From positions 124,001 through 188,000 of the forward strand of contig JABSSW010000031.1 in NCBI GenBank assembly GCA_018902385.1: a stretch of 64,000 nucleotides of DNA, given 5' to 3'. The translations under genes were made by a program, and so were the position numbers. This DNA is from Physcia stellaris (Eukaryota; Ascomycota; Lecanoromycetes; Caliciales; Physciaceae). The notes under the pieces were generated by a model that searched no databases, was not told the DNA's origin, and saw nothing but the letters and a program-made list of their open reading frames with translations. Within the stretch, counting starts at the first letter, position 1. The number at the start of each line of letters is the position of its first letter. This document shows, piece after piece, positions 1 through 64,000 of this stretch.

Positions 1-2096
1 ATTGACATCGAATTCGATGAAAATTTTATCGAATCAATTGTTGATTCAACAATGATGAATTTTTTTGTTATTCACATTGAATTCATTGCAAAAAAACAAA
101 AAATTCAATTTCAAATTTTTCAAAACATTGAAACTCGATCACATATCAAAATCAAATTTCCAAATATCATCATACAAAAATCAGTGACGTCACAACAACA
201 AAAGAATTTTCAGAAAGTTTTTCAAAAATACGTTACAATGCGCTCAAACAGAAAGACAACTCGAATAAACTTTTTTATGAATTTTATCGTTTACAATGTC
301 ATAATTTCTGTCAGTTTCACGATGTTTCACTTAGCAATACGTGAATTGTTCACAAATTGAAATTCAAATTCAAATAATTTAGTTGTTTTGTTCGACAGCA
401 TTGTTGATTTTCAATCAATTTCAATTACAAACGTTGAATTTGATACGATCAATTTCGTTTCATTGTTGATCGATTACGTCGAAAACATCGACGTTTTTTC
501 GCTCGAAAAATTCATAACAATGTTGACGATCGATGAGAAAAAATCAAATAATTACAGCGACGTCGCACGAAATTTTCACTTCTCACAATGATTAAAAGCA
601 ATGAGAAAAAAATTCGATTTTTTATCGAAAAATCACATTTGAAATCTAGTAGATTTCACGCTCGATGAGAAAAATCGCTGAACGATAAATGAATTTACAA
701 ACTCAAACGCAATGTCGATAACGTTGTAATACGATACAAAACTAAATGATGCGTCAAAAACTTTTTACAACAATACGACATTGATTTTGATCAAATTTTT
801 GCTTTCGTCGTCAAATCAATGATTTTTCGAATTTTATTCGTCGTTGTCGTTTTTTTGAATTTGAAAATTGAACAAATGAACGTAAAAATTACGTTTTTAT
901 ACGAATTCATTAATTCAGATATTTACGTTAAATATTCGATTGAATATGACAATGACAAAACTATTTGCAAACTGAACAAAACATTGTATAATCTGAAACA
1001 ATCATTCAGATTCTGATATAAACGTCTGTCCGAATTTTTTTTACAAAAATTAATTTTCAATTTTCTCGACGCGAATCAGAACATATTCGTCACGAACGTT
1101 GATTTCAAAAATTTTATCATTATTACATGAATCGATGATATCAAAATCATTGCTTTCAATAAAATCATGACTAATAAAACAAAAACAGAACTCAATAACG
1201 TTTTCGATATGATTGATTTTGAATCAATAAATTTTTATCTTGATATGATCATTTTCAAAAATTGCGAAATACACATAATTCGTTTTAATCAAAAGACATA
1301 TATTCAACGCGTCGTTAAAAGATTCGATTTACAAAATGCGAAATCAATTCGAACATTCATGAAAAAATCATTTGATTTAATTTTCAACGTTAATCAAATC
1401 ATCGATCAAAATATCAAACAATATCAAACAATGATGAATTCAATCATGTTTGCAATGATAAAAATCAAATCAAATGTAACGAATGCGATTTTCATAATCA
1501 ATCGATTTGTTCAAAATTTCAATTTTAATCATATCAAAACAATCAAACGTGTTATAATTTATCTCAATTTCACGATCGATTTTTGTATAGTTTACGACGA
1601 TAATTTCAACAAGAAATTAAACATCGAAACATATTGCGATGCAAACTGAACTCGTGACAAAATTTTCAAAAAATTCATCGAAACATATTTGTTTTTATTA
1701 AACGACGAATCAATAAATTGAATGTCAAAATTTCAATTCATCGTGATTACGTTTATTTGCGTCGTCGAATATATGATCATATCATTCGTCGTCAAAGAAA
1801 TTATTTGATTCAAACAATTATTCGTTGATTTACGAACTCAAAATCAATCGAACAATTACGTCAAAATATTGATAAATATTGACAGTCAAAGCGTCAAAAC
1901 ATTCAATGAAAATTCGATACATCATGATCGCATCAAACACGTCGATATCGTATATTATTATGTAAAAAACGAAATTAAAAAAAATCGCATTGAATTCAAA
2001 TACATAACAATCGACATCATGTCGATCGACGATTTCATCAAATCTTTATTTTCGTTCAAATATCAACGATTTATCGACATGTTCGAAATGAACTAA
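1..2096 (+). mobile_element. Ty1/copia retrotransposon fossil, 3' part of pol
   Basis: Plus-strand translations show a copia-type reverse transcriptase (about 819-1016 and 1167-1649, with the NLKQS and YLDMI-like blocks) followed by the C-terminal part of a copia RNase H (1869-2096, with DSQS and the HHDRIKHVDI block). That order, RT then RNase H at the 3' end, is the Ty1/copia arrangement. The element runs off the left edge, so gag and most of integrase are outside the window. It is heavily hypermutated and broken many times, with the CpY-type signature of the large AT-rich block. Family assignment rests on motifs only. Confidence 0.75.
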
Positions 2097-2660
2097 ACAT
2101 CATGATTTTATACTTTTGCAAATTCGAGAAAAAATGTTGAAATAAATTTATCATCAAAGACAATGTCAAGACGTTATTTTGTTATAAGCTAGCGTGCAAA
2201 CTCTGTACAATAATTCACATTCATCACATGTACGATAAATAGTAATATCACGAATAATAAGCACGTTGCATTTTACATATCTGTAACATTTGCACTATCG
2301 ATGCATCACGGATTCGAACTCAAATGACGCGTACGATGCGACTCATTTCTTGCATCGTATCAAATTATTCGATACAGTGCAAGAAATCGTGATTACGGTT
2401 TGTATCGTGATGCAGATGGTTTTGAATTTCAAAACAACACTGTTACAACTCTAACAAACTAGAATTGCAAATGCATAACGCACGTTAATTGTGCATAAAA
2501 TTTGTGCGTCAAGATTTATGCATGAGACACATTCTCAATTGTGCGTACATAAAATTTTGTGCGATAAAATCACGCAACAACATTCGCGTCAAACACGCGT
2601 CAAACACGCAATTGCGTGAAATTGTGAAAACATCATACAAACTATCGATGTATTACGGTT
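2097..2660. other. AT-rich stretch after the copia fossil, no gene
   Basis: No coding signal. It may hold the rest of the copia element (3' untranslated part and LTR), but no second LTR copy is in the window to prove this. A doubled 11-mer, GCGTCAAACAC, lies near 2588-2609. Base composition shifts to normal GC around 2660, which marks the edge of the hypermutated DNA. Confidence 0.5.
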
Positions 2661-2784
2661 TTGTGGTACCGTTCGGTGCGAGGCCTCGGCCGTACGGTTT
2701 GCTACAAGATTTTCGTGGTACGGTGCGGTGCAGAGCCTTTTTTGTCCGGTTTGCACCGTTGGGCGCCTTGCACCCAGCCTTTGA

Positions 2785-3000
2785 GACTAGGATGCTGACT
2801 GCAGGCAGCTGATGCTTTCAGACTAGGATGCTGACTGCAGGTAGCAGATTCCTTCAGATTGGGATGCTGACTGCAGGTAGCAGATTCCTTCAGATTAGGA
2901 TGCTGACTGCAGGTAGCAGATGCTTTCAGACTAGGATGCTGACTGCAGGTAGTAGATTCCTTCAGATTAGGATGCTGACTGCAGGCAGTTGATGCTTTGT
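2785..3000. repeat. 36-bp minisatellite, six copies
   Basis: Six head-to-tail copies of a 36-bp unit containing GGATGCTGACTGCAGG, with unit starts at 2785, 2821, 2857, 2893, 2929 and 2965. Because 36 is a multiple of three, the minus strand reads a 12-residue repeat (CSQHPNLKESAT with variants) in a 141-codon open frame from 3127 to 2702. No family or signal peptide is recognised in that frame, so I annotate the DNA repeat and not a gene. Confidence 0.9.
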
Positions 3001-3610
3001 GTAGGAGCTTTCTGCAAACCAGATACTTTGCCTTGAATCCACAGTCTTGCGAATCCATCCGTAGCGGTCCAGACTCTGCCAGACGCATTGCACATCGGGG
3101 ATTTGGGCGACACTGCCAATTGCACACCGCTAATCCTTTGCCAGGAAGTTGGTGGCTTGCTCAAATGTGTTCTATCATTTCACTACGATTATCGAGGTTC
3201 GACTCGAGCTGTCTCACACAGATCTCCGGGTGCGGTGTAGACATGGTCCCATCTGCTAAACTGCAAAGGGACCTAAATGCCGAGCCACTCACGGCAGAAA
3301 AGAGCAACATCGAGTCTTAGATCAGCCTGCATGAGCGGCGAACATTCAAAGAGCGACAATGAAGTTTGCGCGCAATGCGAGAACAGCAGCTATCATTCGC
3401 GAGGATAACGATTGGTTAACCACCCCTGGTGATCTGATAACTCTCCACCAGCCGTGCCACTTTTGTTATGGAGTGACGGTGCAGGCATGTTATGACTCTT
3501 CAAAGCAACAGAGAGTCTCATGACAGGACACAGCTCCTACAATGAACGCACAGAATCGTACTGATGGTCTTTTCATATGTTTCCAATCTTCCACCAAGCG
3601 CTCAGCATAT
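3001..3610. other. Intergenic, no gene seen
   Basis: GC-balanced sequence between the minisatellite and the stop codon of the first cupin gene. Short overlapping open frames on both strands show no recognisable protein family or consistent splice structure. It contains the 3' end of the minus-strand cupin transcript. Confidence 0.5.
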
Positions 3611-4266
3611 CTAACGGCCCTCGTAGTCCTTCGCGATTGTGCCAAGGAAGCCCTCCATCTTCTTACCTCCCACGACGACGTCCTTGACATCAATCAGAAC
3701 AAAAAGTATTCGCCCCGGAAGCAATCCATTGCCCGTAATATTGACCCACTGATGGGCACCAGCGCGGTTGACAGCCGTGTCCCCTGGACGCATAATACGC
3801 TCCTCCCCTGAATCGAGCAGGAATTTGAAGACGCCCTCAATGACAACAGCGTAATCGACACTGACAGAGCGATGTAGAGGCGAGGCGGCTCCTGGGCCAA
3901 AATCGATCATACGAGCTACTGTGCCATTTTGAACTGTCATGCCTGGCTATGAGAGAAAGATATTAGTTTAGTTCTTTCTTTCTGAGGCTGCCATGTTCAG
4001 AAACATACCTCGTTCTCCTTGGCATGCTTCAGATCAGCGTCATTTGTGAGCTCTATGGGCGTACTGTTGGTTGAGTAAATGATGTTGCCGATAGCTTGCT
4101 TATCGCCTATCACGCGGTGGTGGTCGCCGCAGTCGCTTGACATGAAGACGGATTTGCCTTGTTCGTTGTGCCCGGTGATGTGGCGCATGACGCGATTAAG
4201 ACCGGCGACAGGCCATTCAGTCGTTACCGTGCCTTCTCCACCAAGAGGACTTGATGAGGTAGCCAT
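3611..4266 (-). CDS. Cupin-2 domain protein, 197 aa (paralogue 1)
   Basis: Two exons, 4266-4009 and 3946-3611, join in frame across a 62-nt intron (donor GTATGT, acceptor ATAG) to give 197 aa. The C-terminal half has the cupin pattern: PLHRSVSVDY followed by a glycine-rich turn (VVIEG), then DSGEERIMRPGD and NRAGAHQWVN, giving the metal-site type His and acidic positions and a beta-barrel fold. The N-terminal half carries GDHHRVIGD, also seen in the second cupin gene downstream of it. Such small fungal cupins often lie in polyketide clusters as accessory enzymes (cyclase, decarboxylase or oxygenase); the reaction here is unknown. The neighbouring paralogue, two SDRs and PKS suggest a role in the same pathway, which is inference. 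Confidence 0.85.
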
Positions 4267-5116
4267 TGGGACAGTTGTGTGCTAGAAAGTTGAAAAAAAA
4301 AAAAAAAAAAAGCTGTGATCAAAGATAAAGCTGTGATGTAGTATGGTGTACTCTACCAGGTAAACTACGCTTACTCGCTAGATTAAGCTTACCGCATCCA
4401 CGACATCGGGTTCGACATGGTGCCAGCATCAAAGACGAAGCCGCAGCCAATTACTTAGCTAGTCGAAGGGCGCAAAGACGGCTGCCGACATCAGCAGTTG
4501 CTCGTCATCGCCACTGGAATTTGGCTGACCGATACCACCTGCAAGAGAATATGCGCGAGATTCCCATACGCACTGGGAGGATCAAGGGTCATGAGGATAT
4601 GTCAGCATCTTTTGACTTCCGTCTCACATCTTAAAGCCGAACAGTATGAGAGAAGGATTATCATACGTAGATAGGCTTGCCAACGGTGTGCGTACAAGAG
4701 AACCGTTTATTTAGTTGTGGGGAACTGAGTGCCGATTGGTAAGTCGAACAGCCACTTGGCAACCAACACACACATCCTTGTCTGCTTCCAAGAACTCTGA
4801 CCAGTCTACTGGACTTAGCTGTCGTTGCATACGATGATGTGCAAGGGCACGATATTTCGGCAGCAATGCGTTGGACCCTGAGATAGACATTGACAGCTAT
4901 CCTTGCTATTACAAGTGTAAAGATGTCGCCGTCGTGGGTAGATAACGCTATCCAGGTCAACTGTAAGAGTGCATCGAGGACTTTCATTATTGTAGAGAAA
5001 AGTGGGGAATCAAAACATTGGGCATAGCGACAAGTATCGTCGTCTATCCTAGCGTGGCTATTCTACGTCCCCTATCACTACCTCTTGGGAAACAGCGGCA
5101 TATCGAACGATCACTC
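4267..5116. other. Intergenic between the two cupin genes
   Basis: This stretch holds the promoter of the first cupin gene and the 3' end of the second. A run of A residues lies near 4291-4309, just upstream of the cupin start. A 108-codon minus-strand frame at 4661-4987 has no recognisable family and is not annotated as a gene. Confidence 0.5.
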
Positions 5117-5840
5117 TTATTTGTCTTTCTCATCCTCCGGGTAGTCCACAGGATAACTCTTCGCCAAATACCCCAACTCCTGCTGTACCTCTTTCCCATC
5201 CGGACCCACCTTCAATGGCTCAATGGGCAATAGCACATACAGCATGCGAGCCATCCCACCTTGCTCATCAAGCGGCGTCACGTTTCGCCATGTATGGATC
5301 GTAGCGCGGTTGACACTCACATCGCCTCGGCGCATGGTGCGAATCTCGCCGCTGTCCAGCTCGAACTCGAGAACTCCTTCGAGGACGCACCCGTAGCCGA
5401 GCGTGAGGGCGCGATGAGGGGGAGAGGCGATATTAGGGGCAAAGTCGATTATTCGGACGAGGGAGCCGTTGGGAGACATTAGACCGGGCTGTGTAGAAGA
5501 TTAATCCACGCATACGAGGATCGGTGAGGTAGGAAAGCCAATGGTGACTGGGGAAAGAAGGTGCAAAAGTGCCTTCGTTGATACTCACTTCGGTCGCTTC
5601 GGCCCATTTGACATCCTTGTCACCGTTCATGTCCACTGGCCATCCGTTCGTCTGGTAAAGGATATTCGCCAATGCTCCTCCATTGACCATGACGGATTGG
5701 TGGTCGCCGTTGTCTGCGGGTAGAAAGACGCCTACCCCGTTTTCATCGTGGGTTGTGACATTACGTTGAATGTCTCGCAGTCCTGGAGCAGGAAATGTGG
5801 AGAGCGGTCCAGGGGGAGGCAATTCATCATGAGAGCCCAT
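5117..5840 (-). CDS. Cupin-2 domain protein, 207 aa (paralogue 2)
   Basis: Exons 5840-5589 and 5488-5117 join in frame across a 100-nt intron (donor GTGAGT, acceptor ACAG), giving 207 aa. It is clearly a paralogue of the adjacent cupin: shared blocks are GDHQSVMVNG, ANILYQTNGWPVDM, SLVRIIDFAPNIASPPHRA, GYGCVLEGVLEFELDSGE and RGDVSVNRATIHTWRN. The intron lies at the homologous place, before a PG(L/M) sequence. I chose the ATG at 5840 (MGSHDELPP) because it matches the paralogue's length; an in-frame ATG at 5888 would add 16 residues. Function is unknown beyond the cupin fold. The two genes lie head-to-tail, as expected of a tandem duplication that has since diverged. Confidence 0.85.
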
Positions 5841-6373
5841 CTTGTTTGTAGTCGAGATAGCTGGTTGACGTAAAGGATGAAATAGCAATAGGAGGAGGTG
5901 AATTGGTGACGGTGAGAGTGGCAGGGTTCTGAAGAAATAGAGATGGGTTTTGTTAATGGGAGCTAGAGACGGAAAGTGAACAAATCAGACTAGAGATTGA
6001 ATTTTGTCGAGTCGAATCGCTTTTCAGCTCCTTTGCTATCGAGCGACAAGCTCATCCTCCGATGGACAGATAACTATGCGGTCAACAGACTGAAGTCTCG
6101 GGATTCGCACTGCGAAACCATTTCTGATTACCAAGCTGTACTGTTGGAACTTTGTAAGACCAAGTGGCCAGGATAGAGCTAGTGCTGTTCAAGGATTCGC
6201 CGTGCAATACGCAAATAAAGGATCTCACCGCCAATATTCGACACTTATCTGGCTTACCGAAAGGATTGGAATGGTTGCGCAAAGGCTACCGCAATGCCTA
6301 GTCTCCGCACCAAGAGAACCTGTGCTGTCGTAATCATGGTGAAGCCAGAGGTACTGTATGGCTCCAGACCCTA
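5841..6373. other. Intergenic, promoter side of cupin 2
   Basis: About 530 bases between the start of the second cupin gene and the 3' end of the first SDR gene. Only short shadow frames are present; nothing else is recognised. Confidence 0.5.
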
Positions 6374-7373
6374 TCAAAGATGCATCTGCAATGTCGTCCC
6401 ACCATCGATTATCCAGCCCACACCTGTAACATAGCTCCCCCCAGCCCCGCTGAGAAAGATGATAACGTCTGACACCTCCTCCTGCAGCGCAATCCTACCC
6501 ATCGGAACCGCTTTGTTGACACTTTCTCGTAATGCTGGGCTCCCGTCGAATGCTCGATCCATCATGGGGGTCTGCACCCACGAGGGACAGACCGCATTCA
6601 CTCGGATCCCGTATGGCGCGTTGTCAAGTGCTATCGGTGGTGTCAGCCAACAGAACAGCATCTGGTGTTGAGTGATCGAGATTGCTTACCTGCATTCTTG
6701 GTTATACCCATCAAGGCATGCTTGGCAGATGTGTATTGCACAATCCCCAACGTGGGAACGAAAGAGCTGCAGGACGCCACATTGATGATTGTCCCACGGC
6801 CGAGATCTCGAGGGCCTGTACGTCCGCGGCAGTGTCGCGGGCTCTGCTGTTTCATGACTTTGCTGACCGCCTTGACAAAAAGCAGGGAGCCCTTGACGTT
6901 AACGTTGAAAAAACTTTCAAATTCCCGAACATCGGCTTCTGCTATCTCAGCCGGGCGCTCTACGCCAATCTGCATGCGAGTGGCGGTCAGTATCTGTTCT
7001 TACTAATGAGGGAATGTAACATCAATCTCACCCCTGCGCTGGAAACTGCATAGTCGATCCTCCCAAACTCTCCAACCGCCTTTTCGACCATGGCGTTCAT
7101 GCTCTCTTCGGAGGAGACATCGACGGCCAACGCAATTGTTCGGTAAGACGCGTTGGTAGCAAAGATCTTGCTGTCTTCGGAAGCAAGTTGAGCGCTTGTT
7201 AGGTTGATATCGGCAAACACCACCCCAATTGCTCCGGCGGCTGCATATGCAAGGCCACAGTCACGGCCGATGCCACTGCCTGTGACAACGATTAGCAGAC
7301 TTGTTGTAAGTTGTGGACATCCATTGCCGAAAGTACCAGCTCCCGTGATGATGGCAACCCCATCTAAATTCAT
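6374..7373 (-). CDS. Short-chain dehydrogenase/reductase, classical type, 273 aa
   Basis: Four exons (7373-7337, 7279-7032, 6969-6690, 6630-6374) splice in frame to 273 aa; introns are 57-62 nt with standard borders. The product is a complete classical SDR: cofactor loop TGAGSGIG (residues 10-17), VDVSSEESM, SSAG in place of the usual NNAG, catalytic serine in NVASCSS (about 161-164), YTSAK (Tyr174, Lys178) and the RVNAVCPSWVQTPM C-terminal block ending in GWIIDGG. An insertion of roughly 15 residues (QQSPRHCRGRTGPRDLGRG) lies before the catalytic strand. The family oxidises or reduces alcohols and ketones with NAD(P)(H). Its place among cupin, SDR and PKS genes on the same side suggests polyketide tailoring, which is inference. 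Confidence 0.9.
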
Positions 7374-7878
7374 GCTTGGCGAATGAAAAGATGGTGCAGC
7401 CAGTTAAAAGAGTTGCGCCTGCAAGATGGGAACACAATTGGTATGAAGATGGGAACACAATTGGTATTGTTAGTAGTCTTCTTTGGTGAGCAAGTCCTCG
7501 AGAAGTGCGACGAGTGATATATGTCTAATATCGTTAATCCTCTCTACTCCTTTCACAAAGTTTGGTGTGCATGAATATCGTGCTGAAAGACCTACTTTAT
7601 GGGTCAAGATAAAAATCAATCTTGACCGGATTCGTAGCTTTCCGACATATTTAACCTGAAGGATTATTATCCTCCATATAAAGCATGACTAGGTAAGCTT
7701 ACCGCATATCTATAAACACAAATATCCGGCTCTCCTTGCTATTCAAGAAAGAGGACGCTTTACTTCGACCGTGATTAGTCTCATGCGGTACTTATGCAAC
7801 ATATTTAGGCTGTAAATTATGTTTTGGTCCAAACCCCTCCAAAACATTCCCACTTATCTCTAATTTTGTTTAGATACA
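7374..7878. other. Intergenic between SDR genes, with a short tandem duplication
   Basis: About 500 bases without a gene. A block beginning AAGATGGGAACACAATTGG occurs twice with a 23-bp period at 7423 and 7446, a small exact tandem duplication just upstream of the first SDR. The rest shows no motif I can support. Confidence 0.6.
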
Positions 7879-8983
7879 CTAGACTATCTTGCGTTTTTCC
7901 TGCGTCCCAGCCAATGTACCGAGCTTGAAGTCACGATAGAACATCCCATCAAAGGCAGTCTGAGGCAGAAAAGTAGTCATCAACCAAACCATGGACGTTA
8001 GCTTGCCATGCCAGAACCAAGCCCGTGGAGATGTCTTGGTGATCTCTGCAATCACACCTGCTGCATAATCCTGCGGCGATGTGGTGGTGGGTGTACGTTG
8101 CACATGTGCCTTAAAACTTTCTGAAAGAGGGGCAAAGACGGAGTCCGCTGGTAACGCTCTTTGAAAATCGTTACGCAGTATGTTAGTGCCGACTTCCCCC
8201 GAGATAATGTTTACAACCTTGACACCAAATGGTATCATCTCAACTCGCAAAGTGTTGCCATAATGGACGAGGGCCGCTTTGCTTGCGTTGTACGCTGCAC
8301 CGTATACGTATGGAGTCATACCTCCAATCGAGCCTATATTGACAATCTTTCCCTTCGCAGCAATGACCATCCGATGGAAGACTCGTACCATACGCATGGG
8401 GCCGAAGACGTTGACTCCAAACATCTTCTCCGCTTGCTTTGTGTCGGTGTCGACGGCGGTCATGGTATACGCGATTCCCCTGTGATTGAGCTAGTCAGGA
8501 CTGATAATCGCATAGAGCATTCCGGATCTCCCTTACGCATTGTTGATCAGAACATCGAGGCGACCATTCGTGACATTCTGGACAGTCTTTTTAAGCTCCA
8601 GCACGCTATCTTCGCTTGTAACATCTGTGACCGAAACGTGGATCTGCTGCGACAGAAGATGGTCTTGGTTTTCGTGAGATAGAAGTGTGGCAATGACCGT
8701 GAAGCCTGTTTGCCATAGTCATTGAATGAAACGATGTGAGAAGCATTGAATCCGTCACAAAGCCCATAGCCCTTATTTTCGTACGAAGCGCTTGAAGCAT
8801 CGACAGATTTCCAAAAGGAGAAAATCAGATGACTTACCCTTGTTCCTCAGACCAGAAGCAAGAGCGTGGCCTATTCCTCCCTTTCCACACCTGCGTGTTG
8901 AATTATGTGAGTGACTTTAATCACACGCGATGACACTTTGAATAACTTTACCCAGTAATCAACGCATACTTCTCAGTAGGCAT
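7879..8983 (-). CDS. SDR, 1-acyl-DHAP reductase-like, 284 aa
   Basis: Four exons (8983-8952, 8890-8838, 8705-8537, 8479-7879) join in frame to 284 aa. Motifs: TGCGKGGIGHAL (residues 10-21), the TGCSxGGIG-like loop typical of Ayr1-type fungal SDRs, then DVTSEDSV, LINNAG (81-86), catalytic serine in NIGSIGG (about 135), YNASK (Tyr148, Lys152) and a C-terminal hydrophobic stretch (SMVWLMTTFLPQTAFDGMF) that may attach it to a membrane or lipid droplet. Ayr1-type enzymes reduce 1-acyl-dihydroxyacetone phosphate with NADPH; related copies in metabolite clusters act on other ketones. It is divergent from the PKS, 856 bases away, so a shared control region is plausible. The substrate is not determinable here. 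Confidence 0.88.
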
Positions 8984-9839
8984 CTTAAAGCCAAAAAGTG
9001 GATGAACTGCTGAAAATGGCAGAAGTGCCTTTTGGCTCTGCAAAATGTGAGAGGCCAATCACATCCAAGCGTTCGAGGTGTGCAATGAGAGACAACAGCT
9101 CAAGTGGCAAGGTACGTCGCGGATTGAGGGTTGAAATTTACAGGAGAAAGAAGCGGAAAGATTGGGAGAAAGCCAGCACGAAGGGAAACGAGAAGACAAC
9201 AAAATCTGGAACCTGTAGGAAGGTGTGGGCGTTCCTACTATTCGTAAGCACGGATCCTCTGCAGCATCAGCCGTTATCCTCTGCGACATCAGCCGTTGAG
9301 CAAAGACTCGGTAGAGACGCGAAGTGTGGGCCTTTCAGCTGACGCAGCTTATAGGATCTAGAATCCCAGATAAAACCACAATTATTCAGCGTATTCGGCG
9401 TCCGACGTGATATTACCTGCATTAAAACGGGCCCTATCTGAGTGCTTACCTTCCAACTACCACTGAACCGGCGGTGTGTGCAAAGGTTGAATGGTCCGCT
9501 TGTGACGAGGATGGCATCCTGGAACATGGGCCTGGGGGGCCGGCCTGAAACGACTATTGCTCAATGTTACCGTTTGATAAGAAAAGATGGCGTCTTTTCA
9601 GCCCGCATTTATGCATTTGGAAGGATGTAGTATGACACGCTCACCGACGGCTGCAATATTGGATTCCGTCTGGCACACGTGAGAAGGTGCTTAGCAGTCT
9701 TAGACAGGTGATTAAGTAGAGAGCGAAGGTCTGTAGATATCCCTACCTAGACAGACGCGGTGCAGAAAAGCATTCCTTACTTTCATACCCAACACAGACA
9801 CGGCCCAGAAGATCCTGCCGTACCCCCAGATCTCATGAG
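8984..9839. promoter_or_regulatory. Divergent control region, SDR / PKS
   Basis: This is the 856-bp gap between the start codons of the minus-strand SDR and the plus-strand PKS. A CCAAT box followed by CACATC lies at 9055-9059. Several short open frames cover it but none resembles a protein. Shared regulation of the two genes is inferred from orientation only; no cluster-specific factor site can be assigned. Confidence 0.5.
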
Positions 9840-12800
9840 ATGGCCCCACACAAAATCGACGTCGAGCTCGAGAGCACGGCCAGCTCCATCATTGACAGCA
9901 ATTTTCCCAATGGAGATGTTTCATCAGGCTCCGTTGATGCCACCAACCCTACGCTCTCTGAAACAGAACCCATCGCAATTGTGGGGATGGGTAAGCTAAC
10001 GTTTCCCAGTCGAGTTTGCATATACCACAATGTCTTCAATTACTGACATGTGAGGTAAGGATGCCGTCTACCTGGAGATGTACGATCCCCTGCAACTTTT
10101 TGGAACCTCCTTATGGAACAACGGTCAGGGCAGTCCGAGGTTCCCACTGGTCGCTGGAACATCGATAGCTATTACCATCCCAACAGCGAGAAAGGCGGTA
10201 GTATGAATATGAGAGGTGGTTACTTCATCAAAGAGGATCTGCGCCTTTTCGAAAATGACTTTTTCGGAATCAACAACCTTGAGGCCACATTCATGGATCC
10301 TGAGCAACGAAAATTGCTGGAAGTTGTGTACGAATGCTTAGAAAACGCCGGAGTACCGCTTGAAGACGTATCGGGAGCGAACATCGGGACATATGTCGGT
10401 AACTTTACAATCGATATGTTAATGATGCAAGCACGGGACCCCGAATATATGCATCGATACAACGCCACTGGTATGGGTACCACGATCCTTGCAAACCGGA
10501 TCAGCCACTCTTTGAATCTTACCGGGCCTAGGTACCACCATAGTATATATCTGCGATACTGACAAGCTGGCTAACGCAGAAGACAGTTTCGTACTTGACA
10601 CCGCATGCTCCTCGTCACTGTACGGACTGCACCTGGCATGCACTGCACTAGAGGCGGGTGAATGCGATGCTGCCATTGTAGCTGCGGCCAACTTGATCCA
10701 GTCTCCAGAACAACAGATCGCGACCATGAAGGCCGGTGTCCTTTCGCCGACAGGGACTTGCCATACATTCGACTCCTCAGCCGACGGCTACGGACGAGGG
10801 GATGGCGTTGGCGCGTTATACCTGAAGAAGCTGAGCAAAGCTATCGAAGATGGTGATCCAATCCGCTCCATCATCCGAGGAACTGCGGTCAATAGGTCAG
10901 AATACATTCTGATTGTATCTGTAAGTTTGGTGGCTCACTGGCAACAGCAACGGCAAGACTTTAGGCATCACCCTCCCAAGCGCTACAGGTCAAGAAGCAG
11001 TGATTAGGAAAGCATACCAGAAAGCCGGACTGAGCGACAAGATGGGCGAGACCGACTACATCGAGTGCCATGGGACCGGAACGCCAGTTGGTGATCCCAT
11101 CGAAGTTCAGGCCGTCTCACGTGTTTTTAGCGAGCATCGCCAAGAGCGGCTGTTGATTGGCGCGGTGAGTACCAGCCCGCTATTTCTCGATTTCGAAACG
11201 CTTGCGACTCCTTGGCAATTTTTTTTTACCACATTACCCGCATTTCTTTCAACGTTCAATTTTCAACTCAGTAAAACTCAACAACAACGTGTTCAAATCG
11301 TTCAAAAACAACAACAATTGTTTTGTGACATGTATACGATCACAATGATGTAAATTTGTATTTCAAAATCAATTTTTGATCGAAATGATAAAATTGAGCT
11401 CGTTGAACTCGGCGAATTGTACAATCAGGGTTAGGTTTGTGAAATAATCTTGGTGAGAAGCGGGGTAATGTGGTAAAAAAAAATTGCCAAGGAGTCGCAA
11501 GCGTTTCGAAATCGAGAAATCTTATCATATCATATCTCATGCGCCGAGATCGAATCTAATCAGATCAACTCCTTCACTGTCCTTGTGCTAACGCTGCCCA
11601 TCAGGTGAAACCCAACCTTGGCCACAGTGAGTCGGCCAGTGGTATCTCCAGTCTCATCAAAGCTACTCTTGCCCTCGAATCGGGCCGAATCCCTCCTACC
11701 ATCGGAGTCCAGAACGTCAATCCCAAAATCAAGTTGGACGAATGGGGCGTCCAAATTGTCACCGAGGCTACCGAGTGGCCGAAGACGAATGCCATCCGAA
11801 GGGCTGGTATCAATTCCTTTGGCTATGGTGGAGCTAACAGCCAGTAAGCCGGCTCCCATACTGTCATGCGTGCTCGAGGTTGACCTTCTACATAGCGCCA
11901 TCCTTGAGTCCGCCGACACCTATCTGCCAGTCCCCGACCACGAACCATCCGGACTCCTGTCGCAGTCTCGTCCCACCTTTTTAATCCCCCTTTCTGCCAA
12001 TACACTGGGCGCGCTCGAGAAACAGGCCTCGAACCTTGTCTCCACAAACCTCGATCATGTCAACGTAGTCGACCTTGCCCATACTTTGGGTACACGCCGG
12101 TCAAGACTTGCCAAACGTGGCTATGCACTAGTAGGACACAAGACCCTCAAGGATGACCTACACCCGGACCGCTTCCGAGTCACTGGCCAGGGGATCTATT
12201 CAGTGCTCCCCACTGCCTTTGTCTTCACTGGACAAGGGGCGCAATGGCCGCAAATGGGGAAAAATCTGATGGAGGAGTTCCCATCCTTCCGTCGCTCAAT
12301 TTTCGCCCTCGACCTTGTTCTCCAAAAGTTGCCAGAGAAACCGTCATGGACACTGCAACAGGCTATCCTCGAGCCGGCACAGTCGAGTCGTATATCACAT
12401 GTCACGCAGTCGCAGCCAGTCTGCACAGCCATCCAAGTCGCCTTGATTCAGCTCCTAGCTGGTTGGGGCATCAGACCCGACGGTGGCGTTATTGGTCATT
12501 CTTCCGGTGAGATTGCTGCCGCCTACGCAGCAGGACTCTTGACTCAGGAACAAGCCATTATTGTTGCATACTATCGCGGCTATGTCGTGGGAAAGAGCAC
12601 TAATCCTACTCGAGGGGCCATGTTGGCTGTTGGCATGAGCCAAGAGGATGCTGATTCTGACATCAAATCAAAGGATCTTGATGGAAGTATCAAGGTTGCT
12701 TGTGTCAATGCCCCCACATCCGTTACCATCAGTGGAGATGAGAGTGGAATCGATGTCCTACAGGCTGAATTACAAAGCCGTGGACTTTTCGCCAGGAAGC

Positions 12801-15800
12801 TTAACACCGATGGTCGCGCTTACCATTCACATCACATGTCTTTGATCGGCCAAGAATACCAGGAACTTCTCGAACGGAGCTTTGCAGGTCTTCCAGCAAC
12901 AGGCAATCTCCCAACCACTAAGTGGGTATCCTCTGTGTACGGTAGGGAGGTCACCGGGAAAATCTTACCCTCGTACTGGCGGAAGAATCTGGAATCCCCA
13001 GTCCTATTCAGTGACGCGCTTGAAGGCCTTCTTCAGGATTCCAAACTTCATCTCATAGAGCTCGGGCCTCATTCGGCTCTGCAGCTTCCAATCAAAGAGA
13101 CCCGAGTCAAGCTTAATCTAAGTGACGCTGACGTGCACTACTCATCTGCCCTGATCAGAAATAAGAACAGTACTGAATGCGTCCTGAGCTTGATGGGTGA
13201 TCTATTCCTCCATGGGCATGATATCTCCTTCGCAAAGGTGAACTACGTTGAATCCTCTTTGGCTGGGAGCAAACCAGGCCAACCACAAGGCAATTTTGTC
13301 AAAGATCTGCCACCATATCCCTGGCAATACGACTCTGTACTGTGGAGCGAAGGTCGTCAAAGTCGGGAGCTCCGGAACCGTAAGTATGGATATCACGACT
13401 TGATTGGCACCCAGACTATTGCGGGCGATGGTCATACCACGACGTGGCGGAACATTCTCCGAGTCAAAGATATTCCTTGGGTTGAGGGTCATAAACTAGG
13501 GAACGACATTGTCATGCCTGGAGCTGCCTACTTGGCCATGGCCATGGAAGCTCTCTGTCAAGTCACTGGGACTCTCAAAGCCGACAAACCTTCCTTCACT
13601 CTCCGCCATGTGAATATCATGAAAGCTCTCCAGATGTCTGCCGATACCAACACTGCAGGCGTCGAGATTTTCACGACGCTCTCCCCATTGCAGATCTCGG
13701 GAACGTCATCTTCAGTTAGATGGTTCGACTTTAAAATTATGACCTACGAAGAGAAACTCTCCGTCATCCATGCAACCGGCTCGATCTGTCTTGATAAAGA
13801 GCCAATTGGTCGTGTTGTCCCCGATTTGCAAGACCTAGAGGCTCTTGCAACTCGGAATTGGTACGACAGATTCATCAAAACTGGCCTGAACTTTGGATCT
13901 ACATTCCAAACTTTGGAAAGGATTGAAACACATCAGAGCAAGAAGATAATGTATACCCGTTCGACCATTCCTTATCTTCAAGGCGGCGGCGAGGGCGTCA
14001 ACAGGGAGTCTGACTATATCATGCATCCAATTACCATCGACACTATGTTCCAAAGCGCCATCATTGCTAGCTCGGCCGGTATCCTGAAAAACCTCAGTTG
14101 CAAGGTTCCTACTACAATCGAGCTTGCAAAGTTTAGAGCTCCAATATCCGTTGATGACTCTGCTTGGACAGTAGATGCGGAGTCTAAGCCCACTGGATTC
14201 GGTTCCATCTCGGTATCAGCTGAGATCCACGATAATCAGGGGCAGGTATGCGGACAGCTTTGCAATGCTGGTTTGATCCCTTTCCAAGGTGCATGGCAAG
14301 AGGAAGCTATCGAGGAACGTCAGCCGATGCTAAGAGTTCATTGGAAGCCGGACATCATGACACTTCGGCCGGACAACAAGGAAAGTTTTCTGCATGCTTT
14401 GGAGGCTTCTATTGCAACGCTCGCGGATGTTTCTATGTCACCTTATGTACAAAACCTACTCGCTACGGTCGATTTATTGGCTCACAAGAATCCACGTCTC
14501 CGCATTCTCGAATTAGGACAGCCGACTACAGAGGTTTCCCGTCAACTCCTGACCGATCTTTGTTTTGGAAGTGCTTTCCCGAGGTTCTCAAGCTACTCTC
14601 GCGGCTTCTTGTCTAGCACCAATGAGTTTCTTCTTGAGAATGTCAATTCAATTGATAACCTCAGCAACACCTTAGAGAACGCCAAACCACAGACGGGCAT
14701 AGAATTCGACATTATCATTCTTGCGACACCAGCGTCAAGTGAAGAATACTTTGGTAAGCGGCTCGATTCTGCCAAGGCCATTCTCAGCACCCAAGGTATT
14801 ATTACCGGGCTCCTGCCCCATGACGCTGCTTCCAAGGTTGAATCCACAGACCTAAAGACCATGACCCTGGCTATGAAGGACGGAACCGATATCGTCATGG
14901 CTACGAAGCTCCCCGAATCACCGGAGAAGAGACTTAAAGAAGAAGACGTCGTACTTGTGGAACGAGACGGTACTCAAGCTTTCGTTGACGCTTTCATCCC
15001 GGAGCTGGCAGAGCGCTTTGGCCATGTTGAAAGGGTAGCGCTCGACATACTGTCATCATATCCATTAAAGCCCAAAACCACAGTGATTTCCGCCATTGAG
15101 CTTGACAAACCAATACTATCAACCCTTACTGACATTGAGATGATGAATATCAAGATGATGACGGACCGTGCAGCCAACTTGGTCTGGCTTACCGGCGGTG
15201 CCAATTTCAAGGGATGCGATCCTGACTTCGCACTGGTGTCAGGTCTGGCGCGTTCTCTCGCACTTGAGCAGCCGAGCCTGCGGTTCTTGACTTTCGACAT
15301 CGACGACTGGCACACAAATACCGCTACAACATACCGGAATCTCATCCAAATTATTGAAGAGGTTCAGACAGCTGCCGAGCCTGATCTTGAAATGATCCAA
15401 CACAACGGCGTTGTTCACGTTAGTCGTTTCGTTTCCGATGACACTATGAACACAACATTCCGTCAAAAGCAAGGAGACCAAGCTTTACACAAGCCCCTCA
15501 GCCAGACGGGTCCATTGCGACTGACAATCGAAAAGCTTGGTCAATTCGACACTCTTGCTTTCAAGGAAGATGAGCCAAGCTCAGATGACCTCGAAGTCGA
15601 TTTCGTGGAAGTTGATGTCAAATGTATTGGTTTGAATGCTAAGGTAAGCTCAAAAGTCTTCAGTCATGACAACAACAATACTGACCTATGACAGGACGTT
15701 TCTGTTTACTCAGGCAAAGTCGAAACGCATGGTGCAACCTCTTCCTTAGAATGCGCCGGTATCGTAACCCGAGTAGGAAAGAACGTGGAAAGCTTGTGCG

Positions 15801-18060
15801 CCGGTGATCGCGTTGTTGTCATGGCTCCGGGTCATTTTGCCACCCTCGAGGCGTTTCCAGAATGGGCTTGCGCCAAATTACGTGACGATGAAGCTTTTGA
15901 TGTAGGTTTTCAGTAACGTTAAGTGTCGAGGCTTACCAATCTACAGGTCGTCTGCACTTTGCCTTTAGTCTTCGCTACCGCCTTGTACGGTTTGGCTCAT
16001 CGTGCTAACCTTCGCGAGCATGAAGTGCGTAAGATTACAATCCTAGTATCTTAGCAATGTCTGACAACGCATAGACAGTACTCATCCATTCTGGAGCCGG
16101 TGGTCTTGGCATGGCTGCGATTCAGATTGCTCGACTCCGAGGTGCAGAGGTATGAAGGCCCACCTACTTCGGTTGCATCACTTTGCTAAGGACATAAAGG
16201 TCTTCACGACTGTCAATTCCGAAGAAAAGAAAGAGTTCCTCGTCCAGAAACTCGGCATCAAAAGAGAAAACATTTTCAACTCTTTCGACTCCTCATTCCT
16301 GTCTGGCGTTCTAGCTGCAACTAATGGCAAAGGTGTGGATGTTATCCTGAATTCCCTCAGTGGTGATCTTCTCCACGACAGCTGGATGGCTTGCGCTAGA
16401 TTCGGTCGGTTTGTTGAGGTCGGGAAACGAGATCTGAATGATGCTGGAAAGCTCGATATGCATAATTTCCGCCGCAACATCACCTTCACTGCTTTCGATG
16501 TTAGCGAGCTATGCGACGTCAGTGACCGAACATTGAGTTCCATTTGGGAAAGGTGAGAGCCAACCGTTCCGCTTTCGCCATGATGCAATCACTAACCAGT
16601 ATAGTCTCCTGCGCGATATCATGAGCCTGTACCGCGATGGGAAGATTAAGCCGATCGATCCTCTGCAAGTCTTCGACTCATCGGATATCGTACCAGCTTT
16701 CAGGCATTTCACATCGAAAGAGAGGACAGGTAAGACTGCAGTATCTTTTGAGAATAAGGAGGTTTTAGTCAAAGTGAGCTACAAATTCAAGACATCGAAA
16801 TGTAGGAGCGAATATGCTGACAGTTGGACAGATTCTTCCACTGAAGCACAGTACGACATTTGACGCCGAGAAAACCTACCTCATGATCGGATGCCTTGGC
16901 GGCCTTGGCCGCAGCATGTCCAAATGGATGATGAAGCAAGGTGCTAGGAAGTTCGTCTTTCTCGGTCGATCCGGGCTTGACAAGACACCGGCACGAAAAC
17001 TTGTCGAGGAGCTAGAGAGCGGCGGCGCTACTATCAATGTCGTCAGGGGAGACGTAGGCGTCTTCAATGATGTTCAGAGATGTGTCGACGTCGTCCACGG
17101 TCCCATTGGCGGTGTCATCCAAGCTGCGATGGGTCTCAACGTACGGTCTTCCCGTCCGGGGCTCGCTAGCATGAAGCTGACTTTCCACAGGAAGCACTTT
17201 GGACAACCATGTCCAATGAATACTGGCACACAGGGATCGACCCCAAGAGAATCGGAACCTGGAACCTCCACAATGCTCTCCTCCCCCATTCCTCTTCCCT
17301 GGACTTTTTCCTTCTGACCTCATCCATCTCCGGCACCGTCGGAACCGCCACGGAGAGCAACTACTGCGCGGGTAACTACTTCCTAGACGTCTTCGCTCGC
17401 TATCGTCGCAGCCTTGGCCTCCCCGCCACTTCCATCGGTCTGGGCATGATATCTGAAGTCGGCTACCTACACGAAAACCCTGAAATCGAAGCACTGCTGC
17501 TTCGCAAGGGTATCCAGGCCATAAACGAGGACGAGCTGCTACAAATTGTAGACATTGCCCTTTCGCAACCCCATAGCGCAAAGACTTGCTACGACGCACT
17601 AGCCGAAGGCCATATCCTCACTGGCCTGGAAACAAGCGGACTCAAATTACTTCGGCAAAAGGGGTTCGAGGGAACGAATCCTACCCTGAATGATCCTCGA
17701 GCGCGGCTGCTTGCTAGCGCTCTCGATGGTGCATCAGGTGGCGCAGTGAAGTCCAACTCCGGGCTACCAGCTGAGCTCGCCGAGGCCGTTGAGGCTGGTG
17801 CTGACACCCTGCCTGTTATCCTGGATCTAATTAAGAAGCGGTTCTCGAACTTGGTGCTGGTACCTGTGGAGAAGGTAGATGATTCGCGGCCGCTGAATAG
17901 TTTGGGAATGGACAGCATGCTAGCGGCGGAATTCAGGACTTGGTTCTATCAGGCTTTCAAGGTTGACATTCCGTTTTTGATGTTGTTAAGCGATACTGTC
18001 ACGTTGAGTCGGTTGGCCGAATTAGTCAAGGAGGGCGTGGATGGGGCACAGATTTCGTAG
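9840..18060 (+). CDS. Highly reducing iterative type I polyketide synthase, 2398 aa
   Basis: Thirteen exons (9840-9990, 10060-10531, 10587-10895, 10948-11164, 11605-11843, 11896-15643, 15695-15901, 15947-16024, 16075-16149, 16200-16552, 16605-16773, 16832-17140, 17191-18060) keep one frame throughout. Domains in order: KS (DTACSSS with Cys215, ECHGTGT with His352, KPNLGHS with His390); AT (GQGAQ, GHSSGE near Ser665); DH ([14 protein letters not shown], His995); a methyltransferase-like region with a degenerate SAM motif (LELGQPTTE), probably inactive; ER (residues about 1713-2006, GAGGLGMAA); KR (CLGGLGRS; Tyr2167 and Asn2171 in SNYCAGN); ACP (LGMDSM, Ser2351). There is no thioesterase or reductase end domain, as usual for this class, so release needs a separate enzyme or water. 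It should make a non-methylated, strongly reduced chain in the cytosol. Intron 4 is swollen to 440 nt by a MITE. Confidence 0.95.
11182..11520. mobile_element. MITE (339 bp) inside PKS intron 4
   Basis: The two ends are inverted copies about 60 bp long: 11182-11241 begins ATTTCTCGATTTCGAAACGC, and the reverse complement of 11461-11520 begins the same way and continues through CTTGCGACTCCTTGGC, a T-run and ACCACATTACC. The roughly 220-bp middle is AT-rich and has no coding capacity. Removing it would leave a PKS intron of about 101 nt. Flanks share only CT, so the target-site duplication and superfamily are unresolved. The host reading frame is unaffected because GTGAGT and CAG splice borders lie outside the insertion. 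Confidence 0.9.
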
Positions 18061-19514
18061 AGACCATCGATAGACGATCCATGATAGATTCATATTACTT
18101 CACCCTCAACAGAATCTGGATCCTTGGAAGGGCTTTTACTGTTTTTCCATGCACACCTATCTGGTCGGTTCATCGAGTGTGGATGGTCTGGACGCATGGG
18201 ACCTGGTCCCTCAATCCTGCCAGCAGAGGCACACTCGCTAGATTCGCACGACAAGGACACCAAATTTATCATGCGCGTTGCCTGCCGTTCTCAGTGACCT
18301 TCTATTCTCACGTTCGGCCATCTAGGGTGTCAAGAAAAAGACTCTGCTTCACCAAGCATGCCCTGCCTACTCTAGGTCTATGCCTCCTGTCCCCACGCCA
18401 TCCTACCTATTCTCCGAGAGTGATCTCTCCATTCAAAGGCTTCGGATGATCTATATCAGTCGGTAAAGCGCTGCAGGCTTAGTGAGGTATCCCTGCGTGG
18501 TGCGAACTTCTAGCATGCATACATATCGGCCTCGTTGAAAATCATTGATCTATTGTTATTGAGTTGAGAATTGAACGGATTCGCATACATGTACGTTTTC
18601 ACATTGAGGAACGAATATTCGACCTCGGCTCGCCCGGATCCGTACAAACCGGACGCCCCTAGCCATCTCGTGAAAGGCCTTCTGAGTTAAAATCCTGCAC
18701 CCCTAACCTCAATTTCCTCACAAACATATACCCCCATTTCCTCCAGCCTCCCACTCCCTATGCAAAGCCTTCAACAACGTGAGGAATCGTCATGTACGAG
18801 ATGCTAGTGCTAGCAAATCGTGATCATTGACACGACTCCTTCCTCGACCGATGCCACACCAAGCAGGAACGCATCATAGCCTTAGTAGGTAAATCACCTC
18901 TCGAGCTGCCAATTTACAACGGTGAGGAATTGTCTACTCATGTTTCCATTGTCAGTTGCCTCTCCCTTCTTGAGGGTTTAATCGACTCCTTTTACGTAAA
19001 CTTTACCAGAGACCTATGTTTATCCTTACTGTACAAATATCCAAGCCGGTCTTTGCCGGGGTTGAGAAAGCTTGTGTATAAGAATGGAGACCAAGATATG
19101 CCAACCATGCATACCTTGAGGTGTATACAGTAACATACTGGTAGTGCAAAACTTTCAATATATGCAATAGGCAGTTTAGATTTCTATTTGCGACATCTTA
19201 GTCAATCAACATCGGAGCCGAAAACACAGCTCTTGTCTGGAAAAAGAAGATAACCAACGATCATGCGATGTTGCTGCAGCCTTCTGATACTGTTCGTGTA
19301 GACAAACGCTATTGATTTGCTTCGACTATTTACCACAGCCGCTCTCTGGAACAGCAGCCCCGATTCACCGAGTGGATGCAGTGTCTTTACAGGCAGTTCC
19401 TGCCATTTTTGCTACAGGAGATACAATGACAATCCGCGACAACAGCTCTGTTACTTCACTCTCCTTTTTAAACCACTCCATTGCCCTTCGAAACCTTGTC
19501 GATACTAGCCCATA
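18061..19514. other. Intergenic, PKS 3' flank, no gene
   Basis: About 1.45 kb with only short frames that match nothing recognisable and have no plausible exon structure. It contains the 3' untranslated ends of the convergent PKS and secreted repeat-protein genes. Confidence 0.5.
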
Positions 19515-19943
19515 TCATCCCAGGCAACCTACGCGCCGACGCCCGTCCTGGCCAAGCTTGAAAAGCTCTCTAGTGGTTCTAGAACCCGTCAGAAAACCCC
19601 ATAGAATTGGAGAACGCCTTACCTTGGGACCCCACACAGGCGCGGGCTTGAACTTGTACGGACCGGGCGTCGACTCCAGAGAGTGTGGGGCAGGTTTACC
19701 GGCTTCTCGTCGCGAGACAGGGGCCGGTTCGAACGTGTAAGGACCAGGCGTTGATTCCTGAGAATTCGAGGATGGCTGTTCAGCCTCTCGGCGCCAGACC
19801 GGGGCTGGCTTGAACTTGTATGGGCCAGGGGTTGACTCGAGAGAAGCCGGGGCTGGTTGAGCTGCGCCTTTGTGCGAGACAGGTGCGGAGATCGCTCCGC
19901 AGGCGAGAAGGAGCGATACGAGGACGGTGTTGTGGATATACAT
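19515..19943 (-). CDS. Secreted Kex2-site repeat protein (candidate RiPP or pheromone precursor)
   Basis: The 142-codon frame starts with a clear signal peptide (residues 1-20, hydrophobic VLVSLLLACGAISA). Three 27-residue repeats follow at 34-60, 61-87 and from 88, each built on ESTPGPYKFKPAPVW or a variant, with RREA after the first two (Arg-Arg at 51-52 and 78-79). Arg-Arg before Glu-Ala is the layout of alpha-factor type precursors: Kex2 cuts after the basic pair and a dipeptidyl aminopeptidase trims Glu-Ala. Fungal Kex2-processed repeat proteins also feed cyclic peptide (dikaritin) pathways. No DUF3328/UstYa oxidase is visible nearby. A GTAAGG donor after residue 107 suggests an intron, so the C-terminal 35 residues and stop are uncertain. 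Cysteines typical of filamentous-ascomycete alpha pheromones are absent. Confidence 0.7.
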   Translation of the reverse strand: MYIHNTVLVSLLLACGAISAPVSHKGAAQPAPASLESTPGPYKFKPAPVWRREAEQPSSNSQESTPGPYTFEPAPVSRREAGKPAPHSLESTPGPYKFKPAPVWGPKVRRSPILWGFLTGSRTTRELFKLGQDGRRRVGCLG

Positions 19944-21890
19944 CTTGAGCTGAGATGGATACTGAAAGTGCTTTAAAAATCAACAGGCGAAGCAATGGAT
20001 TTTTTATGAGCCGTCAATGCACGAAAAAGTGTACAGAAGGAACAAACAACGAGAGGCAACCGGAACGGGCATGTTTCTTATACCAGCGCTCTACAGAAGG
20101 ATGAACGCATGTGAAACAGCTTCACAGTGCGGAGATCGCAAATCGAGGATATTAAGGGAGCTCTCCGACTCTCATGCTGGGCAGACGTTGGCCAAGGAAG
20201 CGATTTTCCACGCGCTGAGTAGATCAACGGCACCTGCGCAGTGCGCACTGGCCCAAGGCGGCGAATGCGCAAGGGCCAGGGGTGCAAGACACGTTCCTGG
20301 ACTGAAACATCCCGAGAGCTGACAGCAGAGGTGCGCTTGGGTCGCTTAAGGCGGTTGAAAATTAAGTTATTAGAGAGGTTTCACAACTCTAACTTTGCCG
20401 TGGGTTTAGCACACATTGAGCGTGGGAGGAGAGTTGTTCCTGATTCCATTAGCGACACTAAGTGAAAAAGGTCAAACTCCATCAGTTTTAGACTTGACGA
20501 CGGACATCAGTAGGACAACATACCCTCAACAGCCATTCAACAGCTCTGTGTTAAATCAACGCAGATCGAATTATTGAGTATGCCATGACCTTTGCAACTT
20601 GTCTGGAATTGCTAAGGACGTGTGACAGTTGGGTTTTTACGAAGACTAATGACCAGATTGCGAGATCCTCTCATTGTTCTCGGAAGCTCTCACTACTGGG
20701 GGCTTTGTGTGATACGCCTGCAGTAATAATATTGATACAAGCGGCATCGTAGTGGGTCGTCTTCCTTCTCCATGCTCTTTTCTCTCTTTCATGCAAAATT
20801 TCTGCAAACAGCGCCGACCAATTCATGTTCAAAGTTGTGAACGACGAGTCCAGCTCGATTTAAAACCTCAGTCGTGCTCCTTTCTATCCAAAGCGCATTT
20901 CGGAAAGATGAGGACGAGAATGACAATGAAAGAACAGAAGGTTTGGAGAACTTTGATGCCGTTCTTTGACCGTTGAGAAGAGCGGATACCAATTCTCCGA
21001 ACCCTTCGTTGATGAGACAGCGTATAAAATTCTTAACAGACCAGTGATTGAGAATTCAGGCTTCGAGCCGCTGATAGTGAGACAGCCTGGGCGGAGGTCC
21101 TAATCGAGCGGCGTCATCTCAGGTCATGATTATCCTATCCGCTAGACTCGAATTCTTTTCAAGAGGTCCTTGGCGGTTATAGACCACTTGCTCGCTATGC
21201 ACATCCAAGCCAGAAGCAGCATACCTTCCGGTCCTCAGGCTCATCAAAGTGGTTGCTTGCGTCCCAATGTCTCACTTCGTGGTATCCGTAGTCACTACTG
21301 CGTCGTCGCGCCGGGCTCGCCTTCGACGGCTTCAGGTTCAAACTTCTCATTACGTCTCACTCACAAACACCAGGCTTTCTTGATCAGGGATTCTTGATCT
21401 TGTCCACATGCTTTTTTGCCCGTGTGAGTGCAGCATGACCGTTTGGATGCGTCAAGCCTTGACATCATCACGCGCGGAACTGCATAGTAACAGTATCGAC
21501 GAGAACTTCGGATGAGGCTCGCTGCCACCTTCATGTCGTCTGCCACTCTAGCTGTGGAGCCGAAGGTACGAGTGTAACGATCTAGGCTTTAAAAGGGCTG
21601 TCGAAGTAAGGACATTTGACCTTGTAAACGAGGAGAGATCCAGATCTTAAGAGTTTGCTTGCTTCTGTTTTTCTTCAGTTTACATCATGTGAATACTCAA
21701 TGTAGTAGATGGTGGAAGTTGACACCCGTTAGACCAGCAGGGTTCCGGAGATCCTTTGTTGACCGTTTGCCATTTTAACCCAGTACAACAATGATTTCTT
21801 AGCGTGAGGAGCACGGCTTGCGGATAAAGTTTATCCCGAAACAGCGTGAAATGCGAGAGGATTAGAATTACAGTGTATCGAATTGTTGAG
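19944..21890. other. Gene-poor transition to the AT-rich block
   Basis: Nearly 2 kb of balanced composition without a gene I can support; frames up to about 100 codons have no family resemblance. Composition turns strongly AT-rich from about 21,890. Confidence 0.5.
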
Positions 21891-23681
21891 TGAATGAAAA
21901 TAATCAAAATGTTTTCGAGCAAAAAAATTGATTATTCAAATTGACGAATACAAAATAATTACAAAAAATCGATTATTGAATGTAAAAAATGTCAAAACTG
22001 CAAATTAATAAAGCGAAAAAATGAAAAATTGACTGAAACGTTATTTTGATTGAAAAAATGTAAATATGTTTGAATGTCGCATAATGTATATATATGCAAA
22101 TAAAAAATCAATATTTTAATAAAACGAATTTGACTAAATGATTTAGCGATTAAAACTGTAAATAAGCATTTTTTACTCAAAAAATCGCGAATTCGAGTCG
22201 TATGATGAACAAAATGTTGAACAATCGAATGAATTATTTCATGATTATAAATTCAAAACGCAAATTCTGACGCGAATGAAAATTCTCAAAATAATCGAAT
22301 TGATAATTTGAAATCACTGTTAACATGTGAAATATAACAAGCAATAAACATTATTTTTTTGTTGTTATGACAACGTTGAAAACTGATGTTGAACGCAAAA
22401 CAGAAAAAAAAATGATTAAAACGTTGACGAAACAACGACGATTGCACAAAAAAATGTCAAAACAAAATCGTGACGAAATGATGTACGAATCGAAAAAAAA
22501 AAAATGTTGAAAACGTCGATCGAAAAAATAAAAACGATGTAATGATATTGACGAAACAAATGATAAAAAAAAAAAAAAATGAAAAAAATCGAAAAGTAAA
22601 AGACGAAAAAGATGAAAATGACGAAAAAAAAAAAAATCGAACAAATGTTTCGACAAACTTCTTGATTTGAATTGTAACAAAAAAAAAACGCAATAAATCG
22701 TAAAATTGCTAATGATCAAAAAAAATCAACTGAATGTATTGATGTCAAAAATCATTTATTTCGTCGTCATTGAAAGCATCGTCGCACGATCACAATTGAA
22801 CGTATATGAAATTTACGACATGATGAAAATTCAAAAACGCGCTGAATCGTGTCAGAAATACGTTTTTGAAATTCAAAATTTCGTATTACAATTCATCGTC
22901 ACGATGTGAAAAAGTGTACGATCGTGCGAATTAATGTATGCAATGCAAAAATTGAAATAAATGCAAAAAAAATTGCAAAAACGACGATTATTGATTGAAA
23001 CAAACTTGCGAAATAAAATTTTTCCGAATTCGTAACAATAATTTCACGAAATGTTGATCATGAAACATCAATTGTTGATTGACAACAAAAACAAAATGAT
23101 TTCAACATTATTGAATTCAAATTTCGTTTTTTTCAAAATTTCAAATTTCATATTTTATTTGCGTAAAATATTGTACGCAATCAACGACATTTGTGTATAA
23201 ACATTAAAATTAATTGTCGTGTTGAAAATTTGTTATCAATGTCATAAAATTGTTTGTTTCATGATATTTTCGAATTAAAATTAAAAGCATCGAAAATTGA
23301 TAACAAAAACAAAATGATTTTTACATCATGAATTGTTGAATTGATTATTTTTAAAATTTTCAATATTCTATTTTAATTGTTTAGAATATTGTACGCAATC
23401 AATGAAAAAATGTATAAAGATCAAAATTATTTTCGATGCGAAAAACTTGTTTGCACTATGATGAAATTGATTTTTTCGTGATGTTTATCGATTTCGTTCA
23501 TTTCAATCTGACTCGAAATTATGAAATTGTGATTAACAATTCGCATTGTCATGATCAATATCAACATCGTTTTTTCACAAACAGCATGAATTCGAACAAT
23601 TTTAATTTTTTAATTATACGATAAAAACTTCACGATTTTGCGTTTCAATATTTTTATAATCACGTTCAAATCGCAAAAATC
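21891..23681. other. AT-rich hypermutated DNA, unassigned
   Basis: The left rim of the 28.6-kb AT-rich block. Frames here are low-complexity (runs of Phe/Ser or Lys) and not evidence of genes. It carries the same near-absence of CpC, CpT, ApG and GpG as the identified fossils, so it is probably an older repeat whose family can no longer be read. Confidence 0.55.
23081..23431. repeat. Diverged tandem duplication, period about 218 bp
   Basis: Two blocks share an A-rich start (ACAAAAACAAAATGAT at 23085 and 23303) and an end containing ATATTGTACGCAATCAA (about 23167 and 23385), giving a constant offset near 218. The middles have drifted. The origin is unknown. Confidence 0.65.
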
Positions 23682-23823
23682 TGCTAGAAACAATGCGATG
23701 AAAATGCAAAAAGTTGAAAAATGCTAAATACAAAATAATCGAAATATATTCATTTGTCAAGTCAAAATTAACTAATTAACTAACAAACAGATGTCAACAA
23801 GCAAACAAAATCAACATTTAACA
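23682..23823 (-). repeat. 3' LTR of gypsy element A (142 bp)
   Basis: It aligns without gaps to 38195-38336, with 7 differences counted by eye. On the element strand it begins TGTTAAA and ends TAGCA, the standard TG...CA form. Confidence 0.92.
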
Positions 23824-26367
23824 ATTTGTTCACAACAAAAAAAAAAAACGCTGTTTTAGTTGTTCATCATTCATATCATTTTTTTTAATCAATCATAATT
23901 TTAGTTTTTATTTTTTTTTCATCATTCGATTCATTTGTTCATCAATAAACGAAATGATTTTCGAAACAACGCGTCGATTGAAAATGTCGATAAAATCAAA
24001 AATTTCGACATAACGAAAAACATTTGCGAAACGATAATGTTAAAAATGATCGAATTGCTAACTGTAAAAATAAATGTAAAAATATTCGCAAACTCGATTG
24101 TCGAAAATTTCGTGATTAATTTAACGATCGAATTGTTAATCGTAAAAATAAATGCAAAAATATTCGTAGTAACTAGTTTAGCGAATCGATCACGTTTGAT
24201 TTTGACTTTGATTGTCAAAAACTTCACAACAATTGACAATGAATTAAATAATTGCAAACGATCAAATAAATGAACGATGAAATTTTGAACGTTTTCGTAA
24301 TTTCGAATCAACTTCATGACATCATCGAGTTCGAACAGATTACGTCACTCATCGAATTGAAAATCGTAATTTTTTTATCGCATCAAATACTTGCTATTTC
24401 GACGTTTTGTTTGTCTTTTGTCAATTAATTTGTCGATTTCGTAAAATCTGACGCGCTCAATATCGCTTTCGACGAAAACAAAATTCGAATGATTCGAACG
24501 TGAACGATTGAAAAAATCGTCTGAGAAAACAGAAATTGACTTTAATTGAATTATGAACAATATCGAGTGTATACGTCAATGAATTGAAAAATTCAATTTG
24601 TAAACAAGACGTTCAATACGTTTCAATACGCGAAAAAATTCAACGAATTGCTGATTAAGTTTAAATTCAAACACAGCAATGAAAAATATGTCGTAATCGT
24701 GATGTAACTTGATCAAAACGTAATTTTTTTCACGCATGTAAATCGATTTGTGCTTGTCGTCGTAATTGCGTTTGATTTTCATTTGAGCAAAAATTATTGA
24801 ATTAACGATTTTCACACGAATTCGAATTGCGAAGTTGAAACTGATGTCAGCGAACGTGTCAATAAATATTTGATTATCAGCATCAACAATGATGACGATT
24901 TCGAACACTTTTCAGAAATCACTAATTTGCAAAAATGTGAATTCGTAAACAATTTCATTCGAATTTTTGTCAATTATAATCGAAACAACATTGTTAATGT
25001 GTCGTTGAATTTTTGATAACACGATTGATCATTTTCTTGAATTTTTCATGATAACTAGATGAAATCGCAAAGCTATTTCGATAATTTGATTTGTTCGTTC
25101 GAATTGATCATTCGTTTGCGAATGATAAACAATGAAATAAAATAATTTTATTTTTAACTTTTTGAAAATGACTGTTCACATTTCATTCAAAAATTTACGA
25201 TTTCGATCAAATATTATAGTCTTGAACAATTTTTAATTCGTTGTATTTAATTTATTCAACAATGTTTTTTTTCATTGAACAACAAATCAAATGAATTTGT
25301 TTAACACAAAAATGATTTTTTTGATGAATTTGCAAAATATCGACATAATTGTATCATAATCATTTATGAAAATTGACAACGTCAAAATGAAATCTATAAT
25401 GATAATATGAAACGATATTGTTGAAATTAAAATGAATTGCAACGATTCGTATAAAACATGTTTTCTGATTTGATAAACTTAACAATTCGAACAATGTTTA
25501 AAATAATTTCTCAAATAACGAGAAAATTCACGAATGTATCAGAAAAAAATTATCTGTTCGAAACATTTGACGTAATCAAAATGTTTCTTATCATGAATTA
25601 ATTCGAAAATATTTTGCACAACTGAATGAAATATACATAATTTGCGTGATTCGTAAACATAATCGTCAATAATAAAATCATTCGAACGAAAAATAAAATC
25701 GTTTTTTTTTTTTACAGAAAGACAAATTTGCAACGATTTCGTTGCTAATTTCAGCGTTTAATTGCTTCGAAATGCGTTTTCAATTAAAATCAGTTTTATA
25801 ATCATTCAATATACGTTGCTTAAATTTCGATTTCATTTCGACAAATGAAATGATAAATAGCGCGTCGAATTCGTCGTCATCATGATTAAATGCATTGACG
25901 TTGTCGCTAATCAATTTGAATAAAACATTCGAAACGATATGTTGCTTGTCAGACTTGTGTCGAATGTCGAGATCGAAACGTTGTATGTAATCTGAAATTT
26001 TAACAAGTCGAAAATTGAATTTGTCAATGAACGATGTAATAAATAATGTCTGATTAACTATGCTCAATGTTGCATCGTGATTCGTATAAATTACGATTTT
26101 ATCAGTCGTCGCGATGTCGACAATTTCGATAATATGTTTGATTTTCTTGAAAATTCATACGATATCAACTATTTCAAACTTGATTGATCAATAACGTGTC
26201 TCGACTGAAATAAGCAAACGACTAAGAAAAAAAATCGATTCGATAACATGTCGAAATGAAAATTGATCAAATGATAATTTTTTCAAATAAACTTTTTTGA
26301 CGTAATAAAACATAATCTCAAAATCAAATTTTTTGTTAACGTTTAAATCAATGAACAATTGTCGTTT

Positions 26368-26550
26368 TGTAAAAATTCAAAATTAATAGAATTAATGTGA
26401 AAGATCGTTTGACTCTATATAATAAACTAATCGCAAGAAACGCATAATTGATCTTGACAAAATTCAAAATCAAAATTAGATTTTGAATTCTAAGCGAATA
26501 TATCGTTTCGATTGTCGAAAGATTTTCTGTCAAGCAATCTGATCATTACA
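26368..26550 (-). repeat. 3' LTR of gypsy element B (183 bp)
   Basis: Gap-free match to 33307-33489, with 14 differences counted by eye, all C/T at CpT or CpC or the complement. It starts TGTAATGATC and ends TTTTTACA on the element strand. Confidence 0.93.
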
Positions 26551-27183
26551 TTTTTTTTTTTAAACAACAAACAGATAAACAATCATATTGCGCATCATCA
26601 AAAAGATTTTCGCAAACATCGTAAATTGATTTCAAATCGTGTACGAAATGAATATTTGAAACAAAAATGTTAAAATCATCTGAGTGTCAACAAAACATAT
26701 TTCTTTTTATCTTTCGACAACAACAACATGATCGAAAAATTCTGAATCATTTGTAAAATAGTCTCGTTCTCAGTCAATTTGTATGCGCAATTGACTGAAT
26801 CAACGATAATTTATGACATCGATCGCGTTCGAATTGTCAATCAAACGACGACGAGTGAAAGTTCAATTTTGTGATGATCGTGACTAATAATGAACAGTTT
26901 TTAAATCGTTTGACGACGCAATTTCGTGAAAAACATTCGAGTTTGCGTCGAACGACAATAAAAATGAACATCGAATACTTCGAAAATGAAAGTAGTTTTC
27001 AAATTACGCATTTTCAAAATTTGACAACTATTCTAATTCAAATAAAAAGTTTTTCAAATTTTCAATACTTTTTTGCTGAACGTGTACGATGAACATTCAT
27101 GTTGACAATTGATTTAATGTAACGATCGAAAAATTGAATTTTCATGCAATCAATGTTCGAACATTCGTTCGTTCATTGTTTGT

Positions 27184-27738
27184 ATGATTTTCACAAACGT
27201 CAATCAAAAAACATGCGACAATTGCATTTACATGCATCGTGTTTTCGAATGTTTTTTTAACAAATACGTTTTCGTTACAAGTTTTGATTCGATAATTGAG
27301 CAGCACAATATTTCAATTACGTTCGATAATCGAATTGATACGCGTGTTCACGACGATGCGATTGACAATTCATCGTCGTATTTTTCTGTGCGAGTCAATC
27401 GACGAAAATTTGAAATATTATCAGTTTCAACGATTTTGTTATCGTTTTCATCGCAGTCAATGTTTGCAATGACATCGATTGCGACGACGATTCAAACGCA
27501 ATTCGATCAATCATCAAATGAAAATGAAAATATTTTCATGAACGATGAAAACGATTCGATGTTTTCGTCGTCAATTTCATCGTCGTTCGATATCGCGAGT
27601 GAAAAATTCGAATCGACGAACGAAAACGAGATATCAAAATCAAATCAGTCAGCACAATCATCGATTGTTCAAGATTTCAAAGCGATGTCGTTTTTTGATT
27701 TTTCGAAATCAAAATCATTTTTTTCTGATTCTGATTGA
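27184..27738 (+). other. Antisense open frame in element B, Cys-motif and acidic Ser-rich tail
   Basis: A 184-codon plus-strand frame lies between the integrase zone and 3' LTR of element B, opposite to its pol. It has CDNCIYMHRVFECFFNKY near its start and a long acidic Ser/Asn-rich tail. A second locus at 49165 shares the Cys pattern (CENCVFKHKTSNCSFNKY) and similar upstream DNA (the GCATTTTCAA block), so both derive from one protein family. Some gypsy elements carry antisense frames here; alternatively it is a captured or separately inserted gene. It is a fossil, and function is unknown. Confidence 0.5.
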
Positions 27739-30700
27739 TTGCAACGACGATTTGAACAACGTCGTCAAAATGAAAAAAATGATGCACGTCTCGAGCGTGT
27801 TCATGTTTTCGTCGTCAAATTTAAAAAGTCGATCGTTGCGTTACGACGTCAAAAAAAAACGTTCGATCGTTCGATGTCGTGATATCGATAACGTTGAAAG
27901 TTAAAAATTTCGTAAAACATAATTTTCGAAATGAGAATTGAAAAAAACGATGAATTTTCTTTGTTGAAAATTAAAAGTTCGACGTTGAACGTTATTTGTT
28001 TTTATGAATCATGTTACGAGAAATCAATGTTATGAAAAGCGATTTCATCGTGTTTGCGCTACATGCGACGATACGAAAAAATCAATCGACTATTTCTTAA
28101 TTGCATTGATTCATGATTTATTCGTATTTCAAATCAAATTTCACAGAACGAAACAAAAGTGCGAAAGTTTGAATAATAAATACGATTTTTTTTCACTTTT
28201 CGAAAATTTCAAAAAGAAAAAACGACAGTAACAACAACAATAACATAAAAAAAAAACAACAAAAAATTCGATTTTTCGCGTGAAATCACTTTGTATGAAT
28301 CGTACACGATTCGACAAACATTTTTTTTTTTTAAATGATTCATACAATGTCATCGTTTTCAAAAAGTTCATCATTCGAAAATGACATATAATTTTCATTC
28401 GGATTTTTCTTTTTAGCATTTCGAATTTTGCGCGATTTGTCACGTTTTTTTTTCGATGTTTCGACTTTTTTCGCAACGACGTCAATGATTTCAGATTGTT
28501 TCTTTGTTTTGAACGAACGTTCGCGATTTTTAAACATACATCAATTTTTGTTCATTTTTTCATTCACATTGATCAATTTCATTCGATCATCATTGATAAA
28601 ATATTTATTTGACGACTTTTCAAACGATTTGAGCACATAAATATTCAAGATTTCATTGCGTACGATTTCGTAAAAATCATATCAATCGATTTCGAACTTT
28701 TTTGACTTTTTCGTTCGTATCAATATTTTGTCGTTTTCGTGAAAAATTTTTCTTTTTATTTTCGCATTTCAGATTGCTTTGTTTTTTTAACACGTTGCAT
28801 GATTTTCTTGAATGCTTTTGCGCGTTCACGATTCAAAAATGAAATCGAATTTATTTTCTCGTCATAAAAATTTGAAATTGATTCATCGACATCGTCAAAC
28901 AAAATCGAATTAACTTCATAAAAAAAAAAAAAAATGAAAAGTCAATCGTTGTATGCGTTCGAATTCGCGTGACGAACAAAATCTGATTCAAATAAATGTT
29001 TCAGTTTTTGATGAGATTTTCAATGCAATATTTGATCAACATATGATTCAAAACGTCATTGAAACGTTTCATTGTTTCGTTCGTTCTTGAATGATAAAAA
29101 ATAATATTTCTATGTTTGATTTCAAACAACGCAAATGTCTTGATTATAACAGATGTTCACAAATTGACATCTTTATCAATGATGATTTTCTTGAAAATTT
29201 CGTAATCACGATAAATATCGTTGATCACGAAATTCGCAAAAATTTCGAAAATTGTCTCAAAAATAACGCGTGCAACAAATCATTTGATCGCATAATCAAT
29301 AACAATCACGATTCATTTGTTATCATTGACAATGATAAATAATGATTCGATCAAATCGAAATTTCAACGTTCAAATGATTGACTTTTATTTGATCAAGTT
29401 TCTAAAAAATGCATTACATCTTTTTTGACGTTTTTGAATTTGACGATCAATTGACATTTTGAACACGTTCGTACAAAATGTTTGATGTTTTTGCGCATGT
29501 CGAATCATCATTGTTTGATTTTAATGATGTCAAACAAAATCGTATTCGAACAATGATCATAAATCTTGTGAACATGATTCAAATAGTTTGCACGAGTTCA
29601 AAATTCGATGTAAAAAATTCAATTGTCAACGAGAAAATCTCGATGATGCGAAACATTATCGTCGTTCAATTTGAATTGATTTTCATATTTTTTCAATTTC
29701 GCATTTCATTTTATTTCATTTGACAGAATTTCATCACGTGCATAAATTATCATCGTTTCGTCGAAAATGATGATACGCAAATCTATTTGCAAAAATCGCA
29801 AACGATAATCGCTTTTTCGACTCAAAATATCGAACACAATCATTTCAGATTTCGATTTATATTTGATGTTCAAACGATATTTTCCGAATTCAACGAATCA
29901 ACGAGTCAAACGATTCGATGATTTCATCGTATTTTTCAAATGTTGCAATTCAGCGTGATTCGTACGCATCAAAATTGTCGTTTCATTTTTCACGTAACAT
30001 TTTCATTTTCGCAGACTTTTCTTGATGATCAAAAGTTCACGTTCGTGAATCGCATAATTACGTTCGACGAAAAAAAATGTTTTGTTCTCGAAAACAATAA
30101 AATGTTCTTTGTCATCGAAATCTACTTGATAAAACATCGTTTTTCATTCGAAGTTCGAGACATCGATTTCAATGATGAATGACAAAAACGTATCAAATTG
30201 CGTCAATACACGATCATTACACATGACGTTTTTGATGATCGTAAAGACGTTTTTGATCGAGAATGTTATAAACATCGATTTGTATTTGCGATTTTCAATT
30301 TTCTGAATAAACTCATAGAATGATTCAGTGATAATGACGAAATTTTTTATGAATTTTCGATAATAAACACAAAAATTCAAAAAAAAACGAACATCGTGTA
30401 TCGTTTGAAACGACGATCAATTCTGAATGATTTTCAATTTGATTTCGTTCATGCGCATTTCATCATTGTTTACGATATGTTCACAAAATTCAATTTGCTG
30501 TTGAAAAAAAGAACATTTCGACGATTTCGCATAATAATCATGTTTATGAAAAGTTTCAATCACGAACTTCACATGCTCGAGATGCTTTTCGTCGTTTTTG
30601 AAATAAATCAATATGTCGTTCAAATAAACGATCACAAATTTGTTCAGATACGATTTCAGCATATCATTCATGATTGCTTGAAAGATCGCAAAAACATTAA

Positions 30701-33306
30701 TCAGTTCGAAAAACATGACGCAAAATTCATATTTGTCTCGTTTGATATTGAATGTTGTCTTGTGACGATTTTTTTCGATCACATTGATTTGTCAATAATC
30801 ATTAGTTAAATCAATTTTGCTAAAATTTCTCGCTATTTCGATCATGTCTAAACAATTTTGAATTTTCGACAATGAATAGTCATTTTTTTGCGTCATCGCG
30901 TTGAAAATCTTATAATTTATATACATACGTCAGAAGTCATTTTTCTTTTTGACAAAGAAAATTGACGTTTTTCATGACGACGTGCTTGATCGTATTAGAT
31001 TTTTTTTTGTTAAATAATCGATTTGAATAGTTTGTTCGTTCAATTGCTCTTTAGAAAATTCGTACGAGAACTTGTTTATTGATTTAGCGTCTTCAATATC
31101 AATGCGATGATTTTGCGATTTTTCCGAAAATGATTGATTCGAAAAATCGTTTTTAAAAACTTTTTTCAACACATCGAAATTCAAAATTTTGTTCAATTTC
31201 GCGTTGTCGATAATGTGTTGAATGAAAACAAATTTTTCAAGCGATTTGACGATTTTTTGATCAATAATACGTACAACGTACAGATAGACTTGAGCGTTTT
31301 TTCGTATCAATCGCTCGAAAACACGTCTCGTTACAACTTGAATTTCAAATGACTGATTTTCGAGAATTTGCAAACGAAAACTGTGATTTTTCATGTTCGC
31401 AAACAGAAATTTCTGATTTTCGTTTGTTACACGCATATCGAGCGTATTGTAATCAAAAACTAAACGATATTTCTGTCAGAAATTTTCGTTTAAAATCAGA
31501 TCGTTATTCATATTAAAAATCAAACAATCAATGATTGTATGAAATTCATCTTTGTTTCAATTAAACTTAGTGAAATCAACGACGTCAACAGTTTTATCAT
31601 TTTTCAATTGCACTTTGTCAAAAAAATGTTGTAATTTTAATTTTAACAAATCGACAATGCGTTGAGCAATGAAACAATGAAAAACATTCGAGTTTGCAAA
31701 TACAACGACGCGACGTTTTTTTTTTGCGTTCACATCGAAACGTAATCACGTTTTCGACATACGTTTATTAACATTCAGATTGATTAAAAACATCAATTCG
31801 TTTTTCGATTGTACTTTTGAAATGTACGAATTTTTTTCACGAATTTCAAAGTTTCAAGATTTCGACGTCTTTATACTTGACATTTTCGAAATCGTGATTG
31901 TGATAAACGAAATCTGTTCATTTTCAACTATCAAATCGTCTTTTTTGTCGATTTTGAACGATTCATCGTGATTATCGTGCAATTCATGCGACGACGATTT
32001 CAAACGTTTTTCGAGTCTTTGTTTCTGTCACGATCTTTATCGTTTCGACGAGATCGTCAATTTGACGAATCACTTTCAAACACGATGAAATTCGAACAAA
32101 CTGAGAACAGATGATTCGTCTGATCACAATTGTAACATTTTTTCGCGAAAGCATTCATAACGTTTAAATTTTTTTGTTGTTTATTGTTTTGAGCGACAGA
32201 AATTTGTGCTGATTGATTCGTCGCTGAAATTGCTCGAAAAGCACGAAAAATATATTTTTTTGCGTTGACATTTTCGTGTTTCGAAACATTCGTCATCATG
32301 TTGTGCAAACTCATATTCGAATACATTTGATTCTGATTGAGAATGTAATTTCGAATATCGATTTTGAGTTCGTCACGATATCTTTTTTTGATCGCAAATT
32401 CGATAACGTGCTCGCGAATGTTTTCGTACATCGACGTGAATTTGCTATTGTAATCGACGATTTTGTTGTATGCGTCAAACTGAATGATTTCGTTGTATAT
32501 CTTGAAAAATTTCTGTTGTCAATCGTGTTCGTCTCAACGAATGAAAAAATATTTTTTGAATTCGAATCATTTGTCATCAGACTTTTGCAAATGAGCAAAC
32601 AAAGAAATAAATCACTGATCAATTTTGTTCTCGAGATATTGCTCGATGACGATAAAAACGTTGATTTTGTTGATTAAATATGAATTGAACACATGAAATT
32701 TCTCGTGTTTGAATAGAAAATTTTTGATTTTAGCATGATTACGTTCACGTTCTTGAAAAATTGAAAAACGACGATCGATAATTTGATCATCGAAAATGAT
32801 TTGCGTTTCAACTTGCGCGTCAAACAAAATAAAATCAAACAAATGATCGTCGTCGTTAAAATCAACGATGCTCGCAAAGAATTGATTGTGATTCATGAGT
32901 AAATTGATTCGTGATGTACGTTCACGATCGCGACGAAATTGATCATTTAATTAAACGACGACATTATTTTCGGCGACGACATCGTTTTCGACGAAATCAA
33001 CGTTTTTTTCGTTCGAATTTTCGACGAGCTCGTCAACGATTTCATCGAATTGATTGTCGAATTTTGTTGCAATGTTCGCAAAATTTGAAAAATCGAAAAC
33101 AATCGTACGTTGTGAAAAATCATCTGAACGATCACGACGACGCTTTAAATTATCATCTTGAATAAACATGATGATTAATGAATAAAAAACTTTAAAAGTT
33201 TTGAATTCTCAAATGAATATCAAGTGCAACGAAAGCAATTTGAATTGACAAAAAGCAATGAGCACAGTCAAATACACTGTAAATGTAAAAAAAATGATGT
33301 TATCAA

Positions 33307-33489
33307 TGTAAAAATTCAAAACTAATAGAATTAATGTGAAAAATCGTTTGATTCTATATAATAGACTAATCGCAAAAAGCGCATAATTGACTTTGACAAA
33401 ATTCAAAATCAGAATTAGATTCTGAATTCTAAGCGAATATATCGTTTCGATTGTCGAAAAATTTTCTGTCAAGCAATTTGGTCACTACA
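33307..33489 (-). repeat. 5' LTR of gypsy element B (183 bp)
   Basis: It starts TGTAGTGACC on the element strand and pairs with 26368-26550. Just inside it, on the element strand, lies TGATAACAT, which also lies just inside the 5' LTR of element A. This is the position of a primer-binding site, but I cannot assign the tRNA. Confidence 0.92.
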
Positions 33490-36400
33490 GTTTGTTATTT
33501 AAATGAATTAAATAAAATGATTTCGAAAATATGCTTTGCAAAATATTGAAAACAACACGTTTTAATTCGAAAAGTTTGTTCAAACGCGTTTTGAAAACAT
33601 ATGCGCGTTTAACATTGTCAATTACAAAATCATGTCTAAATAAAGCGATTTTGCGTTTTTGAAGAAATTTACTGATGTCGACGTAAAAAAATGTAATTTC
33701 GCATTCAATCGATGAAATTCAAATACGATTTTAATTGACGTAAATTGATAAAAAAGCGCAATTTGACGATAATTTTGAATTTTTCAATTGCAATAATTAA
33801 ATCTAGCGAATCTATCTTTTGATTTAATAACGAAACTGAAAAATAATCAATGAATGTCTTGATGAATTTTATCGATATGTTGTTTTTTTTTGAACATTAA
33901 AAACACGACACGTAAATGTTTTTCGTGTTTTTTCTTGATACGAGAAAAAATTACGATGTCATTCACGTAAACGCGAACATAATTTTTATGTTGTCGCAAA
34001 AATCGATCAATTTGACGTTGAACGTAAATTGACGAATTTTTAAATTTCATGACAATTACGTTGAAATTTTTTTGATTTCGATGATTAACGATTATAAATT
34101 TATGTCGATTCGAAAAATGCACACGTCATTGATAAAAAAAAACGAAACAATCGATAACAAAAATGTAATCACAATTTCGAACAATCATGATGATTTCATT
34201 TTGAAAAAATAGAAAATAAACATCTGATTGAGTTATGACATTAAGATTTCGAATATTAATGACGATGCGATTTTTGCGCTGATCATCAACGTTTAATTTT
34301 CAAACACAAAACATTGAATAAAAAAAAAGTGTAAATTCGTTAATTCAGCATATTTTGTCAACGACATGCAAATTATCAAATGTTTCGTCAATCAAAATTC
34401 TATCTTTAGCATCAAAAAAATACATTTTAACTTTGTTCGAAATTCGATTTTTTCAGTCGAATTTGAACGAAATGCGCATTCAATTTTTTTCGAAAACATT
34501 GACGAAATCAATGTCTTTGAATAATTTCGAATAATTTTCAATTATTTTAACAAACGAGTTCGTTTCATCAAATTGATGTATAATAATTTCGTTAAACATT
34601 GTGAATTCGAAAATTCTTGAAATTTGCGACATGAATTCAAACAAAAAACTAAAAATCGATGACATCGATTTTGACGTAATTAAATTGATTACATTGATTG
34701 TAATTAGATTGACGACGAAATCAAAATTGATTGCAACAACAACAATATAAACGATAACGCACGCGACGAGCAACTTTTTGAATCAATCATTCTTGTGAAT
34801 AAATTTAAATTTTTTGATTGTCAAATGTTTCACGTTATCGACATTCTCGATGTTGATTTGAAAAACATTTGAAAAATTTAATTTTGTGATGCGATTTAAT
34901 CGAAAATTGCGAAAAATCTGAATAGTTTGATTTCGTTCATTTCGAATCAAAATAACTGAGATAAAAACATTCATTAAATGAGCGTACAAAATAAAATTGA
35001 TATCGTTAATTGATTCGAATAAAAAGTTTTTGCTAATCGAAAAAAAAACGTGATAAATGAGAATAGTTACTTCAGATTGCGACGAAATAACAATAATTTT
35101 GCGAATATAAATTGATCGTTGAATTGATGTTTTAAACGAACGTATATTCACAAATATAATAATTTCTGTGTTGATGATGAAAGCTTGTCTTTTAATTGAA
35201 TTTATTACAACATTTTTCGAATCGAAAACATCATTGTCAATGAGCATGTTAATTTTGAAATTATTTATCAAATGAATTTCGCGACGTAACATCGAAACAA
35301 CTGACTTGTCATTTTTCATGCTTTTAAAATGTATGTCGCAAATGACATATTTTCAATTTTCGTGTCTATTCGTATCTAAATCACGCATTTTCAATGACGT
35401 AATCATGATACGTATAATTTCTTTCGAAATTTGTTGCTTGAAAAACACGCGATCGACGAATGTGACGTCGACGTCAATGTTCATGCAAACATTTTTAATT
35501 GTAATTTTAATTGACAATGAAATTTGTGTCTTGATATAATTTCAATTTTTAAATTCATATTCGATTTTTATTTCAGTTGACGAGTCGACGCTAAAACGAA
35601 TAATAATGAATTCGAACGAAATAAAATCGACGATAAATGAACTCGTAAATTCGTCAAACGTAATCGTGTCAAACTGACTAAAATTGTTGATTTTCTTTGT
35701 AACATCGATTGTAAAAAAGATAACGTTTTTGACAAAATAAATTTCAATGTCGTTGAAAAATTTCGACTTCTTTGAAAAGATTGAAATTGCAAATTTGAAA
35801 TTGCAATCAACACGAAAATGATAATGTAATTCATTGTTGAATGAGAAAATTTTCTTGCATCGACGACATTGAAATTTTGAAATTTTAATTACAATTAAAA
35901 AAATGAAATTGACAAACATTTCGTTTTTTCTGAATAATTATTTTGATCGTAATATTCAAAATTTTCATTTTCAGCATGATAATCATGTTCATTCGACAAA
36001 ATATTTTTCAATTGTGTTTCATTTTTTTCGTCAATTACGTAAACTTTAACTTTTTTTTCTCGTTGTTGATTAGATTTTTCGACGTTTGATCGTGAATTTT
36101 GATTTTTGAAATCGAACGCGTTTTCGCTGATTAAACGAAAAGATTGACGTGCAACAGACAATTGAAATGCTGAAATAAAAACAAATTGTTGTTGTTGATT
36201 TTTGACGTCGTTTGATTGTCGATCGTAATTGCGATACTGATATTTCTGATTATTGTAAATTGAATTCGCAAAATAATAATTAGAAAATAAATAATAAAAA
36301 TAAAAAACATAAACGTCGTCGAACGATAAATAGTCGTCACGATTGCTATTTTGTCGATTGAATTTATTGATTTGACGATTAAAACGTCGATTTCGTTCAT

Positions 36401-38194
36401 TGCGATCGTTTCGATTTTCATCACGAATGTACAATTTTTGTCAAATTTTTTTTTTGTTTTCAATCATGTGCAAAAAATTCGTGAACGAAATAATCTCATT
36501 CGACGTCGAAATATCACGTTTTAAATCAGAATTCAAATTTTTTCATGCTCAAATTAATTGTTGTTGCGTGTTTTGAAAATTGACGTTCATGACATGATTA
36601 ACAATTTGTTGCACATAGTTGAACGATTCGCGATCATTTCGAACATCGATTAAAATATATCGTTCAAAAATGAAAACGTCGATGACAACAAAATGATTAA
36701 ATTTAAAACGTAATTTAAATTTTTTGATTCAATCATTTTCAAGCGAAAAATTACGCAAATCAATTCGACTCAAAATTTTCAATTTCGAAATATATCAGAT
36801 GAATACGTAATCAAAAAAACAAATATTCAAATTAATTCGAATCAGCTTTTCATTCTTGATAGCAACTAAATTTCGAATTTTTTCACAAAAAAAATGAACG
36901 TTACGATAATAAACATTCTTGTCGTTTCGAATCATAAAATTTGAATCATAAAATACAAACAATTTGAAATCAAAAAAGTTTAAATTTTCTGAACGTCATG
37001 AGAAATTTTCGTCGATATTGAAATTTTCGTCGAACGAATTTGAAAAATCGAAAAATTCAAAAAATTTTGATTGATCAAATTGATCATTGTTTTGTTGAAT
37101 TTGTTGTAATTTTTGTCGTATTTTTGTTTTGATATCGTTTGTAATTTGCGTAACAACAACACTGACAACAACAATGATAATTGTTTGAAAATTTGAATTC
37201 ATTGAAACAACTAATAAATTAAATTTTATAAATAATGAATATATGATTTTTTTCGCAGAAATTTTTTCGTATTTAAGTTATTGACAGAATCGACGAATGA
37301 AACAAATGCTGACTTTTTCGAAAAATGTGAAATGTCAAGTACGAAAATTAGAAATTGTTGATTTCGATTTTCAAAAACGTTACGAAAACGAAAATTTCGT
37401 GAAATTTCAAATTTACATGAAGATTTTGACGATAAAACGTCTGACGAAAAATTATTGCTGTTAATTGAACTGAAATGTCTAGATTGCAAAAAGTTGCGAA
37501 CAATTTCGAATGTTCGATAATCAAAAATGACGTTTCGAAAAATTTGAATATTTTCACGAAAACGAGTGATATTGATAACTTATTCTGATGAATAATTCAG
37601 AAATTCAAAATCGACTTTAATGATAATTTTAGCATCAATGACAAACAAAAAAAAAAATTGATTGAAAATGATTATGACAATAATCAACTGTATCGTGTTT
37701 TCGCTAATTTCACGAATTCATCGATGATGAAATTTCAAAAAACGACGAAAATCGAAAGCGATACGAACGACGACAAAAATCAAATGAAATCGATCAAAAT
37801 TAAAATTCGTCAATTTGAAACTTGTGATTCAAAAATTGTAACAATAGTTGATTAACAAAATGAAAATTGTCTAATAACAAAAAAATAATTTCAAAACGAA
37901 ATAACGAACGTAACTGAAAGAAACAAAAACTGAAATAAAAAAAGATCGAAAAAAGCAAAAATTCGATAAAATTTGAAAAATTTCATTCGCAAATGCAAAA
38001 TTTGACAAATGCATCGAATGACAAATCGAACAATGACGTATGTTTGATTCAACACAACGATGAAACGATACATCGAAACGAAAAATTCTGATGTGAAATA
38101 ACATTTACAATCAAGTAAATCAATTTCTGATTGCGATGTTAATTGAAAAACTAACAAATTGATTTTGATGATTTGATAAATAATGTTATCATAT

Positions 38195-38336
38195 TGCTAA
38201 AAACAATGCGATGAAAATGCAAAAAGTTGAAAAATGCTAAATACAAAATAATCGAAATATATTCATTTGTCAAGTCAAAATTAGTTAATTAATTAACAGA
38301 CAGATGTCAACAAACAAACAAAATCAATATTTAACA
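38195..38336 (-). repeat. 5' LTR of gypsy element A (142 bp)
   Basis: It pairs with 23682-23823 and is followed by AAATT against AAATC on the far side, consistent with a 5-bp target duplication altered by one C/T difference. The shared TGATAACAT sits immediately inside it. Confidence 0.92.
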
Positions 38337-40642
38337 AAATTGAACGTTTCGTTGAAACAAATTTCATTTGATTTTTGATGAAATTAACATTTTTCATATC
38401 ATGACATGACATGACATGACATGACATAATATGTTATAATATGCAATATGATTATCATATGCATATATTATACATTTTTATAAAAATTTTTTTTAATGCT
38501 TTTTCTTTTAACGTGTTTTTTCTTAATAGTTTTTGTTACATATTTCGAATTCGACTGATTCAATCTTGACATTTCGTATTTTTGATATTTCGAATTCGAA
38601 TTATTTAATTTTTCGAATCAAACATGAACATTTCGAATTCGAATAAACAAAACTTTCGAAATTCAAAAATTCAACTTTCAATATTGAATATATAATTTTT
38701 TTTTTTTTCGTTTTTTCATTTTTTATCATTCAGTTACTTTTCATAATTTACATTTTTTCATTTTTTCTTTCTCGTTGCATAAATTTTTTTTTTTGTGATT
38801 TCAATTTTTTCAAATTTCACACGATGCATTTCGTTATTATCGATCAAATTAACGATCAAATTCAAATTGTAAACGATTTTCGTCAAAACGAAATCGTTTA
38901 CATTCAAAAATGAAAAATTCAAAAAATCGTATTTTTTTTTCATTGACAAAACAATGAATTCAACATCGATTTCGAAAACACGTATTTGTTAAACGACGAC
39001 ATGTTGTTCAAAACGAATTTTTCATGTCAAATATGATTTCGTTCGTGTTTTTTCGTTTTGATTTTTGTTCATGTTTTCAATTCATTTTCAATCGATTGTT
39101 TTGATTCAAAATTTCGCAATCAATGTTTCAATTGAATTTCAAATAAACGAATGTGTGCGAATGTTGTGTTTCGCAATATTTAAAAACGATAAAACGTCAA
39201 TCTTTGCAAATCAATGAAAAATTTACGATTTTGTTTGTGATGATCAAAAAAACAAAAACGTTATTCAAATACTGTTTCTATATTCAAAATTCGTGAAAAT
39301 TTCATTAATCGATTGTTCAACAAACGTTTTCATTCATGTATTATCATAATTCGAAAAAATATGTCAATAAAAACGTTTATTTAAACGACAACAAAAATTC
39401 ATTTGTCGACAAAATATTGAACATAACAATCATTTACATTGTCGTATTCGATGAAAATGATTAATATTCATTTTTTTTATTTTTTTCGTCGTTTTTTCGT
39501 ATGAATTTTAATCAATTGTTTCGTTATTTAATTTTCGACGAAATTACAAATTTAAATTTTATCAATTTGTCGACGCGCTCGTTGACGACAATTTTCAATA
39601 ATTTTTTGAACAATTTTGTGAACGAAACAATGTTCATTTTCGAACGTTTCGTTTTTTCAGATTTTGCGTCGACGCAAATTTCTTTTTGAGAATTTTTTCA
39701 ATAATTTTTTTTATATTTGATTTTTTCATCGAATTCGTCGCGATTCGAATTCAACAATTTTCATTCATTTCGCATATGTTTCAAGTCGAAATCGAAAACG
39801 ACGATGATTTTCAAATTATGATTTCAAACGATAATCATTCAATTTTCGTTGAAATGAATATCGAAAATGCGACAACAAAAACGTTTGACGATAAAATGAA
39901 AATCGAAATTTTCATCAAAAAAAAAATCAAACGTGAAAAAAAAATCATTTGAAAAACAATGAATGTTATTATGAAAACGATCAACAAAAAATTTCAAATA
40001 ATTGTTTTTGCAACGCGAAAATTAAACGAGAAAAAACAATCGTAATAATGATTTGATTTAATGTTTAATTTTTTGCTAATAAACAAATAATAAATGATTT
40101 TGTTTTTTTGATTTTTGTTGCATCGTTCGAATTGATTTTTTCGATTAAACAAAATAAATGTCAAAATTAACATCTTTTTCGAATTGAAAAAAAATCATTT
40201 TTGTCAATCGTGATTCGCATTTGATTTTTTTTTTAAATTGTCATCAATTTCGTTTTCGATCATTAATGTTCGTATAACGTTTTTCGTTTCAAGAATAATT
40301 TTCGTGATCAATATATTCAACATAACGATCAATTAAATCAGATTTTTATCACGTGACATTTCGAACATTAATGTAACATGTAAAACATTCAGAATTTTCA
40401 GAATTCAAATCAGCAAAAATTCAACAAAGTCGCATGCAAAACAAACATCGAATTAAAAAAAATATTGTTTACATTTCTTTGTATCACAATAAGCAATCAG
40501 TTCAATGATTTGCAATTGAGACACGTTATTTGATTAATTCGTATTAATGAACATGCGAAACGATTTTATAGTTAAAAATTTGTAAAACGAGTAATTTTGC
40601 ATTTATTAATTTAAAAACAATGTTGTTTTCGATTATACATTT
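38337..40642. other. AT-rich hypermutated DNA, unassigned
   Basis: No family can be named. Two overlapping plus-strand frames at 39501-39952 end in an acidic then basic tail, resembling in style the acidic frames at 27.2 and 49.5 kb, but without the Cys motif. A perfect ATGAC pentanucleotide array (five copies) lies at 38401-38425 just outside element A. Confidence 0.5.
38401..38425. repeat. ATGAC microsatellite, five copies
   Basis: Five exact head-to-tail ATGAC units followed by ATAAT, in AT-rich DNA outside the right LTR of element A. Confidence 0.9.
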
Positions 40643-43600
40643 TTGATATCACATTTCGTATTTTACATTTCTGACAATTTTGTATTTTTCGATTTGTTCG
40701 AATCGATGTTTATTTTTCAAATTGTTTACGTTTTTTCGTTTTGTCGTCATCGTCGTGTTTTTGTTTTCAATAATTTTCTGTATGATCAAATTCTTTCGTA
40801 CAATCAATACTGTGCAATCTGTCAGCGAAAATGAATCAAAAATGATATTTTATAACTTATTTCGTCTTCATATCCGATTGTGATAAAATGTTTTTCTATT
40901 CACGATTCATTTTTCGAGTAAATTCACGTTTCTGACATCATATTTATTTCGTTTCTGACATCATATCTATTTAAATTACGATGACTATTATTGAGAAATC
41001 GAATTTCATCATCGCGATTTATGATATCAAAATTGCGATTAAACAATTCAACGTTAAACACGCAATTCAAATTCAACGAAAAAATCGTTACGTTTGTAAC
41101 ACGTGTGAAACAATTTTCAATAAAAATTATAATAAAACAAAACATTTTTCGATTCATAAAAGCGATCGGATTTGAAAATGCGAAAAATACAATCGTTTTT
41201 TTCGACGTCAAAATCATTAAAATCGACATTTATTAACTCATCAAACGAACATGAAATCGAAAATCATCGTATCGATCAAAATTGCATATGTTTCGAATAT
41301 CGACGTTTTTGTTTCTCAATTGTATTTGCAGCATGTTGCGTTTGACAAATTGTTACAAAATTTTCGAACAAAATACAATCGTTGTTTTTTCAAAATTGCA
41401 TGTTCGTTTTGCGATATTCTGATGTTTTTCGACGATACGAAATGATTTGTTTTCGAAAAAAATGTTGAATACGATTTTCACATGATTTTTCGTCAATCAT
41501 TGCATTATAAATTTGATGACGATGAACAACGATTGATAATCGTATGTGTTTCGTGTCAAAAACATTCACGAATTATGTTTCAAATAAAATTCTGATTTGA
41601 CGAAATAATGTTTTTATTTCATCGATCGAAAATTTTTTTGTCATTTTTGAAACTGATGACGAATCTGAAAAAAATTCAAAACGTTAACGATATTCGAAAC
41701 AATTGAATCATTTACAAAATCGTTTCAAATAAATCGTTATGATTCAATATGAAAATGTTTATTCACGTTTGTATCAAAATTTCATGTATGTTTTCAAGAA
41801 TTCGCGAACGTTGATTTTTTATTTCGATATTATCGAAAAGTTTTTTCAATCGTTTTCGCAAATTCTCGATAAAAATCAAAATGCAAAAAATTTAACGATT
41901 GCGACAAATTGATTGAAAATTCACAATCGATTTTTGCAAAATTATATCATTTTCGTCGTCGATATTTTCATTGTAAAATTTTCGACATTCGAAATTTTCG
42001 ATTCAAATAAAAAAAAATCGTGTTACAAATTCGATTTCATCGTGCGCGTCGATCAATATAATTCGAAAATTCACGACGAAAATTTTCGTTTCAATCGATT
42101 TTTTGAAAAACAAAACATGATCAACGACGATCGTTGATATTTTAAAAATAACAAAAATCTGAAAATTCGTATATTTTTTTGATTGTATTTTTATGAAATC
42201 GAACATTTTCGTAAAAAAAAAAAATTTTTATTTCAAAATTGCATTCAAGAACGCACAATACAAATTGAATTGAAACGTTTCATATTTTCGCGACGATCAT
42301 TATTGAGCAACATGAATGTACATGCGCGTGAAAAAATTGCGCATTTTTCAAAACACGAATAAATTAATGATCGAACGAAAAAAACGTCAAATGACTGAAC
42401 GTTTCGTTACGACGAAATTGATCAAACAAAACGTTTATGAATTTCACACGATTATCAACGAAAATTTAACGATCACAATTTCAATTCAATTGCGAATCGA
42501 TTTTATTTATTGAATACAAATCGAACAAAAAATCAACATCATAATGAAAGCAACATGTCGATTTCATTTGTTTTTCACGACGACATTTTTCGAAAAATGA
42601 TTTGAATACGTCGAAATTTTTGCAAATACAAACAATCGCGACATCATTTCGAATAATCGATTTTGAAAAATTGTAATATATTATCATTTTCGATGAAAAG
42701 CATTTAAAATTTATTTTTTGCGAAATTCGAAAATATTCGATTTCGAAAAACTAAAAAAATGATGAAACGAATGAAATTTCAATTAAAAAAAATCATTCAC
42801 ATTTATGTTTTATTTTGAATTCAGAAATTCATATTCGAAATGATCGTCGAAAATTTCATACGAACAAACGTTTCGAATAAAAACAAAAAATCTGAATTAC
42901 ACGTTTTGATTATGAAACATCAAATTCACACGTGTCGTTCGAATATGTGTCGCAAAAAATTGATCAACGAATCACGATGTAAAATTGAATTTTTTCAATT
43001 ATTATCATTCGTTATTGAATGCGTGAACGACGATCAACGTTACATTTACAAACGATTTAAAGAAAAAAATCGTTGAATTTTTTCATATAACGTTCAAATG
43101 CTTTTGATTTGAAACGCACACATGAATATTCAATACATGATCGAAATTTATTTTGTCGTTTATGTCAACAAATATGTTATCAAAGTCGAATCGAACGAAA
43201 TGTACAATTTTTTTATTCGTAACGCGATCAAAGAACATTTAATGATTCGTAAAATGAATTCGATAAAAATGATGATATTGATGTTGAATTACGAAATGTT
43301 TCGATGTAACAAAATTGTAATATACGTCGATATCACGTTATCAAATGAACGATTCGTCTTCGTAAAATCATTATGACAATTAAAAAGAAACTTGATTGAG
43401 CAAAAAAAATAAAAAAACGAAAAGTCAAATTCTTTTTACAAAAATCAAGTCGAAAAGTATTTTGTTCGTTTTTCAAATTCATTTTACGATTAATTGACGT
43501 ATTTCGACTATCACGCGCAATGTAATTTGACAAAATCGAACGCAAATCTTGAACGTGAAATTATGAATAATGTAAAAAACGTTGTCAAAAAAAAAAACAA

Positions 43601-45027
43601 ATATGATTTTTTCATTGACGATCACGTTACACATGAATTGACGTATTCAGCACATTTTAATTCGAAATATTGAACGACGTTTAATCGACGACGAAACGTT
43701 TTTTTACGAAAAATTGCTGATGATTCGATCATGACGAACAAAAAAAAAAATTCGAAAATTCATATCGAATTTTACAATTTCATGTTATCGAAATCATTTC
43801 ATGATGTTTTATTCAAACGAATATCGAAATTTAAATTTTTGAACAACATTTCAAATGACTAAACGTGACGTAAAAATCAACATTTTTTATTTGAAAATCG
43901 TTCAACGTCTGTTTTTTGAAAATTTCGAATTCGAAAATGAATGCATACGACAAAAATTTTTTGAAATGCAAAACAAAATTCGATCGATTTCGATGCTCGA
44001 CGACAATTTAAATTTCGATGAAAATCAATATGTGACATATCAACGAATCATAAACAATTTTTTTTTCGTCACAGTTCGAGAATCACGAAAAACAAATTTT
44101 TTCGTTACAAGTTCAAAAAAAACGAACAAATCGTTTTTGTTGCACATTCTCGTGTCATGATACAATGATCGTAAACTAAAAATTCTGAAAATGATTTTCA
44201 TCGATATTGTTGCAGAAAACGTCGAAGAAAAAATCATTCACAACAATTTGCATATCAATTTTCAAAACGATTTCGATGATGAATCGTTGTTGTCAAATAT
44301 ATTTCGCATCGAGAATTCGCTAAACGATTTCAAAAAAATCAGAATTTTTATTATTGATGAAATTTTCATGATCAACAATGACATGTTCAGTTTTGTTTCA
44401 AAACTGTTTATCAAATTACACAAAAATGCATTTTCTTTTGAAAATTTTCATGTTATTGTTTTCGACGATTTATTGCAATTGTCATCGATTCGAAATCGTC
44501 AAATTTTTCATTTTTTCGTTTGAAAGATTTTCATTTCTTTATTCTTGAAACGTTTCAGAAAACACGACAACGATTCAAAATTCGAACGATTTTTTGAAAC
44601 GATGCGTTTTGACAAAATCACAAATGAAATCATGAATATTTTTCATCGACAAAAACAAAAATTCCGAATCGAAAATTTAATTCATAAATGTATTTCGTTT
44701 CATTTTCGCAAAAACGAAATGTTACGACTTAACGCGTTATTGCTGCAACGAATTTGCAATTCATCTGTTATTGTTCACAAAATTCAAAATAAAAAGCGAA
44801 ATGAGAATTTGACAAAATTCGTACACAAACAATTTGTCAAAAAAAACAATTTGCTCAATGAAATGATGATGATTTCTGAAACACGAATTATGTTTTTGAA
44901 AAATAATTTCATTGTTCGAAACATAATCAACGACAATTGTGAATTGATCATCAAAATAAATGACAAAAATTATTTTATCGTGATTTTTTCAATGATCGAA
45001 CGAATAAAAATTAAAATTTTTCTTTAA
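40643..45027 (+). mobile_element. Dead Helitron (Rep/helicase rolling-circle transposon)
   Basis: Plus-strand fragments follow Helitron order: a finger-like segment CNTCETIFNKNYNKTKHFSIH (about 41.1 kb); regions at 41.9-42.5 kb; HQIHTCRSNMCRKKL with following Cys (42.84-43.08 kb), as in the Helitron Rep-helicase HxH/C region; MNIQYM...YVNKYVIKVE (43.12-43.38 kb); then a PIF1-type helicase with IIDEIFMINNDMF as Walker B and VFDDLLQLSSIRNRQIF (44.19-44.52 kb); and a helicase C-terminal part to 45.03 kb. Stops and frame changes separate every fragment and the HUH nuclease centre cannot be read, so it is non-functional. Ends (5' TC, 3' hairpin-CTRR) were not found; the limits given are those of coding homology. 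Composition shows the CpY-type hypermutation. Confidence 0.75.
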
Positions 45028-45548
45028 TCGTTTCAACGTTATTGATTTCGTTTTTAAAAACTGTATGTAATTTCTTACACGAATTATAAAACGTTGTATG
45101 AAATATTTTACATTCGAATTCAATTTTCGATTTTGAACGCTTTCGTTTTGATCGTTCATAAAATTCAATCGTTCATCATGACGAATATATCGATAAATTT
45201 TGATAACAATATGTTCGTCGCAAAACACGCATACATCGCATTGAATAAAACGCAACGATGAAATCAAATATTCATTTCGACTTTATGCAAAGAAATTTTT
45301 CGAATGAACGAGCAAACAATAGTCGAATATGATCGTTTAAAAAATATTGTCACGAAAATGTATGAAACAAAAGTTAACGTGATGAATTGACGATCGAATC
45401 GATTTGTAATCATATTTTTTCAACAATTTTTTCTTTAATTTTCTTGATGAAAATTTGTTTTGATTTTTTGTTTTTCACATTCGATTTTGTCGTTGATACG
45501 AAAAATGTTTTAATTTTACGAATTTTTCGAGAATAATTTCGTGTTAAT

Positions 45549-45731
45549 TGTAAGATGTCATGCAATGATATGAGTAAACAACAAAATTCTAGATTGCAAA
45601 ACTAACTATGAAAATTTGACAAATCATATGTAAATGATTTGATCATAGCGAAATCCGAATCCGAATTTCGATGTGATAAGATAAAAATTCAAATATTTAT
45701 CAGAGTTTCAACACATAATACGCTCGTCACA
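45549..45731 (-). repeat. LTR of element C, left copy (183 bp)
   Basis: Gap-free match to 47970-48152 with 17 differences counted by eye (14 at CpC/CpT, 3 at CpA). It begins TGTAAGATG and ends CGTCACA on the plus strand, so TG...CA holds in both orientations. Confidence 0.93.
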
Positions 45732-47969
45732 TTATTTTTCGTTCTTTTTCAGTTTCGTTTCGAAACGATTAATCATTTTTTTCTTTTTTCATCGATCGAC
45801 GATTCGAGAAATATCGTTGATTAAAACGTCGATAATTGAACGAATCATTGCGAAAGCTGAAATGATCGAAGCAGATGCAACAAACGTGATTTGAAATTCG
45901 AAATCGAAAAAATGGCGAAGATGTAGACGAAAACGCGAACGAAAACGTAAACGTAAATCGAAATCATGCAAATGAGAATTTTGATTGCAAAAATGAGAAT
46001 TTTGATTGCAACGAAATGTAAAAGATGTCTGATTTTTTGTATGATGAAATGATCGATTTCTTTGACAAAACAAAAACAAAACGAATGATTTTCGCAAACG
46101 TAAACTGCTGAAAACTTTTCGAATTCGAGCTTTTCAAATTCTGACTAATCGGTGTTTTTTGATTGACTGCAGACAGAAAGTAAACGATTATTCGTGACTG
46201 ATATGATTGACGAAATGAACGAGTATCGTCGCTTTGCGAAAAAACAAAATTTTTTTAATGTTGACATAAATCAAATGATTTAGATTTTTCACGAAACATG
46301 TGAATCAAATCATCGATGATGAAATGAGATTTTTGATGTTTTGATACAAATGTTCGAGAAAATGAAGTCGAAAATGTAAGTGAATTGATTGATAGTTTTT
46401 TCATCGATTTCGATGTGATATTGAGTGTCGCAATAAAGAAATCCGAACATTTTGATGATATTGATTCAAATATCGATGTAAATGTTGCAAAGAAAATAAA
46501 TGAAACAAACGAACAATTGAACGTTGCAATTTCGACGCGCTTTGATGTAAAATTTCGTGTGATTAACATTGTTGCGATTTTCGTTTGCTTTGATGAGATT
46601 TCGTGTGACGCAATCGAGAAATTCGAACGAATTGATGATATCGATTTGAAAATTGTTGCAAAATAAAATATATGATTTCGTGATGTTGCAAAGAAAGTCG
46701 ACGAAACAAGCGAAACAAACGAAACAGACGAACAAATGATTGTTGACTTTTTTCGATTTTGTACGTAAATTTTGATGTAAAAAATCGGAAATTCGAATTC
46801 TTTGATGTGACGAACGAAACGACAAATTTCTGAACATGATGTTCGCGTATGTGATCGTGAAACTTGTTTTTGAAATTGAAATTTTGTTCGCAATGCTTGC
46901 AAATGATTTTGAAACAAGCGATTTTTTGCTTGATATGTTTCAGAAATCGAATCATTGACGAGAATTGAGCGAAGCATTCGACGCACGAATGATATTGAAA
47001 CGAAAAATGTGAAACATGCGAATCAAATGTAGTAAATGATTGATTTGATGTTTTCGTTGCAAATTCAATGAAAATAGAAAATGCACATGTTAAATTTTTG
47101 TCGAAATTTTGTATGATGATGAAATTTGACTGATTGTTGAATTATGCGAAAGCAAAATTTCGAACGCATTTGAACAATAAATCGAGCACATTTGATTTTC
47201 GATATTGATGTTGAATTTGCTGAAAATATTGCAGAAATTTCAACATTTTGCTGTATAAATCAAATTTTTCAATATCACGCGATAATGTTGAATCAAAAAT
47301 ATCGATATTGACGAAAATCGATGTTGATTTTGCGATTTTAATGATTTCAATTTCTGTCTGCTTTGCAGTTTTCTGCTCGATCAATTCAGTTTGTTTCTGA
47401 GCTTCTTGCTCGGTCAATTCGGTTTTTTTTTGTCATTTTTGACTGATCAACTCGGCTTTTTGAATGTATTGTGCAATTCGATGTCGAATAGTTTCAGAAC
47501 ATTTGATTGATCGTTGATAATGCTGATTAATTGTAAACGTTTCAGAAAATTCGTCGTCACAATATTGACAATGCATTTTGAAAACAGAAGAGAATAATCG
47601 ATTCGCTAAATAATTGAATAGAATTTTGAAAAATTCTCGAACAGAAAAAATGACTTCGATATTGAAAAAACTGTGACAGAATTTTTGATACAGTCGTTTT
47701 TCGATGATGTAATGTATTGAAATGAAATTTTATTTAGAATTCGCGTATTTCGACGAGAATGTAAATAGATTGTTGTATTGATCTGAGTAAACGTGTAAAA
47801 TGAAGAAATCGAGATTCGTTGATTGATGATTTAGAAACTAAAATCTGATCGACGAAATTTTGTTGCGAAATAAGATTCGCAATGCTCGATTCAACTGTCT
47901 GTCTTCAGACTATGATTGAGACATGTACGAAGACATATTTCGATTGAATTTGATAAGAATTTAGAATAA

Positions 47970-48152
47970 TGTAAGATGTCATGCAATGATATGAATAAAC
48001 AACAGAATTCTAGATTACAAAACTAACTATGAAAATCTGACAGATCATATGTAGATGATTTGATTATAACGAAATTCGAATTCGAATTTCGATGTGATAA
48101 AATAAGAGTTCAAACATTTATCAGAATTTCAACACATAGTACGTTCGTCACA
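47970..48152 (-). repeat. LTR of element C, right copy (183 bp)
   Basis: It pairs with 45549-45731 and is followed directly by the TTAAT target duplication. Its length equals that of element B's LTR, but the sequences are unrelated. Confidence 0.93.
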
Positions 48153-50540
48153 TTAATGAAGAAAAATTGAATGTGATGAAACAAATTCGTCGAGAAATGA
48201 CACAAATTGCATTATTGAATTTATTTCGAATGTGTATACGAATCAAATTTATTCATGACGTGTGCAATATCGTGTTTCGTTATTATTCTTGATATTGTCA
48301 ACAAACGTACATCGACATTTTTGCATTTCTGTACGAAAAAGATGTTCGCAATGTGACAATTTCAATTCTTAATTACAAATACATGATATACGATTATTTC
48401 GTTCAAATTGCTGTGAATTGAAATGATAATTTTCGCAAACAAGAAATATTTTTTTTTCATTTCGTTTGATATTCGCATTTTGAAACTTTGCATGAAAAAT
48501 GTTTAAATTTCAATGCAATTATCGAAAATTTTTTAACAATCATTATTTTTTTTCAAATCAAATTTGTACGATTGCAATGAATTATCAAAAGAAATTACAA
48601 ATTTAACATATGTGAAATTGTTTTCAACGAATACTAAATAAAACGATTTTTTCTTATCATATTGTGAATGAAATTGAAAATTTCATTGATTGTGTTGTTC
48701 ATATTCATTCGATCAATGATTCATTAACGTATTTTCACGATCAACATTTAATTGCAATATTGTTTTTTTTTTCTGTTCATGCATCACGATGTTTAATCAA
48801 GCAAAACTCTGAATCATTTGTAAATTGTATTCATTCGCATGTGTGAAATGTATGTTTATTATAACAATGAATCAAAATGAAATCGCGATTTTCGTCAATA
48901 TCGCGCAAATAAATAAAACAACGAAAAATCAAAATGTTCAGTTTGACGATGACAATTAGTTAAAATTTCGTTTTTTTTTTTCGATCGCTCACAACTCGTC
49001 AATATTTATGATACGCGTTCGATGTTTTTGCAATTTGCAAATCGAATATTTGCGAATTTGACGCATTTTCAACAATTGCAAACGTTGATCATTCAAATAC
49101 GCATTTTTGTGAAAAAATGAAAATTTGTTAATTTGACGTCGCAAAAATCGTTGAAAATTCAATAATGTCGTTTTGCGATCGATGCGCGATCACGAAAAAA
49201 AACAAAATCAATTTCGTTTTTTTTCAATGCATTCAAACACGACGTCGTTTCGAAATTTGCGAAAATTGCGTATTCAAACACAAAACATCGAATTGTTCAT
49301 TCAATAAATATTTTCGAATTTCAATGTGTCAAATATTAAATTGTTTTCAAATTCGATGCGTGTTCAATTCGAAATCGTGAAAATGATGTTTCAAATCATC
49401 GTCACAAACGTAAAATTCGTTGACGAAAAAAAAAAAACTAAAATCTCGATCAAAAATGATGAAAATTATTTTGTCGCAAATTTGTTTTTTTCGTGACGAT
49501 TATTCAACAAACGTCGTCGATTGTTGTTTTCAACAACGATCGCGACAAATGATCGCGCGCAATTCAATGAAAACGATATCGACGACGAATCATTAAATAA
49601 TCGTTCGAACGTCGTCGACGATTCATCATTATTTTTGTTTCAAAACGAAAAAAAAAACGAAAACGAAAATTTTCAATTTGAACAACATCATAACGATTAC
49701 GACGTCGAATTCGATTTCGATATCGAATTTGATTCAAATGATATTGTTTTTATCATCGAAAAAACAAAATCGACAAAAGCATTTTTTTCAAAATGAAATA
49801 AATTTTGAATTTTAATTTCACGACGATCAATCGTCGTAAAAAAAAATTTATTTTCGCTTTTTGAATGTTTTCGATTCGAATGAATGCGTAAAATCTACGC
49901 GACGTCGAATCGAATTGTGACGAAAAAAAAAACGAAAAAAGAAAAAAAAAACGAAAAAAACGAAATAAAAAACGAAATAAAAAAATAAATATGTACGTTG
50001 AAAAAATGAAATCATGTTATGAAATTTTTTGTATCGAAAAACGATTTCATTGCAGAAATCGTTATACACGATACTGTGAAAAAATTTCTGTAATTTTTGA
50101 AATAACTATTTTAAATCTTTGTGAAATAATCAGTTCGTTTGTTTATTTTTTCGTTTTGTTTTTTAATTAATTGATTCAATTGATACGAACAAATTATCTA
50201 GCTCATTGATTCAACTAAAGCAAAATTTTGATGATTGAAAATCAACTGATATTGTCAAACAGATGATTTCACAAAATCGTGTTTTGACATGAAACATCAT
50301 GAAATATTTCTGATATACAAATTTTTTGTTTTTATTTTACAAGTTAATCATGCTTCAACGAATTCAAAATTGACAAATGTGAATTGTACGAATATCTTTT
50401 TTTTCAATTTAAAAGAACATTAATTGAAAAATGATAATCAATGAGCATTGATTGCGATCAAACAATTGTTTTCGTTCATCTTATTTCAAATCATGAAATG
50501 AATGTCGTGAAGTTGATATTTTCATCGACAAGAAGAAACT
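48153..50540. other. AT-rich hypermutated DNA with a fossil Cys-motif frame
   Basis: The right rim of the AT-rich block. Plus-strand frames at 49165-49380 and 49521-49796 carry CDRC...CENCVFKHKTSNCSFNKY and an acidic Asp/Glu/Asn-rich stretch, matching in layout the antisense frame in element B (27.2-27.7 kb). No other family is readable. Composition returns to normal near 50,540. Confidence 0.5.
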
Positions 50541-50831
50541 TTATTTCGATACGACTGACATATCAACCTTAACTCTTTCTGATCACTCTGTAGCACGCTG
50601 TTGCACAATCAACATCAATGCCTTGTTGCCTCCTACTAAAAGTAGACAGTTTCCTCCGAGCGTGGTTCCTACACGCTTAACAGAAGCCTCAAATCTTGAA
50701 TAGTACAAGGACACCAGCAAAGTCTGACCCCAAGCTCTTTTTAAACGTAGGTTCTCACTCCCAGTATCTACATCTGTACCTATGATATAACTCGAAGTCT
50801 AGGCTTCAAGCTGGTAGATACGTCTCCAACA

Positions 50832-51644
50832 ATGATGCTACTGCTCTTTGTGCTAGCTTGGCTCAAGGCACTAGTAGCCGCACTCCGGAACATTCCTAGA
50901 GAGATGCGGAAGTCTCTCCAACTTGAGCTAATAAACATAGCGGGGAAAGAATGGGAGAATGCATCAGCCGACTACCTCAAGGTTCTCAAGCTGAATCGTC
51001 GATTCATTCGCGGAGAATTGTATTGCACTCCGTACCACTTTGGCCCGTTGGATGAGGAGACAAACCCTCTTCGCGCAAATCTCCTCCGGTTCCATGACTT
51101 TGGTCTTCTTACGACCAATAGTCAGCCATTTCGGGAAGCCGGTACCCCAGTACAGGGCGGTAGCTGGCATGGATGTTGTCCTGACCCGATTCCAAATGCT
51201 TTCTCTCACTCGCGACAGCGCCCATACGTTAAGTTCCTTCTGCCAAGTGCCCAAATCGACCCTCAGCAATACCAGAGATTCATAGATGGTCTAGTGGGCC
51301 GAGACGAGATCTTTACCACGTATTTCTTGCCAGAAGACACCGAAACCAAGCTAGGCAATATTCCTCGTGATGCCCACCCAGTGACAATTTTGCGGCAAGC
51401 CCTCGATTTGAACCTATTGGAATTTGCGAAGTGGGAAGGCTTCACTTGGGTGAACTCCCAACCTGTCGCCGAGTGGCCTGCCATGGACTATTGCAACTTT
51501 AACGGCAAGGTCGCGGCTGGTAAACCGATCGAGGTCATGGTGGCGGGGAAGAGCTGGGACGAGGATCCGGATATACTTGAGATTGTTCTCGCCGAGGCTG
51601 AAAAGGCAGGAATGAAACCTCGGTTTGCGGAAGAAAGCACTTGA
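50832..51644 (+). CDS. DUF6919-like protein, up to 270 aa
   Basis: A single-exon frame. The block from about residue 50 (LNRRFIRGELYCTPYHFGPLDEETNPLRANLLRFHDFGLLTTNSQP in consecutive parts) matches what I remember of the DUF6919 family: a short helix, a pocket-like HFGP turn, DEET, then GLLTTNSQP. Function is unknown. The first about 20 residues are hydrophobic (LLLFVLAWLKALVAAL) and could be a signal anchor or part of the untranslated leader; MRKSLQLEL at residue 25 is an alternative start. The gene begins only about 290 bases from the edge of the AT-rich block, yet its frame is intact and its composition normal, so hypermutation has not spread into it. Confidence 0.7.
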   Translation: MMLLLFVLAWLKALVAALRNIPREMRKSLQLELINIAGKEWENASADYLKVLKLNRRFIRGELYCTPYHFGPLDEETNPLRANLLRFHDFGLLTTNSQPFREAGTPVQGGSWHGCCPDPIPNAFSHSRQRPYVKFLLPSAQIDPQQYQRFIDGLVGRDEIFTTYFLPEDTETKLGNIPRDAHPVTILRQALDLNLLEFAKWEGFTWVNSQPVAEWPAMDYCNFNGKVAAGKPIEVMVAGKSWDEDPDILEIVLAEAEKAGMKPRFAEEST

Positions 51645-51920
51645 TTGTTGTTGTTACCAGAACAGCCCAGGCTGATAGGTCTCAAATGACTGCGGTATAG
51701 GAAAGGACATGTCATGATGCTGGTTGTATGTAGCACTAACGGTTCGCTATTTGGCAAGACATGGATACCAACCTGGAGGCTGAGGCATGAAGAGGAAAGT
51801 AGAACAATTCTCGGGCTGAAATTCCACTGGTCTATTTGGTATTTATTGGTGTGTCCAAAGAGAGAGTGAGAGGCATGAGATAGGGGGGCAAGGGGGGCTT
51901 GCGGCGCTCGTTCCTCATTA

Positions 51921-52066
51921 GAAGGTCCCACCCGGTAACCGGACAAACGGGGTAACCGGACAACCTAGGGTTGGCCTCGTGATTTCTCGCCCTAACCCTA
52001 GATAAGCCCCTACCAACCCTGAGTTGTCCGGTTACCCCGTTTGTCCGGTTACCGGGTGGGACCTTC
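51921..52066. mobile_element. MITE, 146 bp, TA-flanked, GC-rich
   Basis: Terminal inverted repeats are identical for the first 44 bp (GAAGGTCCCACCCGGTAACC onward) and nearly so for about 55, leaving a loop of roughly 35 bp; the flanks are TA on each side (51919-51920, 52067-52068). This fits a non-autonomous Tc1/mariner-Fot1 type element. Inside each arm the block GGTAACCGGACAA is repeated. It shows no hypermutation, which points to recent insertion or to being too short for the repeat-directed process. Two open frames that begin identically (MSGYRVGPS) in opposite directions are just the two arms. Confidence 0.92.
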
Positions 52067-52538
52067 TAGGATTAGTCTACTGAAGGCTTACCTAAGCGAC
52101 CCAAGGTGGATGAATCCAACACGGATAAAGCGTGCCATCATCCAAAGTACCAGCCTTAATCTACATCCTTCTATTGCCCAATCTTCACAGTATGTAGACA
52201 GCAGGCAGCGTATTGCTTGGCTACATCTATGCATAACTCGGTCGCATGTTCTTCGCAGACTCGGCACTGGCAGAACCCAATCAACACTCCTACCCACCCG
52301 CCAAGCTTTGCCACTCACGAAACGAGGCTTTCAACATGGCCTGCAAGGCTGTCAGCGAGGGGCCGGGTCTACCTCGAATCCTTCTCACTCTGCGTGTTCG
52401 GCGCTCTTTGCTCACCGTCTCAACACCACTCATTCAAGAAAACACACGGTTCCTGCAATCGTCCATAGACCATGGCACGGGATACTATGTTCCTCCCTCG
52501 ATCCTGAGCACGGAGACGAGCAGCCAGCATCGACGACA

Positions 52539-54918
52539 ATGGACCCTATCTCGGTCGCGGCGTCCGTGGTAGGCCTCGTTGGAGCTACCGTCAAGGTGTC
52601 CACCCTCTTGAACGACTTCATCCGAGACGTCAAAGATGCTCCCGTTGTTGCTCACGGGGTGTTACAAGAGGTGGCAGACATCGCTGCATGTCTCGCGCAA
52701 CTGCAGGCCTTTCTGGACGGGACAAGAGTCGGGACAAGGTCACGCACTGCGCTGATAATGGTGGAGCAAGTCGTTGTCACCTTGACAGCGTGCGTTATGA
52801 CGTTCTCGGAGCTTGAAGAAATCCTCAAGAACTTGAGCTGTGGTGTTCCAACGCAAATCACTGGACGGATTGCGTGGATGAGAAAAGAGCCTGTATTGAA
52901 GAGACTGTGCCAGCGCCTCAACTCGTCAAAGTTATCTCTCAATCTTATGCTCACAACTCTGACCTGGTATGTCTGATTCGCTTTGAAGGTTGTATATTCT
53001 TTGAGCTAATAGATCTGGTGGTTAGTGCCTCGGTCGAACAAGCTACGACGTCAGTGGAAACGCTGACCAGTCTTGTCCAACAGTTGCTGCAAAATAACCA
53101 AGACCTTTGCGTGCGACTTGGCCGGCTCGAGTCGTTGTCGAGCGATGGAGCAATACAATCCACACTCCTGCTCAACGAGAGTGATGACGAGGACGATGCA
53201 TCTACCATTCGCCAGAAGCGACATGCGAGCGATCCAATATTGGAGACGAGCGAGACAAGTGAGATAAATGGGATCGGCGTCAAGAGGTTCACATTTGAAC
53301 AAGACCTGAGGCAATGCAAAGTGTACAAGCGGGTAACAAGGAGGCATTCGCTGGAATCTTTGTCCTCTTCCACTGCGCCATCTTTTGGATGGTCGTGTCT
53401 CTCGGAAATGAGTCTCGCAAATGTCTCCGACATATCCGTGATATCACTACCAATAGCTTTGACCGAGCTCTCCAACGGCAGTCATTACGAAAGGCGTTCA
53501 ATCGTACGGCCAAATCGTGTGACGACCAGTTTGCACAAGCCGGTCAATGCAGACCCTAGTAGTACAATAGCAGTTATTAATCGCAAGAGCAACGCACAGT
53601 CGTCCGCTAGACAAATAGCTATACTAGGTTAGTACCTCAATCCAGTGTGGTTATTTCAGGTCCAGTTGTGACAGCAACAAGGGCACTAGCCCTTTTCAAA
53701 GCTCAGTCTGTTAAGGTGCCAGAAAGACGCAAAGCAGGGTCAATAAATTGTGGGATTTGGGCTGCAAGGTCGCTTCATACAATCGATATGCAACAGTCGA
53801 CCTCGTATGGCATCGTAGCGCTGACAAAGGTAATGATCTTAGGTACCTCAATGTCTGGGAAAACAACCGTTCACAGGCAAATTCAAGTATTATATGGGCG
53901 TGAGTTCTCGTACTCGGAAAGAGAGAAGTTTCGCACGACAATTCTCGATAATTTACGATCGGCATCAATTCTGATCTATTTCCGAATCGACACATCTGGG
54001 ATACAGCTGGATCCGTTGGTGCGCGAGGTCTGCCATACCCCGACATTGATCCTTCCTGGGCTGACTTCCAATACCAGAAATTGGCTGCTTTGACTCCACT
54101 TCACGGACTGAGTGAAAACAGTTACGTTTGGAGCTATGCTACTGTCGCCCGTTATGCAGAGGCTTTTCGCTATCTTCTGAGCATACCCGCCGTTTGCCGC
54201 CTGATGCACTCGGAGGACTGGCATGGCATCAACGATAACATTGAGTTGTGAGTGAATCTCTCGATATCATTTGTCGAAGTAATAGCTAAGTACACTTATA
54301 GCTTTGCACATCATTTCGAGTCACTCTTCCTCGACGACTCTATAGTGGCGGATTTGGATATTTTTCATGCCAGAACGGCGTCAACCGTTGACCGTCATAA
54401 ACATGTCTTCGCATTTGGATCACTCCTCTATCAAGTCATTGACCATGGCGGGACATATCAAGAACGAACTAAGACCTGGGCCAAATCATGCTTAAATGCT
54501 GATTATATCCTGTTCACTGTTTCGCTTCCAGGATACTGTCACTGCACGCCAGACCATAGTGCAATTGTGAGTTCTCGAAACGCTCTACCTCAAACGTCTC
54601 TGACTGTTCCAGAATCAAATGTTAGATGCGATGGGCGCTTTCGAAACAGTTGCTAATGCCACCAAGGCTCCTATCATTCTCCTTTTCACCAAGTATGATT
54701 TGTTGCAAGAATGCCTAGAGATTAAACCCTTCAAGGAGTACTTTCCGGACTACAACGGTGCTATGGTCAGCTACGATATCGCTCTATACCTTGCCTATCT
54801 TTTTTTGGGACTTGACCAAGGGCCCGCAGGGAGAACGTCTGTCCGCTTTGTCAATGTTGCCGATCCTGATCAGTTTAGGGAGCTCTTTCGTGAGATCAAG
54901 TCAGAGGTACTCGAATGA
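52539..54918 (+). CDS. STAND-type N-terminal domain fused to a G-alpha-like GTPase, 704 aa
   Basis: Six exons (52539-52966, 53026-53627, 53675-54018, 54078-54247, 54302-54566, 54613-54918) join in one frame; all introns are 46-59 nt. Residues 1-145 (MDPISVAASVVGLVGATVK...) are the helical N-terminal domain common at the front of fungal STAND/NLR-like proteins. A Ser-rich, probably disordered linker follows. From about residue 393 comes a G-alpha fold: P-loop GTSMSGKT (400-407), helical part, DLDIFHARTAST with candidate Arg539, switch II DHGGTYQERTKTW (562-574), N-Q-M and TKYD (629-632), and NVADPDQF in place of TCAT. The catalytic switch-II Gln is replaced by Thr566, so GTP hydrolysis may be slow. 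Possible role: signalling or self-defence switch (inference). Acceptor of intron 2 could also be 15 nt earlier. Confidence 0.88.
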
Positions 54919-55472
54919 ATCTCTCGACCTTCCCCAGTACTGACTATACATATGTGCGAGAGTACAAGAGCCTGTGGCAGTAAACAGATGCCCCATCAGA
55001 CATTTGATACAAGTCTATCATGCGATCAGAGAAGGAACAGAGTTGAAGTGGTCTCTGCACGAAACGTGTTCTTTTGTCAGGACACTACGGCAAAGCTGTC
55101 ACATGCTGCAATTGAAGTATCTACGTTCGAAAGGAATGAGAGAACTCGAAGAAGCCGTCCAGCTGTCAGCTTGTACCTGTTTATCGAAGGTTCCGAATTG
55201 ACACCAAATCTCGGGCAATACTTCCCTCATGTGCTACTACAGATATCACCAAAGCTCCGACATGCACCTATGCCAGATTGAACGTTTGAGCCAATTTAGG
55301 TCCGCAAACACGACCTCATCGTCCACTTCAAAACTACACCCATCTCACTCATTACTACTCACTGCCTTGGGTTTCTGTCCATACACCACATAGCTACAGA
55401 CATAATCAGCCTCGGCCATCATCGAATTAAGGCAGATCTCATCCTAGATCAAAATACGGGAAAATAGCAAAC
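54919..55472. other. Intergenic, convergent 3' ends
   Basis: About 550 bases between the converging G-alpha-like and methyltransferase genes. Short frames at 54952-55281 match nothing and are taken as untranslated sequence. Confidence 0.5.
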
Positions 55473-56949
55473 TCACAAATCATATTGCACGTGAATTTTG
55501 GGGTCCCTCAGGTTCTTTCTAACGTCCGCCAACAAAACCTGCACCTCCTTTGTGTCCCACTTGAGCATCTGAGTGAACAGCCGCAGTGTGAACGCCTCCA
55601 GACCCTCCTCTATCTGCACGAGGTTCCACGAGCCGACCGTTTTCTGCTGCCCGTCAGCCAACCTGACGCCCTCCAACAAAATCTAATGTAAATGGGAAGA
55701 ACATAAACATACCAGATGCTTATCCTTAGGCCATGGGCCAATCGGCAACCTAAACTTTTGGGCCACCACCCCATCGAACCCGCTTTCCTTCATCATTTGC
55801 TCTAACCTTATGCCCGGACTTGGATCGCGTCCGAAATCCCTACTAGCCTGCAACAGCGTACTCGCCCATTTACTAACGCTCAACTCGTCTTTGAAGGAGC
55901 CATCTTCACTGTAGTAGCGAAGGTCGAAGTCTTGAAACTCGGCCCAGCCGCCAGGTTCAGTGCCGGCGAAGACTTGGGAGACGAGTTTGGGCCAGTCGGC
56001 GATGGCGGCGGCCATGTAACGGGTATGGATAAAAGAAAAGGGTTGGGGCCAGGTCCAAGGGGCTTCGCAGTCATCGATTTCGAACCTTAGGTTTGGTGGG
56101 ACCCTGTACCCCCAGTCGGATTCAGTTCGATATCCAGAACTGGGCAAGAAGCGCAGGGTGAAATGGCTGCTTACCAGGACGGTTGGGTGGGACTCAAATC
56201 TGTACCAAGGATATCGGCGTCGGGATGTTCGTCTGCAAACTCTATGGCCCATATGCCGGTACCGGTCCCAAGGTCGAGCACCCGCCCCTTCAGCTTCTTG
56301 TCGATGGGAGCGAGGTAGAGCTTGTTGCCGAGGCAGATCTTCAGCATCTGGTGTGTCACGTCGAGGCGTTCGAGTTCGCTCTTGGTTATACAGGCGTCAG
56401 CCTTTGAAACGTCCGCACCCGAGGAGTAGGATTACATCATCGTTAGGCATCACATATGCTATTTTGGTAATCAGCTTGACTGACATCTAGGTGGATGGCA
56501 GAGGACTGACAGCCGTCTTTGAAGCTACGATCTCGGTCCTGCGTGAGCCTTTGCTTCTCGAAGGTGTCATGTTTCTAGGAGCACTGACGCATGATATCTA
56601 TCACCCTAGATCAGCATTCCAATCCGTAAAAATCCGTATGTGGCCCTCTACCTGCGACCATTCTCGATTGGATAAGCCTGGATACTGCTGGTGAGCGAAG
56701 CGGTGTATTTCGATCTAACTCGTTGCTATTAGCTGCGGACTCGTACAGTGACTGAATGGACAAGGCGTACACATCGTCGCCGAGGGCGGAATCGGACTCG
56801 TTGAGGAGCTTTATACAGACATTCGCATCAGTGTCATAAGCTTGACTCGGCGAGGGCTGTGGGGCTTTACGTCTGGGTCTGCCTCGATAGCCGGCTGGTT
56901 CGCTGGAACTTTTGGCTGAGCCATGCCTGATCTTCGGCTTATTTGCCAA
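55473..56949 (-). CDS. LaeA-like SAM-dependent methyltransferase, 357 aa
   Basis: Proposed exons: 56949-56771, 56714-56652, 56597-56585, 56538-56511, 56458-56436, 56380-56175, 56103-55713, 55643-55473; the frame is kept throughout. Diagnostic blocks: DSALGDD, TSSIQAYPIENGRR-YHA, FKDGSYVMPNDD, RLDVTHQM, LDLGTGTGIWAIEFAD (GxGxG at 140-144), [33 protein letters not shown] and GGWAEFQDFDLRYYSEDG. This is the LaeA-like family, which includes regulators of secondary metabolism and tailoring methyltransferases; most paralogues have unknown substrates. Exon 3 is only 13 nt (encoding YHAS) and is chosen because the YHA motif is conserved, so the 5' third is tentative. The last intron may end 3 nt earlier. 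Confidence 0.82.
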
Positions 56950-57400
56950 TATTTTCGACTCGCACTGCGCCTTGGGTCAAAGACAGGACGTTGTGTCCAT
57001 AAGCCTCAATCAGCTTGACAATTTTCCCTGTCTGCGATAAGTCAATGGCCCAAAAAGCCAAGAAAGAGGCAAATTGCAGCAGAATGCCAATTTGCGACAA
57101 TAAGGGAAAGAAGACGCAGGAACTTCAGGTCGAGATTGCGGGATCTTAGAGGGAACCAGTGACCCTGCGATGGTAACAAGCCAATGAGTTTGGAGATCCT
57201 TCAATTGAACTAATGCAGGTAAAGCATCAAGCGGTTAGCCTCGAGCTGGTTTGGACGCTTCGTATTCATCTTATTCATCGCCTTCTCGCTTCCGGAACCC
57301 GGATAACAAACTAGCTGCATCCTCAATTGCTGCGCCTTAAGAGACTTGCAGAGAGATCAGGCGGGGCCATGGATGATGGGTGGGATTATGGCTCGCATAT
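56950..57400. other. Intergenic, methyltransferase promoter side
   Basis: No gene or repeat recognised before the direct repeat at 57401. Confidence 0.5.
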
Positions 57401-57420
57401 TACCATCCTCCACTATCAGA
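57401..57420. repeat. 20-bp direct repeat, left copy
   Basis: TACCATCCTCCACTATCAGA occurs exactly here and at 58791-58810, bracketing the AT-rich element at 57487-58769. It is too long for an ordinary LTR-element target duplication; it may be a repair or template-switch scar. Confidence 0.85.
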
Positions 57421-57444
57421 ATAATTCGGACACCTCCAACCCTA

Positions 57445-57480
57445 GAAGGATCCACCCAGTAACCAGACAACCTAGGGTTG
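57445..57480. mobile_element. Remnant of the 146-bp MITE family
   Basis: GAAGGATCCACCCAGTAACC and the following CAGACAACCTAGGGTTG match the left arm of the intact MITE at 51921, missing one internal repeat and the entire right arm. It lies directly next to the left direct repeat of the AT-rich element, which may have cut it on insertion. Confidence 0.7.
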
Positions 57481-57486
57481 ACTGGG

Positions 57487-58769
57487 TGTTGGCAGGGAGG
57501 AGTGCGAAAATGGCTGGGCAACGAAAACTAGGATCGATAGGATTAGCCCTAATTGATATGACATAGAAACATTGATAAAACATCTACATGAAATATGCAA
57601 TTTGTACATATTTACACATTCATATTTATCATTTCATAAAGTTATTTTTGAAAACATTACGTCATACTATTTCGTACGTTATTATCATGTGCGAATGAGT
57701 CACTTTTTTGAAGATTTTGTCAAGATAAACGAACGTCAAAACAGATCGCTGCTAATCGTTTTTTGACAAAAATATCGAAATTGTAAAGTGATTCATTTCA
57801 GCATTTACACAGAGCAATACATCGCACATTCGACTATGAAACATTAAAAGCAATATACAGTTTTTCAGCATTCAGAATTTCAGTATTAGCAGACAAAAAA
57901 CGACGTGCAATTCAAGTCATTCAATATCAATCGACGAAAAACGACGTGTCGTTCAAGTCATTCAATATCAACAGACGAAAAACGACGTGTCGTTCAAATC
58001 ATTTAATGCAAATCGTGAACAACGTGTCGTTCAAATCATTCAGTACAGAATATTAAAAAATCAGAAACAACGTGTCGTTCAAATTATTCAATACAGAATG
58101 TTAACGATTCGTGAACGACGTGTTGTTCAAATCATTCAGAAAATTCGAGAACGACGTGTTGTTCGAATCAAAATCAATATTTACAGATTAGAAACGACGT
58201 GCAATTCAAATCATTCAGCGTAAAATATCAAACGACGAAAAACAACGTGTCGTTCAAATCATTTAGTGCGAATATCAGCAGACGAAAAACGACGTGTTGT
58301 TCAAATTTTCAGAACATCATATCAGCAAACAGAAAACGACGAAAATAAAATTTTATTTTTACGATATTTCAGCAATTTCCGATATGTGTTTTGCGAATTT
58401 CATTGTTTCATGCATACAACGTGATCTGTTTGATTTGTTATTCGATGTCAAGATTGCTATGTGTATGAGAATCTATGTTACATGCTTGAAGTTGATTTAA
58501 CGAGATGTTGTCGAGAACGACAACTTGTTAAAAGAGAAAAATGTTGGCAAAAAGAAGTGCGAAAATGACTGAGCAACGAAAATTAAAATCGATAAAATTA
58601 GCTTTAATTGATATGACATAGAGACATTGATAAAACATTTACATGAGATATGCAGTTTGTACATATTTACACATTCATACTTATCATTTCATAGAGTTAT
58701 TTTTGAAGGCATTACGTCATACTATTTCGTACGTTATTACCATGTGCGAGTGAGTCACTTTTCTGAGGA
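57487..58769. mobile_element. AT-rich element with 228-bp direct terminal repeats (LTR-like fossil)
   Basis: The repeats 57487-57714 and 58542-58769 align without gaps (constant offset 1055). Both begin TGTTGGCA; homology ends in GARGA, so the TG...CA rule is not met and no target duplication abuts them. The 827-bp interior codes for nothing recognisable and is largely a degenerate minisatellite. The 25 differences between the repeats are all C/T at CpC or CpT, or the complement. The left end of the left repeat and the right end of the right repeat are less mutated than their partners. It is probably a non-autonomous LTR relic, or two related insertions. Confidence 0.75.
57896..58320. repeat. 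Degenerate minisatellite in the AT-rich element
   Basis: About ten irregularly spaced copies of a core ACGACGTGTYGTTCAAAT followed by CATTCA. The plus strand reads a broken peptide repeat of the form ERRVVQIIQYR. The core half AACGACGTGTCGTT is nearly palindromic. Confidence 0.8.
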
Positions 58770-58790
58770 ATTATCCTGCTAGGCGCGAGG

Positions 58791-58810
58791 TACCATCCTC
58801 CACTATCAGA
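58791..58810. repeat. 20-bp direct repeat, right copy
   Basis: Exact partner of 57401-57420, lying 21 bases beyond the right terminal repeat of the AT-rich element. Confidence 0.85.
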
Positions 58811-59101
58811 GCTCCCCATACCTCCAGATCCAATACTAACTTCGCGTAGCTTAAGAGATGACATCAAGTCCGAATTTCACGCCTTTCTCCGTGGTCGGAG
58901 CACTTCGGCCTCTGACCATTGCGGCTTCTCATGAATCATGATACAGCTAGGACTCACGCCCTGATGGTCGACCTCATTATAGGCATGGAGCCTTAAAGCA
59001 TTCGTGTCCGTCACCTCATCATCCGAGGGGGCGATTGAAGCACTCTGCTTCCATCATCGACAAACACAGGATTCCGCAGCACCATCTGTCATTCAGCCGC
59101 C

Positions 59102-60091
59102 ATGGCAAACCCCACCCCATTTAACATCGACCAATACCTCGCTTCCAGCGGGACTCCCTACCATTCCCTCGAGCAGCTAACAGGTGGAATCGTAAACCAC
59201 ATCTGGCGCCTCACGTCCCCATCGGGCTCATCCAAAATAATCAAGCACGGCGAGCCCTACGCAGCCGCCAACCCTTCCATCCCCTGGCCCGTCGACAGAA
59301 TCGATTTCGAGCACCGCGCGCTGAAGACCATCCCAGCCCACTTGCCAGCAGACAGCCAGATCCGCATCCCGGAAGTCCACGCCTACGACGCCGAGCAGCA
59401 CGTGCTCACCATCACCGACGGCGGTCCCAGGACGCTTATGGAAGCGTACACAGATCCTGCAATCGATATCCCAGAATATGGCCGCCGTCTCGGGATCTGG
59501 CTGCGCGGTCTGCATGACCGGACCAAGGAGGTGGACGTCGGGGATAACGGCACTGCCAAAACCAGCTACAGACATGCATACGCCAATGTATCCGTAACCG
59601 CGTCGAGTTTGGAGCTTGATCCGCAGCTCCGTGAGAGGGTTGATGCTGATTTTGGCAGCTTGCTTGCTACGGACGATGACTGTGTTTGCCATGGCGACTT
59701 TTGGCCTGGGAACGTGCTCGTTGGTGAGAAGGGGATGATGACGGTCGTGGATTGGGAGATGGTGCGCCGCGGGTGTGGGGCCACGGACGTGGGGTCGTTC
59801 GCTACGGAAGCGTGGCTGCTTGATCGGTTTAGGGGGAAGAGGGGATTATTGGGGGGGTTTCTGGCGGGGTACAAACGAGGTGGGAAGCTGGAGGAGGCGT
59901 TTGTGAGGAGGGTGGTTATGCACATGGGAGTTCATCTTGCTTACTGGCCTAGTAGGGTACGTTGGGGTGACGATGCGGAGACGAGAGGAGTCGTGGGTTT
60001 GGATTTGGGGAACGAGATGATGAGGTGGGCGACGGATGAGGGATGGAGAAGTTGGCTGAGAGAGAGTCTGGTGAGAGAGTTGCTGGACTAA
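59102..60091 (+). CDS. Aminoglycoside-phosphotransferase-like small-molecule kinase, 329 aa
   Basis: A single exon encoding a complete APH/choline-kinase-type protein. Visible motifs: N-terminal TGGIVNHIWRL glycine loop, the lysine-bearing KIIKHGEPY strand, EHRAL, the catalytic loop CHGDFWPGNVLV (His-Gly-Asp plus Asn, about residues 198-209), and the metal-binding VVDWEM (Asp at about 219). Fungal members of this clan phosphorylate small hydroxylated compounds; most have unknown substrates. Start: MANPTPFNIDQYL, preceded by GCCGCC, a good context. The 3' end is only 64 bases from the convergent aldo-keto reductase gene. Codon use is GC-rich and normal, despite the hypermutated element 330 bases upstream. 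Confidence 0.85.
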   Translation: MANPTPFNIDQYLASSGTPYHSLEQLTGGIVNHIWRLTSPSGSSKIIKHGEPYAAANPSIPWPVDRIDFEHRALKTIPAHLPADSQIRIPEVHAYDAEQHVLTITDGGPRTLMEAYTDPAIDIPEYGRRLGIWLRGLHDRTKEVDVGDNGTAKTSYRHAYANVSVTASSLELDPQLRERVDADFGSLLATDDDCVCHGDFWPGNVLVGEKGMMTVVDWEMVRRGCGATDVGSFATEAWLLDRFRGKRGLLGGFLAGYKRGGKLEEAFVRRVVMHMGVHLAYWPSRVRWGDDAETRGVVGLDLGNEMMRWATDEGWRSWLRESLVRELLD

Positions 60092-60155
60092 ATGAATAGG
60101 TGGTGACTCGGCTAGGTTAAAATACCTTCCTTAATCGACACCATCAACAGGCTTC

Positions 60156-61333
60156 TCATCCCGACTTTCGCCCCAACCCACAACCACCTCTTCCGACCAC
60201 TCCTTCAAGCGTCGTCCAAGCCCTCATAGAGCTCAACCCCCAGCTCTCACTCGGGTTGTTATACCGCTTCACCCACTTCTTCCCCAGCGCCGTGATCTCA
60301 TCCAAATCCCCCTGCTGCAAAACACATTTCAGACTCCCGAAATTCTCCCTAATCCTCCCCGCATGCGAGCTCTTCGGGATCACGCTCGTGCCCCTGCTCA
60401 ATCCCCACGCCAGGACCACCTGCGCAGGCGTGCATCCCCTTATCCACGCGATATTCGTCACCACTTCATTCTCCAGCAGGACGGGGGGTTCATCCTCATC
60501 GTCGTTGCCGCTGGGGGAGTTGTAGATCGGATTAGCGTTCGCGAGCGGGGAGTAGGCGGTTACGTTGATGCCGTGGGTTTTGTGCCATTGCACCCACGCG
60601 GACTGCTGGAGGTAGGGATGGGTTTCGAATTGGTGGAAGGCGGGCTTGGTGGCGGAGTGGGCGATCAGGAGATTCAGCTGGTGGGGATCGAAATTCGAGA
60701 CGCCGATGTGGCGCACTTTGCCTTTTGCGAGGAGGTTCTCCATCGCGTGCCATGTCTAGTGTCCTATCATCAGCGGTGTGCGTTCATTTTGGAGGGAGAA
60801 TGTGGGGTTGGCTCACCTCGAGGTAGTAGATCTTGTTCGTGCCTTGGATGCTGGCGACGGGCCAGTGCATGAGGAACAGATCGAGGTATTCGAGCCCCAG
60901 GTCGTTGAGAGTGGTGTCCAGCCCTTCTTCCACTTTACTTGGCTCATGGCTGTTCATCATCAGCCTTTCTTCATCCACCGGCCTCCACCCCATTCGCTAA
61001 AGATAATTGGAAACTATCTTACTGGTCATTCCACAGCTTCGACGTCACCCAGATATCCCCCCGCTCAAGTCCCAGCTCGGCCAGTCCGTGCGCAATGCCC
61101 TTCCCAACCTCCTTCTGGTTGTTGTACGCGGCGGCGCAATCGAGATGGCGGTAGCCGGACAGCAGAGCGGTGGAGACGGCGGTGGACACGTTGGAGGTGT
61201 CGAGGTTCCAGGTGCCGAAGCCGAGGGGAGGCATTGAGAGCTGGGATGAAGGGACGATGGGGATTTGGAGGTCTGCTGCTGCATGACTGGAGAGTGCGAG
61301 GAAGGTGATGAGGGTGAGGTAGGTGGATGGCAT
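60156..61333 (-). CDS. Aldo-keto reductase with N-terminal signal peptide, 347 aa
   Basis: Three exons (61333-61023, 60949-60817, 60755-60156) splice in frame across 73- and 61-nt introns to 347 aa. Catalytic tetrad: Asp65 and Tyr70 ([10 protein letters not shown]), Lys99 (VTSKLW) and His132 (FLMHWPV). Further AKR signatures: [16 protein letters not shown], and [14 protein letters not shown] for NADP binding. The first 20 residues ([19 protein letters not shown]) form a secretory signal, unusual because AKRs need cytosolic NADPH; the protein may enter the secretory pathway. The C-terminus ends in a Gly-rich tail ([12 protein letters not shown]). The gene is divergent from the DUF924 gene, 370 bases away. 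Confidence 0.9.
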
Positions 61334-61703
61334 GGTGTCAATTGTTCAGCCGAAGTCGTCTGGTGGTTTGGGTTGCTGGGGTATAGAAGGAGGATGAAGT
61401 GGAGGCATTGGAAAGATGGAATCACGGTTTGACGTGATGGGAACTTCCCCACTCGCCCACAGATTTATTTACGTCAACAGTCTCGAGACTTGGCGTTGGG
61501 TTTACCCCCCCGAGGTCCCTACAGCCCCCCTAGTCAATCCCGGTCCACGAGTGGCTTCCAAATCTTCGAATCGTCAGCACTTCATCTGATTTCCCAGTAA
61601 AAGTTCTCTGATCTGGTTACGTGGTCTTAAAGGACGCGCCTGCTCACGATAGCCTGCCAATATTGAAATTGTCTCACCGAGGTTTCGGATACCCATCTGC
61701 ACA
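61334..61703. promoter_or_regulatory. Divergent promoter, AKR / DUF924
   Basis: A 370-bp gap between two divergent start codons. No specific factor site could be assigned. Confidence 0.5.
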
Positions 61704-62483
61704 ATGTCCGTCAGCTCGACACTGAACCCAGCATTGTTCAATCCGGGCCTCTACCGCAGCATTCTTAACCTGTGGTTTAAGGACCTGCCATCTTCTGCAT
61801 CGTCAGCCACTCCACAAGCCCTCGGCCGCTGGTTTGCCGTCGGTGTCACACCTGAAGCCCGTGCTGCCTTTGACACGCAATGCTCCTCAACAGCCAAGGA
61901 CGCTCTTGTCTCAATAGGACCGGAGCGATATCCCCTACCGCAGCCCTCGAGGCTCCCTCTAGACGAGCAGACAGTGCCTAAGATTGCCGCGCCCCTCCTT
62001 GCGCAAATCACCCAGAGTCGTGATCCCGCCCCTGAAGAGACTGCTCTGGCCATGATCCTACTCCTTGATCAATTCACCCGGAACTGCTTCCGGGATAAGC
62101 AAGCCCTGATATACAATCATTATGATCGTATCTCGCGCAGTGTACTCCAAGAGATTCGAAATCACGGGTTTGATCGTCATGCGCGCTATCACGATTCGCC
62201 GGCCTGGTCTATGTGGTTCTACATGCCTCTGACGCACTCGGAAGATCCGGAGGACCATAAAAGATATATGGACATACTGTTAGATATGAGGGGAAGAATG
62301 CACGAACGGGGTGATGCGGATGCAGTCAAGTATCTCGAAACAAACATCGGTTTCGAGAGGAAGCACAATGTCATTCTGGAGAAGTTTGGAAGATATCCCC
62401 ATCGCAACGAGGTTCTGGGACGGGAGAGCACAGCTGAAGAGAGGAATTACCTGGAAAATGGAGGGGAGACGTTTGGGACGTAG
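61704..62483 (+). CDS. DUF924 family protein, 259 aa
   Basis: A single exon with the DUF924 hallmarks: VLNLWF near the start (ILNLWFKDLP), RWF, then LALAMILLLDQFTRNCFRD-type core (ETALAMILLLDQFTRNCF), the FYMPLTHSEDPEDHKR block and a C-terminal FGRYPHRNEVLGRESTAEE. The family is all-helical and widespread in bacteria and fungi; its function is not established. The frame is complete and of usual length. It is not obviously linked to its neighbours. Confidence 0.92.
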   Translation: MSVSSTLNPALFNPGLYRSILNLWFKDLPSSASSATPQALGRWFAVGVTPEARAAFDTQCSSTAKDALVSIGPERYPLPQPSRLPLDEQTVPKIAAPLLAQITQSRDPAPEETALAMILLLDQFTRNCFRDKQALIYNHYDRISRSVLQEIRNHGFDRHARYHDSPAWSMWFYMPLTHSEDPEDHKRYMDILLDMRGRMHERGDADAVKYLETNIGFERKHNVILEKFGRYPHRNEVLGRESTAEERNYLENGGETFGT

Positions 62484-62986
62484 GCTGAGAAGACATACGA
62501 GATAAGTCAAGATCGCCACGTCAGCGACAGGATCAGTGTGACTGTGTCCGATGTCGGTACGAATCAGATTACGGTCTCGTCAGACTAAGACTCCTAATAT
62601 CATCAAGAGTAAGGCCTCTTGAAGCTCGGCCTCTAATCGACTAGCCCCGCTTACATGCATTTTCCGTAAAGGGGATAACGTCTCCGATAGCTTGGGTCTC
62701 ATCGAGTCGGATGCTGCAGATACGGAACGGTGTCTGACCAGACCAATCATCGAAGTTTACATGAGTTGAGGTATGATTATTAATTCAACAAGCACATACT
62801 GCATGGGTTTGTGAGGTGAAGTCCGCACTCCGCAGACAGGTCCAGTGTTCGCTCGCAGCGGATCTTATATGAGCCCTTTCAGCAGGCTAATCATCTTCCG
62901 CGTCTTGGTTTTCTTGGATTACTTCTCAGTTCCCAGATTCAAGGACCATTCTGCAATGTGGTGTTTGTCTGACAGTGACTAATGCG
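62484..62986. other. Intergenic
   Basis: About 500 bases upstream of the right-edge gene. No other feature is recognised. Confidence 0.5.
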
Positions 62987-64000
62987 ATGTCCGTGAAACA
63001 AGCCACTTGCCTTGATACGAAGGCCCAGAGAACGCGCACGAAAGTCCCCAATAAAGGAGGTGGGGACTGGCAATTCATTAATCTTAGCAAATCGAGACCA
63101 GCGGAAGACTCAGAATACCGAAGGCTTGTTCGGGTCAATGCAGCACGAGATTCCTGGAAGAAATCCAAAAGCGAGCTCCACAGATACTACCCTAGAAAAT
63201 CAGCCTCAGATCTTTCGCCCGCGTCAAGCTTCCTGCCACGATGTCACGCTATGCTTGCCCCGATCCCACACTCAGAAGCGCTAGGGGGCCAGTCTCAGGT
63301 TTGGGACGATTGCATGTCCTTTGACGAGATCGATCATTGGCCAACCGAATGCGATCAGGTGCTAGATGATGCTCAAACTACATACACTGATCTGCCGATA
63401 TTACCAGCGTCTTCTTACGCTTCATCACCGCGACAGACCAAAGCACGTAGACTGAAACCTGCATTTGCTTCTAATTATCCGTATGAGCGCCAATCACCGA
63501 ATCCCAGACGTCGTCGTTTGTTGTTGGACAATGGTAATAGAGACCCTTTCAACGCCTATCCCGTCCATTGTGACTCTCAGAACACCCATCTATTGAGCCA
63601 CTGTAGGTATTCCCATGCACCCTCATCTGCCAACCCGTCAGTTTCACGACAGTCCCCACAATATCCTATGCTCCGGGGATAATGGCTAACCTAGAGATAT
63701 CCCGCAGTCGCCAATGTCATGGCACGCAAAGTACCTGCGGTGTATGGTAGTAAAGAGGTGGGCGTTAACCCCTTACGAACAGTTTGGATCCCCTTCGTCT
63801 TGAGTGATCCTGTCCTCTTCCAGGCCACAATCAACTTCGCTGCTGTACATCTGGACAATCTATATGGACAGCCAAACCACGTTGCGGCAGTGGCAAGAAA
63901 GGGTCGGACAATGCGGATGGTCAATGAGCAATTGAACACTGAAGCTACAATAAGCAACTCGACTATTGGCGCGGTTGGCATGCTGGTTGGGATGGCGGTA
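62987..64000 (+). CDS. Fungal transcription-factor-like protein, 5' part (runs off the edge)
   Basis: Exon 1 (62987-63606) and exon 2 (63697 onward) join in frame. The N-terminus has GDWQFINLSKSRPAEDSEYRRLVRVNAARDSWKK in consecutive parts, the FxFIN...VRxxxxRD block at the front of a large fungal family of regulator-like proteins that often lack the Zn2Cys6 finger. NRDPFNAYPVHCD precedes the intron; after it, NPLRTVWIPFVLSDPVLFQATINFAAVHLDNL and GAVGMLVGMA belong to the fungal-specific transcription factor middle region (DUF3468-like). No Zn-cluster is seen before the DWQFIN block. The true start may lie upstream, and the C-terminal half is outside the window. The alternative acceptor at 63705 would break the frame. 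Confidence 0.75.

Follow-up and report, generated by a model that had tools for sequence, protein, structure and literature searches.

A RIP-like signature led by CpC and CpT in the transposons of a 64-kb window of Physcia stellaris DNA

Introduction

To our knowledge, what determines the neighbour preference of RIP is still an open question; the survey of Clutterbuck 2011 is reportedly often cited for RIP context preferences. The 64-kb stretch of Physcia stellaris DNA analyzed here (the window) carries an AT-rich block at positions 21891-50540, in which an earlier note, made from the sequence alone, had proposed a RIP-like process with an altered preference for the 3' neighbour of the mutated C. 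Has such a process marked this locus, and which neighbours does it prefer? If an enzyme occurring in nature had the reverse order, the residues that decide the preference could be located by comparing it with the RID and DIM-2 proteins of species with ordinary RIP. RIP-type mutation of repeats is known in fungi and, as far as the accessible parts of the literature go, the new element is the reversed context preference, CpC and CpT over CpA and CpG. All counts, repeat pairs and reading frames reported below were drawn from this one window.

Results

The AT-rich block has lost nearly all of its CpC. Only 18 CC/GG dinucleotides are present in 21891-50540, compared to a mean of 1103 and a minimum of 1015 over 200 shuffles of the bases. 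Expressed as strand-symmetric odds ratios, the values are 0.02 for CpC/GpG, 0.31 for CpT/ApG, 1.30 for CpA/TpG, 3.01 for CpG and 0.40 for TpA, and the densities per kb relative to genic DNA of the same window are 0.005x for CpC, 0.24x for CpT, 0.92x for CpA and 1.015x for CpG. The description of the block in the earlier note is borne out: C stands almost only before purines and G almost only after pyrimidines (88% of C and 89% of G), the counts in six 60-base rows are reproduced (TpA 9, CpG 31, CpA+TpG 43, CpT+ApG 8, CpC 0 and GpG 0), and TpA is scarce and CpG abundant, as the odds ratios of 0.40 and 3.01 indicate. The TpA/ApT ratio is 0.41, which is lower than the genic 0.64.

The 3' neighbour of C has a strong effect, seen in the composition, the rate model and the repeat pairs. 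On the 5' side, A and T are about equivalent, CpT surviving similarly after both (ACT 0.398, TCT 0.391), and G is perhaps protective, for which there is a hint only. TpC is not depleted in the block (1.01x genic density overall, 1.81x for TCA and 1.75x for TCG). The strand balance of surviving CT versus AG in 1.5-kb bins was without clear pattern.

To delimit the signature, tracts were called by a two-state HMM trained on the main block itself (Table 1). At the left edge of the main tract, the final genic CC/GG is at 21859 and the following one at 23024; at the right edge, the final inner CC/GG is at 47454 and the following one at 50567. The edges are located within tens of bases and the flanks retain normal CpC. 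The third tract starts and stops 65 bp inward of the outer ends of the terminal repeats of a 1.3-kb element, and these outer edges retain CC/GG. The polyketide synthase (PKS) that appears to harbour the short hairpin tract has lovastatin nonaketide synthase as its best PDB match, which fits a filamentous ascomycete.

Table 1. Mutated tracts and transposon features in the window
Feature	Position	Strand	Details
Second tract, like signature	1..2654		HMM LLR 541; 5 CC/GG; Copia reverse transcriptase within; continues past left end of window
Ty1/Copia reverse transcriptase frame	552..2093	+	PF07727 E 3.8e-37, TGA read as Trp
Short AT-rich CC/GG-free tract in hairpin element, apparent PKS intron (weak case)	11242..11397		HMM LLR 37; 0 CC/GG in 156 bp; hairpin
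Saturated CpC/CpT-mutated tract (main tract)	21866..50554		HMM LLR 6806; 18 CC/GG in 28,689 bp; 27.7% GC; both edges sharp
Element C, LTR element interrupted by element A	23682..38320	-	LTRs 23682-23807, 38195-38320; 5-bp duplication AAATC
Element A, Ty3/Gypsy-type LTR retrotransposon, 7.1 kb, nested in element C	26368..33489	-	LTRs 26368-26550, 33307-33489; TG...CA ends; 4-bp duplication GTTT
PIF1-like helicase frame	43576..45024	+	PF05970 E 1.7e-8, TGA read as Trp
Element B, 2.6-kb LTR element	45549..48152		LTRs 45549-45731, 47970-48152; 5-bp duplication TTAAT
Left terminal repeat, 1.3-kb element	57487..57717		Outer ~65 bp apparently unmutated, used as reference
Third tract, interior of 1.3-kb repeat-flanked element in genic DNA	57552..58707		HMM LLR 158; 2 CC/GG
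Right terminal repeat, 1.3-kb element	58542..58772		Outer ~65 bp apparently unmutated

The main block harbours LTR retrotransposons, one nested in another, together with a helicase frame. The frame of element A (28854-32036) carries RVT_1, RNase H and Integrase_H2C2 domains (Pfam) and matches Ty3 Gag-Pol with an E value of 1e-54; in two of its pieces, element C gave matches to RNase H and SH3_Tf2-1 that are below cut-off. The helicase frame is possibly a Helitron remnant. Flanking duplications were sought with both ends allowed to shift by 30 bp, which gave 2 candidates for element A and 5 for element C (for both, the candidate whose start coincides with base 1 of the repeat was chosen), and 1 for element B; none was found for the 1.3-kb element with the same freedom. 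No relatives of the element A polymerase or the Copia frame were found in viral contigs, and exact patterns of the 1.3-kb element in viral contigs and of the 51.9-kb hairpin in genome and viral contigs gave 0 matches and hence no second copy of either. Scans for tRNAs and Rfam families found nothing.

The terminal repeats of elements A, B and C and of the 1.3-kb element were compared pairwise. In three pairs, the repeats were cut back to TG...CA termini that are bordered by short duplications; the fourth pair was shortened by 3 bp without the support of a duplication. The trimmed pairs differ at 62 sites and all 62 differences are C:G/T:A transitions, distributed over 14 of 18 CpC, 45 of 73 CpT, 3 of 102 CpA and none of 44 CpG sites (Fisher test: CpC versus CpA+CpG, p = 2.9e-14; CpT versus CpA+CpG, p = 9.4e-24). 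The 63 differing sites reported in the earlier note correspond to the untrimmed ungapped matches, and their split into 45 CpT, 14 CpC, 4 CpA and 0 CpG is exact; these matches hold 67 differences, and the 4 that are not transitions had been left unmentioned. Among the pairs, the CpA changes are confined to element B (3 trimmed, 4 untrimmed) and CpA is therefore not wholly spared. With the apparently unmutated outer ~65 bp of the 1.3-kb element as reference for polarity, 10 of 14 CpC and 10 of 18 CpT were changed, compared to 0 of 18 CpA and 0 of 14 CpG. This element spans 57487-58772; the figure in the "57.5-kb element" of the earlier note must therefore denote a position. By strand, its differences are 18 G>A and 7 C>T, as raw counts whatever the number of targets.

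The consequences for coding capacity were assessed in eight transposon frames, selected for the lack of any stop once TGA is translated as Trp; the absence of TAA and TAG in them results from this rule by construction. Their 4178 codons include no TGG, 70 TGA, 1 Gly codon, no Pro codon and 175 Gln codons, and two TGA codons of the Ty3-like frame align with conserved Trp residues of Ty3. Their sequence makes the codons GGN (Gly), CCN (Pro) and TGG (Trp) targets. As CAA, CAG and CGA cannot be turned into stops by these changes, inactivation proceeds via missense changes and TGG-to-TGA stops. Open frames nearly without Gly, Pro and Trp persist in the tracts, and gene finders could mistake them for genes.

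Four rates applied to the genic DNA of the window nearly reproduce the trinucleotides of the block: about 5 for CpC, 1.6 for CpT, 0.06-0.08 for CpA and about 0 for CpG. This model, a coarse grid search that takes genic DNA as the ancestor and fits imperfectly, lies 8497 log units above no mutation, 6322 above a CpA-led order and 34 below a saturated fit. In an earlier rate fit, later superseded by the grid, four starts led to different optima and the best was kept; it predicted 1.97 GCT per kb compared to 3.19 observed, which hints at less frequent mutation of GpCpT.

Indices of the TpA/ApT type are blind to the signature, as had been anticipated: 0 of 56 windows were flagged at any threshold tried, and by the standard RIP indices genes look more RIP-like than the saturated tract does. 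Since common indices rank such a tract below genes, index-based verdicts of "no RIP" may err for some species. By comparison, the ratio (CpC+GpG)/(TpC+GpA) separates the two, at 0.79 for the genic stretch and 0.004 for the block.

Discussion

Within the window, transposon tracts with sharp edges have undergone directional C-to-T mutation in the context order CpC>CpT>>CpA>CpG. The composition, the repeat pairs, the reading frames and the fitted rates each support the RIP-like process with altered 3'-neighbour preference that had been proposed, and we are fairly confident that the agent is a C-to-T mutator of the RIP kind, presumably repeat-directed, that acts on transposons and prefers a 3' pyrimidine, with CpC above CpT, CpA rarely hit and CpG undetectably so. 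Such a mutator would find its targets through DNA homology, would act before meiosis and is probably a RID- or DIM-2-type cytosine methyltransferase whose 3'-neighbour preference has shifted from the usual CpA. The 14 genic frames scanned with Pfam (of 74 genic segments of at least 100 aa) included no gene for RID, DIM-2 or a deaminase. We lean slightly towards a genome-defence mutator with a specificity that is the reverse of classical RIP, in which RID or DIM-2 would have lost recognition of CpA and CpG and gained a readout of the 3' pyrimidine, or another enzyme altogether would be at work. If so, it would represent a type of RIP-like system that is invisible to surveys by CpA/TpA indices.

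Several other origins were weighed. Deamination of transposon DNA, or of the intermediates of retrotransposons, by a cytosine deaminase (of the AID/APOBEC type or another) would account for C-to-T changes on both strands and for trimmed-pair differences that are all transitions. Known deaminases select chiefly by the 5' neighbour, however, and the main preference here is 3', CpT survival being similar after A and T; furthermore, the tracts with this mark also include the helicase frame and the short hairpin, both presumably of non-retroelement origin. We regard a deaminase as quite improbable. UV-type mutation has in its favour that CpC and CpT are both dipyrimidines. But TpC, a main UV site, is undepleted and the change ends abruptly at the tract edges, so that this origin has a negligible probability. 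For a compositional bias of the ancestor, or an error of assembly, no supporting evidence was found, and either is highly implausible in view of the directional differences between paired repeats, the CpC retained at the outer edges and TGA at two conserved Trp positions of the Ty3-like frame. Methylation of CpG followed by deamination was also tried and was rejected, with CpG at 1.015x genic density and 0 of 44 CpG sites differing.

Two further alternatives were weighed. Classical CpA-preferring RIP at a late stage, having exhausted CpA, might leave only the CpC and CpT changes visible. Values from Colletotrichum truncatum resemble such exhaustion: in the accessible part of that source, five families are termed CpT-biased, with a substrate index of 0.08-0.12 and TpA/ApT of at least 1.61. 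In the block, by contrast, CpA still reaches 92% of its density in genic DNA, TpA/ApT is lower than in genic DNA and the CpA-led model is the worse by the 6322 log units given above, which makes late classical RIP hardly credible; like UV and ancestral bias, CpA exhaustion was rejected on window counts. Alternatively, DIM-2-type heterochromatin methylation with deamination outside the sexual cycle, which would not be strict RIP, may have produced the changes. It draws on the accessible parts of published work, in which functional dim2 promotes mitotic C-to-T mutation in Zymoseptoria tritici, N. crassa DIM-2 methylates preferentially at CpT (according to the Z. tritici dim2 paper) and CHH methylation in Z. 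tritici is highest at CA with CC second. The same sources place the Z. tritici mutations at CpA and leave CpT nearly unmethylated, a mismatch with the window, and slow decay should add other types of change, of which the trimmed pairs show 0. We regard this origin as unlikely, and retain the RIP-like mutator as the preferred explanation.

In the parts of the RIP-context literature that were accessible, the Clutterbuck 2011 survey aside, no report of a CpC-led, CpA-sparing RIP was found, which does not establish its absence from print. Classical RIP of the Neurospora crassa, Zymoseptoria and Leptosphaeria type has in common with the window C-to-T changes on both strands in transposons, a 3'-neighbour preference and AT-rich tracts. 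Its leading CpA and raised TpA are absent here (CpA 3/102, TpA/ApT 0.41, 0/56 windows flagged), and the order CpC>CpT>>CpA>CpG is classical RIP turned round. As far as the sources at hand report, the order is CpA>CpT>CpG>CpC in N. crassa and CpA~CpG, then CpT>CpC in T. reesei, 240 of 242 mutations are at CpA and 2 at CpT in Z. tritici, and about 90% are at CpA in L. maculans. In the available portions of the accounts of Magnaporthe, Botrytis, Sclerotinia and Anisogramma, CpT is also a target, but it goes along with CpA and a CpC signature is not named. Partial likenesses, again from sources seen in extract, are the depletion of CpC in S. nodorum repeats (Stagonospora), the CpC-to-TpT double mutations of Monilinia and the undepleted CpA of Monacrosporium haptotylum; in these fungi, however, CpA-to-TpA is the main form or TpA is raised, whereas TpA/ApT in the block is below genic. 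The CpG-type mutation of Microbotryum, Tuber, rusts and Rhizoctonia likewise shows a preference other than CpA, but the target named in the passages available is CpG, which is untouched here; the class labels for Rhizoctonia look doubtful because Table 2 of that paper gives CpC as the commonest class and its text gives CpG. Finally, an engineered variant of M.MpeI that, in the accessible part of its description, methylates mainly CCA and CCC differs in being a laboratory-made bacterial enzyme, but indicates that a C5-methyltransferase can shift from CG to CC.

Composition and boundaries of the mutated tracts

The earlier note had described the AT-rich DNA as keeping C before purines, and a recount of its six sampled rows bore this out (CpA+TpG 43, CpG 31, CpT+ApG 8, CpC/GpG 0), with TpA at 9. 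Over positions 21891-50540, odds ratios were 0.02 for CpC/GpG, 0.31 for CpT/ApG, 1.30 for CpA/TpG, 3.01 for CpG and 0.40 for TpA, and only 18 CC/GG were present, compared to a mean of 1103 in 200 base shuffles (lowest at least 1015). Relative to genic DNA of the same window, densities per kb in this AT-rich block were 0.005 for CpC, 0.24 for CpT, 0.92 for CpA, 1.015 for CpG and 1.27 for TpA. CpG seems abundant because C and G disappeared from other contexts; per kb it is as dense as in genic DNA. On the 5' side, CpT survived equally after A and T (ACT 0.398, TCT 0.391) and less after G (GCT 0.185), as mutation of the G of GCT on the opposite strand would produce; GCT was observed at 3.19 per kb versus 1.97 predicted by the cruder rate fit below, so GpCpT may be mutated somewhat less often. 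Surviving CpT and TpT differed at following positions (for example, C at +3 in 6.8% versus 16%).

An HMM, for which the block and genic DNA served as training data, called four CC/GG-poor tracts; only the three tracts besides the block thus count as independent tests. The edges are sharp: on the left of the block, genic CC/GG extend up to 21859 and the next one lies at 23024.

Coordinates of tracts, elements and neighbouring features
Feature	Position	Remark
HMM tract	1-2654	left (second) tract
HMM tract	11242-11397
HMM tract	21866-50554	block
HMM tract	57552-58707	in the 1.3-kb element
Element A	26368-33489	Ty3/Gypsy-type, inside element C
Element C	23682-38320	contains element A
Element B	45549-48152	short
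1.3-kb element	57487-58772	in genic DNA
PIF1-like helicase frame	43576-45024	Pfam
Copia reverse transcriptase	552-2093	in left tract
Methyltransf_23 match	55683-56396	Pfam, genic frame
Tandem repeat, 36-bp	2745-3032	immediately outside left tract
Hairpin element	11182-11520	fold z -14.35
Apparent intron	11165-11604	PKS ketosynthase region
Imperfect 150-bp palindrome	51919-52068	unmutated, MITE-like
Exact 20-bp direct repeat	57401-57420, 58791-58810	on either side of the 1.3-kb element, beyond the terminal repeats

Pfam searches of 14 genic frames identified a highly reducing polyketide synthase, a short-chain dehydrogenase, an aldo/keto reductase and APH-family, DUF924, DUF6919 and methyltransferase proteins, with a PigL_N match marginally under cut-off; such a gene content fits a filamentous ascomycete. 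The hairpin element, within the apparent intron, has nearly perfect terminal inverted repeats of about 60 bp, a middle without CC/GG and ends with CC/GG, and looks like a MITE or an introner-like insertion. The palindrome is 81% self-complementary. A stretch near 57456-57480 resembles it by eye, with CpG-to-CpA changes; a search tolerating 3 mismatches, however, returned nothing beyond this stretch itself.

Differences between terminal repeats

Four terminal-repeat pairs, those of the LTR retroelements A, B and C and of the 1.3-kb element, were recovered independently of the earlier note, whose claim that they differ at CpC and CpT held. Over the entire ungapped matches there were 67 differing sites, comprising 63 transitions (45 CpT, 14 CpC, 4 CpA and 0 CpG) and 4 others. 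Element ends were sought as TG...CA (or TA) with equal flanks. This search gave flanking duplications for elements B (TTAAT), C (AAATC) and A (the 4-bp GTTT), each from the repeat's first base and, for A and C, chosen among further candidates; the 1.3-kb element yielded no such duplication. A, B and C were cut to the duplication-supported ends, and the fourth pair was cut by 3 bp without such support, which removed its single non-transition site. Trimming cost one CpA transition and the 4 non-transition sites; all 62 remaining differences were transitions, affecting 14 of 18 CpC, 45 of 73 CpT, 3 of 102 CpA (all within element B) and 0 of 44 CpG sites.

Both terminal repeats of the 1.3-kb element retain most CC/GG in their outermost 65 bp or so, and the matching inner-copy positions are mutated. 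Scoring the first 63 and last 91 positions against the outer copy gave changes at 10/14 CpC, 10/18 CpT, 0/18 CpA and 0/14 CpG. The last stretch starts 26 bp within the tract, so that a few of its reference sites may themselves be mutated. The mutated tract begins and ends 65 bp inside both element ends, as if the repeat ends were protected. The repeat differences comprised 18 G>A versus 7 C>T, a possible strand imbalance.

Rates by neighbouring base

Mutation was modelled from an ancestor represented by genic stretches of the window, with each C, on either strand, mutable at one of four rates according to its 3' neighbour. Given a coarse grid and genic DNA as a mere stand-in for the elements' own ancestors, the optimum was CpC 5, CpT 1.6, CpA 0.06 (profile best 0.08) and CpG 0, which was 8497 log units better than no mutation and 6322 better than a scaled Neurospora-like order (CpA 1, CpT 0.4, CpG 0.1, CpC 0.05); a saturated fit exceeded it by 34. 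A cruder fit that preceded it, run from four starts that reached differing optima, gave at its best CpC saturated, CpT 1.5 and CpA and CpG zero, with a predicted GC content of 28.4% versus 27.7% observed.

Effects on reading frames

CpC/CpT changes turn TGG into TGA and alter GGN and CCN, and never make stops of CAA, CAG or CGA. In the block, open segments with a minimum length of 100 aa (n=33, 4537 aa) contained no Gly, no Trp and 0.04% Pro, compared to 6.5%, 1.6% and 6.4% in genic ones (n=74, 12,438 aa); gene finders could call such frames in 21891-50540 genes. Reading TGA as Trp, frame 28854-32036 is open over 1061 codons, some 720 residues of which can be aligned with Ty3 Gag-Pol (E 1e-54). 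It holds 23 TGA, 0 TGG, 0 TAA/TAG and 41 Gln codons, compared to 27 and 25 TAA/TAG in the two other forward frames, and at two of its TGA codons the aligned Ty3 residue is Trp.

Under TGA = Trp, the block contained 143 frames of at least 90 aa and the left tract another 9. Among 20 scanned with Pfam, the element-A polymerase, Copia and PIF1 frames exceeded the curated cut-off, three had transposon-type matches under it (RNase H 3.9e-5, SH3_Tf2-1 1.1e-4, zinc knuckle 0.05), and the remaining 14 gave no match up to 0.1 or merely unlikely ones. Eight frames (4178 codons) together held 0 TGG, 70 TGA, 0 TAA/TAG, 175 Gln, 91 CGA, 1 Gly and 0 Pro codons; the lack of TAA/TAG is by construction, as they were selected as open, and that of TGG is not. 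Six are among the Pfam-matched frames; the other two (33625-35937 and 35898-37277) were taken, by position, as parts of element C.

RIP indices

As the earlier note had anticipated, TpA/ApT-type indices miss the mutation: none of 56 1-kb windows passed any threshold tried (TpA/ApT 0.89 or 1.1; substrate 1.03 or 0.75; composite >0). TpA/ApT was lower in the block than in the genic stretch 3001-21500 (0.41 versus 0.64) and (CpA+TpG)/(ApC+GpT) was higher (1.40 versus 1.27), so both shift away from the RIP side. The thresholds 0.89 and 1.03 appear in the RIPCAL paper (PMC2621366), as does the index (CpC+GpG)/(TpC+GpA), which fell from 0.79 in genic DNA to 0.004 in the block.

Mechanism and comparison with known systems

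Combined, these results show that mutation in the transposon tracts is directional, affects both strands and prefers a 3' pyrimidine, CpC first. A 3'-neighbour rule is usual for C5-methyltransferases and RIP; deaminases read mainly the 5' side. Targeting would be by homology and the enzyme probably of methyltransferase type. The Methyltransf_23 match in the window presumably does not represent a DNA methyltransferase family. A C5-methyltransferase derived from M.MpeI with a CC preference has been made (PMC10899764), so such a change of specificity is possible. The observation of CpC/CpT-directed mutation is firm, and it is best read as a RIP-like process in which the neighbour preference is reversed; the process works like RIP yet lacks the canonical CpA feature.

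The order CpC>CpT>>CpA>CpG had no match in the literature passages compared, Clutterbuck 2011 not being among them. Reported orders are CpA>CpT>CpG>CpC in N. crassa and CpA~CpG, then CpT>CpC, in T. reesei (PMC5496416). In Z. tritici, 240 of 242 progeny mutations were at CpA (PMC10294615), as are those of Dim2, and CHH methylation is most frequent at CA, next at CC and almost nil at CT; N. crassa DIM-2 reportedly prefers CT (PMC8016269). CpA, CpT and CpG signatures are named in a survey of ten genomes, whose text nowhere contains the term CpC (PMC4352252), and a survey across the fungal kingdom, with 1,239 species in the k-mer screen, concludes that RIP-like defences have the CpA preference in common (PMC12543289). 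In Colletotrichum truncatum CpT is seemingly dominant after CpA exhaustion (PMC6180176), unlike in the window. Among the nearest cases, S. nodorum has CpC in the depleted set, but TpA is the sole raised product (PMC2621366); in M. haptotylum CpA is not lost, yet TpA is raised (PMC3828140); in Rhizoctonia a table puts CpC as commonest, contradicting the paper's own text (PMC4014442); and Monilinia shows CpC-to-TpT double mutations alongside classical CpA ones (PMC8959702).
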